DNA of 64,000 nucleotides from Daphnia pulex (taxonomy: Eukaryota; Arthropoda; Branchiopoda; Diplostraca; Daphniidae), in NCBI RefSeq assembly GCF_021134715.1, contig NC_060023.1, positions 11,408,001 through 11,472,000 on the forward strand. Reading direction: 5' to 3'. Positions 1 to 64,000 of the stretch are shown here, piece after piece. The notes below the pieces were generated by a model. It was not told the origin of the DNA. It worked only from the letters and a program-made list of their open reading frames with translations, and did no database searches. Position numbers and translations under genes: made by a program. The first letter of the stretch is position 1, and every line of letters starts with the position of its first letter.

Positions 1-1060
1 CGAAATCCGTACTATCTAACGATTCATAATTAACGACACCAAATAGTCCAAAAAAGGAAAAATAAAGATAGGTTTTTCCTACCTTTGTGCCTGGGAAAAA
101 CGGCCAGGCATCCATCCACAGGTGCTCCATCCGCAGTTAAAGTTACATAAGCCAGGCGGGATAGGGGGAAAGGGACGTCCTCGTGAATACACCCACACAC
201 ACATGGGTGTACACGAAGGCAGAGGGGATTTAAAGAAAGGTAAAAAAAGAGATCCCAAACTCGCCCGACATCAGAAGTTTCTCCAATCAAGAGGGATGCT
301 GTTTATCTAAATGAAAAAATGAAAATAGGTTACGAAATAAATTGACATAGAAACAGCAACTCAACAAGTAAGGAAAAGTTTAAATGAGACACTAGGTAAA
401 CCCTAATTGTTAATAAATGGGAGAATTAAAGGTTTACATGTAGTACATTGCATTGATGCAAGTCAGAATGTAGCAGGTCGCAGGATCAGAGTAACAACAA
501 TTATTATTCTAGCGATAATAGTGAAATTGTTGCTGAGATGACAGGACAATAGCAGCACAAGCATAATTTGCATATCTTGGGGTTATGATGGCTGCCGCAG
601 GGGAGCTCAGGCCTCAAATCTGCTCAAAGGAGAAAGTTGCAGTGTAAACAAACTAGACATTCATTGACAAGGGGCTTACATGATAAATGCTAGTAAGGAA
701 CTACATTTCATAAATTTCGAACAAGTTTCTATTCAAGCTCCCATATTCATTCAAGTTGTATTCCTAGTTTTATTTACCTGCCAAACAGCATGGAGTGGAG
801 AGAAATCAGAGAATGGAGAACCGCAACACCAGACACCACACGAAGACCACATTTTTGTAATTTCATTTGTTGCTTTATTATTCGTATAGTAGCCATGTTT
901 ACGTTTCCAAATAAGTGATCGTTCCGTTTTCTTAATCAGCTTAAACTTCGTCTCTTTTTCGAAACTTGTGAACAATGGAACAAAAAACTAAACCAAGCAG
1001 ACGACACCAATATTCTAATTAGCAATACTTTAAGCTATCGATAGAAACTCTTAAAAATCG
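1..1060 (+). repeat. Dispersed ~1.1 kb repeat, copy 1 (cut by window edge)
   Basis: This stretch matches, by eye and in order, the blocks seen at 12840-14040 (minus) and 60835-61900 (plus). The shared blocks are a CCTGGGAAA..CCAGGCATCCA segment near 90-118, a hairpin at 181-215 whose arms read TCGTG..TACACCCA and TGGGTGTACACGA, a GATGCTGTTTATCTAAATGA block near 293-313, a CCTCAAATCTGC block near 612-623, and a TTCTAATTAGCAATACTT block near 1013-1030. No transposase or reverse transcriptase is visible, and short open frames are not shared along its length. It is most likely a non-autonomous mobile element of unknown class. The left end lies outside the window. Confidence 0.75.
181..215. other. 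Hairpin inside repeat copy 1
   Basis: The arms TCGTG(AA)TACACCCA and TGGGTGTACACGA can pair around a CACACACA loop, with a two-base bulge. The same hairpin is kept in the other two copies (about 13705-13748 and 61174-61217), with some paired changes, which argues for selection on structure or for a binding site. Confidence 0.6.
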
Positions 1061-1221
1061 TAAAAACCACCACAACAATGAAGACCCTCCAGAATTTATT
1101 TTCCATTTCTCTAATTCTCTTGGCTTACGTTTACAACTTTACCTGTTCTGACGCTGAAAATTATATAATAAAGAAATTAAGATCTTTGATAATAAAATAG
1201 ACTCGACTAGGACTTTTGTAT

Positions 1222-1689
1222 TTAATCGAATTCAAATTGTCTAAAATCATCAAGAAAATCTTGAACGTAGATCACTTCTCGGGAATATGCCATGTCGATG
1301 TGGCCGAATTTCACAAACTTGTTGCTCTCCATCAAACGGGTCATGGCCGGTTCGCCTTCGGGGACGTGATTCCATTCCACCAAGAGTGTCTAATAAAACA
1401 CACAACATTTCAATTTAAAAATATGACGACGCTATTTAACATTTCAGTAGCTACATTCCAATTGCTGCAAACATGTTTTGAATATACAATTGGAAGGTTA
1501 AGAGATGTGTACCTTAAAGTCGACTTTGTGCCAAGGTATGGTTTGCAAGATCTTGTATTCGGAGCCCTCGACGTCCACACCAAAGAAATCAATTTCCGTT
1601 CGGCCAACAGCCACCAGGATGGAGTAGAGTGGGAAACACTGGACTTTGTAGATGGATTCACCATCAGTATTGGCATTATTAACGGATAA
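1222..1689 (-). CDS. FkbM/Star-like methyltransferase, last two exons only (partial or decayed copy)
   Basis: Two minus-strand exons, about 1513-1689 and 1222-1389, are joined by a GT-AG intron and read in frame to a TAA. The first encodes QCFPLYS, GRTEIDFFGVDVEG and EYKILQTIPW, the conserved core of FkbM-type methyltransferases (Methyltransf_21; Drosophila Star belongs to the same superfamily). The second gives EWNHVPEGEPAMTRLMESNK and ends shortly after YVQDFLDDF. Both closely match the complete-looking gene at 28412-29624, including exon boundaries and phase 0. I could not find the SAM-binding exon (FVECGAFDGE in the other copy) in the following 950 bases, so this is a 5'-truncated copy or has distant upstream exons. 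The upstream edge is uncertain: a splice acceptor candidate lies at 1690, but the frame stays open to about 1740. Confidence 0.6.
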
Positions 1690-2691
1690 CTGTTGATTTT
1701 GATTGTCGTCTACAATGAAACTTTTTCGATAGATGTCGCATATTATATATATTTAGTAAGATAATTATTTTAATTGGGGAAATATAATCGTTTAGTTTAC
1801 GATATTAATATTAAAGGATGCCAAAAATCAGAGCGATCAGACTCTAAAATTAAACATTAGTTTAAACCATATGAACGAGACTTATTTCAAAAGAGTAGCT
1901 GTTAAGATAAGAAATGAAAGACTTTTGATTTTTGAACGATACCGCTAAGGACTTTTTCACGTTTAGTGGTTATACCTTGTTGCCACTACATGGCATCACG
2001 CTGTATTGCCTCACCACGGATACACCCTTGCCACTCGTTTGGCATAATACCGCTATAAAAATTTGTCAGCGCTATAGTTGAATGAAAGTAGTGCAATTCT
2101 ATATCTACTTATATTCTTTCGTTTCTAGTTGGCAATAAACAACTTGGGTTCGAAATGATCCTGATCCCAAATCGACTCCTTTCTGAAATAAAGCGTGATA
2201 TGATCTGAATTTCGTAATAATCAATATTTTGGTTGACGAGCAACTGACAAGTTAATTATTAGTGAATTCAAATCCTATCACGAAAGGTTTAACGCACAAA
2301 GCTCTTACATAATAAGAGATGAATACAAGAAAAAGTCCTACTAATATAAATCATGTAACTTGCCAATAAGGTCCTCACGGTAACAATAACTGTGGGTTAA
2401 TTTAAAAGCATATTACACAAGATAACGTTAGGCCCTGTGGGCCATCATCAGTCATTTTTTCTAACAGATTTTCAAGGTTTTCCTCCACGCAGGATCTCGT
2501 AGGATCGTGAACAATAAAACGGCTGACATTAACAATTTTACATGGTGAGATCTCCAATAGGAGTACTGTACATACCCTAATAAGAGGATTATATATTAAG
2601 TAGATGCGGAGCACTATCTATACCTTCCTTATTTGAAATGATTTAACTCGAACTACGAAATCTTTCAGTTTATTTCTCATACCACAACGCA
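1690..2691. other. Noncoding stretch
   Basis: AT-rich sequence with no long open frame I can support. It lies between the partial methyltransferase and the first PC-esterase gene. An acceptor-like tract followed by a short minus-strand open segment near 2140-2190 resembles nothing convincingly. Confidence 0.5.
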
Positions 2692-4076
2692 TTAATAATT
2701 AAAATACATTTTTGAATTGCAAATGTCATTGTAAAAGAGCTGAGTGGCTTGCGACAGGGCGACGTAACCCGTGTGTATGTAGTCGAGGCAATTAATGAAG
2801 GGCTTGCAGTTGATGAAAGGATCCTTGCCATTTTTGATGAAAAACGGATTGGGATATTCGCGTTCCGCATTCATTTGACAGCTGCGGACGTACTCCTCCG
2901 CCAGCGGATTGCTCGAGTCCCAGATCCGGATGCTCTTATAATTCCTGTTACGCACCAAGATTAATTTGGTTCAAACGTTATTAAGTAAAAAAAAATATTT
3001 TTAAAACTTGTATTCACGCCGAACAGCTTGGTTGTACTGAGAAATCTTTTGGGCGTGAATGTCCGTATTTTTGGCATCCATATCTCCGTAGAGTTCCACG
3101 GTGGGATATTGATTCATCCAAATCACTCGACTGACTTTAGCCAATTGGCCCAGGATCGGAGCGAAATTTCGAATTGTTTTTTGGTACTGCTGGAAATCGG
3201 CACCGTATTCTTGCATCATGCTATATATTTCCATACCTGTTCAATCGTGTTATTTGCTAATTTGATTTTTGAACACCAAATGATAATACACACTTAATAA
3301 AATCAAATTGGGGCGCCGATCGGATGCCGTCCAGCTTCGTATCATCTCGACGACGGTGTCGTTGATGATGGGCCTCCATTTGAAAGAGACTCGCAGCCTG
3401 AGGACACTGCTGTCAACATCGACGTCACCGTGGTGAAAAGGAACGACATTACGAGGGATTTCCATGGGCTGTGTTATTCGATCGTAGTCTGGAATAAGCT
3501 GAATAGTGCAGATAAACCGGAAATTATTTTACTGGCCGCACCGATATTTTACACAGCTATACTTAAGCTAATAACACCTTTAAAAAATAGAAAAACTGTT
3601 GTCGCATTCTCGAATCACCCATGAAGACAAAGTGCAGTTTTGGAAATTTCATGTTGACATTTTGGGTATTGACTTGATGACTGAGATAATCGAAACACGT
3701 CACCGCTCGTTTGGCGGTATATTCTAATAGCCGGCAGGAATAGCGCGGATGTGTTTTGGACACTAGGCGGCTGCTGTGACTTGTTCTAGCCCAATTGACG
3801 TAATGGTAGTCACGTTGATCCAGTAAATTACCGACACAGATGGGAAGTTCCGGCAATCCCGATTTCCTGAAATAATTTCCGTTCTTGAAAACTAATAACT
3901 AATTTGTAATTGCGCAATTCTTTCTCGTCTTACTTTGACGATTTAAAATCGGTAGTCATGATTTCACTTTCTCCTTTGAAGACGTAAGTTAATATTGAAA
4001 ATAAACAACATAAAATAACATAGGAGAGGAGTGAGTAAATCAGAAACGCCAACGGGCGACGAATTAACTTTCGCAT
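2692..4076 (-). CDS. CASD1-like PC-esterase domain protein A (type II membrane)
   Basis: Five minus-strand exons: 3934-4076, 3578-3866, 3294-3498, 3008-3236 and 2692-2944, all GT-AG, giving 372 residues. The N-terminus has a short basic tail and a membrane anchor (about residues 9-33, FLIYSLLSYVILCCLFSILT), as in Golgi type II proteins. The SGNH/PC-esterase signature GDS (131-133, in FMGDSRMRQQFF) and the catalytic DxxH (D343, H346, in CLDYIHTG) are both present. This family (PF13839) includes the acyl-transfer domain of CASD1, which O-acetylates sialic acid, and plant TBL xylan acetyltransferases, so sugar O-acetylation or de-acetylation in the Golgi is a fair inference. The substrate cannot be read from the sequence. 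The ten-TM part of CASD1 is absent. It is divergently paired with gene B, the two start codons lying 477 bases apart. Confidence 0.9.
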
Positions 4077-4553
4077 TTCAATAATAAAATCCCATTTTCA
4101 TTTTGGTTGCCACATTTTTTAACAGTACAAATTAAAGTGAAGTAACACAAAACACAATTAAATTTCCCACTTATATCATTCGGGTTATAAAATCTATATA
4201 TAGCCTTGGGGAATAAGGAAGTGTCAAGCCAAAAATAATTCCCGAATTTCCCACACCCGATAGCGACGACAAGAACACGCACACGCTACAGACTAGGAAG
4301 GCTCGTGATGACTGTTTGGCTATCCGTTTAATCTTGAAATCTGTGTTGCTGGTGAAAGCTTGATGGCCTCCAAGGAAGTTTACATTCCTTAAGGCTATAA
4401 CTTAATGCATACGAGAGAAACACAGATACTTATAAATAATGCTCAATTCTCTGGGCGAATTCATTCAGCAGAGGCACATTCCGCTGATTTACTCTATATA
4501 TGGCTTATTATTATAATAGATAATTCATTTACGAATTTCTTAAGAAAATTAAC
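4077..4553. promoter_or_regulatory. Shared upstream region of divergent PC-esterase genes A and B
   Basis: The two start codons point away from each other across these 477 bases, so the promoters of both genes must lie here or overlap the first exons. TATA-like strings (TATATATAGCC near 4193, CTATATATGGC near 4493) are present, but I cannot assign a start site. Confidence 0.4.
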
Positions 4554-6112
4554 ATGATAGAAAATTTAATTCTCTTAATACTGACTGAGCTGAAAATGAT
4601 ACCGAATTACTTGTTTCTCAAATGCTTATTGATTTCGTACTTGATGATTGATTTAAAGGGGATGGGGGTATTTCGTCACTCGGGGTGAGTTAATCAATAA
4701 ACTGAAGACTATCAAAAGCCAACGATATTAGCCAATCAGCCGAAAATTGTGCCTTGATTCGACTACTGTTAGTTCCACGTCATTGTAGTATTTTAAAAAA
4801 TTAACAAAGTCATAAATGTTTACCGTATTGCAGGACAGCTGGGTCGCCAGCACAAGACCCAATGGAATTGATGCCCGTCTGCGTCGGTAATAATTTGCTC
4901 GATAAACGTGAGTATCTCTACGACAAATCGAACGGAATATTTTACAACTCCGTTGGGACGGATTCAACAATAAAGCCAGCAGCAGCTCGTGATGGGCTGC
5001 GCCCGTGTCGCCTGCTGAAATACACGGCCGAACTAGCGGTCACTTGTATCGACACTCTTTATTACCAGCATCGTCACGTTCGAAATCATTCTAATAACGA
5101 TGATGCCAATAACCATGAGACAACCACACCTAACGAATTGCATTTCGTCTTCATGGGCGATTCGAGAATTCGCCAACAGTTCTTCCATTTCGTGGAGGTT
5201 GACACTAATATATTGAATGATGGATCAACTATGATATAGTATGCATCAAGTGTTATTATTGATTGGCCATTATTCAGCTCATCCCGGATTACGATCGACA
5301 AGCGTTTCTAGCATACAATCAAATCAACGAAAACACATTCAATCACGTCGACGTCGACTGGTGGAGTAGCATGCTCAAATTGCGAGTCTCCTTTAAATGG
5401 CAACCTCTGATCAACGACGACGTCATGGAGATGTTTCGCCAATGGGCGGCGGAAGAACAAACGCATAAACCTTACTTGATTTTTTTAAGTATTATATGTA
5501 GAGCAGGCGATGATTTGATTATTTTATGACGTACGCTTGGCCAGGTCTTGGAAGCCACCACATGTTGGCCGGCAATGGGAACGACCATCATCTCTTCCGG
5601 AAGAAGCTGAGCGAACTTGGCCCAACCATGGGACAGTTGGCCAAATCCAGCCAAGTAATTTGGCTTAATCAATATCCAATCGTGGAATTGTATGGGCCAA
5701 CGCTGGGACACAGCACGGATATTCATTCGGCCAAAGTTCACCGATACAACGAAATCTCACGTCAAACGCTACAGTAAAATTTAGATTTGATATTTTGGAA
5801 TAATTGTCTCTTAATTAATGAATGATAGAGCGTCCACTATTTTATAGGAATTACAGTGGCATCCGCATTTGGGATTCCGGTAATCCATTGGCGGAGGAAT
5901 ACATTCGAAGTTGCATTATTTTCCCCCAACGCGATGGACACCATTCATTTGATTTAGAAATAGACGATCCGTTTAATCCCATCGTTAGCAAACCCTACGT
6001 CAACTGTCTGGATTTCATACACACAGGGTCTGTAGCCCTAGCGCAAGCCACTCAGATATTGTACAATGGCATTTGCAACGCCGAAATGTACAGTGACTAT
6101 GTGCAACATTAA
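4554..6112 (+). CDS. CASD1-like PC-esterase domain protein B
   Basis: Five plus-strand exons: 4554-4684, 4834-5197, 5278-5488, 5545-5773 and 5848-6112, giving 399 residues. Intron positions and phases equal those of gene A, and exon 4 is 229 bases in both. GDS lies at 152-154 (FMGDSRIRQQFF) and DxxH at D367/H370 (CLDFIHTG). The first exon was chosen because its GG|GTGAGT donor gives the phase needed by exon 2. It encodes a moderately hydrophobic N-terminus (LFLKCLLISYLMI) that could be a signal anchor, and this is the least certain part. The later exons share strings such as RVSFKW, NQYP.VELYG and IRIWDS with gene A, so the pair arose by inverted duplication. Likely a Golgi enzyme acting on O-acyl groups of glycans; substrate unknown. 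Confidence 0.88.
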
Positions 6113-6459
6113 ATAAGAGAGTCTGTGTGTATAAACGCTGTCAAGCCTATCGTATTCTTCTTGTAGTGAATATATTCAGTGTGTTTGTTTTGTTTTGTGT
6201 TTTTGGCCGAGGAGGAATAAGCCACTCCCAATACAAAAAGGTAAAAACCGGTTCTTTTTTCCCATTGGTCGGTTTATTTTATACCTGAACTATTTACAAA
6301 ACTATATACGCGAAGAAAGTGAAAAAGAAACAGGTTTTTTTTTTCGTAGGAAAGAAGCTTGGGAAGAAGGCAGCAAGTGAAGTAGCTTATTTTTACTTAT
6401 CTCAGCTTATAGGCCAAATTATTTTTAAGTAAATGTCAATTAAATTGTTAACCGTTAAA
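6113..6459. other. Short intergenic stretch
   Basis: I see no gene here. A 61-codon open frame at 6195-6380 has low-complexity Phe/Lys/Arg composition and no splice or family support. Confidence 0.5.
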
Positions 6460-7564
6460 ATGAATTCACTCTCAACACAGTTTTGGAGAACAGATCATTT
6501 TCAGTTTATTTTGACTTTGACAGCTGTGACATTAAGTGCCCTGATATTAATATCAGCGTTCTATTCCAAAGGTAATAAAACTCAACCAAAATAACACGTA
6601 ACACAACCAAAATTAAAAATTTCCTGAAGGCATCAATAGGGCAGAAACTTCGTCGTCAAAAGTTCCACGTCGTCTGGATATTTTCTTTGTCGAGACTTCA
6701 GGTAAATCGTGTCTCACCTTCCGCCAGGCGTGCGGAATCGAGTCGGCCGCCAAGGCTAATCCCGACGCCAAAATCAAATTGTACACGGAAAAAACTGGAA
6801 TGAATTTGCCGGAAAACGACCAGCACCGGGAATTCTTCCGCTGCCCCGTCACCAGCGTTTTGCTCGAGCAAATGAACAACATTGAAATCGTTCGTGAAAA
6901 TTTGGTCGAGCTCTTGGAAGAGACGCCGCTGTGGCAGCTGCACAAAACCGGTTCGTTCAACCGGTCCAGCTGGAGGCTCTTTCACCTGAGTGACGCAACT
7001 CGGGTGGCCCTGCTCTGGAAGAAAGGCGGCACCTATCTCGACATGGACTGCATCGTCTTGCGCCCGTTGGAGAGTCTCAACAACACGATCGGCACGGTGG
7101 AAAACGGCAACGTGCCCAGCTGGGTGGAAAACGGGGTGATGGCCTTCTCGGCTGGCCACCCGTTTCTCCACTTTCTCATGAAGTATATGGTGCTGGCCTT
7201 CGAGCCGGATAATTACATCAGCCTCGGCCCAGACACTCTACGCGACGCCATGTTTTATTTTTGCAATCGTGAAACTTTGCCGGCCAATCACTGGGTCAAC
7301 TGTCGGCACAATTCTTCAATATTTATCCAGCCGCCGGAATCGTTTTACGCCATTAATAATAGTCGAATGGAAACTTTTTATCAGCCGGAATTCGATCCGA
7401 ATGATTGGGATCTATTGCATCGCGATAGTTTTCTGTCGCATATTTATGGCGCCGGTCACGGGCGAATCGCTCCGCCCGGATCACTTTACGCAGAGTTGGC
7501 CAGGAAATACTGTCCAGTGAGTTATGCAATGGCAACTGCTGGCGGAGCTAATGGTCTTTTTTAA
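6460..7564 (+). CDS. Alpha-1,4-glycosyltransferase, A4GALT-like (two exons)
   Basis: Exon 1 (6460-6571) encodes a short cytosolic tail and a membrane anchor (FILTLTAVTLSALILISAFY). Exon 2 (6630-7564) carries the catalytic domain; total 348 residues. Family marks are IFFVETSG followed by FRQACGIESAAKANP, then WRLFHLSDATRVALLWKKGG and the metal-binding DXD as TYLDMDCIVLRPL (Asp at about 175 and 177). The C-terminal HIYGAGHG..PPGSLYAELA matches the Gb3-synthase C-terminal domain. Vertebrate relatives make Gal-alpha-1,4-Gal on lactosylceramide or alpha-1,4-GlcNAc; the arthropod sugar specificity is not predictable. It is a Golgi type II enzyme. The intron is only 58 bases. A candidate poly(A) signal (AATAAA) lies about 95 bases after the stop. 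Confidence 0.92.
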
Positions 7565-9721
7565 CTATTCCAACAAGCAAATCAGAATTTTTTAAAAAAT
7601 TTCATGTTCATTCTTAATATTGTAATGTGTAAAATGAATCGTTCTTAAATGCCATCCAATAAAAATTGAAGCTGATGAAAAATCAAATTCTGTTTTGGAT
7701 ATCTCGGATTTTGTTTCGGTGCGTTTTGGGCTATTTAGAAATGAAAAACTTTCACATCAATCATTTTTCGTCTACGTATTTTTAAAAGCTTACGAGATTT
7801 TGGAGAAAAAAGGAAAATAAAAAGGAATTATTTGTAGTAATGGTAACGTATAGAACCCTGGGGATAAGGTAGGGTAAGAAAGACAGGTAGATAGAGTTTA
7901 GAGGTGGAGTAAGGTAAAAGGTATCACAGACTTGGAGGGGGGTGGCAAACATGGCCGTTTTGATTTTCTCTCAGTCCGATCAAATAACAAATAATATGAC
8001 AGGTTCATCATAATTTTGTGATTGCATTATTATTTGATAGCGTGTTGGCTGTTTTCAACATTATTTTTAAATAGGACTTCTACCTGGCTGTCGACGTATT
8101 CAAAATCTCTTAAAACCTAAGATGCCTTGTCATCATCTATAAATGTCTAACGTGGTCAACTTTCACCTGCAGGTATAATATAAGAGTGCGGTAAGTTCAG
8201 TTCGTTGCCAGACAGCGTTCCGAACGAAAGTCTCTTAGTAAACTCGCAGCCACTATGTAAATAGTTTGAAAGTAAATGATCAATAACGAGAGACTTGGAA
8301 GATGAATTTTTATTATTCGCTGCGCAGTCCTACCAGACGGAGCGCAACAGTTAATGTTGCTGGCCCTGCTGGCCTCATCGTTCGTCCAAGTTTTATTATT
8401 TTCACGATTCTGTAGCGATTAGTCGCTACTCGTTTTATTGGTAAAAATTAATTGTTTCGTGGTCCGTCAAGTTTACTCAAATAATGTGACTAATTTGGCC
8501 ATCTTTTGATTCAAGGCTCGATGAACAGATGATGTGTGATATTGAACGTCCAGTAACATCCAGTCTAGAAGCTCCAGCAGCGATTTCGGCAGAAACCAAA
8601 TTTTAACAACGTCATGGCGGATCGGTGATTTCAACGTACAGCACTAAATTTCCCATAATTAAACAAGCGCAATGATTCAACACAACAAATGCACAATGCC
8701 TTCCTTTTTTCTCCCCCCAGAAGAATCACCCTGCTGTTTGAAACGTTGCTGATAGCCGTCTTATTATTCAGACTAGCATTTAATTCATGTTCAGGTTTTT
8801 AGTTCTAGTAAATTTTGGGTTAATATCGCGGGTGACTGGTTTACATTTCCTGTTTTTAAACTCGGTTTCAATTTTTAACTAGTGATTCAGAATTGGTGAT
8901 TGGTATTCATTTGGTTTTGAGAAAGAGCTTGAATAATACTGTAATTAAAAATAGACAGCATAATATTAAAGGCATCTCTATAGCACATAAAACGTACACA
9001 CGGGTCACGCAATTTTGGGTTATTTTTGATCGCCTCTCCCCCCAGTCGTTACAGGACGTCACAAAAAGTATCCCTCCCCTAAACTGACAAAATATTTTTC
9101 CGGCCTACCCCCCAATATTCAAATTACCATTTTTTTTTTTAAATAAATTTCTCAAGTTTCTTTCGAACCCCCTCTCCGCACCATTTAAATATTTTTGTCT
9201 CTATTTTGTATCGCCGAATTTTCTAGACCCCCCCTCCATCGTTTTCAACCTTCACAAAAATAGCCACACAAATTGTATTTACAACAAAATCTTTTTCTTT
9301 CATTATTTTTCTTCTACTGAATAATATGCAAATTTGAAAACCTTCAAACTACTTAACACCACTGAAAATCTTATTGTCAAGGCACGCCATGACCTTCTTC
9401 ATTCTTATTTTTCTATAAACGTCTTATTACTTTGGTTATTAAACTTTATGACCTCACATTAGTTATGCCGGATAATACACTTGGAATTAGAAATATTTAT
9501 CGCATTATTGTAATTTTATAAACATCTGCCTGTATTCCTTTTTCCTTTATTACTTCATAACCGAATCTATTTACATGCCTCCTTATTATTCACGTTGGTA
9601 TGAAATTATCAGACATGAGCAGCATTTGCATAAATTTCAGGGTATGGCCACTTGAATTTTTAACACGTCGTCTTGAAACTCAGAATGTTACGGGGTTAGT
9701 ATCACAGCTCTCAGCGGAGCC
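7565..9721. other. Long intergenic region with C-rich blocks
   Basis: I find no coding sequence I can support. 9030-9240 holds several runs of five to seven C within AT-rich sequence (for example CCTCTCCCCCCAG and GACCCCCCCTCC), a low-complexity patch. At 9337-9373 there is a 37-base string also found at 23713-23749. A promoter-like TATA/Inr pair lies at 8174-8202 (listed separately). Confidence 0.5.
8174..8202 (+). promoter_or_regulatory. Orphan core promoter candidate (TATA + Inr)
   Basis: A TATA-like TATAATATAAG at 8174 is followed, with its first base about 25 bases upstream of the A, by TTCAGTTCG, which fits the arthropod initiator TCAGT. The spacing is what a functional TATA/Inr pair needs. 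No open frame follows closely, so it may serve a noncoding transcript, a distant 5' exon of the galactosyltransferase at 9722, or be a remnant of an inserted element. Confidence 0.35.
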
Positions 9722-11078
9722 ATGGCAACCAGTCGACAAATCAGACGGTGGATTTTCGTGAGTCGTTCACGAACCGTCGTCCGAGTTTTTCTTTCATGTC
9801 TAGTGTGCTCTTTCACTTTGGTTTATTTTGTGACTTTCTCGGATAACTTTGAAAACACTTCAAATTGGGAAAATAAGAATTTAATACTCTCACACCAAGT
9901 CAAACAAAGAAATCTGAAATCAGCGACATTTCTGGCTCAAATCAAAAATGAGAAAAGTTACCAGTTGAAACCTAACGATAGTCGATCGCCACTTTACGTT
10001 AAAAAGAAATTCAGAGATTTGTGTTCTTTCGTTTCTCCTTTATTAGGTAAGAATCATTTCTAGTCCAACCAGTAAATGAATTAACTTGTCAATTGCGGTG
10101 ATAAAGTTGGATGGACGGACATCTCGTTGATGGCATCCGCCAGTCGCCAGGAAAGCGAAGAGACATTCAACTCGAGAATGTCAACTGCTGGACTGAAATT
10201 CGGCGGCAGGTTTAAACCGAGTGATTGTAAAGCTCGAAATAAAGTGGCCATCGTTGTCCCTTATCGAGATAGAAAATTTCATTTGAAAATATTCTTACGT
10301 TACATGCATCCCTTCCTGCAACGACAACAACTTGAATACGCCATCGTCGTCGTAGAGCAATCGGGTCAGTTTTAATTCTTATATGCAAATTGGATCTTGA
10401 ATTATAATGCGCTTAAATAATATCAGACGATTTGCCGTTTAATCGCGGACTGCTTATGAATATCGGCTTCAAAGAAGCCCAGAAACAGGATCGCTTTCAA
10501 TGTTTCATCTTTCACGACGTCGATCTACTTCCGGAAGATGATGGCAACACTTACGCTTGTCCGGAAGTAGGAAAACCTCGACAAATGGCCTTCTCCATCG
10601 ACATTTATGACTACAAGTACTATTCTATTTTTATTTATCATCACCAAATTAAATTCATTCGTTATTTACTCGGTTATTTAATAGGCCAACGCCCATCGAT
10701 CATTTCGGAGGTGTCAGTGCGTTTTCAACTTCCGATTTCCGACGAGTCAACGGTTTCTCGAACGTATTTTTTGGTTGGGGCAGTGAAGACGACGATTTGT
10801 ACCGGCGTTTACTACACCACAACCTGACCGTGACGCGGATAAATAATCTCAACACCAGCACTATTGTCCGCTATAGAATGTTTGACCATCCGGTAGCTGA
10901 ACCCAATCCGGATCGGATGCGGTTGTTTGACCAAGGAACTAGGCGACTCGAGTCCGATGGGCTGGTCGATCTGAGATACCGTCGACTTTCAGTGAAATTC
11001 AAACCGCTTTACACCCACATTATTGTTGATGTTCAACCTCAAATGCATAAAACCCAAAAGTTATCAGACTCAAAATGA
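9722..11078 (+). CDS. Beta-1,4-galactosyltransferase (B4GALT family, GT7)
   Basis: Four exons (9722-10046, 10107-10364, 10427-10616, 10685-11078) encode 388 residues. A signal anchor (about 21-39, VFLSCLVCSFTLVYFVTF) is followed by a stem and the GT7 domain. Landmarks in order are VPYRDR, FNRGLLMNIGF (199-209), the DXD-type DVD (225-227, in HDVDLLP), FGGVSAFS (265-272), NGFSN, and GWGSEDDD (288-295), where most family members have GWGGEDDD. These bind UDP-galactose, Mn and the acceptor GlcNAc, so transfer of galactose (or GalNAc, as for many arthropod members) to GlcNAc in the Golgi is expected. The Gly to Ser change in GWGSEDDD and the Tyr/Ile choice at the donor pocket would need structural comparison. 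It converges on the next gene with only 106 bases between stops. Confidence 0.94.
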
Positions 11079-11184
11079 ATAGAGTTTTATTTATATAATA
11101 TAACCAAGATGTTAATTTTAATACATAAGAATACACAACGGCTTTTTGAAAATGATTTTATGTAAATTTTATTAGTCAGCACAG

Positions 11185-12472
11185 TTAGCAAAAATTCATC
11201 CCGGATGTTATTACGTAAGTAGGTGGGCGACATCGTTGGGGACATTCGTCCAAATCGCTGAGTTGTTCTGTAATGAATTTAGGACCCAAGGATCTGGAAC
11301 CCACAAAAGTGCGATCTCTTCTCTGTTTCGGAAACGGTTGGGTGTTCCGGTATACCTCGCAGCAGTAGCTATCGTGAGCAATCTAATCCACCGGAATTAA
11401 AACGGATGTGTCAGTTTAACAGACAAATGCTTTTATTTGACAAAATTACCGAATTGTTCTCTGCTATGGGCCAAATGAGCTCATCCAATAGAATCTGATC
11501 GTAATCATACTTGTGCGAATGGTTAGCTCTAAACATTTTCTCAGCCGCAAGGACGATCCTGGTACGATCCTGGCTGACTTTCACTCCCCAGCAGCCTGTT
11601 GGGAACAAATACTAAGTAACCGCTACTAATTCAATTAGGTAATAGATTTAAACTTACACCCCATAATAAACCCAAAGAAACAGTGGGCTGGATGGTCTCT
11701 CATGATGTGGAAGGATTTGTTGCTAGCCAGCCACTCACCTACGGCTTCTTCTTCACGAGATGTTATCGCACTGTCGGAATCCCTTGACATAAGCGTGTCC
11801 ACCATTTCATCAAGTAGAGGTAACTGTGAAAAAATAATCCTTAAAAAAATAATCTCATGACGTATGAAGTTGTTCTATAGAGAATGAATTAATTACCCAA
11901 CGCCAAGTCATGGCAAATAAATCGCCTAAATTTCTCATCCGAATAATTTCCGTTGCGTTGCACAAATCGACGTGATCTTCACTGAATAACTTGAGGTCGT
12001 CGTCACTTGTTAAGTTGTGATAAATCCTCACAATCCAACCTAAAGAAAAATTTATTAATATAAACTCTAACGTCTTTATCTACGTGAATATGTTACCTGG
12101 ATAGATCGAGGGAATTAAATTGATCGTTCTTTTCAAAGGCGATAAATATTTGTCAAAAGCATCTGCCTTAGAGAAATCTCCGTAAAGAGAATACGAAATG
12201 ACTTTTTGGTGAGGGCCTCTCCTATCGGCAGCGCTGCTACAAGTTGAATTGTACGAATAATCATGACCTAATAGTAATCTGTTGCTTTGACGAATCAACG
12301 GTGTGTCTTGCAGGTAATATTTGAAATAATAATTACCAACTACCGAGTTGGGTAGTTGGAGTTGTTTGATTTTGGGGTGATACAGTGAAATGAGAACAAA
12401 GAGGCTCACGGAAACTAAAATAATTAAAAATAAGAAATTGCACCGGTAGGTGCACCATTTCACGCTACCCAT
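11185..12472 (-). CDS. Glycosyltransferase-like type II membrane protein with RDSD/RDHP motifs
   Basis: Five minus-strand exons: 12097-12472, 11897-12039, 11658-11823, 11450-11595 and 11185-11382; 342 residues. The anchor is FLFLIILVSVSLFVLISLY (about 14-32). The lumenal part contains VISYSLYGD, YPGWIVRIYHN, SRDSDSAITSREEEAVGEWL (RDSD 187-190), FHIMRDHPAH (RDHPAH 215-220) and a C-terminal Cys-rich tail. I know this set of motifs from uncharacterised bacterial and animal proteins that resemble nucleotide-sugar transferases, where RDSD plays the role of a DXD. I do not recognise a named family. The start is the first ATG and gives a proper anchor. It faces the B4GALT gene tail to tail. Confidence 0.8.
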
Positions 12473-12839
12473 CCAAACGTCCGTTTGGAGTCACGTGAAA
12501 GCCAGTTCCAACTGATTTTGATAATAAACCTTGGAAAAGGGTGTAGAGAGGTTATGGTAGCATATCGAGACAACCTTTTTTTTCCAACAAGTTCAAAATA
12601 AATGGGTTCGTTGGATAGTTAATTGCATATTGCGTTATCTCTAAAACACTATGCCTTGGGGAATTTAGAAAGGATTTTTTTTTTCTTTTAAAGGGTGGTA
12701 CTCGAAAAGGTAACCATTACCAAAAACTATAACATCTAAAATTTCCGGCACAACTTTTATACTTGGAGGAGATACAAATAGTAGCGATTAAACCGCTTTT
12801 ATACTTTTCTGCGGTTTGGATTTAAGGGTCGATTTTTCA
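12473..12839. other. Upstream region of the RDSD gene
   Basis: AT-rich stretch without an open frame of note. It presumably contains the promoter of the minus-strand gene that starts at 12472, and it borders repeat copy 2. Confidence 0.4.
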
Positions 12840-14040
12840 TAAATTCTAATCGATATCTTAAGCTTAAGTATTGCTAATTAGAATATCAGTGTCATCAGTG
12901 TCGTCTGCTTTATTTTAGAAGTATACAAGTTACAAGCACAAACAAGGCATCATAATTGATACAAGTTTCGAAAAGGAAACTCTATTATAAACGGAACTAT
13001 CACGTTTTTGGTCGTGGGTGCACGAAAATAAAATAACAAAAATGTGGTCATCGTCATGTGAAACGCAGCCATCCATGCTCCTCTCCACTCCAGCATGCTG
13101 TTTGGCGGGTAAATACTCACAATGAAAATGGGATGACTAATTTGGAAGCCAGAATCGCCAGAATCTAGAAGAGGTATACTTCTTCCAAGTTTGTGAATTG
13201 ATACTTCCTGACTAGCATTATTTATCCCCTTGTCGATACATGGCAGTTTCTTCACACTAAATGTAACCTTTTCCTCTGTGCAGATTTGAGGCCTGAGCCA
13301 GCCATCGTAACAGTAAAGTTTTGCTTGTGTTGGAATTTCAGTCATATGATTTGACCGATGACCTCCTGCCATCAGCAATAATAATCACAGTATCATCCCT
13401 CAGGTAATAATTTTCGTTACTTTTATTACCTGCATGCCGCCTGCCAGATTTTGTGATTATGCATGACTTGCAGTGTATTCCATGGAAACCTTCAATTCTC
13501 CTGTTTAATAACAATTAGGGTATAACCCTGGTACACAACTACTGTCTTATTTTCAACTTTCCTTGCTATTGTTATTTTTACTGTAAATATTTTTTCGTAA
13601 CCCATTGTTGAAATCTCTTATTTAGATAAACAGCATCTCATCTAATTGGAGAAACTTCTAGAGTCGACCAAGTTAAGGATCTCTTCAATTCCCCTTTATC
13701 TAATGTCCTCGTGTACTCCCATGTGAGTGTGGGTGTATTCACGAGGACTCCCGTTTTCCCGCCTGGGGGATTCAACTTTTCTTCGGATGGAGGAGCACTT
13801 GTGGATGCCTGGCTGTATTTCCCAGGCATAAAGGTAGGAAAAATTCATTTCTATCTTTCCTTTCTGACTGTTGATTGAGTGGCGTTTATTATTAACTGAT
13901 TCCTGGGCCATGCATGCAGTTGGCTGAAACTGTTTTCCCTTGCCCTTATTTGTTTTTCTCAGTCAGGGTTCATTCAATAGCACACGTGTAGAACCACTGC
14001 AGATCAGGCCTGTTTTTGTACCCCGCAACTTTATCTGTTG
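12840..14040 (-). repeat. Dispersed ~1.1 kb repeat, copy 2 (minus orientation)
   Basis: Read on the minus strand, this copy shares ordered blocks with copy 3 from its first end (GCCTGATCTGCAG near 14000-14015, then GAACCCTGACTGAGAAA near 13963-13976) through the hairpin (13705-13748) and the GCCTCAAATCTGC block (near 13280-13292) to TTCTAATTAGCAATACTTAA near 12865-12884, which it shares with copy 1. It is the longest of the three and defines an element of about 1.2 kb. No protein is evident; the open frames across the hairpin are not kept over the full element. It lies between the RDSD gene and PC-esterase gene C. Confidence 0.75.
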
Positions 14041-14254
14041 GCCAATTCAAAAATATTTGAACTTGAAACATTTAAAGCAAATTGAAACTTGAACAATTTT
14101 TTTTTCAAACAAGAGGGTTTTGTCGCCACACCGGCATTTGGTTGAGTCCCACATAAGTAGTTAAATTAAAAAGAAATATTCATTCGTTGAGATTTCGAGT
14201 TAGTCGGTGGAAATGCCCACTAGATTTTATTAACCTTGAAACAAATGACGTAAG

Positions 14255-15612
14255 CTACATTACTGATTCACATATGTGATTAATAATAAGTTGGGTGCCT
14301 ATGGATAACGCTGCCATTCCTGGGTGGATTGTATCGTGGCAATTGACGTACCTCGGGGGATCTCGGCGGTCGTACCTCGCCAAGGCGCACCCCCGAAGGT
14401 ATTCCTCGACAACGGCGTTCACAGAATCCCAAATCACTATTCTTGTATCTCTGTAAAAATAAGGATCCTGAGTGCCATACAATTTCAGCTAAAGTTTTAT
14501 TATTGCATAGACCTGAATATGCGATGCATCACTTTGTTGTACATAATAATCGTTTCGGCATCTATTTCACGACTGAACCGGTCCGCACCGGTCGGACTCT
14601 GACGTAACCAGACAATCTCCAGGTGAGGATGAACTGTCAAAGTTTGGTTGATTAAAGGCATCAGATCTCTCTCCATCAGGGTCTCGTACATTTCTAGTGA
14701 ACTGTTGACATTTGTCCTGCTAACATGATGGGCCGTAACTCCTGTTAGGAGAATTTAAAAAAATGCGCGAAAAAAAAATTCAAATCAGTAACGAATTAAT
14801 TAGTTAACACAACCCACCAAGGAGAATAAAATCTGGCACGTGGCTGTCGTCGTTTGTTGAGGCCCAACGCTTGAAATCGGCAATCAAATCATCTTTGATG
14901 ACATTGCGCCAGTAGAAAGAAACGCGCAAGTCGTGTAAAAGCCAACTCGTCACATTGCGATCCTCGTGAAAGTGATAGAACCCCGACTTGGTGATACTGT
15001 GCACCATCTTCCTATCGTGATCGGGAACGCGCTGTTGTGTAATTAATTTAAAAAAAAAATTAATTTCTTGATTTAATCATACTAAGGGCAATAAGGAAAA
15101 TACTAGCCTGGAGAAAACTAAAGAAATGTTGGCGAATGGTCGAGTCGCCAATAAATGCGATATGGATCGGTCGCCAGTTTCTTTGTTCCGCCATGGAATC
15201 CAGGCAGCGGACGACATCTTCCGTCGTGTATTCCCGAAGCGCTCGATTTCTATTAACAGTGACGTAGCTAACGTGATCGCTTCTGATGTCGAGAAATTGT
15301 CGCTTCAAATAATTGTCTCCGTGACGGTATTTAACGGCAGTGGAAATTAAATTCGTCGGTAAACTTAAACTTTGATTTGTCGTGAATTTCCAGCTTAAAT
15401 GTTCCTTTACCACGATGAGTGCAATCAAAATGAATAAAATTGATTTCAGAATAACCCTGTGAAAATTGGATACCAAGCTAAATTTTGGACATTTGGCTGT
15501 ATAAGTACATATCATATTCTTGTTACCTTAGGCTCTTGGGCTTTATCCCATTTTTAGAGCAATAACATCTAAGTTTACACCACTCGTTTTCACTCGAAAC
15601 CGCGTCTAACAT
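14255..15612 (-). CDS. CASD1-like PC-esterase domain protein C (with a GC-AG intron)
   Basis: Five minus-strand exons: 15527-15612, 15108-15456, 14818-15031, 14513-14741 and 14255-14450; 357 residues. Exon 1 gives a cytosolic tail and exon 2 opens with the anchor SILFILIALIVV. GDS is at 132-134 (FIGDSTIRQHFF) and DxxH at D332/H335 (CHDTIHPGM). The chosen first exon (MLDAVSS start) fits by AAG|GTAACA..TTTTCACAG and phase; a shorter single-exon start at 15515 also exists. The exon 2/3 junction reads CTCCAG|GCTAGT, a GC rather than GT donor, at the position where genes A, B and D have GT. Exon 4 is again 229 bases. LLGVTAHH is the mid-domain block. Probably a Golgi sugar O-acyl enzyme, substrate unknown. 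Confidence 0.87.
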
Positions 15613-15844
15613 GACGAAATGAGAGATTGCGCTAGACAAGTGGGAAGATACAGGTATTTTGTGGTTCTACCCTTTCTTTTTCCAGTCCCGGACCCTTGGA
15701 AGTTTTTCTCCGCTTCCCAAAAAATTACATATTGACGTTTGGTTCTATGTCATAGACTTTAATCCCATTAAAATTCTTTTAAATGTTATCAACTATTTTA
15801 TTTTCATATTGGCTTGCAAACTACAACAATGTAATATTATGGGA

Positions 15845-17144
15845 TTATTCGCATATGTGGTTAATAATGAGCTGTGTGCCTATCGATAATGCCCCCATTC
15901 CTGGATGGATGAAATCTTTGCAGTTCAGGTATCCGTTGTCGACTCGCTCGTGATCGGTGTTTTCGTTGTCTCGGCGCTCGTCTCTGGTCAGAGCACAGCC
16001 TCGAAGGTATTCCTCGACTATGAGATTAATCGTCTCCCACATCATCACTCGAGTGTCTCTGCAATGATTACCGTATTAGTTTTGTTTCGATTTGATTAAC
16101 GTAACACGCGGAGAGATAAGCAAATGAAGGAAAATAACTGAGAAATAGTACTTCAAGATAAGGCGAACGGCGTTGTTGTACATCCGAATGGTTTCGGGAT
16201 AAAAACCGCGATTGACTCGGTCCATGCTGGTGAGACTCTGGAGCAGCCAGACAATCTCCTGGCGAGGATGGACAGTCAGACTTTGATTGATGAGCGGCAT
16301 CAGTTGCTTTTCCAAAAGCTTCTCGTACGTCCGGAAACTGTCTGCGATTGTACTCCGATTGTTTTGGTCGATGTGATGGGCAGTTACTCCTGTTTATGAT
16401 GTAGAACGCCATTTGAGAAATAATAATTGATTATTAATTATCCACATAAATCTACCGAGGAGAATGAAATCTGGCGCTTGGCTGTCGTCGTCGGTTGATG
16501 CCCAGCGCTTGAAATCGGCAATCAAATCATCTTTGATGAGGTCACGCCAGTAGAAAGAAATGCGCAGATTGTCAAACAACCAACTCGTCACATTGCGATC
16601 CTCGTGATAATGGAACGGGTACCAGACATTTGAATACCTTTCAATTCTCCTATCAAAGTCCGGAATCAGCTAATAGCAAAAACATATTATAGACATTTTT
16701 TTAAAAAAGAAAAGCTATTTTAAAAATTGAATTAACCCTTAAAAACATGACGTAATGTTGACGAATCGTCGAGTCGCCAATAAATGCGATATGGAACGAT
16801 CGCCGGTTTCTCTTGGCCGATAGAGAATCCAAACAGCGGACAACATCTTGTGGTGTGAATTCACGAACTAATTGTCGCCGATTCCGGTTGAACGATGGGA
16901 CTGCTGGCCCATTGTTGGTTTCCACTTCTCTGTCAATGATGAAACTGATTCCGTCGCTGTTTAGCTGGAAGGAATGTCGATTGAAATAATTCTGAGCGTT
17001 TCGACAGCAATCAGCGGCAACGGATGAAGAACTTTCTCTGTCAAATTCAATTGATATTGGCGAATGCCGGCCACAAAGTTGATTGCAGCTGTCTGTCTCT
17101 TGCGAAGCGATGAACACTGTCATTACAATTACTAGTAAATGCAT
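15845..17144 (-). CDS. CASD1-like PC-esterase domain protein D (cleavable signal or short anchor)
   Basis: Four minus-strand exons: 16737-17144, 16456-16669, 16152-16389 and 15845-16058; 357 residues, the same length as its tandem neighbour C. The N-terminus (LLVIVMTVFIASQE) looks like a signal peptide or very short anchor, with no separate first exon seen. GDS lies at 123-125 (FIGDSTIRQHYV) and DxxH at D335/H338 (CKDFIHPGM). DLIADFKRWAST and VTAHH are shared with C. The usual WDS in the last exon is WET here; it is not a catalytic residue. Only 232 bases separate it from gene C on the same strand, so the pair is a tandem duplicate. The different N-terminus may mean that D is secreted while A-C are anchored. 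Confidence 0.87.
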
Positions 17145-18266
17145 CTCCCCAAATTCTAGGGAAGAAAATGTTTAATTTAATTCTTTTACTTTTCGTTTCA
17201 TTCCGTTTGAAACACTGTAAGTTGCGCGAGATTGCTTCAAGGATCTACTGTAGCTACTGAAAAATGAAGCAATATCCTTTATCGCTGAGGACCAAGAAAG
17301 TAGACTCGACGGTCCCGTGCTGGTCCTCTTCGGAGAACTCTGGACCAGATCGCCTATCGGCGGTATTATTTGGACGTTCTATTTGATTCTTGGTCTTTGA
17401 AACTATAATTGAAAAATCTTTTGTGTTGGAATGAGTCTGTCAATCATGTCCGAGTGGGTTGTCTCCGCCCAAATAGGGTTGACGTGGCATTACAACAAAA
17501 AAAGCGGGTAGATTCTTGATAACTTTTCTAAAGTAGGATTCATGTTATTATACTAATTTGGGTTTTCGGGACCCTATTAGAGTCGCATTCTAGAAACACG
17601 TCATCGAATTATGACAATCAGAATTATAAGGAAAAGACCCGAAGGGTTATCTTTCTAATTATAACTCTGATAAACAGATTTTCCCGCTAGCGATCCTGGT
17701 TCAAACAGGTTTTTTTAATTAATTTTTTTTTACCGATTACATAAGCGTCACAGTGCGTATAAGAATTTACAAACAAAATGACTACTTGTGGAAACGAAAG
17801 GATATCGCTCTATTTTTCTAAGTATACAGTAGTTCATTTGGAAGGTGACAGATGCTCGAAACTCGATCGCTAAGAGCACCTAACTTGCCTTCTAATTTCC
17901 CATCACATTTATACGTTTGTTAGTACCCAATTTTTCATTTCTAACTTTTTCTGTTTTAGTATACCAAACCTGCGCTGAATAACATTAAGTCAAAATCTTA
18001 TTCTCCGGAGAAAGTTTTTAGTTTGATATTGACAGACACCACTCCAAAATACCCTTTTGCAATTACAATTACTTTTTATATTTCGTTGTAATCAGTGTAT
18101 TTATAAATAAGAAATAATAACAGGTGATAACAGGAATATGTTTAACACTATGAAACGTCAAACCGGGAATGATTGACAATTATTCTTGGAGAATAATCAA
18201 TTTAGTCATATTATTTGAATAAACTCTGAAACAGGATCAATTCCATCTCATCAGATCTTGAGAGGA
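17145..18266. other. Intergenic region, no gene seen
   Basis: AT-rich sequence. A GGTTCAAAC string near 17698 resembles the B box of a tRNA gene, but no cloverleaf can be drawn around it. No open frame above about 50 codons has support. Confidence 0.5.
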
Positions 18267-19505
18267 TTAATTGAAATCGGCTGCTCTACTAACGGTCAGT
18301 GGGCAATGCTCTCTGGCCAGAATGGCCACAATTTGATTTTTATTATCTACATTAATCGGGTGGTGCAAAGAAATGGAATTCCACAAGTGGAGGCCGAAGC
18401 TTTCCTTGATTTCGAATAGCGTTTCAACATCGCTCATGTTGCCGTCATTTTGAAACAGCATGTGCGAAAACATGGCCGCCACTGGATGGAAGTAGCGATG
18501 AGACAAGAGTCGGACGTTGTTGCACTCGTTCGATTTCGGATTTCCCGCCACCAGACCGCAGACGCGGTTCATAATTTCAGCGATGGCATCCGGCCCGTGA
18601 TAGACGTAAGCTTCCGGATCGTATTCTTCCGCCAGCAATCGAATTAATTCACCGCTCAAATGGTGGCCGCGCTCCAGGTGCAGTACACTGTTGCCTATGG
18701 TGTCCTTGGCGGCGTTCTCGTAGACCAAACAGTTTCGAAACACGGGGCCCTGGAAGGCCTTCAGGGTCAGGATGTCCATGTCCAGGTAGAGTCCGCCACC
18801 TTTGTAGAGCGTCAAGACGCGGATGTAGTCGGACAGGTGTCCCATCTCGAACCGGCTCGTACGCCACACTCCCTTGGTGTACCAGTCTTCCAACGGTGTT
18901 GCAGCAAAGTAGTGGTCTTCGTTCAACAAGACAATTTCCACGTTAGGATATCGAGATAGAACTTTGAGCCAGGATGGATTAATGGGTAATTGCTGGGAAT
19001 GTATTGGGTCGGTGCTGGCGCAGTTTGTTGACGACCGCATCAGCAGGTGGACGGGACGGTCGGGATTATTTCTGGCCGCCGATTCGACGGCACAGCATTG
19101 CCTCAGACTCAGTTGGCTGCGCCCGCTTGTTTCGTGGAAAAAGATGCGCTGATCCGAAATGTTTCGAGACGTTCCGTCGTACATTCTCCACTCTTCCGGA
19201 TGGATATCTGGTTTGATGACGAGGCCGTCAGCTTTTGGTCGTTTAATGGCTACATGATTGTGAGCGCAAAATAATGTTCCGTGTGGTTCATCTTTTGGCG
19301 GATGCGGGTCCGGTAGCTTCCGGCTGAAATACACGAAAAATATTAAAATGAGGCCTAGTTGGAAATAGATGAAATATTTCCGCCGCTTTTTGGACAGGAA
19401 GCGTTGATTCACACATTTGCCCAGGGCGAATTCCATGTGTCTTAAAATAATAAACGTCGGAGAAGAGCGGAAGCGTTTGTCGAGACTTGCAACTTGAAGT
19501 TGCAT
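18267..19505 (-). CDS. Alpha-1,4-glycosyltransferase, A4GALT-like (intronless coding region)
   Basis: A single 412-residue open frame. The membrane anchor is at about 44-60 (YFIYFQLGLILIFFVYF). Family marks are IFFHETSGRSQLSLRQCCAV, ESAARNNPD, FEMGHLSDYIRVLTLYKGGG and the DXD in LYLDMDI (Asp 242 and 244). The Gb3-synthase-type end includes SFGLHLWNSISLHH. Length and order match the family. A second in-frame ATG at 19436 sits right behind an acceptor-like TTATTATTTTAAG, so the real start may be there after a 5' UTR intron. Unlike the copy at 6460-7564 the catalytic region has no intron and the sequence is quite divergent, so this is an old paralogue or a retrocopy rather than a recent duplicate. 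Golgi enzyme; sugar specificity unknown. Confidence 0.92.
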   Translation of the reverse strand: MQLQVASLDKRFRSSPTFIILRHMEFALGKCVNQRFLSKKRRKYFIYFQLGLILIFFVYFSRKLPDPHPPKDEPHGTLFCAHNHVAIKRPKADGLVIKPDIHPEEWRMYDGTSRNISDQRIFFHETSGRSQLSLRQCCAVESAARNNPDRPVHLLMRSSTNCASTDPIHSQQLPINPSWLKVLSRYPNVEIVLLNEDHYFAATPLEDWYTKGVWRTSRFEMGHLSDYIRVLTLYKGGGLYLDMDILTLKAFQGPVFRNCLVYENAAKDTIGNSVLHLERGHHLSGELIRLLAEEYDPEAYVYHGPDAIAEIMNRVCGLVAGNPKSNECNNVRLLSHRYFHPVAAMFSHMLFQNDGNMSDVETLFEIKESFGLHLWNSISLHHPINVDNKNQIVAILAREHCPLTVSRAADFN

Positions 19506-19801
19506 CGCTCTCTAAACACGACGACTGACTGGTGATGGAAAACACTTTCAATCTCATCCGCGCAAGGCGGGATTTCCGCGCTGAGGCCGGCCATTTTCGA
19601 TGGGCGTTGTCGAAAAGTAATCGTCTGATTGGCTAGTCCAACCTGAATCGTGACTGTGCCGAGCCAGTAAGAGTCAGTACACATTTTCCCTCAACAGCTA
19701 CTCGTACGTTCCCTAAACCAAGTCCTTGATTTAAGTTTAAGTTAATACTCAAAATCAAAAGAAATTGGAAATTCAATTTTGTGATCAATATTTTCGCCGC
19801 T
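19506..19801. promoter_or_regulatory. Shared upstream region of the A4GALT-like and fucosyltransferase genes
   Basis: The two genes diverge across about 300 bases (365 if the inner ATG at 19436 is used), so they may share control elements. No clear TATA or initiator pair is visible. Confidence 0.35.
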
Positions 19802-21322
19802 ATGGCGATAGCTAAACAGTTGACGATTTATTTGTGCCTAGTTGTGTTCGCTTTATCCGTTATTTTGATTCATTCTTTCTACATTAGTGATTATCAGTCG
19901 TACAAGAAACAATTGATTTCGTTTTCTTCTTTCAATCGCACCTGGAAATCGGTTTCAAAAAAGGTCTTAAATAATACCAGCATTTGATTATTTCACTCAA
20001 CCAAAATTAATTAGCATACGTGGCTACATAGTTAGCCACACCCTTTTTTCTAGCATCAAAACGGGTTGGATTCTGACACGTCTCCATTTCTGAAAGTTGA
20101 ATGCTTTTTTAAAAATAATTCATTTTTGTTTTATTTACAGGAAGTACAGGAAATGTATGCCAATAATGCTTTGAGATCGAAAGCTGACCATCATGTCGCT
20201 AAAGAGGAAACAGATTCAGACCATCTACTTACAACAACACCCAATAACACGACCGCTAACGAGTCGCCACTGAAAATCATTTTAATGTGGAATGCCTGGA
20301 CCAATCACATAGCCGATAAGCCTCTAGTCAAGGGACAATGTCCCGTCAAATCTTGTCTTTTCACGACCGACATGTCGCTGATGCAGCAAAGTGACGTCGT
20401 TGTCCTTCACTTTGACACGCTGGAAGACTACCCGGTCAATCGCCAGCCGCACCAGCGATTCGTTTTCTACCATTTCGAGTCTCCGGATAACACCGCGTCG
20501 GAATTAATGAACGATTCCAACTTCCGCTACGATTATTTCAATTGGACCATGACTTATCGGCGGGACTCGGACATTTACCTGCGTGATTATTACGGCTCCC
20601 TTATTGCCAAGGCCTCCATTAAGAATAATTCTCGTGAAATGAGATACAATTACGGAAATCTGACGAATAATAATTACAACGACCAGATTATTCCTGACGC
20701 CATTCATATTCTCCCCGGTATGGAATTAGTGAAAACGGATTTGAATTTTACCGCTCTGATTCGTGGCAAGAGTAAAATGGTGACGTGGTTTGTTGGACAC
20801 TGCACGACGCCCATCCGGCGTGAAGAGTACGTCCGCCAGTTGAGCCAGTACGTTCCGGTCGACATTTACGGCAATTGCACCCAAGATTGCCCGTACCACT
20901 GCGACGAAATGTTGCGCGCCGAATACAAATTCTACTTGGCCTTTGAAAATTCCTGGTGTCCGGATTACGTGACTGAAAAGTTCATCCGGCCTTATGTTTA
21001 TGACGCCATCCCCATCTTCCTCGGCGGTGCCGATTACAGTCAGTTCGCCCCGCCGCATTCTTACATCAACGCCAGAGATTTTCATTCGCCAAAAGAATTG
21101 GCTGATTATTTGATTCTGTTGGACAAGTCGGACGATCTGTACGCCCGTTACTTTGATTGGAAAAGAGACTATTACGTTTCTGTTCCTGATTATTACGGAT
21201 GGTGTGAATTATGTCGAATGGCTCACGATAATACTCTGCCGATCAAAGTGTATCACGACATCAAGCAGTGGTGGATGTTGGATGCCGGAGAATGCGAATC
21301 CAATTCAACCAAATATTTTTGA
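19802..21322 (+). CDS. Alpha-1,3-fucosyltransferase (GT10)
   Basis: Exons 19802-19963 and 20141-21322 encode 447 residues. The anchor is IYLCLVVFALSVILIHSFYI (about 9-28), followed by a long stem rich in Thr/Asn and then the GT10 domain. Diagnostic blocks are the acceptor-side FVFYHFESP (161-169), DYFNWTMTYRRDSD (185-198) and the GDP-fucose motif YKFYLAFENSWCPDYVTEKF (316-335) with the following RPYVYDAIPIFLGG. A paired-Cys end (CELC) closes the domain. These enzymes add fucose to GlcNAc of Lewis-type chains or to the chitobiose core. FucT-A (core) and FucT-C types cannot be separated by eye. I chose the ATG at 19802, which gives the cleanest anchor; no earlier ATG is in frame. Confidence 0.94.
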
Positions 21323-22607
21323 GAATCTATTTTAAAAATTTTGTATCTATGCTGAATAATATAAATTTTAATTTAAGAGAAAATTCGTGAATTTTGTCAC
21401 GCAAACGATCTTGAAAAAAAAGAGCGAGGTCATGTAGTGATAAACTGATACAAGCACTATAGTTGCATTTCCATAATTATCCTGTCAGTCACTTTTCCTA
21501 CATGAGGAGAGAGAGAGAGAAAAAGATCTGAGTCGATCCCTGAGGCAAACCCGTAACGTCATAGTCCCATCAATCATTTCCAAGGTATAATAAGAGCTGA
21601 TGCGATAAGGTAAGGAAAGCAAGTTAGACATATGGAAATAGAACAACGTTAAGATAATTATATAGTATGGCACATATTTAATGTGCGAATGAGAAATAAC
21701 TATTAATTTAATAACAGAAAAATGTGTTACTTTTAATATTCGTAATTGCACTGTTGCGTTACACCGGACAACAATCGCGCTTTACATTTCTCATTTTGTT
21801 TTTTAATTGTTTTCATTATTCTCTGTTGAGACCCATACCAATTTAATACCTAGCTGTGGAATAATAATTTGAATGTATCTATGTTCCCCTTTATTTCCAA
21901 ATCCGGAACAGAATCCGCAAATGCGGAATTATTTTAGAATTAAGAGAAACTCACCAGCAGCCACGGGAGCGTTTGCACTATCTTTTGGTGAAGACGACAT
22001 TCACTTGTTTACTGAATGAAGTACACGTGGATAAGTATAGAGTGCTGGCTACAACATATTATAGTCTACTTGTTGGGTAATAGCGATGCTGTTATTTTAC
22101 GCAACGAAAGTTGCCTATTAGGAAATAAGCTCCTCCTCGTATTGGTAGAGGCCCCATCATGCCCCAACTTGGTAGACGGGTCTTATTCCAAACACTTTTT
22201 TTCAATGGATTGTGTAATTTATTTATTACTTTCCAGATATTCTGCTACGTAAGTTACGCTGTATTTCTAAATCCTTTTTGTAATTACATCTCAATCGCAT
22301 CGGACCCTGACTCAGTTGGGTAGTACTAAAAGGTTCCACGTATTATTCTTACCCATGTTGTTTAGCAACAGCCACTTCTGGAAACTCAAACTCATTGAAA
22401 GACTCAGCCCACTGCGAATAGATGATGTACACCCGCATACTGGTGATTGTTTTCAGACCAACCACAACTTTGAAACAATCAACAACGGTTTTACAGACCT
22501 AACACCGCATCTAGTCAGATGACTGAGAGGTAAACGACATAATTTTGATCTGTCATGGGCAACTTACATAATTTAATATTTCTTTCTTTTAAAAAATTTC
22601 AGAGCAA
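21323..22607. other. Intergenic region before the METTL24-like gene
   Basis: No gene that I can support. It holds a short GA run (21506-21523) and a moderately GC-rich patch around 22130-22185. An acceptor TTTTAAAAAATTTCAG ends at 22601, just before the next start codon, so a noncoding 5' exon probably lies upstream, perhaps ending near 22528. Confidence 0.45.
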
Positions 22608-23654
22608 ATGGGAAAACTGAAAAACCGGATTGGTTTGTTGGTGATTGCAATAGCATTTCTTTTCACAATTGTTGTTCTTGCTTTGAATTTCTGGACCTCA
22701 GAATGCTATTATTCCAGGAATGAATTGGATGAGTCTAGTCGAGTCAAAAATTGGATTAAAACATATGGCTGGCCTGCAGTGCTGTCGTCTAGATCCTTGT
22801 TGGGGAATCAACTTTTCTCCAGTGACAAGACGAACAACAAGAAAGCGCAGGATATCGTCGAAGATGGGCCAGTTTTCGCATCCGTCAGTGTGGCTGATTG
22901 GCAAAAGACGGATGTCCAGACGCTTTCAAAACAACAAATTCATGATTATCTTTTGTGGACTAACCAGTCGTCCTGTCAAATTTCTCAATCCTTTGGTGGT
23001 TTTCTAGTTTCATCTGCCAACGGTCTCCTGGTATCGTTCGACGGACAAAAAGCCGTTTGCCTGGATCAGGCAGTCGCCCCACCACCCAACAAATGCCTCG
23101 TTTATTCGTTCGGAATCAACAACGATTGGAGTTTCGACGAAGCCATGGAACTCTACGGATGCCAAATTTTCTCTTTCGATCCGTCCATGAACGTTTCAAA
23201 TCACAACCGAACGGAGGCCATCCATTTTTATCAAATGGCGCTTGATGACGTCGACAAGGACGAATGGAACAAGAGCAAGAGCATTCCGTCACGAACGCTG
23301 GCCTCCATTTACGACATGCTGAATTCTCTGCATGGCGGCGACTCATCCGTCATCGACTATCTTAAAATTGATGTGGAAACGACCGAGTGGCGAGTCTTGC
23401 CTCAAATCATTGAATCGGGGATGATGGACAAGGTGAGGCAGTTGGCCGTGGAGATCCATCTGGACTGCGACAAGTCCATTAGACACTGCCGACAGCAAGC
23501 CGGAATTCTCCAGTCGCTGGAAGGCTACGGAATGGTCCGCTTTGATTCCAAACCCAACATGTATAGCAAGTCGATTATGAATAATGACTCGGTTTTCAAT
23601 AGTTATGAAATTGCGTGGTACAATAACCGACTAGTTCGCGGTCTACGGCTGTAA
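22608..23654 (+). CDS. METTL24-like methyltransferase, copy 1 (Methyltransf_22)
   Basis: A single coding exon of 348 residues. The N-terminal anchor is GLLVIAIAFLFTIVVLALNF (9-28). The methyltransferase part has CLVYSFGINNDWSFDEAM (163-180), GCQIFSFDPSM (184-194) and DYLKIDVETTEWRVLPQI (248-265), the hallmarks of the METTL24/Methyltransf_22 group, where the FDP motif would hold SAM and the KIDVE block is the family's second landmark. Members are membrane-anchored and face the secretory lumen. Their substrates are unknown; given the neighbours, O-methylation of a glycan is a tempting inference, not a fact. DVETTEW replaces the DIEGDEW seen in copy 2 at 52927-53949. Confidence 0.88.
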   Translation: MGKLKNRIGLLVIAIAFLFTIVVLALNFWTSECYYSRNELDESSRVKNWIKTYGWPAVLSSRSLLGNQLFSSDKTNNKKAQDIVEDGPVFASVSVADWQKTDVQTLSKQQIHDYLLWTNQSSCQISQSFGGFLVSSANGLLVSFDGQKAVCLDQAVAPPPNKCLVYSFGINNDWSFDEAMELYGCQIFSFDPSMNVSNHNRTEAIHFYQMALDDVDKDEWNKSKSIPSRTLASIYDMLNSLHGGDSSVIDYLKIDVETTEWRVLPQIIESGMMDKVRQLAVEIHLDCDKSIRHCRQQAGILQSLEGYGMVRFDSKPNMYSKSIMNNDSVFNSYEIAWYNNRLVRGLRL

Positions 23655-24135
23655 AGACCAAATAAAGATTGCCATATGTTCTATTTGGCTAGATAGTTTC
23701 CAGTGTCAAATTAAAACCTTAAAACTACTTAACACCACTGAAAATCTTAATACTGTTGCCAAACATATTTTATGCAACCGAATCGGGGAATTCAAAAAAT
23801 TGGCGAATGAAAATAAACTTCGTAATTCGCAGTGTTCTCCATAATTATTTGATCTCCATAAATAAAATTTGGGGCACATACTACCCAGAAAAAATAAATG
23901 CGCATCAAACATGAGAGATGGCGAGATTGTTTACTGAAAAGTTTACTAAAAAGGGTTCTCAGAAATTCCGCTATGAACGCCACTAGTAACATGCCCCAGA
24001 ATTATTATGAATGTCGATAGTTTGACGCCTGGGTCACTGGGTGTTTTTGAAATGGCTCATCTTTATTTGTAATTAATAAACACATTTCCTGCCAGAAATC
24101 TATTTATTCTTTCAATCGCGAAGGTGCCAATTAAA
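23655..24135. other. Intergenic stretch with shared short repeats
   Basis: 23713-23749 repeats, with one mismatch by eye, the string at 9337-9373. A GATCTCCAT..AAATTTGGGG segment near 23858-23883 also occurs inside the inverted-repeat element at 40792-41180 (near 40898-40916), so fragments of dispersed elements have landed here. Confidence 0.5.
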
Positions 24136-25471
24136 ATGGTGAAGTGCTTTGTTGTAGGTTGTAAGACAGGGTATAAATCAAACAAGGAGAAAGTTGGATG
24201 CTTCAGGGTTCCAAAAGATGAGAAACTGTTAACTTTGTGGCAAAAATTAATACCAAGAGGTGACAAGACATTATCAAGTAATGATCATGTCTGTTCCAAA
24301 CATTTTAAAGAAGAATATATAATCAAAACGAAAACCATTCTCGATCAAGCCTATCCATTAAAGATTTGGAAGTTGACAGCCCAAGCCGTTCCCACACTTA
24401 ACCTATGTAAGTATAGTCTACAGTTTGTGTTCTAATTAATTATTAATTTGTTTCACTGTGTGTAGGGAATAATGGAGAGCAAGAAACAAAGATGAGGAAG
24501 AGCAAAAGTAAAAAGAATATTGATGTAGAACAGTGGAAGAAAACACTTGAATCACATTACACCAGTCCTCAGCCACTTCAATTGCTGGACAATAATTTAA
24601 TAGTAGTAGTTCCCAACACAGTTGACAGGTTAGCAGCTGATGTTGAGATGACAGATCCTCAACCGGACAATGACAATAAAGATTCAGTCAATCAACCAAT
24701 CATCATTGAGGAAGTTGAGCAACCAGTCATAGAGGCAGTCGACAATGCTATATTTGATCCCACAAAAGCAAAGCTTCCTAGCTCATGGAGATGGTGTTCT
24801 GGCTGTGAAAGTTATCAAGAGGATGATCCTATTGCTAACAAGATAACTGCTGTTAGATTTGGTGTAATTAACAACACCAAAGTTATCCTCAAAATGATAA
24901 CAATTGCTGGTGAAGAAGTGTCTTACACCGTAAAGGGAGCGCTTATCAAACCACCCGAGTTCCTGCCGAAATCCATCGGAAAAGTAGAAGAACTCACAGA
25001 TCTCTTGTCTCGTTTCGACTCAGCCAATATTTGTGGTGGTTTCAAATTTGATTTTGAGAAAGCACTTTCACCCTCCCTGAAGAAAGCCACAGTCAAGGAG
25101 TATGGTGAACGGCGATCAAAGTTGTGCATTCGGATTCTTCAAAAAGGTTCAACCTGCTACAGATGCCAGCACCTGAATAATTTAGCGGCTGGTGAGTCGC
25201 TGAAACCAAATAAAATGGATGGACTTTTAGAACGAAGCCAGACATTAACCAACGAAAATCGCCTGTTGAAACGAAAGTTGGATCGTAAGGAAAGACTGAT
25301 CAAGGTAACAAATGTGAAGAATTAATTTATTAGCATTGTTGCAATTGTTCTCTTTGTGTTTAGGAATTAAAACAAGAAATCAAAGATTCAAGGAAACTTA
25401 CTGCAAATTGCCAAATCTCTTCAAGAGCAAGGATCAACCGTTATAGAGTTACGGTTGATAAAAAGGTATAG
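24136..25471 (+). CDS. THAP zinc-finger protein with C-terminal leucine zipper
   Basis: Exons 24136-24406, 24466-25304 and 25364-25471 encode 405 residues. The N-terminal THAP domain is complete: MVKCFVVGC gives Cys4 and Cys9, FRVP supplies the conserved Pro26, Trp35 follows in LWQKLIP, Cys53 and His56 come in HVCSKHF, and AVPT (84-87) closes it. A mid-region starting PSSWRWCSGC is conserved-looking but unnamed to me. The C-terminus is a heptad-like coiled coil (LTNENRLLKRKLDRKERLIK continuing into exon 3) that could dimerise. THAP proteins bind DNA, and many derive from P-element transposases; no transposase domain is present. It stands out as the only nuclear protein among the glycan genes. 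Confidence 0.85.
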
Positions 25472-25561
25472 CCTAAAGCGTGTACCACTATCCATTAATA
25501 AATGCCTTTACTTCGAATCGAATCTAAATTACTAGATATTTTCTCCTTGCTTTAACAGTAC

Positions 25562-25650
25562 AGCCTCGAGACAGATTTCTTTTTATTAATTATTTTTAGA
25601 ATTTTTTAGCCTCGAGACAGATTTCTTTTATTAATTATTTTAAGAATTTA
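25562..25650. repeat. 46-base tandem duplication
   Basis: Two near-identical units begin AGCCTCGAGACAGATTTCTT at 25562 and 25608 and continue TATTAATTATTTT. The second unit differs by small length changes in T runs, so the duplication looks recent. It lies in the region between the THAP and sulfotransferase genes. Confidence 0.8.
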
Positions 25651-25900
25651 AATAAGTGCAGTCGATACAAAGCCACAAATTTGTTCCTTCCATCGCTACT
25701 TATACGTATTTTCCCCTTTGAAGGACAACTAAACTCTGACAATTCTCTGACAAATTGGTTGGCATAAAGACTTCGCCGTTAAGTGCAAATTTAATTTGTT
25801 GCTCATCCAAAGACGTTTTACGGCTACATCAAGCCAATAGTAGTATTTATATCCCGCACTAGTGTCTCTAATCAAGAAGATACAAGTATCAGTGAGCAAA

Positions 25901-27171
25901 ATGATGAGTCGATTTCAATCCTACTCTTACGTATTTAACTTCGGTGTCAAGTTAACTCTTCTATTTTCTATGTTGATTTCATTTAATTTCTTTTTTGAAA
26001 GTGTAAGACGAAAGACTGAAGATCAAGACCCACAGGTGAGCTACCCGTGGATTGCTGGCGATCTCGCCTGCCAACACTATTCCATAAAGGTACACAAAAC
26101 AAACGCATTAATTCCCTTTGTGTAAAAAATTATAGATTACTTCTAAGCTGAAAAACGTCACGTTTACCGTCTGAGGTTGAATTTCGTTAACCATTGATCG
26201 TATATGAGTATTTTGTCGCTAGTTTGCAAAGAATTTTACCCGTCCAAAATGGGCTTTGACTTCTTTCCCCGGAAGTGGAGTTACATGGACACGACAGCTA
26301 ATCGAAGGTGTAACAGGGTGAGAATACTTTTTGTAATAATGAAAAGATTGTAACCATAATTAATTTGTTTGCTTGTGTGATCTTCTAAAGGATATACACT
26401 GGAACTGTCTACGGACCCGATGAGCCCGGTATCATCGATGGTAGGCATAGATAATATTGTAATCTCAAAGACAATCTTAAAATTTTATCTGAATGTAGGA
26501 AAACATTATGGGAACCAGGCAGATTTCAATTGCGGATGCACCATTCTCATTAAGGATCATGGATATCCAGAGACTTATCCCTTTTTGGGGAGTTCTAGTG
26601 TGTACGAAAACCGAGGAATTCTTCTTCTTCGAAATCCTATAGAAGCCCTTTTTACCTCTGCTCATTACCTCTGGAGTGACAACAAACAAAAAGGTACTGT
26701 GTCGCCAGATCTTTTCAAGGGTCCTAAATGGGATGACTATGTTAGTAATGCTACGATCGAATGGGCGGAGCATGCGGATCGTTGGATTCAAAACATCCGA
26801 AATGGGACAGTCATTTTCTACGAAAAGTTACTTCTAGAAGACACTGAGGCTGAACTTAACCGATTGTTTCGTGCCATCAACTTCATGCCTATTGATCCGG
26901 AGCGGATGCGTTGCACACTCAGTCATAAAAGTCGATCGGATCTTAAACGCACCAAAAAACCGACGTATAAAACAAACATTCGATATCGATGGGGACATTT
27001 CATTTTTAAAGTTTCGTTTGGATAAATTCTAGAGCTCCGTTAACATCGAAGCATTATTCCAAGTTGATGTCTTCGATAGAAAGAGTTCAAGCAAGTCTTC
27101 GTAGAAAAGGCTGGCCTTTGCTTCCTCTACATCTCTACAACTTGGAAAAGATTGAAAAAGATGAGGATTGA
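25901..27171 (+). CDS. WSCD-like sulfotransferase without WSC domains
   Basis: Exons 25901-26089, 26223-26317, 26391-26440, 26499-26964 and 27033-27171 encode 312 residues. After an anchor (FGVKLTLLFSMLISFNFFF) come LTSFPGSGVTWTRQLIEG, the 5'-phosphosulfate-binding PSB loop, then YTGTVYG, ILIKDHGYPE, and GILLLRNPIEALFTSAHYLW (the 3'-phosphate region with the conserved RNP), and finally VIFYEKLLLE. This order matches the sulfotransferase half of WSCD1/WSCD2; human WSCD1 has been reported to sulfate sialosides. The two WSC domains of the vertebrate proteins are missing. The last intron was placed by the CCGAC|GTATAA donor, which restores the phase for the final exon ending in KIEKDED. PAPS-dependent sulfation of a lumenal glycan is the likely job. 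Confidence 0.85.
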
Positions 27172-28411
27172 TTAAAGTCATAGAACGCAACGAAGTAAAA
27201 TCGTTTAAATTGTTTCTTTATGGGGAAAGTCCAGTAATAGTTTCGATGTATTTATATACTCATTTACAAGCGTGTATCTTTTTGCCAGATTATAATAAAT
27301 ATAAGACCGTTCGTTACGTCAAGACTTGACGAGCAACTGCATGTAGGATACGTTATCAATTCACCATCAAGATTCGACGATCCTCATCAGCCGCGTCACA
27401 CCGATGGTCATAGATATACGCTCTATTACTCTAGAACGAATGGCTGGGGCGCGGTTGAAAGAAACAAAAAAAACCGCTTAGAAATTTTGGGTCAGGCGTT
27501 TGTATATGGGGTTGTGGTTCGATTTTAAAAGTTACTTTTGGTAGACGAGAGCTCTAGAATTTAACTAAATAAGGGTGACGTGACCAACGTATGTGTTTTG
27601 ACACGTTAAAACGAAACAAAATTCTACTAAAATTTATGTGCTGTTATTAAAAATGAACCGAATAAGTACACTCGTAGTTGTCGGTCCTTCGTAGTGCATG
27701 AAGAATTTTCGTAGCCCTTCCCCTTTGCTGCTTTTGGGAGACGATATTGAGGAGATAAGTAGGACTGTAGGGAAATAGGCCCTTCATCTTCGGTGCTTAA
27801 ATCAAAAGCGCTAGATCTCTTCTAAACTTGGTAGATTGAGGTTAAAAGCGACCTCAAAATTCACGTCTTACGTAATCTTTAAGCTTAAAGGTCTCGCCAA
27901 ATTTGACATTGCTTTCAAAAAATATGCAAAAGTATTGCATGAGTCGCCATTGCACACGGTTACATTTAGTGATTTCCACCGTTTCTGTCGTTTGTGTCTT
28001 TTCTATTATCTTCAATTCGACGACTACGATGATGGACAGTTTACAAAACACCCCACAAGTAAGATTGTGAATCCGTCGACTAAACTATAACAGAAGAATT
28101 CCGAATTGAAAGTTTCGTATTCTTAATTGATAACTCTCGCTCTCTTTCAAATAAGTATGTGATTCTTTTTTCAATAATTAGTTACAATCTCATCACGCAA
28201 CTTACGAACCAAAAACAAAATACAACCTGATGGAAGAGTCATACGGGAAAAAATGGAAACACGCTTCTGAAAAATATTACGATCCTGAGAGTTGTACAGT
28301 CGGTATATTATATGGATGAAATGCTCAAGATATTTTCTTTGATTTTGTACTAATAGTAGTGCTGATGACAACAGCAATCAACGATATAGAATTCATTTCA
28401 TGACTTTTCAG
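27172..28411. other. Region upstream of the FkbM-like gene, with a candidate 5' exon
   Basis: A plus-strand open segment ends at a good donor at 28058 (CCACA|GTAAGA context: ACA A|GTAAGA). Its phase (1) fits the exon starting at 28412, and it encodes LCLFYYLQFDDYDDGQF, so it may be the upstream exon of the next gene. I could not find a start codon or a clear membrane anchor. The rest is AT-rich with no supported gene. Confidence 0.4.
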
Positions 28412-29624
28412 AATTCGCAAATGCGCAAAAATTGCAGCAGGATCATCCGTGTGTTCTCCAACTGATACAAGATATTTATGTACGTCAGCCATCTCCTAGA
28501 AACATCCCCTATAAACTTGTTGAACCTGAGTTAGTTGATCCCTCCGATGGACAATCCAAGGGAATCCTGCGACTTTTGCGCAATCATGTAAATATAAATA
28601 GCTGAGCCGGGCTCTATAAATATCACAACTTAAGTTTTCAATGAAACCCGAACTAATCCCCTGTCTGTCATATCCTCAACGAAATCGGGATTCAATCCAA
28701 CAATCGCGACAAAAAATGTGCTGCCGTTATTTTCAGACGAATGGCTTTTTTGTCGAGTGTGGTGCTTTTGACGGTGAATACCTTTCCAATACGTTATACA
28801 TGGAGCGATCGCTTAATTGGACTGGCCTATTGATTGAAGCCGATCAAAATGCTTTTCATAAACTTTCATCCCGTAACCGGAAAGCTTATACAACACCAGT
28901 TTGTCTGAGTACGAAACCATATCCTATTCAAGTAAGAGATAAGCTAAGTTACCAAATAAATTAAAATCATTTTGAAATAAAATTCCTGTCTTATTCACAG
29001 GTATTGTATAATACATCTGATTCACTTTATAGTGCTATCGTCGAGAAAGATGGTGATAATAAACCTGAACACGAGAGTAGCAGTCAAAATGAAGATACTT
29101 TAACAGTTAATACCACAGCAAATATTCACAAAAAACAATGTTTCCCTCTCTACTCCCTACTGCTCGCCATTGGCAGAACTGAAATTGATTATTTCAGTTT
29201 AGATGTCGAAGGTTTCGAGTACAAAATATTACAGACTATCCCTTGGCTCAAAGTCGGCATTAAGGTCAAATTTATGTTCTAATTCAGCCTCATTTTTAAA
29301 CTTATAAGTGATTTGCATTTAAGAATTAAGACCAATAAGATTTCGTATTAGCTCTTAAAAAAATTATTTGAATTACGAAAAATCCGTGGCCCGTATTCAC
29401 TTTTTAAAATATTTATTACAACTAACGTTTATACTCGCATTTAATCACACGCTTTTTATTACCAGACGTTAACTGTGGAGTGGAATCACGCACCTGAAGG
29501 TGAAGCTGCCATAACTCGTTTGATGGAAAGCAACAAATTCGTCAAGTTCGGTCATATTGAAATGTCATTTTCACGCGATGTTGTTTACGTGCAAGATTTT
29601 CTTAACGACCTTAGACTCTATTAA
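28412..29624 (+). CDS. FkbM/Star-like methyltransferase (5' end uncertain)
   Basis: Four plus-strand exons are clear: 28412-28587, 28737-28931, 29001-29264 and 29466-29624. They encode, in order, CVLQLIQDIYVRQPSPRN and DPSDGQSKGILRLLRN; the SAM-binding NGFFVECGAFDGEYLSNTLY with WTGLLIEAD; QCFPLYSLLLAIGRTEIDYF and DVEGFEYKILQTIPW; and EWNHAPEGEAAITRLMES to the stop. This is the Methyltransf_21 (FkbM) fold found in Drosophila Star-like proteins and in bacterial sugar O-methyltransferases. The first exon listed starts in phase 2, so at least one exon lies upstream (candidate ending at 28058). Star itself is an ER/Golgi protein of EGFR ligand traffic; whether this one is an enzyme is open, but the glycine-rich ECGAFDGE motif is intact. 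The truncated copy at 1222-1689 shares its last two exons. Confidence 0.82.
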
Positions 29625-29898
29625 TAAATAGACATGAAAACCTGCATGCATTCGATTGAAATTTCGTTTAAATAATAAGTTTTTTATTTGATTTCTTAAT
29701 ACCTAGGCTTGTTTGTAGTTTGTACACAGGTAAAATTGAATAACGTCAAAATAGATTTTAAAATAATAGTTTGTAGGCGCCACCGCTAGAAGGCATATGT
29801 TGTCAATGACTCAATGTAAACAAAGGGTTACGAATACTAGTCATCAAATTACGTTGTAGATTTAAATTGTATTTGATAAAATTGAAATAATTTGCGAA
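29625..29898. other. Short gap before PLGRKT
   Basis: AT-rich spacer of 274 bases with no gene; the PLGRKT promoter presumably lies here. Confidence 0.4.
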
Positions 29899-30584
29899 AT
29901 GGGGGGCTACGTTTCGAAAGCAGTGCATGAAAACATGAAGAGTAATCAAGAGTTCATGATAGAAATAAATCGTATAACAGTAAGTTGTCTTTTTTCGTAA
30001 AAGTCCAAAATACAAACTTAGAAAGTATAAATTTAATAAAATCTAAATTCTGTTCCCAAGATTGAGAGGCAGATCCAATTGCAGAATCAGATGAGAGAAA
30101 GAATGTAAGTCTTGGTAGAATGTGTATTCTTAGTGGTTCTATTTATTTTGTTTAAGGTCTGGTTGATGGCTTTTGTTTAGGGTGGCGTTGCAGATAGCTC
30201 GGACCAGGGAATTACTGAATTGGTTTGGGGCATTTTACACTGTAGCTGCTGCAGGCATGCTGACAGGTTTTCATCACTCTCGTAAACCTGGTGTGCTTGT
30301 GCCACTACTACCCTTAACTTTTATCCTTGGCTATCAAATTGATATGGCTTATGGAAACAAGCTTATGAGAATTAAACGTAAGTAAAACCTTATTATTGGC
30401 ACTATTTGAAAGTTCTAAAACAAGTTATTTATTTTCAGATGAAGCAGAAAACATTGTTAAGTTTGAGAGTGAACTACTAGATTTGCCCATGCACTTACCA
30501 ACCTTGTCAACCATAGACATGGCAAGACAAGTGCAGCATGATAAACTTATAATGCATTCAGCTGAACCCCCTTTGTATTATTAA
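29899..30584 (+). CDS. PLGRKT: Plasminogen receptor (KT) orthologue
   Basis: Exons 29899-29979, 30061-30104, 30181-30377 and 30439-30584 encode 155 residues, close to the 147 of the human protein. The match runs end to end: MGGYVSKAVHENMKSNQEFM against human MGFIFSKSMNESMKNQKEFM, then QMRERMVALQIARTREL, two membrane segments (FGAFYTVAAAGMLTGF and VLVPLLPLTFILGYQI), and a helical tail with EAENI. The vertebrate protein exposes a C-terminal lysine that captures plasminogen; here the end is PPLYY with no terminal lysine, so that role is not expected and the ancestral role (mitochondrial or plasma-membrane association) is unknown. Confidence 0.93.
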
Positions 30585-30903
30585 GCCTTGAATTCTGAGA
30601 AAGTAGTTCATTTTTAACTTTTTATAGAGCATCCCTTGTTCTTGTACTAATTTGGTTAAACTACTTCAGTTTATTTGTCTATTCTTTAAAGCTATTACAA
30701 ACATGTATTCATTATTTCTTTCTTTTGAAATACTGGAATTGGAAACTTTTTATCAGAAAAATCTGCATTTCTTTTCAAATAATAGTCATTTTAGCATTCA
30801 ATCTATTAGAAAAAATACCCCCTTTGAATTCCATTTTCAGTCGTCATAGCAACTAAAAGTAAACAAACAAGTCATTTTCTCGAGAAGACCAGCACAGTCA
30901 ATC

Positions 30904-31486
30904 ATGGATGTGAATAATGTGTTCATGGCGGAGGACGAACTGGTTGAACAAGGATTATTCATCGATGACATCCACAGACTTCGTATCCTTGATCCTTCCT
31001 TGGCCGATCAGACAAAAATTCTCAAGACCGAATGCGATCAATTCCTCCAGAGTAAGTGCAGTCAATCCATTTCTACAGAAGAATTGATAACATTTTTTCC
31101 ATTTCTTTTAAATAGTTTAATCATTAATTCATATGTTTTTGTTTAAGCAACGAACAATTTCGATAAGACGGTCGACACATTTAAAAAGGAGGCCAGCAGA
31201 ACAGCAGCGGCTGTTGAAATAGAGAAAAAACGGGCTATCGGTTACCGGCTGTTACTGGATTCATTGCGTAAGAAAAAGGAACAAGATCAGCGTCAAATGA
31301 TGGTATGTGAGCAGTCTGTCTGTATTTTGAAAATATTCTTATCTCTAAAGACTAAGTATTTAATAATAGGCAGAAGTTGATCGTAAACGCTTAAAACTGG
31401 AGCAACTTCGCGTCGAGATTGAGATGCTTCAAAAAGCGGATCATTTCCATCAAGAAATTCTCGATCAGTTTCAAATGCTTCATTAA
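30904..31486 (+). CDS. IFT20: Intraflagellar transport protein 20
   Basis: Exons 30904-31051, 31148-31302 and 31370-31486 encode 139 residues (human 132). The protein opens with GLFIDDIHRLRILDP, matching GLHFDELNKLRVLDP of human IFT20, followed by QTKILKTECDQFLQ and a long coiled coil (EKKRAIGYRLLLDSLRKKKE and onward) ending in DQFQMLH. IFT20 is the IFT-B subunit that links the Golgi to ciliary cargo sorting. In a crustacean the only ciliated cells are sensory neurons, so expression is probably restricted. All introns are 67-96 bases with good consensus sites. Confidence 0.93.
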
Positions 31487-32104
31487 TGTGCATATCGGCT
31501 ATATTTCTTATTTTAATTTATACATTATTTTCTGATTGATGGTGCCTTCAGGCTAAAGAATTTTGTGCATCTACTTTGTCCCAAAACTGTAACATAAATT
31601 GCTGGGTCAAGCAACTTTTTTAGAATTACTTCACAAAAGCACAAAACCACTCCACCCCTGTCATCCCCATAAGCCAGAACGCTTTATTCTGTTTCTTTAT
31701 GATTGAACTTACTCGAGGGCCAGAGAAATCGTCCTTTTATTTGAAATACACACTTTATTTGCAACATCAAGGGACCTTTTCCAACGTTTATTTCCCAGTC
31801 TTTCCTTCCACTATCAGCTTTCTTGTTTGTCTTTCAAATACCAGAGAGTTTAAATCGAGATAAGCGATAAAATAGAGCGGGGCAGCGGGAACACGCAATA
31901 ATAACCGCTTTCAGTTCTTTATGAAGTTGCCGAACCCTATTGGTGACGTTTAACATTTGACGTTGGACATTTTCGTCTGCTACACGTAATATAAGAAGGG
32001 TCGCTGTCGTTCCAAGCGTTCTAAGAGAGATTTCGGTGATATCTACCATCTTTTCTGGATTGTTCCAGGCGTTAACTCGTTTGGCAAAGCAGATCGTTTG
32101 TAAA
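31487..32104. other. Intergenic spacer before the calumenin gene
   Basis: About 618 bases, no gene seen. It should contain the promoter of the calumenin-like gene. Confidence 0.4.
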
Positions 32105-33350
32105 ATGCGGTTCTCTTTTGTTGTTGTGTGCTTGACAATAAGTCTTGTAACAGCTATTCCAAAACCAAACAAGACTTCAAGAGTTAAAGATGAGGTATTT
32201 AAAAATAGTAATTTTGTTGTTAACTTTTCTAAGTGTGTTCCTTAACGCCGATACTTTCTTTAATGACAGCCGCTGAGTAGTCACAAACATTATGAAAATG
32301 AAGAGCATAATGCTGACTATGACCATGAAGCTTTTCTAGGAGATGAGGCTAAAACCTTTGATCAACTGTCTCCTGAAGAAAGCAAGGAGCGTTTAGGGTA
32401 AGTGCAGTGTGAAATCTCAAACATGTTCTTACTCCATGAAACATTTTGCTATTGTGCAGGAAAATTGTGGACAAAATAGACCGTGACATGGATGGCAAGA
32501 TCACCAAAGAGGAGCTGAAATCATGGATTCAGTACACTCAAAGACGTTACATATTGGAGGATGTTGACCGTCAGTGGAAAGCACACAATCCTAATAACAA
32601 GGACTCTATCACATGGGAAGAGTACAAAAAGATGGTCTACGGTTTCATGGATGATATGGAACCCTCAGAGCTGGAGAATAATGCTGAAGAAGGATTTTCA
32701 TACAAGGACATGATTCGACGAGACCAACGTCGATGGGGAATTGCTGATACTAACGCAGATCACGCTCTTGACAAGGTACTAAGAGATTTACAGTAGACAA
32801 TAAAAATAAGAATTCATCATATTTGTTCTAATATGATTTGTTGGATGCAGGAAGAGTTCACAAACTTTTTACATCCAGAAGATGCCCCGCATATGAAGGA
32901 GATTGTTGTTGTCGAAACGATGGAGGACATCGACAAGGATAAAAACGGGTACATCTCATTGGAAGAATACATCGGTGACATGTACCGAGGAATCAAAGAT
33001 GAAGATGAACCTGATTGGGTCAGGAACGAACGTGAGCAGTTTCAAAATTATCGCGACAAAAACAAAGACGGCCATATGGACACTGATGAGGTAGATATCT
33101 TTCTATTTGGCTTCACAGGAAGACTTGAGCTCATTCTACATTTGTTTGTGTGGTTTGATAGGTTAAACAGTGGATAATCCCACCTGATTTCGATCACTCT
33201 GAAGCCGAGGCGAAACATCTGCTTCAAGAATCGGACGCTGACGGCGACGGTCAGCTGACAAAAGACGAGATCATTAGCAAATACGATCTCTTCGTCGGTT
33301 CTCAGGCCACCGATTTCGGTGAGGCGCTCAACCGACACGACGAATTTTAG
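32105..33350 (+). CDS. Calumenin/reticulocalbin (CREC family) with HDEF signal
   Basis: Exons 32105-32194, 32270-32397, 32460-32775, 32851-33090 and 33162-33350 encode 320 residues. A signal peptide ([15 protein letters not shown]) is followed by six EF-hand loops, among them [48 protein letters not shown] and [12 protein letters not shown]; the second, [12 protein letters not shown], is degenerate. The C-terminus is HDEF, the CREC-type ER retention signal. These proteins are low-affinity calcium binders of the ER and Golgi lumen (Drosophila scf/DCB-45 is the nearest fly relative by name). The vertebrate split into calumenin and reticulocalbins cannot be applied directly to this gene. A Copia-type element lies 94 bases beyond the stop. 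Confidence 0.93.
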
Positions 33351-33443
33351 ACAACACAAAATCAAATTCCTCATGTTATAGCAATGTGAAATGAACATTC
33401 GCCTACGTCTGTGACCAAAGGCAGCAATTTCGCTGGTTTGTAT

Positions 33444-33642
33444 TGTTGAGTATAAAAGATAAACAAACTGGACAGTGCGGCAACGCAGGATAGCCAGGAA
33501 AGAAGAGAGGGGGAGAAGGACCTACCCAGACAAAGGAATAAGAGAGGGGGACTCAGTGCTGTTGACGATTGTGGCTAGGCGAGTAGCAATACAAAGCGTT
33601 CTTTGCAGCAAACAGGTTCACGTGTTAATTTCTATATCAACA
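33444..33642 (+). repeat. 5' LTR of the Copia-type element
   Basis: 199 bases with TG..CA ends and a TATAAAAG box near its start (33451-33458). By eye identical to the 3' LTR. Confidence 0.92.
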
Positions 33643-34200
33643 GGTTATGGGCCCAGCTGTACGCACAGCTAACAGCTACTCTGTCTGAACAATTATTTTT
33701 TTTTGTGTGTGTCCCCGGCTAACTGTTCCCAAGAAATTAGAAATTCTTTTCTGGAGTGATGGAGAAAGATGGCCGCCGCCATGTTGTATGGTGTCTGAAT
33801 GGGAAAAACTACGCGTCTTGGAAATTTGGAATGAAGCTGGCGTTACAAAGTGTTGAGCTTTGGGAAGTCGTGAACGGGACTCAACGGCAACCTGCTGAAG
33901 TAAGTTTATTGATGATTTATTGTTTTCTTTATGTGTGTGATCCGTGCCTGACAACAACGCGATATGAGATGCCTATCTGTGGCGTGGTACCAACTATTAA
34001 ATTGACAAACTTAGATCCCGGCGTGAGTGCTTAATCTCTGCCACTTGATTTTGTTTTTTGTGTGTTTGTGTTTGCTGGACATTTCTCTTTTTTGTGTTTC
34101 TTTCTCAATCTGTTTGGTCACTCTGGCTAAATTCCATCATATGATGGTGGACAAGTGTGTGCTAGAGTTGCAAGCATCTAGGAGACAGCTGAGTGTTTTT

Positions 34201-34354
34201 CCACATCGAGATGATGTGAGGGAGATTCCACATTGAGATAATGTGAGAGGTATTCCACATCGAGATGATGTGAGGGAGATTCCACATTGAGATAATGTGA
34301 GAGGTATTCCACATCGAGATGATGTGAGGGAGATTCCACATTGAGATAATGTGA
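34201..34354. repeat. 27/54-base tandem repeat inside the Copia-type element
   Basis: Three 54-base units start at 34201, 34255 and 34309, the last slightly short. Each consists of two 27-base halves beginning CCACATCGAGATGATGTG and CCACATTGAGATAATGTG. Each first half is itself a small inverted repeat (CACATC..GATGTG). Units are almost perfectly alike. Confidence 0.9.
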
Positions 34355-35405
34355 GGCTGCCATGGATATCACAAACCTAACCATCTTCTCGTTTTGTTAC
34401 CACAATCAGAGACGCAATGCTGACCAGGTGATTGAAAATGCAGCTGATATAACCAACTGGAACAAGAGAAATACCACGGCAATGCAGAACATATTTGGCG
34501 CCATCAAAGAAGACCAATCAAGGATCCTGATGTCTTGTAGCACAGCCCAAGAGATGTGGATGAAATTGGAGACTGAGTATGAAGAAGATGCCGCAGACAA
34601 TGCACCTCTATTGTGGACAAAGTTCTATGGATGCACATTTCGACCAAGCCAAAGTGTATCAAGCTTCCTGACTGAGTTGGAACAGATAGCATTCCGTCTG
34701 AAGAGCCTCAACATAGCTATTGATGATAATCAAATAATGGCAAAGATACTCATGTCGCTTCCTCCAGAGTTCCGTGTTTTTGCCTTTGCATGGGACAGCA
34801 CGCCTGTTGCAGAGAAAACTCTCAAGAAACTGACTACTCGCCTTATAGCATTGGACAAGAGCCTGCGCAACGACGAAGAAGCAAAATCGACATCTGATAC
34901 TGCCTATCTCAGTAAGCCGAACAGAGATGAATCACAGCACAAAGAGCAAGCACTTCCTGCCCAGTACGGTCAGAACAAAGGAAAAAGCCACCCTTCCAGT
35001 CAACATGCTGGTATACCGAGAACATGCTGGGAGTGCAACTCCACTACGCATGTTAGAGCTCAATGCCGTCAATACAAACGCCGGCGTGAGAGAGAAGGAG
35101 AAGAAGCGGACAGAAAAAGGAAGCGTTACGATCGACATGACAGAAGAGATGATAAACTATGTAAGCTCCCAGGAGCAACTGGCCGATGCACTCACGAAAC
35201 CCCTGGCTGCTCCACGCTTCAAGTATCTCCGTGACAAGATTGGCGTTCGGGGTGTAGGGGAGGTGTAACTGAAGAGTTAAAGGAGGCTGATATTTCTTTT
35301 CTTATTATTTGTCTTGTGACACTGAACCTAGTATTTATGTCTGATTCAAATATGCTGTGTATTCTGTGCTCATGTTTATTTTTGGGGGTCCAGTTTGAGG
35401 GGAGG

Positions 35406-35604
35406 TGTTGAGTATAAAAGATAAACAAACTGGACAGTGCGGCAACGCAGGATAGCCAGGAAAGAAGAGAGGGGGAGAAGGACCTACCCAGACAAAGGAA
35501 TAAGAGAGGGGGACTCAGTGCTGTTGACGATTGTGGCTAGGCGAGTAGCAATACAAAGCGTTCTTTGCAGCAAACAGGTTCACGTGTTAATTTCTATATC
35601 AACA
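35406..35604 (+). repeat. 3' LTR of the Copia-type element
   Basis: 199 bases identical by eye to 33444-33642, followed by the target duplicate TGTAT. Confidence 0.92.
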
Positions 35605-35609
35605 TGTAT

Positions 35610-36509
35610 CACTGCCATTATTGATCATTCGTTTTCCTCTATCGAGCTTTGCCTTCAAATTTTTTTTGTTTAGATTATGCTAATCAGTGTCAAAGTGTGC
35701 CAAATTCTTATCGCGCACCACAAAAAGTGCCTCATTTTACTTGATTACTAAACGTCGACGTAACTCGTGCATATTATCTTCCTACTTCATAATATTTCAT
35801 GTGTCTTTATTTTCATTTCATAATGAATTTTCGATTCGTTTACTTCAAATCTCAGCTTCAAAATTTAGAATGTGACGTGCAAAAGTGCCGATAAGTTTGT
35901 AATGTTGTCATCAGTAGTCAATAAAAGGCCACTGGGTATTTACCTTTGCTGAGATTGTGCTGCTTGCATGCCTATCAGTAGGGTAGTTTACCCATGGTTG
36001 TAGACTTGTAGTTACACCGGAAACCGCTGAATTTTCGCCTACAGAAGTATTATTAACTAGGTGCGTAGCAGCGTAGGGTAGTACATAACATAAATCAACT
36101 AGTTATTACTTATTATTTATCTAATTTTTCAAATAAGCAACGTCGAGATTCGTAAATTGGCATCGCCGCTTCCCAATTTTGAAAGTTCGTCTGCACCGCG
36201 TGCAGTCTGCTTTTAATAATAGAAGTTTCGGTCTCGGTTTGTAGCTTCGACTTAGCTTTCACTAGTGTTATGTATAAGTTTCAACCAAGTTGTGTGGTTG
36301 TAGTAATTATTTGAAAAACAAATCCATCTGCATAAACTTTTCTTTTGTGTTTTTGGTTTGCCCAATCGTACCATTTGCACGTGGTTGAAACAAAGTCGTC
36401 AAATCAAAGGGGTATTTGAAACTGTCCAGATCACATCGGTACAAATGTGAAGTGAAAAATGGATTATTTCTCCTGGATCGGATTATCAATCTCTCCAAGC
36501 TGAAAGAGG
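35610..36509. other. Intergenic region after the Copia-type element
   Basis: AT-rich sequence with no supported gene. Confidence 0.4.
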
Positions 36510-37408
36510 ATGGTTCAAGAAAACGATGGCGAAGAAATCAAGGTGGGTCCTGTTATTCTAATTAAGGAACGTAGTTATTTCTAATTGTGAGTAAATAAAT
36601 TGGATTACCTTACTTAGTGGCTGTATCTTGCCTTCCTGGGCATGTTCGTCAGTCGCCTTTTTTTATTTCGTTTAAGGTGTAACGTATACTTCATTCGTTA
36701 TAAAATTTTTTCCTCGTCGGCTCCAACGAGGTTGTTGTTATTTGCGTATCTTGGTTGGGTGCTAGTGAGGTGGGGTCAGCAGTCAGCTGTATATAACGTG
36801 ACCAATCAGAGTGACGTCGGTTCCTTCATGATTTTTATCATCCAAAACGCGTTCCTACAGTATTGCATTCCTAAACATTTGATAAGCAGAAATCTAAGAG
36901 TTGTAGTTTCTGTGGGGTTGTGGGTATCGACTGATCCAATGCCGCGATCTCCAATTTATTCATTTATAACATTTCTTTTTGAGTGATATCGAAAGACGCC
37001 AACTGCTTTTTGTTATCTTGGCTTGGTACGCAAATGTGACAAAATGATTCTTCACCTTGTTTCTCAGTCACCATAACCAAAATTGTTGTAAAAGAGTGAA
37101 ATGAAACTCGATTGTAAAATCATGGTTCTGGAACAGTTTTACTTCTCGTTCGTTTTGATGTGCTTTCAACTGCTGAGGAGCGACATAAATGTGATGGGCG
37201 AAAGAAGGTGGACACGACAGAGAAGAAGGATATTGCGCTGGAAAGAGATTTACGGAATACATACCCTCTTATTATATCGAACTCCTTAAGCACAAGGTAA
37301 TAGGGAATATATTTTTTTTAAATCCATAGCCAATAATCGTTTTATTCTTTTAAACAGATCTGGAAACACAAAGGTTATTATTTTCGTTTTTTTGGTCAAT
37401 GGATAATT
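36510..37408 (+). CDS. Possible small multi-exon gene, unrecognised
   Basis: An ATG at 36510 opens MVQENDGEEIK and meets a donor (AAG|GTGGGT, 36543). An acceptor at 36616 starts a hydrophobic segment WLYLAFLGMFVSRLFLFRL. A later acceptor at about 37177 opens a charged stretch that can be read as ERHKCDGRKKVDTTEKKDIA and, through another GT-AG intron ending near 37357, reaches a stop near 37408. A different phase choice gives a shorter basic end at 37289. Because two readings are possible and no family is recognised, both the exon structure and the existence of the gene are uncertain. Confidence 0.3.
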
Positions 37409-37750
37409 GAGACCCGGAGAGACGTTACCAATGACTTGTGGAGTTTATTACTAACATCGTCAAGAATACCCATTTATTTAATAGTGGGTGAGTGTAAAAT
37501 TTAACTTGTTATGCAGTAATTGAGGAGTGGTAGCGCGTAAAGTGACACCTAATAATAGAAGATATTCGTACTTCCAGACAATTGTCATCCGTCGTCTGCT
37601 TTATTCTCTTTACTTTGTGGGTGATGGAGAAAGAGCTAAAATATTCAAAATTAAATTTTGGTATATTATCAACATGTTCCAACTGATGCAGTGTTTATTA
37701 ATTATTTTTAAATTACCTTTGTAGAGTTCAACCTGCAGACGGGCCGGCCA

Positions 37751-38085
37751 GTTTGCATGTCCTTCACGCTTGAAGGTCGCTGAGAACATTACGTAAAACT
37801 GTCAATGCGGCGGTGTAGAGGTTGGGCGAGAACTGGACGTGTTTCATCATTATCAGCAGATACAATAGCCGCAAGGCTCAGCCATTTGGTATTCATTTTG
37901 ATTTTGGTTTTTGTAGACCCATCCCCATCAACGTCAACCTAAAGAAGGAAAGGCTAGTTTGCATTTCCTTCACTTTCGAAGGTCAAGGAGATCATTACGT
38001 AAAACTGTCAATGCGGTGGTGTAGAGGTTGGGTGAGGACGACACGTGTAACATCATTATCAAGTAGGTAAAATAGCCGGAAGGTA
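37751..38085. repeat. Tandem duplication upstream of the repetitive-protein locus
   Basis: Blocks starting GTTTGCATGTCCTTCACGCT (37751) and GTTTGCATTTCCTTCACTTT (37957) run in parallel for about 125 bases, both including ATTACGTAAAACTGTCAATG, GGTGTAGAGGTTGGG and CATCATTATCA. They lie just upstream of two tandem gene copies and look like duplicated regulatory modules. Confidence 0.7.
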
Positions 38086-38115
38086 TAAGATATGGGTCAG
38101 GGTGAGAAAAAGTCG

Positions 38116-38150
38116 TATAAAAGGAGAGAGAAAAGTCGATAAGGATCAGT
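38116..38150 (+). promoter_or_regulatory. Core promoter of the upstream repetitive-protein copy
   Basis: TATAAAAGG at 38116 and the initiator ATCAGTCG around 38148 are about 32 bases apart, the classic spacing. The matching site of the downstream copy reads CATTAAAGG (38514-38522) and lacks the initiator, so the promoter was degraded or cut during duplication. Confidence 0.65.
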
Positions 38151-38235
38151 CGAACGAGTATCTCCGACACGGTAACAACTTCAGCGCACTATTGGTCACC
38201 AGCTGCATTCTTCATCGTATCATCAGTTCGCAATC

Positions 38236-38456
38236 ATGGGTAAATATTCTGTTACTTCTGTTATTTAGTATCAATTTCTATTGTTTTTAGTCAGTAATTT
38301 TTGAATATTAATGTTCAAATTATTTATTGTCTAGTAAACTATGGCGTTGTTCTGCTGTTGGGTGTTGAATCGCTGACGGTTGGGTCGACCACTGGTGTAC
38401 CGATGTCTCCTGGTCCTGTGTATGGTGGATATCAAAGCACAACATTGCTGTCTTAA
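38236..38456 (+). pseudogene. Short upstream copy of the Tyr-rich secreted protein gene
   Basis: Exon 1 is the four bases ATGG at 38236-38239 and exon 2 runs 38335-38456, giving 41 residues: a signal peptide like that of the downstream gene (NYGVVLLLGV) then VGSTTGVPMSPGP.YGGYQST and a stop. Downstream of the stop are remnants such as AATGCTGCTCCAGCTTACAC and ACCACCAAGGCTTCAG that look like two repeat units, so the copy has lost the repeat domain. It keeps the better promoter and an intact signal peptide, so a short secreted peptide could still be made. Confidence 0.65.
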
Positions 38457-38609
38457 TACTCATCATCAACCAATGCTGCTCCAGCTTACACCACCAAGGC
38501 TTCAGAAAAGTTGCATTAAAGGAGAGAAAAGCCTTTTCCGACACGACAACAACTTCAGCGCACTATTGGTCACCAGCTGCATTCTTCATCGTATCATCAG
38601 TTCGCCATC

Positions 38610-39642
38610 ATGGGTAAATATTCTTTTTATTTTTACATGAAGATTTGTATCAAAAATATTTATTTTTTTTTTCTATTTGTTAATATGCCAGTTGTTAAAT
38701 AATAATGTTCAAATAAATTACTTTCTAGTTAACTATGGCGTCGTGCTGCTGTTGGGTGTCGTATCGTTGATGGCTGGGTCGACCACTGGTGTACCGATGT
38801 CTCCTGGGTATGGCGGGTACCAAAGCACAACCTACGCTGCTCCAGCTTTCTACACCGAGGCTCCCAAGTACTACACCACCAAGGCATCGGAGTACTACAC
38901 GACTACGTATGCTGCCCCAGCCTATTACACCGAGGCTTCCAAGTATTACTCAGCTCCCAGCTACTACACCGAGGCTCCAACTTATTACACCACCAAAGCG
39001 GCTGAATACTACACTAAGGCGACCAAGTACTACACAACCAAGGCTCCAGAGTATTACACCACAACGTATGCTGCCCCGAGCTATTACACCGACGCCCCGA
39101 AGTATTACTCTGCCCCGAGCTACATCACCAAAGAGCCCGAATACTACACCAAGGCTCCGGAGTACTACACGACTACGTATGCAGCACCAAGCTACTACAC
39201 CGAGGCTTCCAAGTACTACACCACCAAGGCACCGGAATACTACCAGACTACGTATGCCCCAACTTACTACACCGAGGCTCCAAAGTACTACTCTGCACCT
39301 AGCTACTACACCGAGGCTCCAGTTTACTACACCACAACCTACGCTCCAGCTAGCTACTACACCGAGGCTACCAAGTACTACACCGAAAAGGCCGAATATT
39401 GCACATCCACGTACGCTGCCCCAGTTTACTACACCGAGGAACTGAAGTATTACTCTGCTCCAAGCTACTACCAAACCGAGGCTCCTGTTTACTACACCAA
39501 GGCCACCGAGTATTACACTACAACCTACGCTGCCCCCAGCTACTACACTGACGCTCCTAAGTACTACACTACCAAGGCACCCGAGTATTATACCGCAACC
39601 TACGCTTCTCCAGTTTTCTACAAGGAGGCTCCTAAATACTAG
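38610..39642 (+). CDS. Tyr/Thr-rich repetitive secreted (cuticle- or adhesive-like) protein
   Basis: A four-base coding exon 1 (38610-38613) and a 914-base exon 2 (38729-39642) encode 305 residues. The signal peptide GVVLLLGVVSLMAGS is followed by STTGVPMSPGYGGYQSTTY and about 20 variants of YYTEAPKYY, TTKAPEYY, TTTYAAPSYY and SAPSYY. Composition is dominated by Tyr, Thr, Ala, Pro, Lys and Glu. Paired tyrosines at regular spacing suit oxidative cross-linking, so a structural extracellular matrix, cuticle or adhesive role is likely; no chitin-binding RR consensus is seen. The repeats are so biased that two other frames are also open for over 170 codons. Three genomic readings of such repeats may vary between individuals. 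Confidence 0.85.
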
Positions 39643-40183
39643 GACCGAAATTTCTGTTTTTTTTTATTTGTGTTCACATTTGTCGGTCATATCTTAATAG
39701 TTACTAGTCACTGGGAATTGTTGATCGTTAATGAGAAATAAATTGTTTAATGAGGGTAATAATCTTGTACGACTTATCTTACCACCTTCATTCCTTTTAA
39801 CATTGCAAAGTGATCTGATTTGTTTTTTAACTTTCCTATTTCACATGTCGGAGATGACATTTGCCCCAGTCGCTGTGGAAAAGGACATGCTCTGATGCTT
39901 GGACGAATTTCATATCAGGGTAAGTTACGTAACTAATAGCCATGTTTCGTAACACAGATGTTCTTGGCAGATATTGTGTTGGATTCCTCATTGAAGTTTA
40001 TTGGAAGAGTCTGAAGATTATGACTTATGTAAAACTTGAAGGTTGTAAGAAATATACAGATGTTAAACGTAAGTTAAAAGACACAGCAAACAAAAAACTT
40101 AAAAGAATTGTGTTATATTGTCCCACCTCCACCCACAATTCCACCACATTTTACAGTCACATGCATACATACATACACTTAAG
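39643..40183. other. 3' flank of the repetitive-protein gene
   Basis: Holds likely poly(A) signals (AATAAATTG near 39736) and no supported gene. Confidence 0.4.
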
Positions 40184-40187
40184 TTAA

Positions 40188-40448
40188 CCCGTTGGCTGCC
40201 ACGCCATACAACCCGTAGGTTGCTTTCTACTAATCTACGTGCCACGTCTGAAGGATCCATGACCAAGTGGGACTTGCCATTGCTGACAAGTCCGTGCTGA
40301 CAAGGGGGGGACTAAGTGCATGGCCTGAAACAGGCTTGCCTTGCGGCAAAGTTTGGGCTTGGCGACTCCCCGACCCCGCGGCTTTTAAACCACGAGACCG
40401 AACAGCGCGGCCCGTGCAGTGGAGGACAAAGGCGTGGCAGACAACGGG
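40188..40448. mobile_element. piggyBac-type MITE (261 bases)
   Basis: Ends CCCGTTGGCTGCCACGCC (left) and GGCGTGGCAGACAACGGG (right) are inverted repeats with a single mismatch, and both outer edges are TTAA (40184-40187, 40449-40452). TTAA target duplications and termini starting CCC are the piggyBac signature. The inside is GC-rich against an AT-rich setting and has no transposase, so it is a non-autonomous copy. Confidence 0.85.
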
Positions 40449-40452
40449 TTAA

Positions 40453-40791
40453 CTAACACTTAACACAAACGCAATAATACCAACAATACGATGATCCACG
40501 TTGATGACGAGTCTCGTTGTCGGTCGCCATTCGACCGAGTTTCGTTCGCACCAGGAGCAGAGGCAACATCCGACGGAGACTGGTGACGATTGTTAAAGAT
40601 GAGAAAATCCATCTTCTCGACGTCTCCTCTGCATTACCTGAATAAAGACAAAAGAATTCTTATTAAGTGACATGCCAATAAAAAATACATAATACATATA
40701 GGCACATTGAACTGGTTTTTTAGCTCAAAGATTTAAAAATGCAATTTTTTAAACTTAAAATCAAGCTTGCAATATTGAGAACGACAAACAG
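40453..40791. other. Noncoding spacer between two MITE-like elements
   Basis: Nothing supported as coding. A GATCCACGTTGATG string near 40493 also occurs near 44572. Confidence 0.4.
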
Positions 40792-41180
40792 AACAAAGCT
40801 CACTTGCTAGTCTAAAAAAAAAATTCCGGAAGTATACCGGAAGTAACCACAGCGCCTCAACCATTGAGCTGTCATCAAATTAAACCACATATTCGTGATC
40901 TCCATGAAATTTGGGGTCGATTAGATGTGATTTAAACGAAATCCAAAATTTGGCCAAAATCGAGAATTTTCCTGAACTATAGTTCAGGAAAATTTTCGAA
41001 ACCGGAAGTACGAAAACGTAAAAAATATAACATGAACTTTACTACAAATTTTACGAGGATCACGAATATGTGGTTCTTTTGCTCCTCAAATGAATATTTA
41101 CTGAACTACTGACTAAAATGTGAAAACCGGAAGTAGAAAAAAAAAGCAAAATATCGAAAATTTAACAAGTGAGCTTTGTT
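40792..41180. mobile_element. Inverted-repeat element with central palindrome (MITE-like)
   Basis: AACAAAGCTCACTTG (40792-40806) is matched exactly by its reverse complement CAAGTGAGCTTTGTT (41166-41180). Inside are several ACCGGAAGT strings in one orientation and a perfect palindrome with arms TTTTCCTGAACTA/TAGTTCAGGAAAA (about 40966-40991). No open frame. The outer duplication cannot be fixed by eye, so the class is unknown. Part of the inside (GATCTCCATGAAATTTGGGG) recurs near 23858. Confidence 0.6.
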
Positions 41181-41285
41181 GCTGGCAAAGTAATCGTCAG
41201 TTATCACTAAATATTTCAAAAAAAATAACTGCCGATAAATGTTAAAAGACATGTGCAAAGTTTCTGAAACTGACTGTTTTGACAG

Positions 41286-41662
41286 CTGCAAATTATCAAA
41301 AAGCCATCTAGCGTTAGAAAAAAGAAACGTCCAAGTAAAACTTCGTTGGCGCGTAAGAAGGGCTTGATTTTGGAAACTATTACAAAGACAGAGTCTATCG
41401 CAACTAGACTATTGGTAGATAACCTACGAAAATAAGTCAATTGTTGGGTACCTGGGCATAATCTCGTGGTGAGTGACTGCAGGTGTTTAACAGCGGACGG
41501 AAGCGATCATATAGTGGTCCAGAAACTCGCCAAGTCGCCAGTGAAGTAAACAAATTGTGTTTAGAAGCAGTGAAGCTAGATGAGCGTGCGTCACGAATCT
41601 CTGCGTCAAGAATCTCCGTGCCAGGACAGCACGATTCCATAAAGAAACTGCGTGCTCTTTAA
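41286..41662 (+). CDS. Small basic protein, last two exons (unrecognised)
   Basis: An excellent acceptor (ACTGTTTTGACAG) opens a 43-codon exon at 41286-41414 (KKPSSVRKKKRPSKTSLARK, then GLILETITKTESIATRLL), a TTG|GTAGAT donor follows, and the next exon 41483-41662 runs 59 codons to TAA (SGRKRSYSGPETRQ, NKLCLEAVKLDERASRISAS). Both exons are in phase 0 with consensus sites and the composition is protein-like, so I think it is real. The first exon is not found; it may lie beyond the inverted-repeat element. A basic N-part with a helical C-part suggests a nuclear or nucleolar protein, without a named family. Confidence 0.45.
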
Positions 41663-44600
41663 CAACGAATGTTTTACATTAATGAAAATATAACAATGAA
41701 TAAAGCATATCAATCTTTACCTTTTCTAAGAAACACACTTAAATGTTCATGGTATGAACAGGAAGAGAGAAGAAACCATAAAAATGGAATTCACAGCAAC
41801 CAACAGCATAACTCCACATGTTGAGATAAATTTCCTGATGCTAAAGAAAGTGTTATGAATTATTGCAGTAGCGTGGTGATAGTGTGTATTGTTGCTTACC
41901 TTTATCATACAGGTGATGAATTTAGTAAGGCATTTGACTTTCATCAAGCAGATCTGGTACATACATGACAGGTCACTTCACACTCTTCATGTCTCTGAAA
42001 CTCTTTGTGGGAATGGGACAAGGAAATTATCTTTGTTATTTACAAATTAACACAAATTTACCTATGAGAAATAAAACTCTACCTAACTCTTAGCTGGGTT
42101 GCCTTCTAAACAGAAGTAGAAAAGCCATAACAACAAACATGCTGTTGCAGGGTATGCCACCAAAATTGCGAGATTCAGAAAAGATCCTATGGTTCGTGAG
42201 CAAGAATACCTATGTTACATGAAAATCTGAATTGTAAAGGTCTGGTAGCAGTAATGGGGAAATACCTTATCTCGGCACATTTGTATTCCACTATATGTCT
42301 GCTTCAAACATGAGTTTTAGGCTTTAGACAGCATGAGGATCTAATGGATGGAAATTGACTGAGCGATAAGTCAACCTGTTGGAATGACTGACAGTATGCA
42401 TCTAGAATTGGATAATAAAGAAATAAGTTGGTACACTATAAAAATAAGGAAACTAGGTCAAGATAAACCTACATAATATACGAAGTTCAATATTTAGTAT
42501 TTGAAATCACAGGAATAAGTATAAATTAGCAACAATTTGTTTCGCTCATTCGCCTCGTTTCACCATGAAAAAACAACATGGGCGACACTGGCGACATCTA
42601 GTAATGAGTTTTGAAAGTTCTTAAATTAGTTGCACTGTCAGTCAGTCACAGACAGACATGACATTACACGTCGTAACTTTCATGTTTCATAAGTTACTTT
42701 AAATAAAGTTTAACAGCGGAGATCGGATAATAACAAGTAAACTGTTTTTAAGTAATAGATAAAACAATCGTTAGCTAATGATTCTTGCTGCATTTTTGAC
42801 TTAATGTTTTCAGGTAATTTCAGCTGAAGTTTTCATGTACCTGGCCAACTAGGTGCTCGTGACAATAGAAATGAAATGGTCTAATCCAATAATGCATGCC
42901 CACAACCTTATGTCTTCTGAAGCAAAATAATTTCTGTTGCAAGGTTTGTTTTACCCAAATTATTTTTATTTACTGTGTTCTTTAAGGTAATAATGTTCAC
43001 ATTAACTTTTCTCTATCAAGTTGTAAATTTTCAAGATATTGATGCCTTCTCTAGATCCCATTCTATGTTACTATCAGATTTGCAGACAACAGCAAGAAAT
43101 GCTGCTACTCAATATTTTATGGTGACCAACACTTGTTCTAATTTAGGACAATTTAAGGTTGATAGATCTGAGGAATTTATTTCTGTCACTGCAATATGGT
43201 TTGAAAATTATCTTAATTTACTTTCCTTTCAGGGTTATCCCACTTCGCCACTGTTATAGTTGTTTGGAAACCGACAAGAGATTGTTGGAATTGAAGACTG
43301 ACAATTTGTGTAGATTTAGATAAATTTCAAGTGCATACCTGGGTTCCCTTCTCTTCTGTAGCCCCGTTTTCCTAACTAACTATTAACCAACGCCCGCCGG
43401 TGGTCACTCACCCGTTGTGATAAACAGGAGGAGGGGAGGCCTTGGTTGAACGGTGACTTGGAAGGGCGCATGATTTTATGAAATCTTTTGGAGGGTCATG
43501 AGTTTAACCAGGAATATTAACTATGACTAATTGCTCCCTAGAAAAACTGACCATGTACTCTTCTTCTTTGTCCAGGTAAACTCCCTGGGCACAGGTAGGG
43601 TAGTGTTAACGCTTGGCAAGATTTATTGATATAAGTTAGGCAAACATAGTATTTTAAAGGTATGATTGAAGATGTAGTAATTTAAGTAATTGAAATGAAT
43701 TATTGATTTGAGGTTAATATAGATTTTGTTACTAAATTGTGTTGATATATTGTTAATGATGATTGCATATTTTATTTAGGATATTTTTCATTTTCAATTT
43801 ACAATTAATCTTAAAATATGCATTATTTCTTCTGCAACTACCCCCGTCCTCAATTCATACTTCATACGAGCCTATGTTAAATCAGCTCGTGTCAAATTTT
43901 TACTATTCCGACTAACACTTAGGAGAACTTCTGAAAATAAAAAAAAAATGCAAAACACAAAAAAATTCCTCGTACTACTTGCAAAATGACAACACACTTA
44001 TTGAGAAAAATAAACGAAAATGGAAAATGACCAGCAACGAGAATTCTGTTTTGTTCAAGTACTCTTCAAACCAGGTGACAAGCAGAAAACAGCATCAGCA
44101 TATTCGACTGCAACACCATACGGCAATTTTAGGCACAGCTCGAACATCAACTAACAGTTGTAAAAATTGAAAATGGTTATTAATCGAGTAAAACAAGCTG
44201 TTAAGACAGTAGTCCCAACTTACCCATTTAGCAAGGTACAACAAACAGCTTCAACTTAACCTGGCTGACAGTGACATACCCTATAAATGAAAAATAGTTA
44301 CACACGTTATCAGGAATACATTTGTCACAGAAAACCAACAGGGAAAATTAATTTTTCTGCGAACCTAGGCCAATGCCGAACTGTAGGCCTGCAGGGTTAA
44401 AGAAAACCGTTACGAACGTACGCTTGGACTTACGCGGCTTCGCTGGTGGCCAGTGACGCCAGATGTATTCCTTCCTCAAACGAACGATGTAACCTAATAA
44501 ACGCCTTTTCATGAAATGGAATTTTCATACATCTGTCATGATGTACAACAAAATGAGAAAAAATAAAACATGATCCACGTTGATGTAGAGATATCGACGA

Positions 44601-46041
44601 ACTTCCAATTACAAGCTGTATCCTCTGCGTAATAACTTTAAAATAAAAAAAAAAAAATTAATTAACATTGCAATCCTAATTAAATGACGTGGAAGATAAA
44701 ACTTGCTCATGTTAACACCAATCAGGTTTTCTAGACTATTCAGAATTGATTTCCAATAACTTTCGCCCGATCGAACACGGGACTCGACCATATTATAATG
44801 GTTAAATGGAATGAAATTGCTCAATGACAGCTCCTGCCTGTCCAATACTTAGATGGAACCAGTTTTCCCCTACGTGAGTACGAAGATGAGAAACGGGTTT
44901 GTCGAAACAAATTTTGGGTTCCTATTAGAACAATTTCTATTATTAGTTGCGGATCATTAACAAGAGAAGTATTGTAGTCGGACTTACCGGAGCCTCACGT
45001 GGTTAGTTTTGCGATACCCAACTAAACTGCACAAAGTGTCGAAATAAGATCCATCGTTCTTTAAATGAAAATCCTCCTCCGATATCGTTTCCTATTCTTG
45101 ATAAGGATATTGACCTTTTCTCAAGACCTAAAGTAACGTGATCGGTAATTAGTGCACACCATAACTCCATAAATTATAATGAGAAGAAAATTTACCAAAA
45201 TGAAATGGAAAGTCTCCAATTAGATTTCCACCGCTGCAGACCTTCTTTAATTTGACTTGGACTTATCCACCTTTCAGTCAGATGACCGTGGCGGACTTCA
45301 ATCGTACTCCACAACATCTTCCGGCATGTGCTTGAAACGTAAGAAACTTCCCCGCCATTCCCCTCTTCTACGTCCGGTTTGGTCACACTGGGCAACATAG
45401 TAAGTCGAGCATTACTTTTCACAGATTATCCGGATCCAATTTACAATTAAACTGATATAGATTATTTCTAAGTGCAAAGCTTTAAGATAATTTTTTTTTA
45501 CCGTGAGCAACAAACAGTTAGCGTGATATAACTCGTGCAATTCTCAAGTTACTTTTTTTTTGTGACAATAATTTTCCCTTGTGAATTATGAGGTGACTGC
45601 ATCATTCTCCTGTCGTTCGATTGGCATCTTCAGCAACACAGAGCTTAACACCTCCAGAAATCTCGGCCATTTTGCTATTGTTGCTGGGTTGACAGTGGTT
45701 CTCCATTGTTTGACGCATGGCGATTCAAGAGTCACTACTCAAGGGGCTTTTCAGTAGGTCTTGATTGTTGAAAAGTCAAGATATTTCAGGGGAAATGTTG
45801 ATTAAGTTATTAAATTTATGTACTCACATTTTAAAGAAGGAAGCAATTCCAATACTAGCTAGATAAAAGTTGTGTCATATGGTGATAGGCACTCCTCTGG
45901 TGAGGATCAAATAGTTCTTACATCTAATAAGTGGCATTACACTTCATCAAATTCTCTAGAGTAACCCAACAAAGGGACAAAATCTTAGAACAAAAGTGCA
46001 CAAAACTTCCACCATCAATCTCACATTTCTTTTTTGTGTCT
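41663..46041. other. Gene-poor AT-rich region
   Basis: Over 4 kb without a gene I can defend. Open segments at 42975-43259 (plus), 44609-44845 (minus), 45192-45422 (minus) and a 39-codon minus-strand ATG frame near 45600-45720 have no family or splice support. A GC-rich island (GCCCGCCGGTGGTCACTCACC, first 20 bases at about 43391) stands out between AT-rich flanks. Noncoding transcripts or decayed repeats are possible. Confidence 0.4.
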
Positions 46042-46497
46042 TCATGCTTCTTCTGGTACCATCTGTGATTAAGTAACAAAAGAAAATTTATGTTAGCAAT
46101 TTTTCAAGAAGTCAAACCCAATTTATAAGTTATCTCAACTACTGACATCACATTTACTGAAAATTATCCCACATAGAACTATTACAATGCAATTCCCAAC
46201 TTTAAAAGTTTTGTTTCAAAATGACAATTTTTCTCACAACCTTGACCATAAATTATTGCTTATTACTACAATGTGGAGTAATGGTTTTTCATTCTATTTT
46301 TTAACAAAAAACATACACGACACAAATGGTTGCATAAATCTTACCCAATAATCTCGTGGCTCAGCGGGGCTGCCTTCCGAAGATACTGCAGTTTTCAGCA
46401 CTAAAAGGTCAAAGTCAAATAAGCTTTTTCCCTGAACAACGTATTTGGGTATTTTTTTAGCAGGACCAGGTAATCTGGGCTTTTTCATATATATCAT
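46042..46497 (-). CDS. Possible 57-residue two-exon protein
   Basis: Minus-strand exon 46345-46497 starts MIYMKKPRLPGPAKKIPKYV, continues GKSLFDFDLLVLKTAVSSEG and PAEPRDYW, and ends at TGG|GTAAGA. A consensus acceptor at 46063 joins it in phase 0 to a 21-base exon encoding MVPEEA and a stop. Codon composition and splice sites look genuine, and a basic N-terminus would suit a mitochondrial or ribosomal small protein, but I do not recognise it. A start at the second Met (KKPRLPG) is equally possible. Confidence 0.4.
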
Positions 46498-47775
46498 AAG
46501 ACTGCAATGTTTGAACCACGTGCAAGGGGACGTGAAGCCACTGGGAAATACAGGTATTACAATTGGGCAACCAAGAAAGCAAAAGAAATGTTTACGTTGA
46601 CGGTTTCGTTATGAAAATTTTACAATCAAGCAACTAAAACTTTTAATTTTCAACTTTCAATCAAACTGAAACCTTCATGTAACACCACTCTTTGGTTGGG
46701 AGCTGTAACAACTCTTCGTATCTTCGAACGGGAGCGAAGTCAGCGTATAGCGGAGCCGGAAACCGCAGACTGCAGACGAACTTTTGGGATGCTGCGATGC
46801 CAATAATAAACAAAGCTCGATGTCGCTTGAATAAAAAAATTTTAAAATACAAAAAATGTACAGTACGAATGACCGTTAGACGGTAGTGAAAAATTAACAT
46901 TAACAGTAAAAAAATAATAATAATAATAATAATTCTAAAATTAATTTCAAAGAACAAAGAAGTTGTTTAAGAAAGCATTTTCAGTTCCTCCTTAGGCGGC
47001 TTGCCTAAAGATAATTTTAACATTATAAAAGTGGACGGAATTTTGATTGAAGAACGCTATAAACAGATCACGACAAGAGAAGTTCAACACTGCAATGCAA
47101 ATCAAGCCAAGGGCACCTGATTGTTTCATCACGTATTTTATTAGAAATAGAATACCGTACCGTACGTATAGGCTAGTCCGCTTTTCCCAATAGCTATTGC
47201 TAAGGGAAGATTTATAATATTTGAATATGTATCATAATTATTATATACGTATAGTATACCTTCTTAGGCCAATGCACTTTAGCTTGACTTGGGCTGAATA
47301 GCCCAACGCATCGGTTACATTCCATCAATTCTTGTTAGCTTTACAGTTTACACCACGAGGAAATAAGAAGCAATAACCCGAACTGTAGTCTAAATGAGTG
47401 GAAAAGTTACAGCGGCTCAAAAAGAAATTATACTCGAGTGATCAAACGTCGGCTATGTATGCCATGAAGGAAAATTACGAATATTGCACATAAAGCAATT
47501 CCGCATTTTACCAAAGGCAAAAACATTTTTGTTTTCCATCGTGCAATCGAATAAAGAAGCGTAGGCAAGATTAAGGTGAGAAAAATCCATTAGAATTTTT
47601 ATTCAATCTCTTCAATTATCACGACTTGAAAAGGTTCGTGAATGTTTGAAATCTGTTTTTTTCTTTTTTTTTTGAAGTTTCGGTAAAGTTTTTTCTTTCT
47701 TTTCTTTTGTACCGTAACTCAACATTAACTCATACATTTAGCATGTGTAAAACAAAGTGTGAATTTCAAATTACT
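46498..47775. other. Intergenic region before the 3' end of RBM26
   Basis: AT-rich, includes an AATAATAAT run at about 46912-46932. 46720-46800 is more GC-rich and may be the promoter of the small minus-strand gene or of a noncoding transcript. No coding support. Confidence 0.4.
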
Positions 47776-50700
47776 CTATCGCCTCCAGGAGCGTTCTTCA
47801 TCTTCGTCATCTTCTTCATAATTCAGCAAATCATCTAAGCCCTGTTATAACGTAATAAAACGAGAAGGAATTAGTTTTCTTTTCAAATTGATCGTTTCAT
47901 CACTCTCATCTAATCACGTACCTCGTTTTCGTCTTCTTCGTCTTCCTCGGCGCTAGCAGATCCTTCGATCCTACCGGCGCTGTGCTCATCTTCTTCCTCG
48001 GCAGCGACATGATCCTTGACTTTGGGGACGGAACCGGGTGGCATGTGCCAACTGACTGACAGACTGGCGCCTGTGAAGCTTCGCCCTTGGGCCAGTGCCA
48101 TTTCGGCATCCTTCCGAGACTTGTATCGGATCGTCAGCGCCGGATAATCTTCATCGACGTGGTAGTCCACCACTTCGCCGAAATTCTGAGGTTCAGAAAA
48201 AACAAAAACACAATTTTAATTTTAAACCCAATCGAATCGACTCAACCAAACTTACGGCAAAGTGGGCAAGAATGTCTCCCTGTTGATGATTTTCAAAGCC
48301 AGTGGCTTTAATCTGCGTTGGTCTACGATCCACCGACACATGCGGGCCAACATAATAGCCACCTCGACCCCTACAAAATAATTGCGTAGGATTAGGTAAA
48401 AGATGACGTGGAATGTATGTTTAAAAAATAAAAGTAAAATGATGAAACTAACCTGCCGCGAGCTGATAGTCGGGCTGATAAGCCGCGCCCTCTACCTCGT
48501 AGAGTACCTCTGGAACTGATCCTGGCTCCACGACGGTTGCTGGGATGGCCCCTGTGTGACTGGCTGATGATGGAGTTTAATTCCTGAACTCTGCGCTGCA
48601 GTTCAGTCGTGTCACTTCCTTCCATCTGCTTCTGGTAGAGCTCGATTTCGACGTCTAGTATTTCTTTTTTGGCCTCTTCGGGAGTTTTGGCTGGATGAGT
48701 CGGGACTCCGACATTCGGTGCGTTTGCAACAACAGTAGCTCCCTGATTGGGACTTGTCGTCTGAAGGTCCTTTTTCAGTTTTTCGATCGTCTCCTGAAGA
48801 TTTCGAACTGTCTGCATCACGGCAGCTCGCTCGTCCGTCTTGATGGTACTCTTGTTCTTCTCCAACCGCTCAATCAGCACTCGCTGTTGCTGCAACTGCT
48901 TGTCCAGTAACTCTTGCTTGCGTCGATGTAGATCCACTTGCAGTTTGGTCGCCTCCTAGAAAATAAAAACCAATGAGATCGACGAACGATTAGACATCAC
49001 CGATCAAAAATCAACATACCCTTTTCTGTTCTTCTTGCTTCTTTTTCAAGGCCTCCTTGGCGGCCAGGATCTCCTGACTCCTCTTGATGGCCGCAACAGC
49101 TTTCTCACGTTCCTTCTCCTTCGCTTCAGAAGCTTCTTTCAAGGCGGCTTCATCGACGATAGGAGCCGGGGCTTGCGACTGGGCTAGAACTCGTTGAGGA
49201 TGCGCTCCCCCCAACCGCTCCCTGATGGGAACTTTGGAGCTAGGAGGCACGTTCTCCTGTTTGCCCTTCATTTCTGGAGAGCTCACTTCTTTGTTGTGCC
49301 AAAACACCTTGATGAAGCGATTGTTGAGGACAGCCTCAGTACTGCGGTAGGCCGCCTGGGCTTCGTTGTGAGACGAGAATGTGACCAGGGCACCTTCCGA
49401 ATCTCCATTGTAAGACACTTGCAAGTTGACGATCTTGCCGAACTTGCTAAAGTGGTTGTTGAGGACTGATATGTTGTTGAGTCCGCGAGGAATCTTTTTG
49501 ACTTCCAGGCAACAGTTTGTTGGATCGAATCGACGCTGGGGCGGCTGGCCGTGATTACTCTGGCCAGTCACTTGCTGCTGCTGCTGCTGTTGTTGCAGCT
49601 GGGCCGGAGGATTACCCAAGCGGTTGTAATCAAAGTGTCCCTTCTTGGCAAGATGCCCGTCCTGCACAATATCGATCCCATTAGTGACGCAAGTTTAATG
49701 GAGTCTACGGAAGTTCTATATTTACGGAATCAAGTCCAGCATCTCTAACGCTCCTCTTCAGACCGGAATCACTTCCTTCCTCGGCAGTAGGCACGTTGAT
49801 CAATTCTCTGGGAGGTGGAGCAGAACCCAACAGTCCCATTGGCGGTGGGCCACGTGGTGGCAAAGGCCCTCGGATTCTCATGTGCGGTGGTGGGAGACGG
49901 TGAGAAGGCGGGTGGCCAAATGGAGGTGGTGGGCCAAGTGGGCGCAGACCGACCAGTGGCGGGGGAGGCCAGCTGATTCCAGGAGCGTCGGGATTGTAGG
50001 GTTCTCCTAAAAAAAAGTAAAAGAAATAAATCAATAAAGCCGACATTGAATAATTTTAACTTTTTTTTTTTACCAGATGGGGGCAGACTAGGAGGTGGCC
50101 CGCGAAGATGAGGTGGCGGACCAACGGGTAGTGGCCCAGGGGGAGCGCCGGCTGCTCCGGTGGTCCCCACCACTGGAGGTGGCGGTCGATTATAGTTGGT
50201 CGACAGCATCGATGACAGCTCCACATCTTCCAAAACGACCGGATCGGCACCATGGTCGTACGGACAGAGGTCGCCGCGCATGCAGTATCCTTTCTCGTCA
50301 TAATCCCTGCATCGAAATTTCGGTCCCCGTTCGTGCTGTTGCTGGGCAGCGGACGAAGGGGCGACCACGACGCTCTGGATGGCTGCAGAGGGAACGGGAA
50401 CACCGACAACAATCGCCGGATCGGCAGCAGTGGCTCCGACAGCCAGTAAACCCAATCCAGGAGCCCCGACAACGTTCTCCAATGGAGCAACGACAGGGGG
50501 TGGCGGAATTGGCGAACGGGCACGACGAGAACCGCGCGGGCTCCGAGACAAACGTCTCGGCGGCATCGGAGACCGAGATCTTCTTCGGTCAGATCTTCTG
50601 TTACTAACCGGACTCCTTCGACTTTGGCGACGGTCATCCCACGTACTGCGACCTCCTCGGTGATCGCGAGTTGAACGATCGCGGGACCTAGAACGACGGG

Positions 50701-51287
50701 CAGGTCGGTCCCGATCACGATCTCGGCTGCGGGACCTGGATCGCGACCTGGGACTCCATGATCTCCTTTTGGTTCTATCAGATGATGATTTCTTGGCTCT
50801 TGAATCGGTTGAAGGAGCCGATAGAACTGGAACAGGAAGCGGCTGCACCGGGACTGTCACAACGGGTGGAATGACTAAATTTTGGCCGTTGGTAACTCCT
50901 GTACTGGCCTGTTCGGTGGTGGTAGTAGTAGTAGTTGTTGTTGATTCCACTTTGGCCGACGGAGGCTCAGGGTTTGACTGCAGGTACGATTTGGTCTCCA
51001 AGGTGACGAATAATTTGTCGACAAACCCTTTTGTCTCTTGTTGAAGGAATACGTCAAGCTGATCACACATGGCTCCACGTAGCTCAGACTCTGGTTTTTC
51101 CTTTTTTGCCAGGGCAAGCACATACTTGGCAAGGGCTGCAGGGTCTGCATCACACCTGAATAAATTAATATGCATATTATTGATGATGAAACAATTTGAA
51201 ATCAATATATTGTGTCTGTGATACTTACAATGGGGCCAGGACAGCGGTGAGCCATGATTTCAGGGCTTCAGGATTTTCGATTATCAT
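47776..51287 (-). CDS. RBM26: RNA-binding protein 26/27 orthologue (Drosophila swm)
   Basis: Eight minus-strand exons (51229-51287, 50074-51155, 49726-50006, 49020-49661, 48453-48955, 48256-48370, 47922-48185, 47776-47841) encode 1003 residues. The start MIIENPEALKSWL..CDADPAALAKYVLAL matches vertebrate RBM26 almost residue for residue (PWI-like fold). Then come a Thr run, an SR/RD-rich stretch (about 150-235), a CCCH zinc finger (CRDYDEKGYCMRGDLCPYDH, about 302-321), a Pro-rich part, RRM1 (about 523-597, CCLEVKKIPRG to VFWHNKE), a Gln run, a long charged coiled coil, and a second RRM (from about 872, TQIKATGF, NFGEVVDYHVDED, ALTIRY) before an acidic tail. RBM26/27 acts in nuclear RNA export and decay with the PAXT-type machinery. 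Plus-strand frames over the SR region are shadows. Confidence 0.95.
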
Positions 51288-52926
51288 TTCCAATTTTTGG
51301 CACTGCAAATGGATAAACAAAAAGATGAATCAGGCTGCATAGAAACAGTTGGTTGTGGACCAACGAAACATAAACCAGTCACAATCTGAACAATGGAAAG
51401 GCTAAACAATCTCTGGGTGTACACGATACAACAATTATGGAGCTGGATTGTATTCTTGTCAGGCCACGCAACTGAAATGATTCTGCTCTGGGTTCACTCG
51501 TAACCAACCGTTCTCAGTATTGACCAAGGGCTGAATACCAACAGTAAACACATGTGCAGAAGGCAGACAGGAAACACTAGTACAACAGTTGAGGAGAAAT
51601 CTGGTGAAAATGCCCACCTGTGTAGCAAGTATGAGAAGAGTTTAAACAGCAGGGCTCACTTAAAACAGAAAAAGGTCGTAAATTGGAGGCACTCGGCTTT
51701 TTTTCTTTACTATGTCGGGTCAAGTAAATTTGTCACTCAAAATGTCAAATACAAGTTCTAATGAAAACAGAAAGTTCCACCATATAGACAAAGTTGAAAT
51801 TCAACGGTTGTAACAGTGTATGAGGTCCATGAATGAGGTCAGATTATATAGGCAAAAAATTCACCAGCAGCAGAGCGACTGCAACGATGGAAACTCACAG
51901 AAAAATCAAGTTGATCGAAAATCGTCAATCAATAGTTAACGCCGCGATATCTTACAATTATATAAGATTCTTATCATTTATTGAGTTTTAACACATGATT
52001 AAATTATATTTTTCTATTCTAATAAATTTTAAAATTTAATTATGTGGATCAAACAATTTTATTTTACATTTAACGTTTTTTTCTTTAAAAAAAACTTGCC
52101 AAAGCAAAGCGTGGCGCTGCTGTATCAGCAGACGAACTTTTTCTTTCGACATAGAGAAATTTCAAAGAAATTTTGCGGGACTTGTCTCGGAACGAACGAA
52201 AATAAACAAAATTTAGTGGTGTTCTTTGCTGTAATTTGGTTTGGAATATGAGTTTCAAAGACTCCTCGACTATAGAAGATGCACTACTTGGATATGATCA
52301 CCTATTGCAAGTACTGTTGTCAGTTGATTAATCGGAAACCAACCATAAACAATTAAACCATACTTTGTTTCAATTAAATTTTGAGACTAAATTTGTATTA
52401 TGTCATTCTAGAACACTCCATCGTTTCCGTTTTATACAGCAGTTTACATGGTTAGTTTTCTACAAAGCAAAATAACTTAACAGTTGAATAGCAAAGTTAT
52501 TTTTTTGCAGTCGAAAATTCCACGGTCGAAAAATTAATACAAATTTATTATTTTTAAATCTAGGTATAGCCTATGGCTGATTCCTCTCGTCTCTCCATCC
52601 AAAGTATATGACAGCTGAAATGAGGATTTAGTTATTATAAACATCAGTCATGAGTGACAGGGCAATCTTCCAACCTTCTGAAAACGACTGTTTAGCCTAA
52701 AGGAAATTACTAGGGGCGCCATCCATCAAAAAAAGATATCCTGGTAAGCTACGACTAACCAGAATTCAAGGGCACTCTATGATGCATATTAAACTAAAAG
52801 GTAAACTCGAGATTCTCTTATAACATACGAGACGACGTTGAACCATTTCGTCATTTAGTAAACCCAGTCGCAACTCGTGAAGCTCTGGCGACCAGTTAAT
52901 ATACCCACAGTGTAATAATTACGAAA
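51288..52926. other. Intergenic region upstream of RBM26 and the second METTL24-like gene
   Basis: An acceptor (CATTTGCAG) at about 51304-51312 on the minus strand shows that RBM26 has an upstream 5' UTR exon in this region. No other gene seen. Confidence 0.45.
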
Positions 52927-53949
52927 ATGGGCGCCATTGCGAGAAAATGGCTTGTCATCCGAATCGCCGCTGCAGTTTCAGTGTTTTTCTTTGGACTGTC
53001 TGCCCTGCTTCAAAACGGAAAATTAGTACACACTAAAAATAATTTAACAACAGTGACCACCATTTCGCCCCTGCAGAATGTATCCAGTCAGGACCGATTA
53101 AACGATGTCGTCGATTGGAGAGTGGCGCCGGTCGAAAAATTGACGCTGGAACAGTTGGTCGAATACATCGAATGGACCAACAGCACATCCTGTCGTCTTT
53201 CCCACGATTTCGGCGGAAGCGTTGTCCTCTCCATGGGTGTGGACGGGCAGAAAGCTTTGTGTCTCGATCCGGCAGTCCGACCGGAGAAAGCCAGCGGCGG
53301 TTGGCCTCCGGTGACGGACAAGAAATTCAGCGAGTGTCTAGTCTACTCTTTCGGCATCAACAACGAATGGACGTTTGACGAGGCCATGCAAAACTTTGGA
53401 TGTCGCGTTTACGCTTTCGATCCTTCGATGCAACTCGCCAATCACAATCACACCCCGAAAATTCACTTTTACAACACGGGACTAGGCGATCGCGATCACG
53501 TTCGATTGAACGATCGAGACCCGGCCAATCCGAGCAACTGGACGATGAAATCGCTGGATTCAATCTACCGCCATCTGCTGGGCCACGAAGACAAAATCAT
53601 CGACTACCTGAAAGTGGACATTGAGGGTGACGAATGGATCGTTTTGCCGCAAATCATCTCTTCCGGCATGATGGATCGCGTGAGGCAATTAGGAGTCGAG
53701 ATTCACTTGCTGACGCATCACTGCCCTCACATGACGTCGTGCCCACCACCGGACGTCTCGTTGGATTTTATTCGCCAACGAGTTGACGTCATCAAATCGC
53801 TGGAGGACTATGGGCTGGTCCGCTTCGATTCGAAATTCAATCCTTGGTCGAATAACTTGAAAATCGTCGACGGTGTCGACTGGTGGGGCTACGACGCCTA
53901 CGAACTCGTTTGGTACAACCCCAAACTGGCCCGCAATGTCTCACGCTGA
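52927..53949 (+). CDS. METTL24-like methyltransferase, copy 2 (Methyltransf_22)
   Basis: A single exon of 340 residues. Anchor: VIRIAAAVSVFFFGLSALL (10-28). The domain carries LTLEQLVEYIEWTNSTSCRL, GGSVVLSMGVDGQKALCLDP, CLVYSFGINNEWTFDEAM (137-154), GCRVYAFDPSM (159-169) and DYLKVDIEGDEW, then VRQLGVEIH and VRFDSKFNPWS. It is plainly a paralogue of the gene at 22608-23654, about 30 kb away, but more canonical at the DIEGDEW block. Lumenal, membrane-anchored, SAM-dependent; substrate unknown. Its 3' end has been copied to 55528-55680. Confidence 0.9.
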   Translation: MGAIARKWLVIRIAAAVSVFFFGLSALLQNGKLVHTKNNLTTVTTISPLQNVSSQDRLNDVVDWRVAPVEKLTLEQLVEYIEWTNSTSCRLSHDFGGSVVLSMGVDGQKALCLDPAVRPEKASGGWPPVTDKKFSECLVYSFGINNEWTFDEAMQNFGCRVYAFDPSMQLANHNHTPKIHFYNTGLGDRDHVRLNDRDPANPSNWTMKSLDSIYRHLLGHEDKIIDYLKVDIEGDEWIVLPQIISSGMMDRVRQLGVEIHLLTHHCPHMTSCPPPDVSLDFIRQRVDVIKSLEDYGLVRFDSKFNPWSNNLKIVDGVDWWGYDAYELVWYNPKLARNVSR

Positions 53950-54229
53950 ATTGTTTTAACTTGAATTATCGTGTAAATCTTGAAAGGTGTTGCACATGTG
54001 AATATATTTTTGGAAATCTACTTATCATTTCATTTTTTTTTTTTTATAAAATAAAACTTTTTCGACCTTTCTCAACTCACGTTTAATTTTATCAATCACC
54101 GACAGATGGCTTGGGTTGAACGTGTCGTCGCCGTCGCCCGCCATTAAACTAGTCGCAGACCACGTTCGCAGAAAGCTGACGCACACGTTTTCTCTGCTAC
54201 TAACACGTTTTCCTCACCGCCAAAAAACG

Positions 54230-55282
54230 ATGGCCGAAAGAGACAAACGCACGGTAGCCGAGCTACTAAAACTTCGTTCTGACACGATGAAAGAACGTAA
54301 AAAGACTGAATTTGATACATACGTTCAGGTCGTGGCCGAAATGTTTGAAGAGAAGCATCCGGAACACACTTTCAAACCAGCCATGATTACCCATCTGGAG
54401 CCTCGTTGGAAGGTAAGCGAGACCTTGAAACCCCCTTCCTGTCCCTTCAAAATCCAAACCAAAGAAATCAAAATTGTTTAATGAACGCTGAAACTAATGC
54501 AGCTGTGAACTGACAATGTCAACAGAAGCTGACCGAAAAGGAAAAGGAGTCGTATCGTCGCCTCATGGTTATTGAGAACAAGGCCATCGACGCCGAGATC
54601 AAAAAGATAGACGACATCATTATTGCCAAACGTCCGGGACATCGAATGTACGTGGATTTCCCGATAACTGTTCCGAATCCTGAAAAAGACAAGAAACTCG
54701 AGGATAAAATGTGTTTCTCTCCGATTTTCTGGTAAGCCGTCACATTGCTATCCAATGCCAAAAATGAATTAACAAGCGTACGTGCTGGTGTGTTATTATA
54801 CAGGTACCAGTTGGCAACCCACTATGACAATACCACCAAACGTGGTGCAGAGTATCAGTGGCGAGATAACGTTCCGAAAATGCAACTGGACGCCATCGAC
54901 GGATGGCCATCACTGAGCGACAGCCTCAAGCGTCGATACATCAAAATAGCCAAAGAGGAATACGCGAATTACACTGGTAAGATGTGTAAAATGAAGTTGT
55001 TGTGGTGAGGGTTGTGGTTTTTAAGTGAACTGAGTCTATAAACAATTATTCCTTGCCTAAATAATCAAGGATGCCAAACCGCTTTCCAACTTGTTGGTAG
55101 TAAATTGTAATTTATGTTACAACTACAATGTTTTAGGATCCAGCGACGGTGACGAATTGGTGGACGAAATTCTATTGCGTAAACTGCAGCGGCGTCAGGA
55201 GGAGTTGGCTCAAGTGAACGAAGGCAGTGCTGCCGAAAGTCTTGACAGCCTTCAGATAGATCAACTGGAGCCAATAACGTGA
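54230..55282 (+). CDS. Small protein with divergent HMG-box-like segment
   Basis: Exons 54230-54412, 54526-54731, 54804-54976 and 55137-55282 encode 235 residues; all introns GT-AG. Residues about 22-75 (TYVQVVAEMFEEKHPEHTF, EPRWKKLTEKEKESYRRL) follow the HMG-box pattern of helix, Pro turn, W-K-L-T-EKE-Y, though the conserved N-terminal part is weak. The middle has KRPGHRMYVDFPITVP and FSPIFWYQLATHYD; a second similar segment (GWPSLSDSLKRRYIKIAKEE) may be another helical unit. The end is acidic and coiled (DEILLRKLQRRQEELAQ). I do not recognise a named family; DNA binding is possible. The region after the stop carries a duplication scar. Confidence 0.8.
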
Positions 55283-55397
55283 TGAGATGGCCTCGTTTCA
55301 TCGTCATCTGGGTTGCCATTCGTTTACATTTACAACGTGTACTCGGGACTTGCCTTTCTCCACGGGATGGAAAATAAACAAAATAAAACTGACATTG

Positions 55398-55508
55398 ATC
55401 TTCATCGTCTGATTCCCGGAAATGCACTGGCATGGACTGCAGATCTGTTTCTTCTCGGTGAGCTACGACGCCATCAGTTCCATCAAAAGGATCTATAGTT
55501 CTGGGAGG
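55398..55508. pseudogene. Copied fragment of the collagen gene (exon 2 region)
   Basis: TCTTCATCGTCTGATTCCCG onward through GAAATGCACTGGC, TGTTTCTTCT.GGTG.AGCTACG and GCCATCAGTTCCATCAAAAG matches 58715-58825, the second exon of the collagen-like gene, in the same orientation and with small gaps. It has no neighbouring collagen exons, so it is a dead fragment. Confidence 0.85.
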
Positions 55509-55527
55509 GATTAATTAATTAATCATC

Positions 55528-55680
55528 GTGGGCTACGACACCTACGAACTCGTTTGGTACAATCCCAAACTGTCCAACAATAGATCTCACGCTGAATTGT
55601 TTAACTTGTATAAAACGGAGTAAATCTTGAATTTCATGTGTTACACATGTGAATATTATATTTGGAAATCTAATTGTTAT
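55528..55680 (+). pseudogene. Copied 3' end of the METTL24-like gene
   Basis: GTGGGCTACGACACCTACGA, CTCGTTTGGTACAA.CCCAAACTG and the following 3' UTR (CTCACGCTGAATTG.., ACATGTGAATATTAT) match 53886-54025, from the last codons through the 3' UTR. The rest of the gene is absent. It directly follows the collagen fragment at 55398-55508. Confidence 0.88.
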
Positions 55681-55875
55681 TCAATTTTCAAAACCTTCTT
55701 TGCAGACTTGCAAAGACTGTGTGGCATGATGAGCAAAGCAATTTAAGATTTTTAATTATAATTAATTGAACTAGAAAGGAAACAAAAATTTTCATGTAAG
55801 AAATACCATCCCCTCCTTTTTTGAGAAAAATCTAAAATCTATTTCAAAGAATAAATGAAGAAGGAAATGAATTAA

Positions 55876-58800
55876 TTATGCGGTTGCTGGTCGGCGTGAG
55901 GATAGACCCGGACGGCCATTTTGATTTCCAGGATCTTTTGAACTAGAGGAGCCGTGAAGAGCACGGCCACCGCCACCACCGCCACCACCTCCGCCGGCAG
56001 AAGACGAAGAAGAGGATCCGCCACCAGCTCCTGGCGCTCCTGATGCTCCAGGTACACCGGGAACGCCAGGGACACCGTTCGGGCCGGGCACTCCAGGCGC
56101 CGCGTTGGCTCCGTTGGCGCCGTTGACACCAGGCACGCCGGGAATACCGTCATTTCCACTTGGCCCTGTCGGTCCTGGAGGCCCATCGGGGCCCGCCGCA
56201 CCTGTTTACGAGATGAAATTTGGTTAAACATATTAGCTTTAGCTGTTAATTGACAGGATCATGGGAAAGAAAGTTCACCAGCAGGTCCTTCAGGTCCGGT
56301 AGGCCCTGACAAATAAAGAATAGAAAGAGTTACATTTAAATACATTGGCGTTAAATATGTGGATATTATTTACCTGGTGGTCCTGTAGGGCCAGTCTTTA
56401 ATTAAGATTAAACCCAAAAATTAATTATTATTATTTTATTTTATTTTTTTAAATTTTAAATCATTGTATGATATACTTACCGGCCCAGTCGGCCCGATAG
56501 GACCTAATTAAAATTAATAATTGAATGAAACCGAGGCGTAAAAAGTTGATTAATGAATGAAGTTTTGATTTATACCTGTGGGTCCCGTGAGTGGGAAATA
56601 AGTTTGGTAGAATCTCAATTTCTTGACAACAAATCTTCCGGCTTTGTACCAAGGATCCAATGCAGGATGTTGGTGAAATAAATCAACCAGAGCTCTTTCC
56701 CCTCGTTCAAGCAACCGATCAATTGGACCTACATTTTCGACGGCATATCATATAAGAATTCAACGGAACCGTTATTACGATGCGGAAATTTAGTGATGTC
56801 TTCAAGGAACCGAATCAAGATAGACGTACCATAAGGATCGTCATCATAGGGAGACGGAGGGCCTAGTGGGCCGTCTGGCATCGAAGAATAGGAATCGAAA
56901 GATCGACCTCCTCCGCCGCCACCTCCTCCACCACCCGCAGATGAAGAAGATGAACTACCACCCCCACCTGCAGCCCCGTCTGCCCCGTCTACGCCGGCCA
57001 CTCCATCGGTTCCTATTTGCAAATATTTAATTAAGGATCATTAATTATCAAAAAAATATTTCATCAATTAATGAACGAACAAGAAAAGCATTCGCACCGG
57101 CTACACCATCGGCACCGTCGGCTCCTGTTACTCCAGCCACCCCGTCCACACCAGCTTGACCCGCTTGACCGTCTAACCCAGCAGCTCCTGCCGCCCCATC
57201 TGCACCTACCGCGCCGCCTGCTCCCGTTGGCCCCGTTGGCCCCATGGGACCTGAAATTTAGAAATTGAAATGAACTGACTGTTTATGACAACAAGGACTC
57301 GATAATTTACCAGTGGGTCCAGTGGGTCCAGTTGGTCCAGTAGGTCCCTCAGGCCCTTGTGCACAAGAGATAATATTTGTTTAGTTAATAAACCCAGGTA
57401 TAGCAAAATATTACCAGTTGGTCCAGGTGTGATTGAGATGTATTGTTTAATGAATCTCAATTTCTCGCTAACGTATCTCGAAGCCTTGTACCACGGCTCC
57501 AATTCAGTATTTTTCCGTTCTGCAACTGATGGAGCTCCTTCCCGTTTAGTTCGTCCCCTTTGGTCTTTTATTATGAAACAAAAATGACGAAGAGTTAAAA
57601 AAAAAACTGGTATTACATAACAAGCAAAAAGAGCAAATACTTTACCTTGTGCATCGTATGGTGGTCCGATTGGGCCGGAAGAACGACCGGGCGTTCCACC
57701 TGTTCCTCCAGTACCTCCTGTCCCATCAGTGCTGCCACCACCGCCACCTCCGCCTCCACCCGCAGATGAAGTAGACGTAGCAGCCGCACCGGCCGCTCCA
57801 GCCGCTCCAGGGTTACCAGGCGCTGCGCTCGCACCAGGTGCGCCGGCTGCTCCATTAGCTCCAGATAACCCGGTCGCACCAGGCGCGCCTAAAAATTTAG
57901 AGTAGTATTAGTAAGTTGATGGATGGAATAAGTTATACTTCATTTTTATTTGTCTGCTGAAGAAGGTCGGAGATTGATGATTATTACCGTTGCCTCCGTT
58001 AACTCCGTTGGCCCCATTGGCTCCCGCAGCACCTAGATACAAGTAAATATCAATAAGAAATTATAAGGGTAGTACTGTAAACTATGGACAAACAGAAAAT
58101 ATATCGAATTTACCTGTGGCTCCTATTGGTCCTGGTGGTCCAGTCGGCCCCGTTGGTCCTAATCGTAGACAATAAAGGAGATTAAAACTTGGCAGGTATT
58201 ACTTTTTTCTCTTAATTCGCTGCCATGAGCTGCGGAAAATGTAAAAGCCCAAAATAATTATTCACAGACTAGAGATCGAAACGAAGATACCTGTGGCTCC
58301 AGTTGGTCCAGCAGGTCCGGTTGGTCCTGACGTCGCATATTATTTATTAAATAAACATCAAATTTAAGTCTACCTTGATATTTTAAAGAAATGTTAAGCT
58401 GATTGATTACCAGTTGGTCCCGGTGGACCTATAAATCAAGCACAAATAAAAATTAGAAATTATGTTAAGAGTTGCGTCGTAAATTATCCATTACCGGTTG
58501 GCCCAGGTGTGAGAGGAATGTATTTGGTGATGAATCTCAGTTTATCGTTCATGTATCTCGAAGCTTTGCTCCAAGGATCGTACAGAGGATGACTGCGAAA
58601 CGATTCAACGTCAAACGTGCCTTCATAAAAATCCATCATCACAACCATCAATAAAACACTTTTGATTAAGAAATACCGACAATTTATTCAAGTGTACGAT
58701 ACCGTATTCTTCCACATCTTCATCGTCGGAATCCCAGAAATGCACTGGCGGACCATGGACAACAGCTGTTTCTTCCTGGTGTAGAGCTACGTTGCCATCA

Positions 58801-58995
58801 GTTCCATCAAAAGGGTCGAGTTCTGGGTTTCATTTAATTGGTTTCAATTTTAATAATCAAATTTGAGATTTGTAATTAGTTGAACACGAATGAAATACCT
58901 GGGTGTAAATGCTTCGGCTGTCGATGAAATGTCTGCCCTTCAATTGCAAAGAAGGTGACGAAACAAAAACAAGAAAACAACCAAGATGACAACAT
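55876..58995 (-). CDS. Collagen-like secreted protein with repeated DPWYKA modules
   Basis: Seventeen minus-strand exons (from 58899-58995 and 58703-58822 down to 56279-56305 and 55876-56201) sum to 1812 bases, 603 residues, in frame throughout. A signal peptide ([15 protein letters not shown]) is followed by an acidic segment ([13 protein letters not shown]). Three homologous non-collagen modules recur: [40 protein letters not shown] and [20 protein letters not shown], each ending in a PGPTG- or GPTG-type start of a short triple-helical Gly-X-Y run. Most small collagen exons are 18, 27, 36 or 45 bases with phase-1 splits in Gly codons, the classic collagen exon size. Three Ser/Gly runs ([13 protein letters not shown]) are inserted. 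The function is probably structural (cuticle, egg case or matrix). Interruptions mean that the helix is short. Family beyond collagen not recognised. Confidence 0.85.
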
Positions 58996-60834
58996 TTTTG
59001 GAACTGAACCTCCTCGCCGGAGCATCTCCTTATATAAACGTTTTTCTGGATTATTACGTTTACTGTTAAATGAAAATGATCTGTTTTAATCCCATGATTG
59101 CTATTACCTCATACGGTACATTCATTTCATCCCGTTTTTTTCCCCTCCAAATAACTGAGGCTGCAAGTTTGATTTTTCGGTGATAATAAAACATCGATCG
59201 AAAACGGGACTCTATAGTGCGTACCGTTTTCTGGGCTGGGCTGAAGAAGGTTCTCGAGATCTTTAATGTGTTGATCGGTAAAATTATCTACAGATTTTCC
59301 AATCGGTTGATTATATTATTAAGGCTGCTGGGCTGATTGGAATATGCGTTCAGATGGTATAGCGGATTGAAATCGATTACGGAATAAAGTCTCGGCAATG
59401 CGACCAATAATGGGAAAACAATAGGACTGTTATGGGAATGACCGTACAAACAACAAAACAAGTCGCCATCAAATTTATTTGTTAATTTTAGCCCAATAGA
59501 TGAGAAAAATTCTACAAGGCCAAAAATAATCGGCCCCATCATCACATCATTCAAATTGTTAAGTTGTATAGGAGTTATTTTGGTTTCTTTTACACGGTTT
59601 CAATATTTCACAATAAATTATTTTATTTCTGTGCGCTTATCTCGCCCTCACAAGGATTTGTCTGTATAAACCTTTTATACAAGGAAAAGGCGGTTTGATT
59701 TTTACACGCATCATCGAAAGTCTGTGCGGACAGTCTTCAAATGCACCTCTTTCTTTTTTCCTTGTAAATTTTTAGCTTTTTACTCTATAAACGTATTCCC
59801 ATCCATTTGCGGTCGAGATTATCCCTATAGATACTCTGTACAACGTACACGTATAAATATAGACTAAAACAAAGCCTATTGTGTGTAACGAAAACATTCT
59901 TTCCCGTGTGTTACATCAATTCTCACTCAACATTGGCCCATTCCAGCTGATGCGAAAATTGTCCGCTAACGCCATGTCGATGTCGAGTTCCATTTTTGTT
60001 GCGTGGCCGTGAGTATAATCACGATATCGCCATTAAAGCTTCCGGGTGGTGGCTACTATACCATTACTGTGAAGATATACTTTTCTGTCATGCGGTTAAA
60101 TTTTGGGCAGTGCCCATGTGAAATTGCGTGGATATTTAAGACACAAGTGCTAAACATCTGCTGTGATCCGCCCAGAGCTATTGGCTAAATATCGCCGAGT
60201 GTATCTCGACACCACCACATTAAGCCAATTTTTATTTTCGCACGTGGATGATGAAACAATTACGAAAGATGTAATTTGCTTAAATTCAAATCAAGTGCTT
60301 TGTTATAATAAACGACCGCCATATTTCAAGTTCAATTAATGATAGACTGCCATTAGAAAGTGGTACCAGACAGTATCAGACAGTAATATTCGTTAGCCTA
60401 GTGCGTCTTTGTCTTATTAATAATTTGTTGATTTATTTATTATTGATTTTAGCGGGCGCCGAAATACATGCACGTGTCGAAATACATGCACTTGTTGCGG
60501 CAATTTCCCGAAAACCCCCCTACTAGTTTGCTCCTGTAATTGAACCTCCCACCCTCCCCCCCCCCCAAAAAAAAAAAAAAAAAAAAAACACACAGAAAGA
60601 AAAAAAATTTTTAATCAGCCACTTACCCTTGGGTTAATATAATTTGAGGTTAAAAATTTCTAATGCGATGCAAATAGTCTCGCTACTAAATTTACAAAAG
60701 AAAAAATAAACAAATTAGGTAAACGGTGATAGCGAGGAAGTGTGGTGGAAAGTTTCTCTAGGTCAAAAAATTGACTTGTTTTGTCTTGTTTGCTTGAAAT
60801 GTTTAAGAGTCAAATTATTTTTCAATTCAATTGT
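58996..60834. other. Intergenic region upstream of the collagen-like gene
   Basis: A likely TATA (CTTATATAAACG on the plus strand, so CGTTTATATAAG on the minus) lies near 59030-59041, 35-46 bases upstream of the collagen start codon at 58995. 60548-60588 is a long run of C then A (low complexity), and a near-duplicate CGAAATACATGCAC occurs twice around 60460-60491. No gene seen. Confidence 0.5.
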
Positions 60835-61900
60835 TTACCCACAGAAAAGGTATGAGGTTAAAAACCGAGCCTAATCTGCAGTCGTTCGACAAATGAAATT
60901 TTTAGTGAACCCTGACTGAGAAAAAACAAATACGGAGAGAGAAAATAGTTGCAGTCAAGGAAAGAAGTAGCTTAGGAATAAACATACTTAGCGACTAATA
61001 CGTAACGATTTATAATCAACGCCAACCGAAACTGTCAAAAAGGAAGAGTAGAGATCAATTTTGTCCTACCTTTACACCTGCTGGGAAATACAGCCAGGCA
61101 TCTACGTCAGTTGCTCCATCCATCCGCTGAAGAGTTAAATGGGCACCAGACTTGATAGGGAAGAAAAAAGGATGTTCTCGTGAATACACCCACATTCACA
61201 TGGGCGTACACGAGGACATTTAAAGAAAGGGAGTTCTGTAACTCGACATCGGTATTTTTTCCAATGAAATGGGATGCTGATGTGTATCTAAATGAAAAGA
61301 GAAAATTAGGTTACGAAAAATATTCACAGAAACTAACAAGTCAGGAAAAGTTGAAAATGAGACACTGGGTAAACTCTAATTGTTCATAAATGGGAGAATT
61401 CAAGGTTCAGTAATACACAGTCAGGTTCGGAACCAGTTTCAGTAATACCACAGACTATGACTTGTAGTCTGTTCTAAACAAGGAAAACTTGTATTTTGTT
61501 TGGTTATGATGGCTGGCTTTGGCTTCAAATCTGCAAAAAAAGAAAAGGTTACATAGTATACAAACAAAATGTCTTGCATCATCGATAGGGCAATCACATG
61601 ATAAAGCGTAGTCAACCAACATTTCACAAATTTGGAACTGGTTTAACTTTTTCATAGGTATATGGTTATATTTACGGAATATGACGGTTATCAAAAACAA
61701 ATTATCTATAACAGTTATAATCTTGAACTTTGTCTCGTGACTTTTTCTAAATTTCAAGCTAGTATGATTTTTTAAAGACAGAAGACTAAAGGAAAGCAGA
61801 CTACACTTACACCTGTCGAACTTTCTTCTAATCAGCCAAATCAGAGCATGCTTACGATAATATACGATATCGATATTCGATAGAAATTAGAAATGATAAA
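60835..61900 (+). repeat. Dispersed ~1.1 kb repeat, copy 3
   Basis: Shares with copy 2 the opening AACCGAGCCTAATCTGCAG and GAACCCTGACTGAGAAAAA (60907-60925), then the CCAGGCATC block, the hairpin (61174-61217, GTTCTCGTGAATACACCC and GGGCGTACACGAGGAC), GATGCTGATGTGTATCTAAATGA (bases near 61271-61293), GGCTTCAAATCTGC (61522-61535) and a GATATCGATATTCGATAGAA end. It lies upstream of the unrecognised gene at 62476. No coding capacity is shared by the copies. Confidence 0.75.
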
Positions 61901-62475
61901 ATATCCAACTTCCCCTCAAAATCCAAAAAAGCTCAAAAACTATAAAATAATATAATTCCATTTTCTGTTTGGTATATAAATATATAATTCCCCGGTAAGA
62001 TTCCCGAAAGTTTGCTTTTTTGGGCTCATTGACGCTTTCCCATTCTTCATTTGTTTCACCCCCCTATTACTCTCCTCAGTGATTTCCGGTAATTATTTCT
62101 CACCCCTCGCACTCGCAGCTCGCCTTTGTCTCAGTGGTCGAGAGTTCTAGATCGGACTTTGATTTCACTGGCCAATCTGACCACCCGTCTATTAATTATA
62201 CTTATCGTCATAAATTGACTCGTCAAGGAAAACCGCAGTAAGTATAGTTTGTCATCTTGTTTGTTTAGTATTTATTATTCCGATTTAAAATGATCCCGAT
62301 CGACTTTTGGCCATGTGGTAACAAATTCGGTCGGTCGTATTCGCTCGAATGTGAAGCCATGCTTCAACCACCAACCCCTAAATGTGTATATGCCAATGTA
62401 GAGACTCATCTCCTTTAATTTCCTGACACAGGTGTGTGAAAGTTTCAAAATTCAATAATAGCCGGTTACGATAAA
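61901..62475. other. Spacer before the edge gene
   Basis: AT-rich then moderately GC-rich near 62100-62180, where the promoter of the next gene may lie. No further feature seen. Confidence 0.35.
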
Positions 62476-64000
62476 ATGACTGAGGAGTACGAGAACGCTG
62501 AACCTATTGACGCAGACGAGATGGACGATGCCGAACGAATGCTGCCATCCCCTGTTGCTACATCTGCTGCTGCTGCTTTACCGAAATGCGAAGATAAATT
62601 TCATAGCTGGATCATGGCCCGTGATAGTGCGTCTTCGCCAACTTTGCAAGGTATCAAGTGCAGTCCTCAAACGTCGATTGTATAATTGAACGGTTTCTTC
62701 TACACATGGTTTGAACTCTGTATTTATTTCTTTGACAATCTAGCAATGCTGAGTGAGGATGCGTTGAAGCTTGAAAATAGGAAAAAGCCCGACATTGGAG
62801 AAAAGCCAATCGTTATTCCGCCAGGTTACATTGCATGCCCGGGCAATGTGGCTTTCAAATGCCCAATCGGATACCACCCACCGGGAGTGAAATGTTCACA
62901 AGGTCCCAGGTATTGGAAGGAAATACGGGCTGCGCTTACCGAACACGCGTTCCATTTAGAAAGGAAGCAGCCGTCTCTGCAGAAGCTTATGGAAAAGCTA
63001 ATTTGGTAGGTTCATTGTGTTTCAACCATACATTGTGTTATCAACTAATGTTTCGACGTCTTCAACGGCATATAGGCAAGTTTCCGAAAGTGTTGGTATA
63101 GCAGAAATCCTTTCGTCTCCGAAAGTGGTAAAACTGGAGAAATATACCATCAACAAAGGTCCAACTTGCAAGGCGTGCAATCGACGCGTGTCAATGTTGG
63201 CCAACGTAAAAGCTGCCACTTGTTACGATTGCTCTAATCGGATAACCACCGTCTACCGCGACGTGACCGACTACAACTTTCAAAATGATCTGCCGACTGA
63301 CGATTTTAAACCCAGGAGAGAAAAAACTTTGGTCTTTCTTTGTGCAAGACAATCTCCTGATGGAACCGAAAAGATTAATCATCAAGATAATTTCAAAAGA
63401 TTGATAATCTGGGTACAACGACTTGCAAGGTAATTGCCGTGACATCTTCAACGTTTTCAGTTACGTGAACTGAATATTTTTTGTTAACATTGGTGTTTTT
63501 GTTTTTCCCCAGCAATCCAGGCCCGTTTGGAGATGGCTATCCGAGAGAGATACAAGTAGTAGGAAAATTCGCTAGCATATCCAGTGGGCGTGTTCCTCTA
63601 TCGGCAATGAACATAGCGACTTTGAATCAGCCAAAAGACGTTTTGACACTAAATATGCTGTCCGATGCCATCATCAACGCATACTGGCCTGGCGATATTA
63701 TTTTAATAGCCATGAATCAACCAGCGTCCCTTTGTACAGGCCACCAAGACTTGGTAAGAGACATTTCCGGTTCAGTTCCATTATATATTTATTGGCTAAT
63801 CACCGTGTTTGTTGTACAGGAGCAGTTCATACGTGAATTGTTCGAGAGAGGAATTCCTCAGTCCGCATTGTATTTCACTTGTCGGGGATTGAGGTCGTTG
63901 GACGGTGCAACGGAGCCTTATGAAACCAACGTTTTGGCCGCAGATGTCAGAAACGCCATTTTAAACAACATGCCCCGTTATGGTATGCGTCCAGCGGTTA
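62476..64000 (+). CDS. Unrecognised gene, 5' part (runs off the window)
   Basis: Exons 62476-62650, 62744-63005, 63076-63429, 63513-63753 and 63820 onward read in frame (about 405 residues so far). The N-terminus is acidic (DADEMDDAERMLPSP). Then come PPGYIACPGNVAFKCPIGYH with three spaced Cys, CKACNRRV and CYDCSNRI (a four-Cys, zinc-ribbon-like pair), and two conserved-looking parts, VFLCARQSPDGTEKINH and YWPGDIILIAMNQPASLCTG. No signal peptide or membrane segment. I do not know the family; the Cys pairs suggest a metal site, and the rest suggests an alpha/beta domain. Confidence 0.75.

What the first reader, a model, noticed from the sequence alone, without database searches (positions are those of the whole stretch)
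1222..29624. A dense cluster of glycan-building and glycan-capping genes
Within 29 kb there are at least twelve genes or partial genes for secretory-pathway, mostly type II membrane proteins: B4GALT, two A4GALT-like, one GT10 fucosyltransferase, an RDSD-motif transferase-like protein, four PC-esterases, one WSCD-like sulfotransferase, one METTL24-like and two FkbM-like methyltransferases. Only a THAP gene interrupts them. Glycan enzymes are not normally grouped in animals. The combination of chain extension with sulfation, O-acylation and possible O-methylation suggests an undescribed, locally clustered glycan-decoration system. The domains are seen directly; the joint function is inference.
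Basis: partly seen in the sequence, partly recalled or inferred. Interest (0 to 1): 0.85.

Follow-up and report, generated by a model that had tools for sequence, protein, structure and literature searches.

The report
Second Daphnia glycan-gene island
This stretch of a water-flea genome packs together genes that build and cap sugar chains; it is one of about sixteen such islands, one of which matches a region that in a related water flea decides which bacterial parasites can attach, so it is real and interesting but belongs to a known kind of locus.

Summary
The cluster is real: 13 glycan-enzyme genes (one truncated) and one THAP gene in 28 kb, continuing upstream of the window. It is not unique. 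In this genome (probably Daphnia pulex), loci of seven of its enzyme families fall into 16 mixed islands with at least three families (shuffle mean 0.7-0.8). With the window and the richest other island masked, 14 remain (mean 0.5, maximum 3). Trypsins lie in none of the islands. The richest other island lies beside sestrin, calcipressin and a MutS gene, so it is the orthologue of the D. magna Pasteuria Resistance Complex. The window is therefore a second, unlinked island of a known kind. Related genes are not sorted by island, so islands share or exchange members. C. elegans has mixed glycoclusters too, so "not normally grouped" and "undescribed" are too strong. The joint function, varying the terminal glycans that parasites bind, is inference: no expression, glycan or population data were available. 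PC-esterase and sulfotransferase calls rest on motifs and marginal profiles. The RDSD protein, without a named family, also sits in phage glycan gene clusters and is probably an uncatalogued glycosyltransferase; its structure could not be predicted.

The parts
1222..1709 (-). FkbM1: truncated 3' copy of an FkbM-type methyltransferase gene
   Evidence: 66% identical to FkbM2 over its C-terminal part; N-terminal exons absent
2695..4076 (-). PCE1: PC-esterase-like gene
   Evidence: models and exons; GDSRMRQ and DYIH; marginal NXPE4_C
4838..6109 (+). PCE2: PC-esterase-like gene, N-terminus uncertain
   Evidence: no Pfam hit
6433..7564 (+). A4G1: A4GALT-like glycosyltransferase
   Evidence: PF04572, PF04488, YLDMD
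9722..11078 (+). B4GALT-like glycosyltransferase
   Evidence: PF13733, PF02709
11411..12472 (-). RDSD: type II protein of unnamed family, probable glycosyltransferase
12900..14000 (.). dispersed repeat holding the open frame X13; not counted as a gene
14255..15456 (-). PCE3: PC-esterase-like gene
   Evidence: GDSTIRQ and DTIH
15848..17123 (-). PCE4: PC-esterase-like gene, recent copy on C8
   Evidence: GDSTIRQ and DFIH; marginal NXPE4_C
18267..19436 (-). A4G2: A4GALT-like glycosyltransferase
   Evidence: PF04488 over cut-off, YLDMD
19802..21322 (+). GT10 alpha-1,3-fucosyltransferase (probable first exon 19802-19984, main exon to 21322)
   Evidence: PF00852, PF17039; nearest solved structure FUT9
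22608..23654 (+). MET1: METTL24-like methyltransferase
   Evidence: PF13383
24136..25325 (+). THAP-domain gene, the one non-glycan gene found inside the cluster
   Evidence: PF05485
25901..27168 (+). WSCD-like sulfotransferase
   Evidence: SFPGSG.T and LLRNP motifs; paralogue near the PF00685 cut-off
27924..29624 (+). FkbM2: FkbM-type methyltransferase
   Evidence: PF05050
52927..53949 (+). MET2: METTL24-like methyltransferase, outlier of the island
   Evidence: PF13383

Best explanation
The window holds a second, unlinked island of the enzyme set that makes up the Pasteuria Resistance Complex of Daphnia. Shown: the genome has 16 mixed islands of seven enzyme families; one other island has all seven and lies beside sestrin, calcipressin and a MutS gene, as the D. 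magna complex does; related genes are mixed between islands. Inferred: the products are Golgi type II enzymes; galactosyl- and fucosyltransferases, and probably the RDSD protein, extend terminal chains, while sulfotransferase, SGNH-type acyl enzymes and methyltransferases cap them. Together they set the outermost sugar epitopes on cuticle and gut-lining glycoproteins. Many divergent linked copies let lineages differ in these epitopes, which parasites that attach to host glycans select for. The islands stay alike because single genes or short cassettes are copied from island to island.
For: Co-location of the seven families, robust to gap size and to masking of the window and the C10 island. 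The C10 island at 15.710-15.761 Mb has seven of seven families beside sestrin, calcipressin and MutS, anchors listed for the D. magna PR-locus. Best hit in the same island for 16 of 51 entries, 15.1 expected if random. Recent interchromosomal copy of PCE4. Same families among D. magna resistance candidates and balancing-selection candidates. Wscd1/2 are sialate O-sulfotransferases in vertebrates (PMC9304399, abstract and outline).
Against: No expression, glycan, population or resistance data for this island. The families were chosen from the window, so its own seven of seven is circular. PC-esterase-like and WSCD-like calls rest on motifs and marginal profiles. GT31 joins in part: 20 of 52 loci near a member, and A4GALT-GT31 co-location was never reached in 1000 shifts. 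Five of the seven families and trypsin, A4GALT most of all, are enriched near ends of C7-C10, which the shuffles do not allow for. Window and C10 islands show no clear common gene order.
Confidence: 0.6

Rival explanations
1. Shared ancestry without shared function: an old multi-family island was copied, broken up and scattered, helped by gene turnover near chromosome ends and repeats. Neighbours are kept by descent, not because their products work together.
For: Paralogues not sorted by island; cassettes and single genes are copied recently; enrichment near chromosome ends, shared by trypsin (24 of 55); a dispersed repeat in three islands.
Against: Trypsin, equally end-enriched, lies in 0 of 16 islands and is not near members above shuffles. 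Recurrent joining of the same unrelated families in islands of different make-up is easier to explain if linkage is kept by selection, but this is an argument, not a test.
Confidence: 0.25
2. A biosynthetic gene cluster: the members act one after another on a single, specific glycan, in operon-like manner.
For: Extension and capping enzymes side by side; RDSD, FkbM and B4GALT-like genes also sit together in phage clusters.
Against: Several copies of the same family per island, mixed strands, and different family sets from island to island.
Confidence: 0.1
3. Ordinary by-product of large families: many copies fall side by side by chance or because gene-dense regions collect all families.
For: Families are large (GT10 92 merged loci) and several are end-enriched. 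Borderline trypsin pairs exist: A4GALT 5 of 43 (48 of 1000 shifts as high) and GT10 10 of 92 (49 of 1000).
Against: Islands 16 against a shuffle mean of 0.73-0.79; trypsin 0 of 82 in islands.
Confidence: 0.05

Closest known systems
Pasteuria Resistance Complex (PR-locus, ABC supergene, F and G loci), Daphnia magna
   Same: Fucosyltransferases, alpha-1,4-glycosyltransferases, galactosyltransferase, PC-esterases, methyltransferase, with WSCD1-like and 9-O-acetyltransferase-like genes in or near it
   Different: The window has no sestrin, calcipressin or MutS neighbourhood found (sestrin only on C10), one fucosyltransferase against seven in the C10 island, and no resistance mapping known to me
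C. elegans glycosylation gene clusters (C13A2, K06H6, T15D6 regions)
   Same: Different GT families with methyltransferases and unknown proteins grouped in the genome; function of the grouping open (PMC7614267, section 17)
   Different: Also sugar transporters and DUFs; no link to parasite resistance in the section read
Phage glycan gene clusters with RDSD genes (L031, L034, L038)
   Same: RDSD beside FkbM (L031, L038), B4GALT-like (L038) and GT1/GT2 genes
   Different: Operon-like phage arrangement; RDSD there has no N-terminal extension with a hydrophobic stretch

Membership tests
Pasteuria Resistance Complex, orthologue | Sestrin, calcipressin and mismatch-repair gene in the region | tested here: not met
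   All 5 sestrin matches lie at C10:15.662-15.665 Mb, with calcipressin and MutS; the window is on C7
Pasteuria Resistance Complex, kind of locus | Linked fucosyl-, alpha-1,4-glycosyl- and galactosyltransferases with PC-esterases and a methyltransferase | tested here: met
   against PMC5340410; PC-esterase by motif
Pasteuria Resistance Complex, kind of locus | Divergent haplotypes, balancing selection, resistance association | not testable with these tools
   One genome, no population or phenotype data
GT10 fucosyltransferase | PF00852 and PF17039 over cut-off | tested here: met
   alpha-1,3-fucosyltransferases among solved relatives
A4GALT-like | PF04488 over cut-off with DxD motif | tested here: met
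   Two of two
B4GALT | PF13733 and PF02709 over cut-off | tested here: met
PC-esterase | Domain profile over cut-off | tested here: not met
   Below cut-off in 2 of 3 window genes scanned, no hit in the third; filed only as PC-esterase-like
PC-esterase | GDS and DxxH catalytic residues (recalled) | tested here: met
   Four of four
WSCD-type sulfotransferase | Sulfotransferase domain over cut-off | tested here: inconclusive
   Of four WSCD-like proteins scanned one reaches 21.6 of 22 bits, three give nothing
FkbM and METTL24-like methyltransferases | PF05050 or PF13383 over cut-off | tested here: met
   FkbM2, MET1, MET2; FkbM1 truncated
RDSD as a glycosyltransferase | Glycosyltransferase fold or activity | not tested
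   Structure prediction busy in nine tries; motif and neighbourhood evidence only
C. elegans-type glycocluster | Co-expression of members | not testable with these tools
   No RNA data

The most novel reading that the evidence does not exclude
Daphnia keeps a dispersed, genome-wide system of about sixteen glycan-variation islands, of which the known resistance complex is only one. The islands trade members, combine chain extension with sulfation, acylation and methylation, and include an uncatalogued glycosyltransferase family (RDSD) and candidates for the unknown animal enzymes that O-methylate glycans.
Probability: 0.35. Interest if true: 0.82.

Novelty: new member of a known kind. Interest (0 to 1): 0.6.

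Why it matters
The Daphnia-Pasteuria system is a leading case of parasite-driven balancing selection, and its candidate genes are glycosyltransferases in one supergene. If the same enzyme set is laid out in about sixteen islands, further resistance loci become predictable from sequence, and sulfation, acylation and methylation join fucosylation as testable variables. The fucose methyltransferase and an alpha-galactosyltransferase of C. elegans N-glycans are unidentified (PMC7614267, passages); the islands offer candidate families in a crustacean.

Tried and rejected
Window as the resistance-complex orthologue: rejected by the anchors. X13 (12953-13372) as a gene: rejected, it lies in a dispersed repeat. 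The Pfam PC-Esterase search of the genome returned nothing anywhere, so window proteins were used, which favours relatives of the window's copies. RDSD in prokaryote genomes: 31 stretches matched a pattern, none confirmed. PDB sequence searches: none for RDSD, chance-like hits for WSCD-like, PC-esterase-like and phage RDSD. First gene-model run undercalled exons; repeated with a coding bonus. Two FkbM loci that are the same genes as METTL24-like hits were dropped before the island counts but are still in the pair table. In one search pieces shorter than 110 residues were dropped, and two adjacent METTL24-like genes upstream of the window count as one entry.
Full report
What is in the interval. 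Gene models, a tblastn map and Pfam scans confirm B4GALT, GT10, METTL24-like, FkbM and THAP genes and one A4GALT-like gene; the second A4GALT-like gene is over the PF04488 cut-off in the own-genome search. Four genes look like PC-esterases: GDS..RQ and DxIH residues are invariant in four of four, but Pfam matches stay below the cut-off. One gene looks like a WSCD sulfotransferase: motifs (recalled) are present, the gene itself has no Pfam hit, and one of three paralogues reaches 21.6 bits against a cut-off of 22 for Sulfotransfer_1. The RDSD protein of the window has no hit in Pfam, NCBIfam, PHROGs or PDB. FkbM1 is a truncated copy. Eleven of 14 models have a hydrophobic stretch near the N-terminus, as type II Golgi enzymes do. 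Among solved structures the GT10 protein is closest to FUT9, which fits a peripheral alpha-1,3-fucosyltransferase.

Where it lies. The window is C7:11408001-11472000 of a 133.19-Mb genome in 13 contigs. Daphnia pulex is an inference: the KAP4 assembly is named in PMC12102780 (passages), its size is recalled. Two METTL24-like, one A4GALT-like and one WSCD-like gene lie just upstream of the window, so the island runs from 11.403 to 11.438 Mb, with an outlier at 11.461 Mb.

Is the grouping more than chance? Seven families were located genome-wide: A4GALT-like, GT10, FkbM, WSCD-like, PC-esterase-like, METTL24-like, RDSD. Matches within 2 kb were merged. Counts are lower bounds, since the tool scores only the best candidates, and three families were searched with the window's own proteins. 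Within-contig circular shifts keep each family's own clustering. For the 42 ordered pairs of the seven families, co-location within 25 kb was 4.5 to 30 times the shuffle mean; 34 of 42 were never reached in 1000 shifts, the other 8 in 1 to 33. Chained at 25 kb, 283 loci give 16 islands with at least three families, holding 129 loci in about 600 kb; shuffle mean 0.79, maximum 4 in 500, or 0.73, maximum 5 in 1000, with true lengths for C7-C10. With gaps of 10 and 50 kb there are 14 and 17 islands against means of 0.2 and 2.0.

Limits and controls. The families were chosen because they are in the window, so its seven of seven is circular. With the window neighbourhood and the C10 region masked, 14 islands remain against a mean of 0.53, maximum 3. 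Trypsin: 0 of 82 loci inside islands and 10 of 82 near a member, not above shuffles (mean 5.2, maximum 17); two trypsin pairs are borderline, A4GALT 5 of 43 and GT10 10 of 92, each reached in 48-49 of 1000 shifts. GT31, another Golgi family, joins in part: 8 of 52 loci inside islands, 20 of 52 near a member (mean 3.8, maximum 13), and A4GALT-GT31 co-location was never reached in 1000 shifts. So the set is not sharply bounded. Several families are enriched within 1 Mb of an end of C7-C10 (A4GALT 19 of 32, GT10 27 of 79, FkbM 9 of 17, WSCD 6 of 12, METTL24-like 12 of 24, PC-esterase-like 14 of 47, RDSD 5 of 29), and so is trypsin (24 of 55), against 15% if uniform; the shuffles do not correct for this, but trypsin shows that end-enrichment alone does not put a family in the islands.

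Relation to a known locus. The D. magna PR-locus carries fucosyltransferases, alpha-1,4-glycosyltransferases, a galactosyltransferase, PC-esterases and a methyltransferase, with sestrin, calcipressin and a mismatch-repair gene (PMC5340410, passages). The adjoining F locus has A4GALT-like and WSCD1-like genes and a fucosyltransferase (PMC9894429, passages); G-locus candidates are an A4GALT-like gene and a fucosyltransferase (PMC11917490, passages). Genes with balancing-selection signals there include a fucosyltransferase, a WSCD1-like sulfotransferase and 9-O-acetyltransferase-like genes (PMC8557431, passages). In the window's genome sestrin is found only at C10:15.66 Mb, with calcipressin and MutS. 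About 44 kb further begins a 53-kb island with 19 genes of the same seven families, seven of them GT10. That is the resistance-complex orthologue; the window island is another one on another contig. A 2024 study of the complex across Cladocera (Naser-Khdour et al.) is not held; I know it by recall and by mentions.

How islands are related. For 51 gene entries of the window, C10 and C7:11.77-11.84 Mb islands, the best match lies in the same island for 16, against 15.1 expected if labels were random: PC-esterase-like 3 of 10, A4GALT-like 0 of 7, METTL24-like 2 of 9, FkbM 3 of 7, WSCD-like 2 of 4, GT10 6 of 9, RDSD 0 of 3, B4GALT 0 of 2. So these three islands were not filled by separate local expansions; they share old lineages or exchange genes. 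Recent copying exists: PCE4 has a copy on C8, 90-93% identical in DNA over 515 and 919 aligned bases, dS 0.11, dN/dS 0.32 over 328 codons less one in-frame stop; its last-exon match lies 5.5 kb away. An FkbM and PC-esterase-like pair occurs twice, 15 kb apart, on C7.

RDSD. Of 30 merged loci 22 lie near another of the seven families. Relatives were found in 8 viral contigs; five were read. Scanned neighbours are FkbM in L031 and L038, B4GALT-like in L038, and GT2 with GT1-like domains in L031 and L034 (GT1 in L031 below cut-off). Neighbours in L035 and L037 were not scanned. One of four phage relatives has a weak hit to an unnamed PHROG (E 0.0057), three have none. The core RDxDS ... RExxAV ... 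FHxM.DHP is shared by four phage and two Daphnia proteins. Of 6 annotated phage records with a match, 2 are unannotated, 2 hypothetical, 2 under a SPINDLY-type O-GlcNAc transferase. I infer a glycosyltransferase; no structure could be predicted.

Novelty. C. elegans has mixed glycosylation gene clusters of open meaning (PMC7614267, section 17); glycosylation terms are expanded across Daphnia (PMC12102780, passages). No paper on multi-family glycan islands outside the resistance complex came up in the searches, which cover only the held library and of which I saw listings. I rate the window a new member of a known kind; the genome-wide layout is the more novel part.

Noticed in passing
G000 genome: Very large GT10 fucosyltransferase family: 135 exon-level matches merging to 92 loci.
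   Followed up: partly
window 11411-12472; L031-L038: RDSD family in Daphnia, phages and 21 plasmid-collection records, among them Azospirillum, Acinetobacter and Acaryochloris; candidate new glycosyltransferase family.
   Followed up: partly
window 1-1000, 12900-14000, 61003-61407: Dispersed repeat of about 1 kb, also in two other islands; enrichment in islands not tested.
   Followed up: partly
L029 (C8:3463501-3465800): Recent copy of PCE4 on another contig with one in-frame stop; last exon match 5.5 kb away.
   Followed up: partly
L027-L028 (C7:11.8209-11.8394 Mb): FkbM and PC-esterase-like pair present twice about 15 kb apart.
   Followed up: partly
G000 C2:10.976/10.991 and 11.170/11.185 Mb: PC-esterase-like matches repeated at an exact 194-kb offset with equal scores: recent duplication or assembly duplicate.
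   Followed up: no
window 34350-35231: Copia-type gag open frame (PF14223).
   Followed up: no
window 38641-39642 and 55876-57907: Tyrosine/threonine-rich repeat frame and collagen-like frames.
   Followed up: no
G000 C7-C10: Trypsin loci are also enriched near contig ends (24 of 55 within 1 Mb).
   Followed up: no
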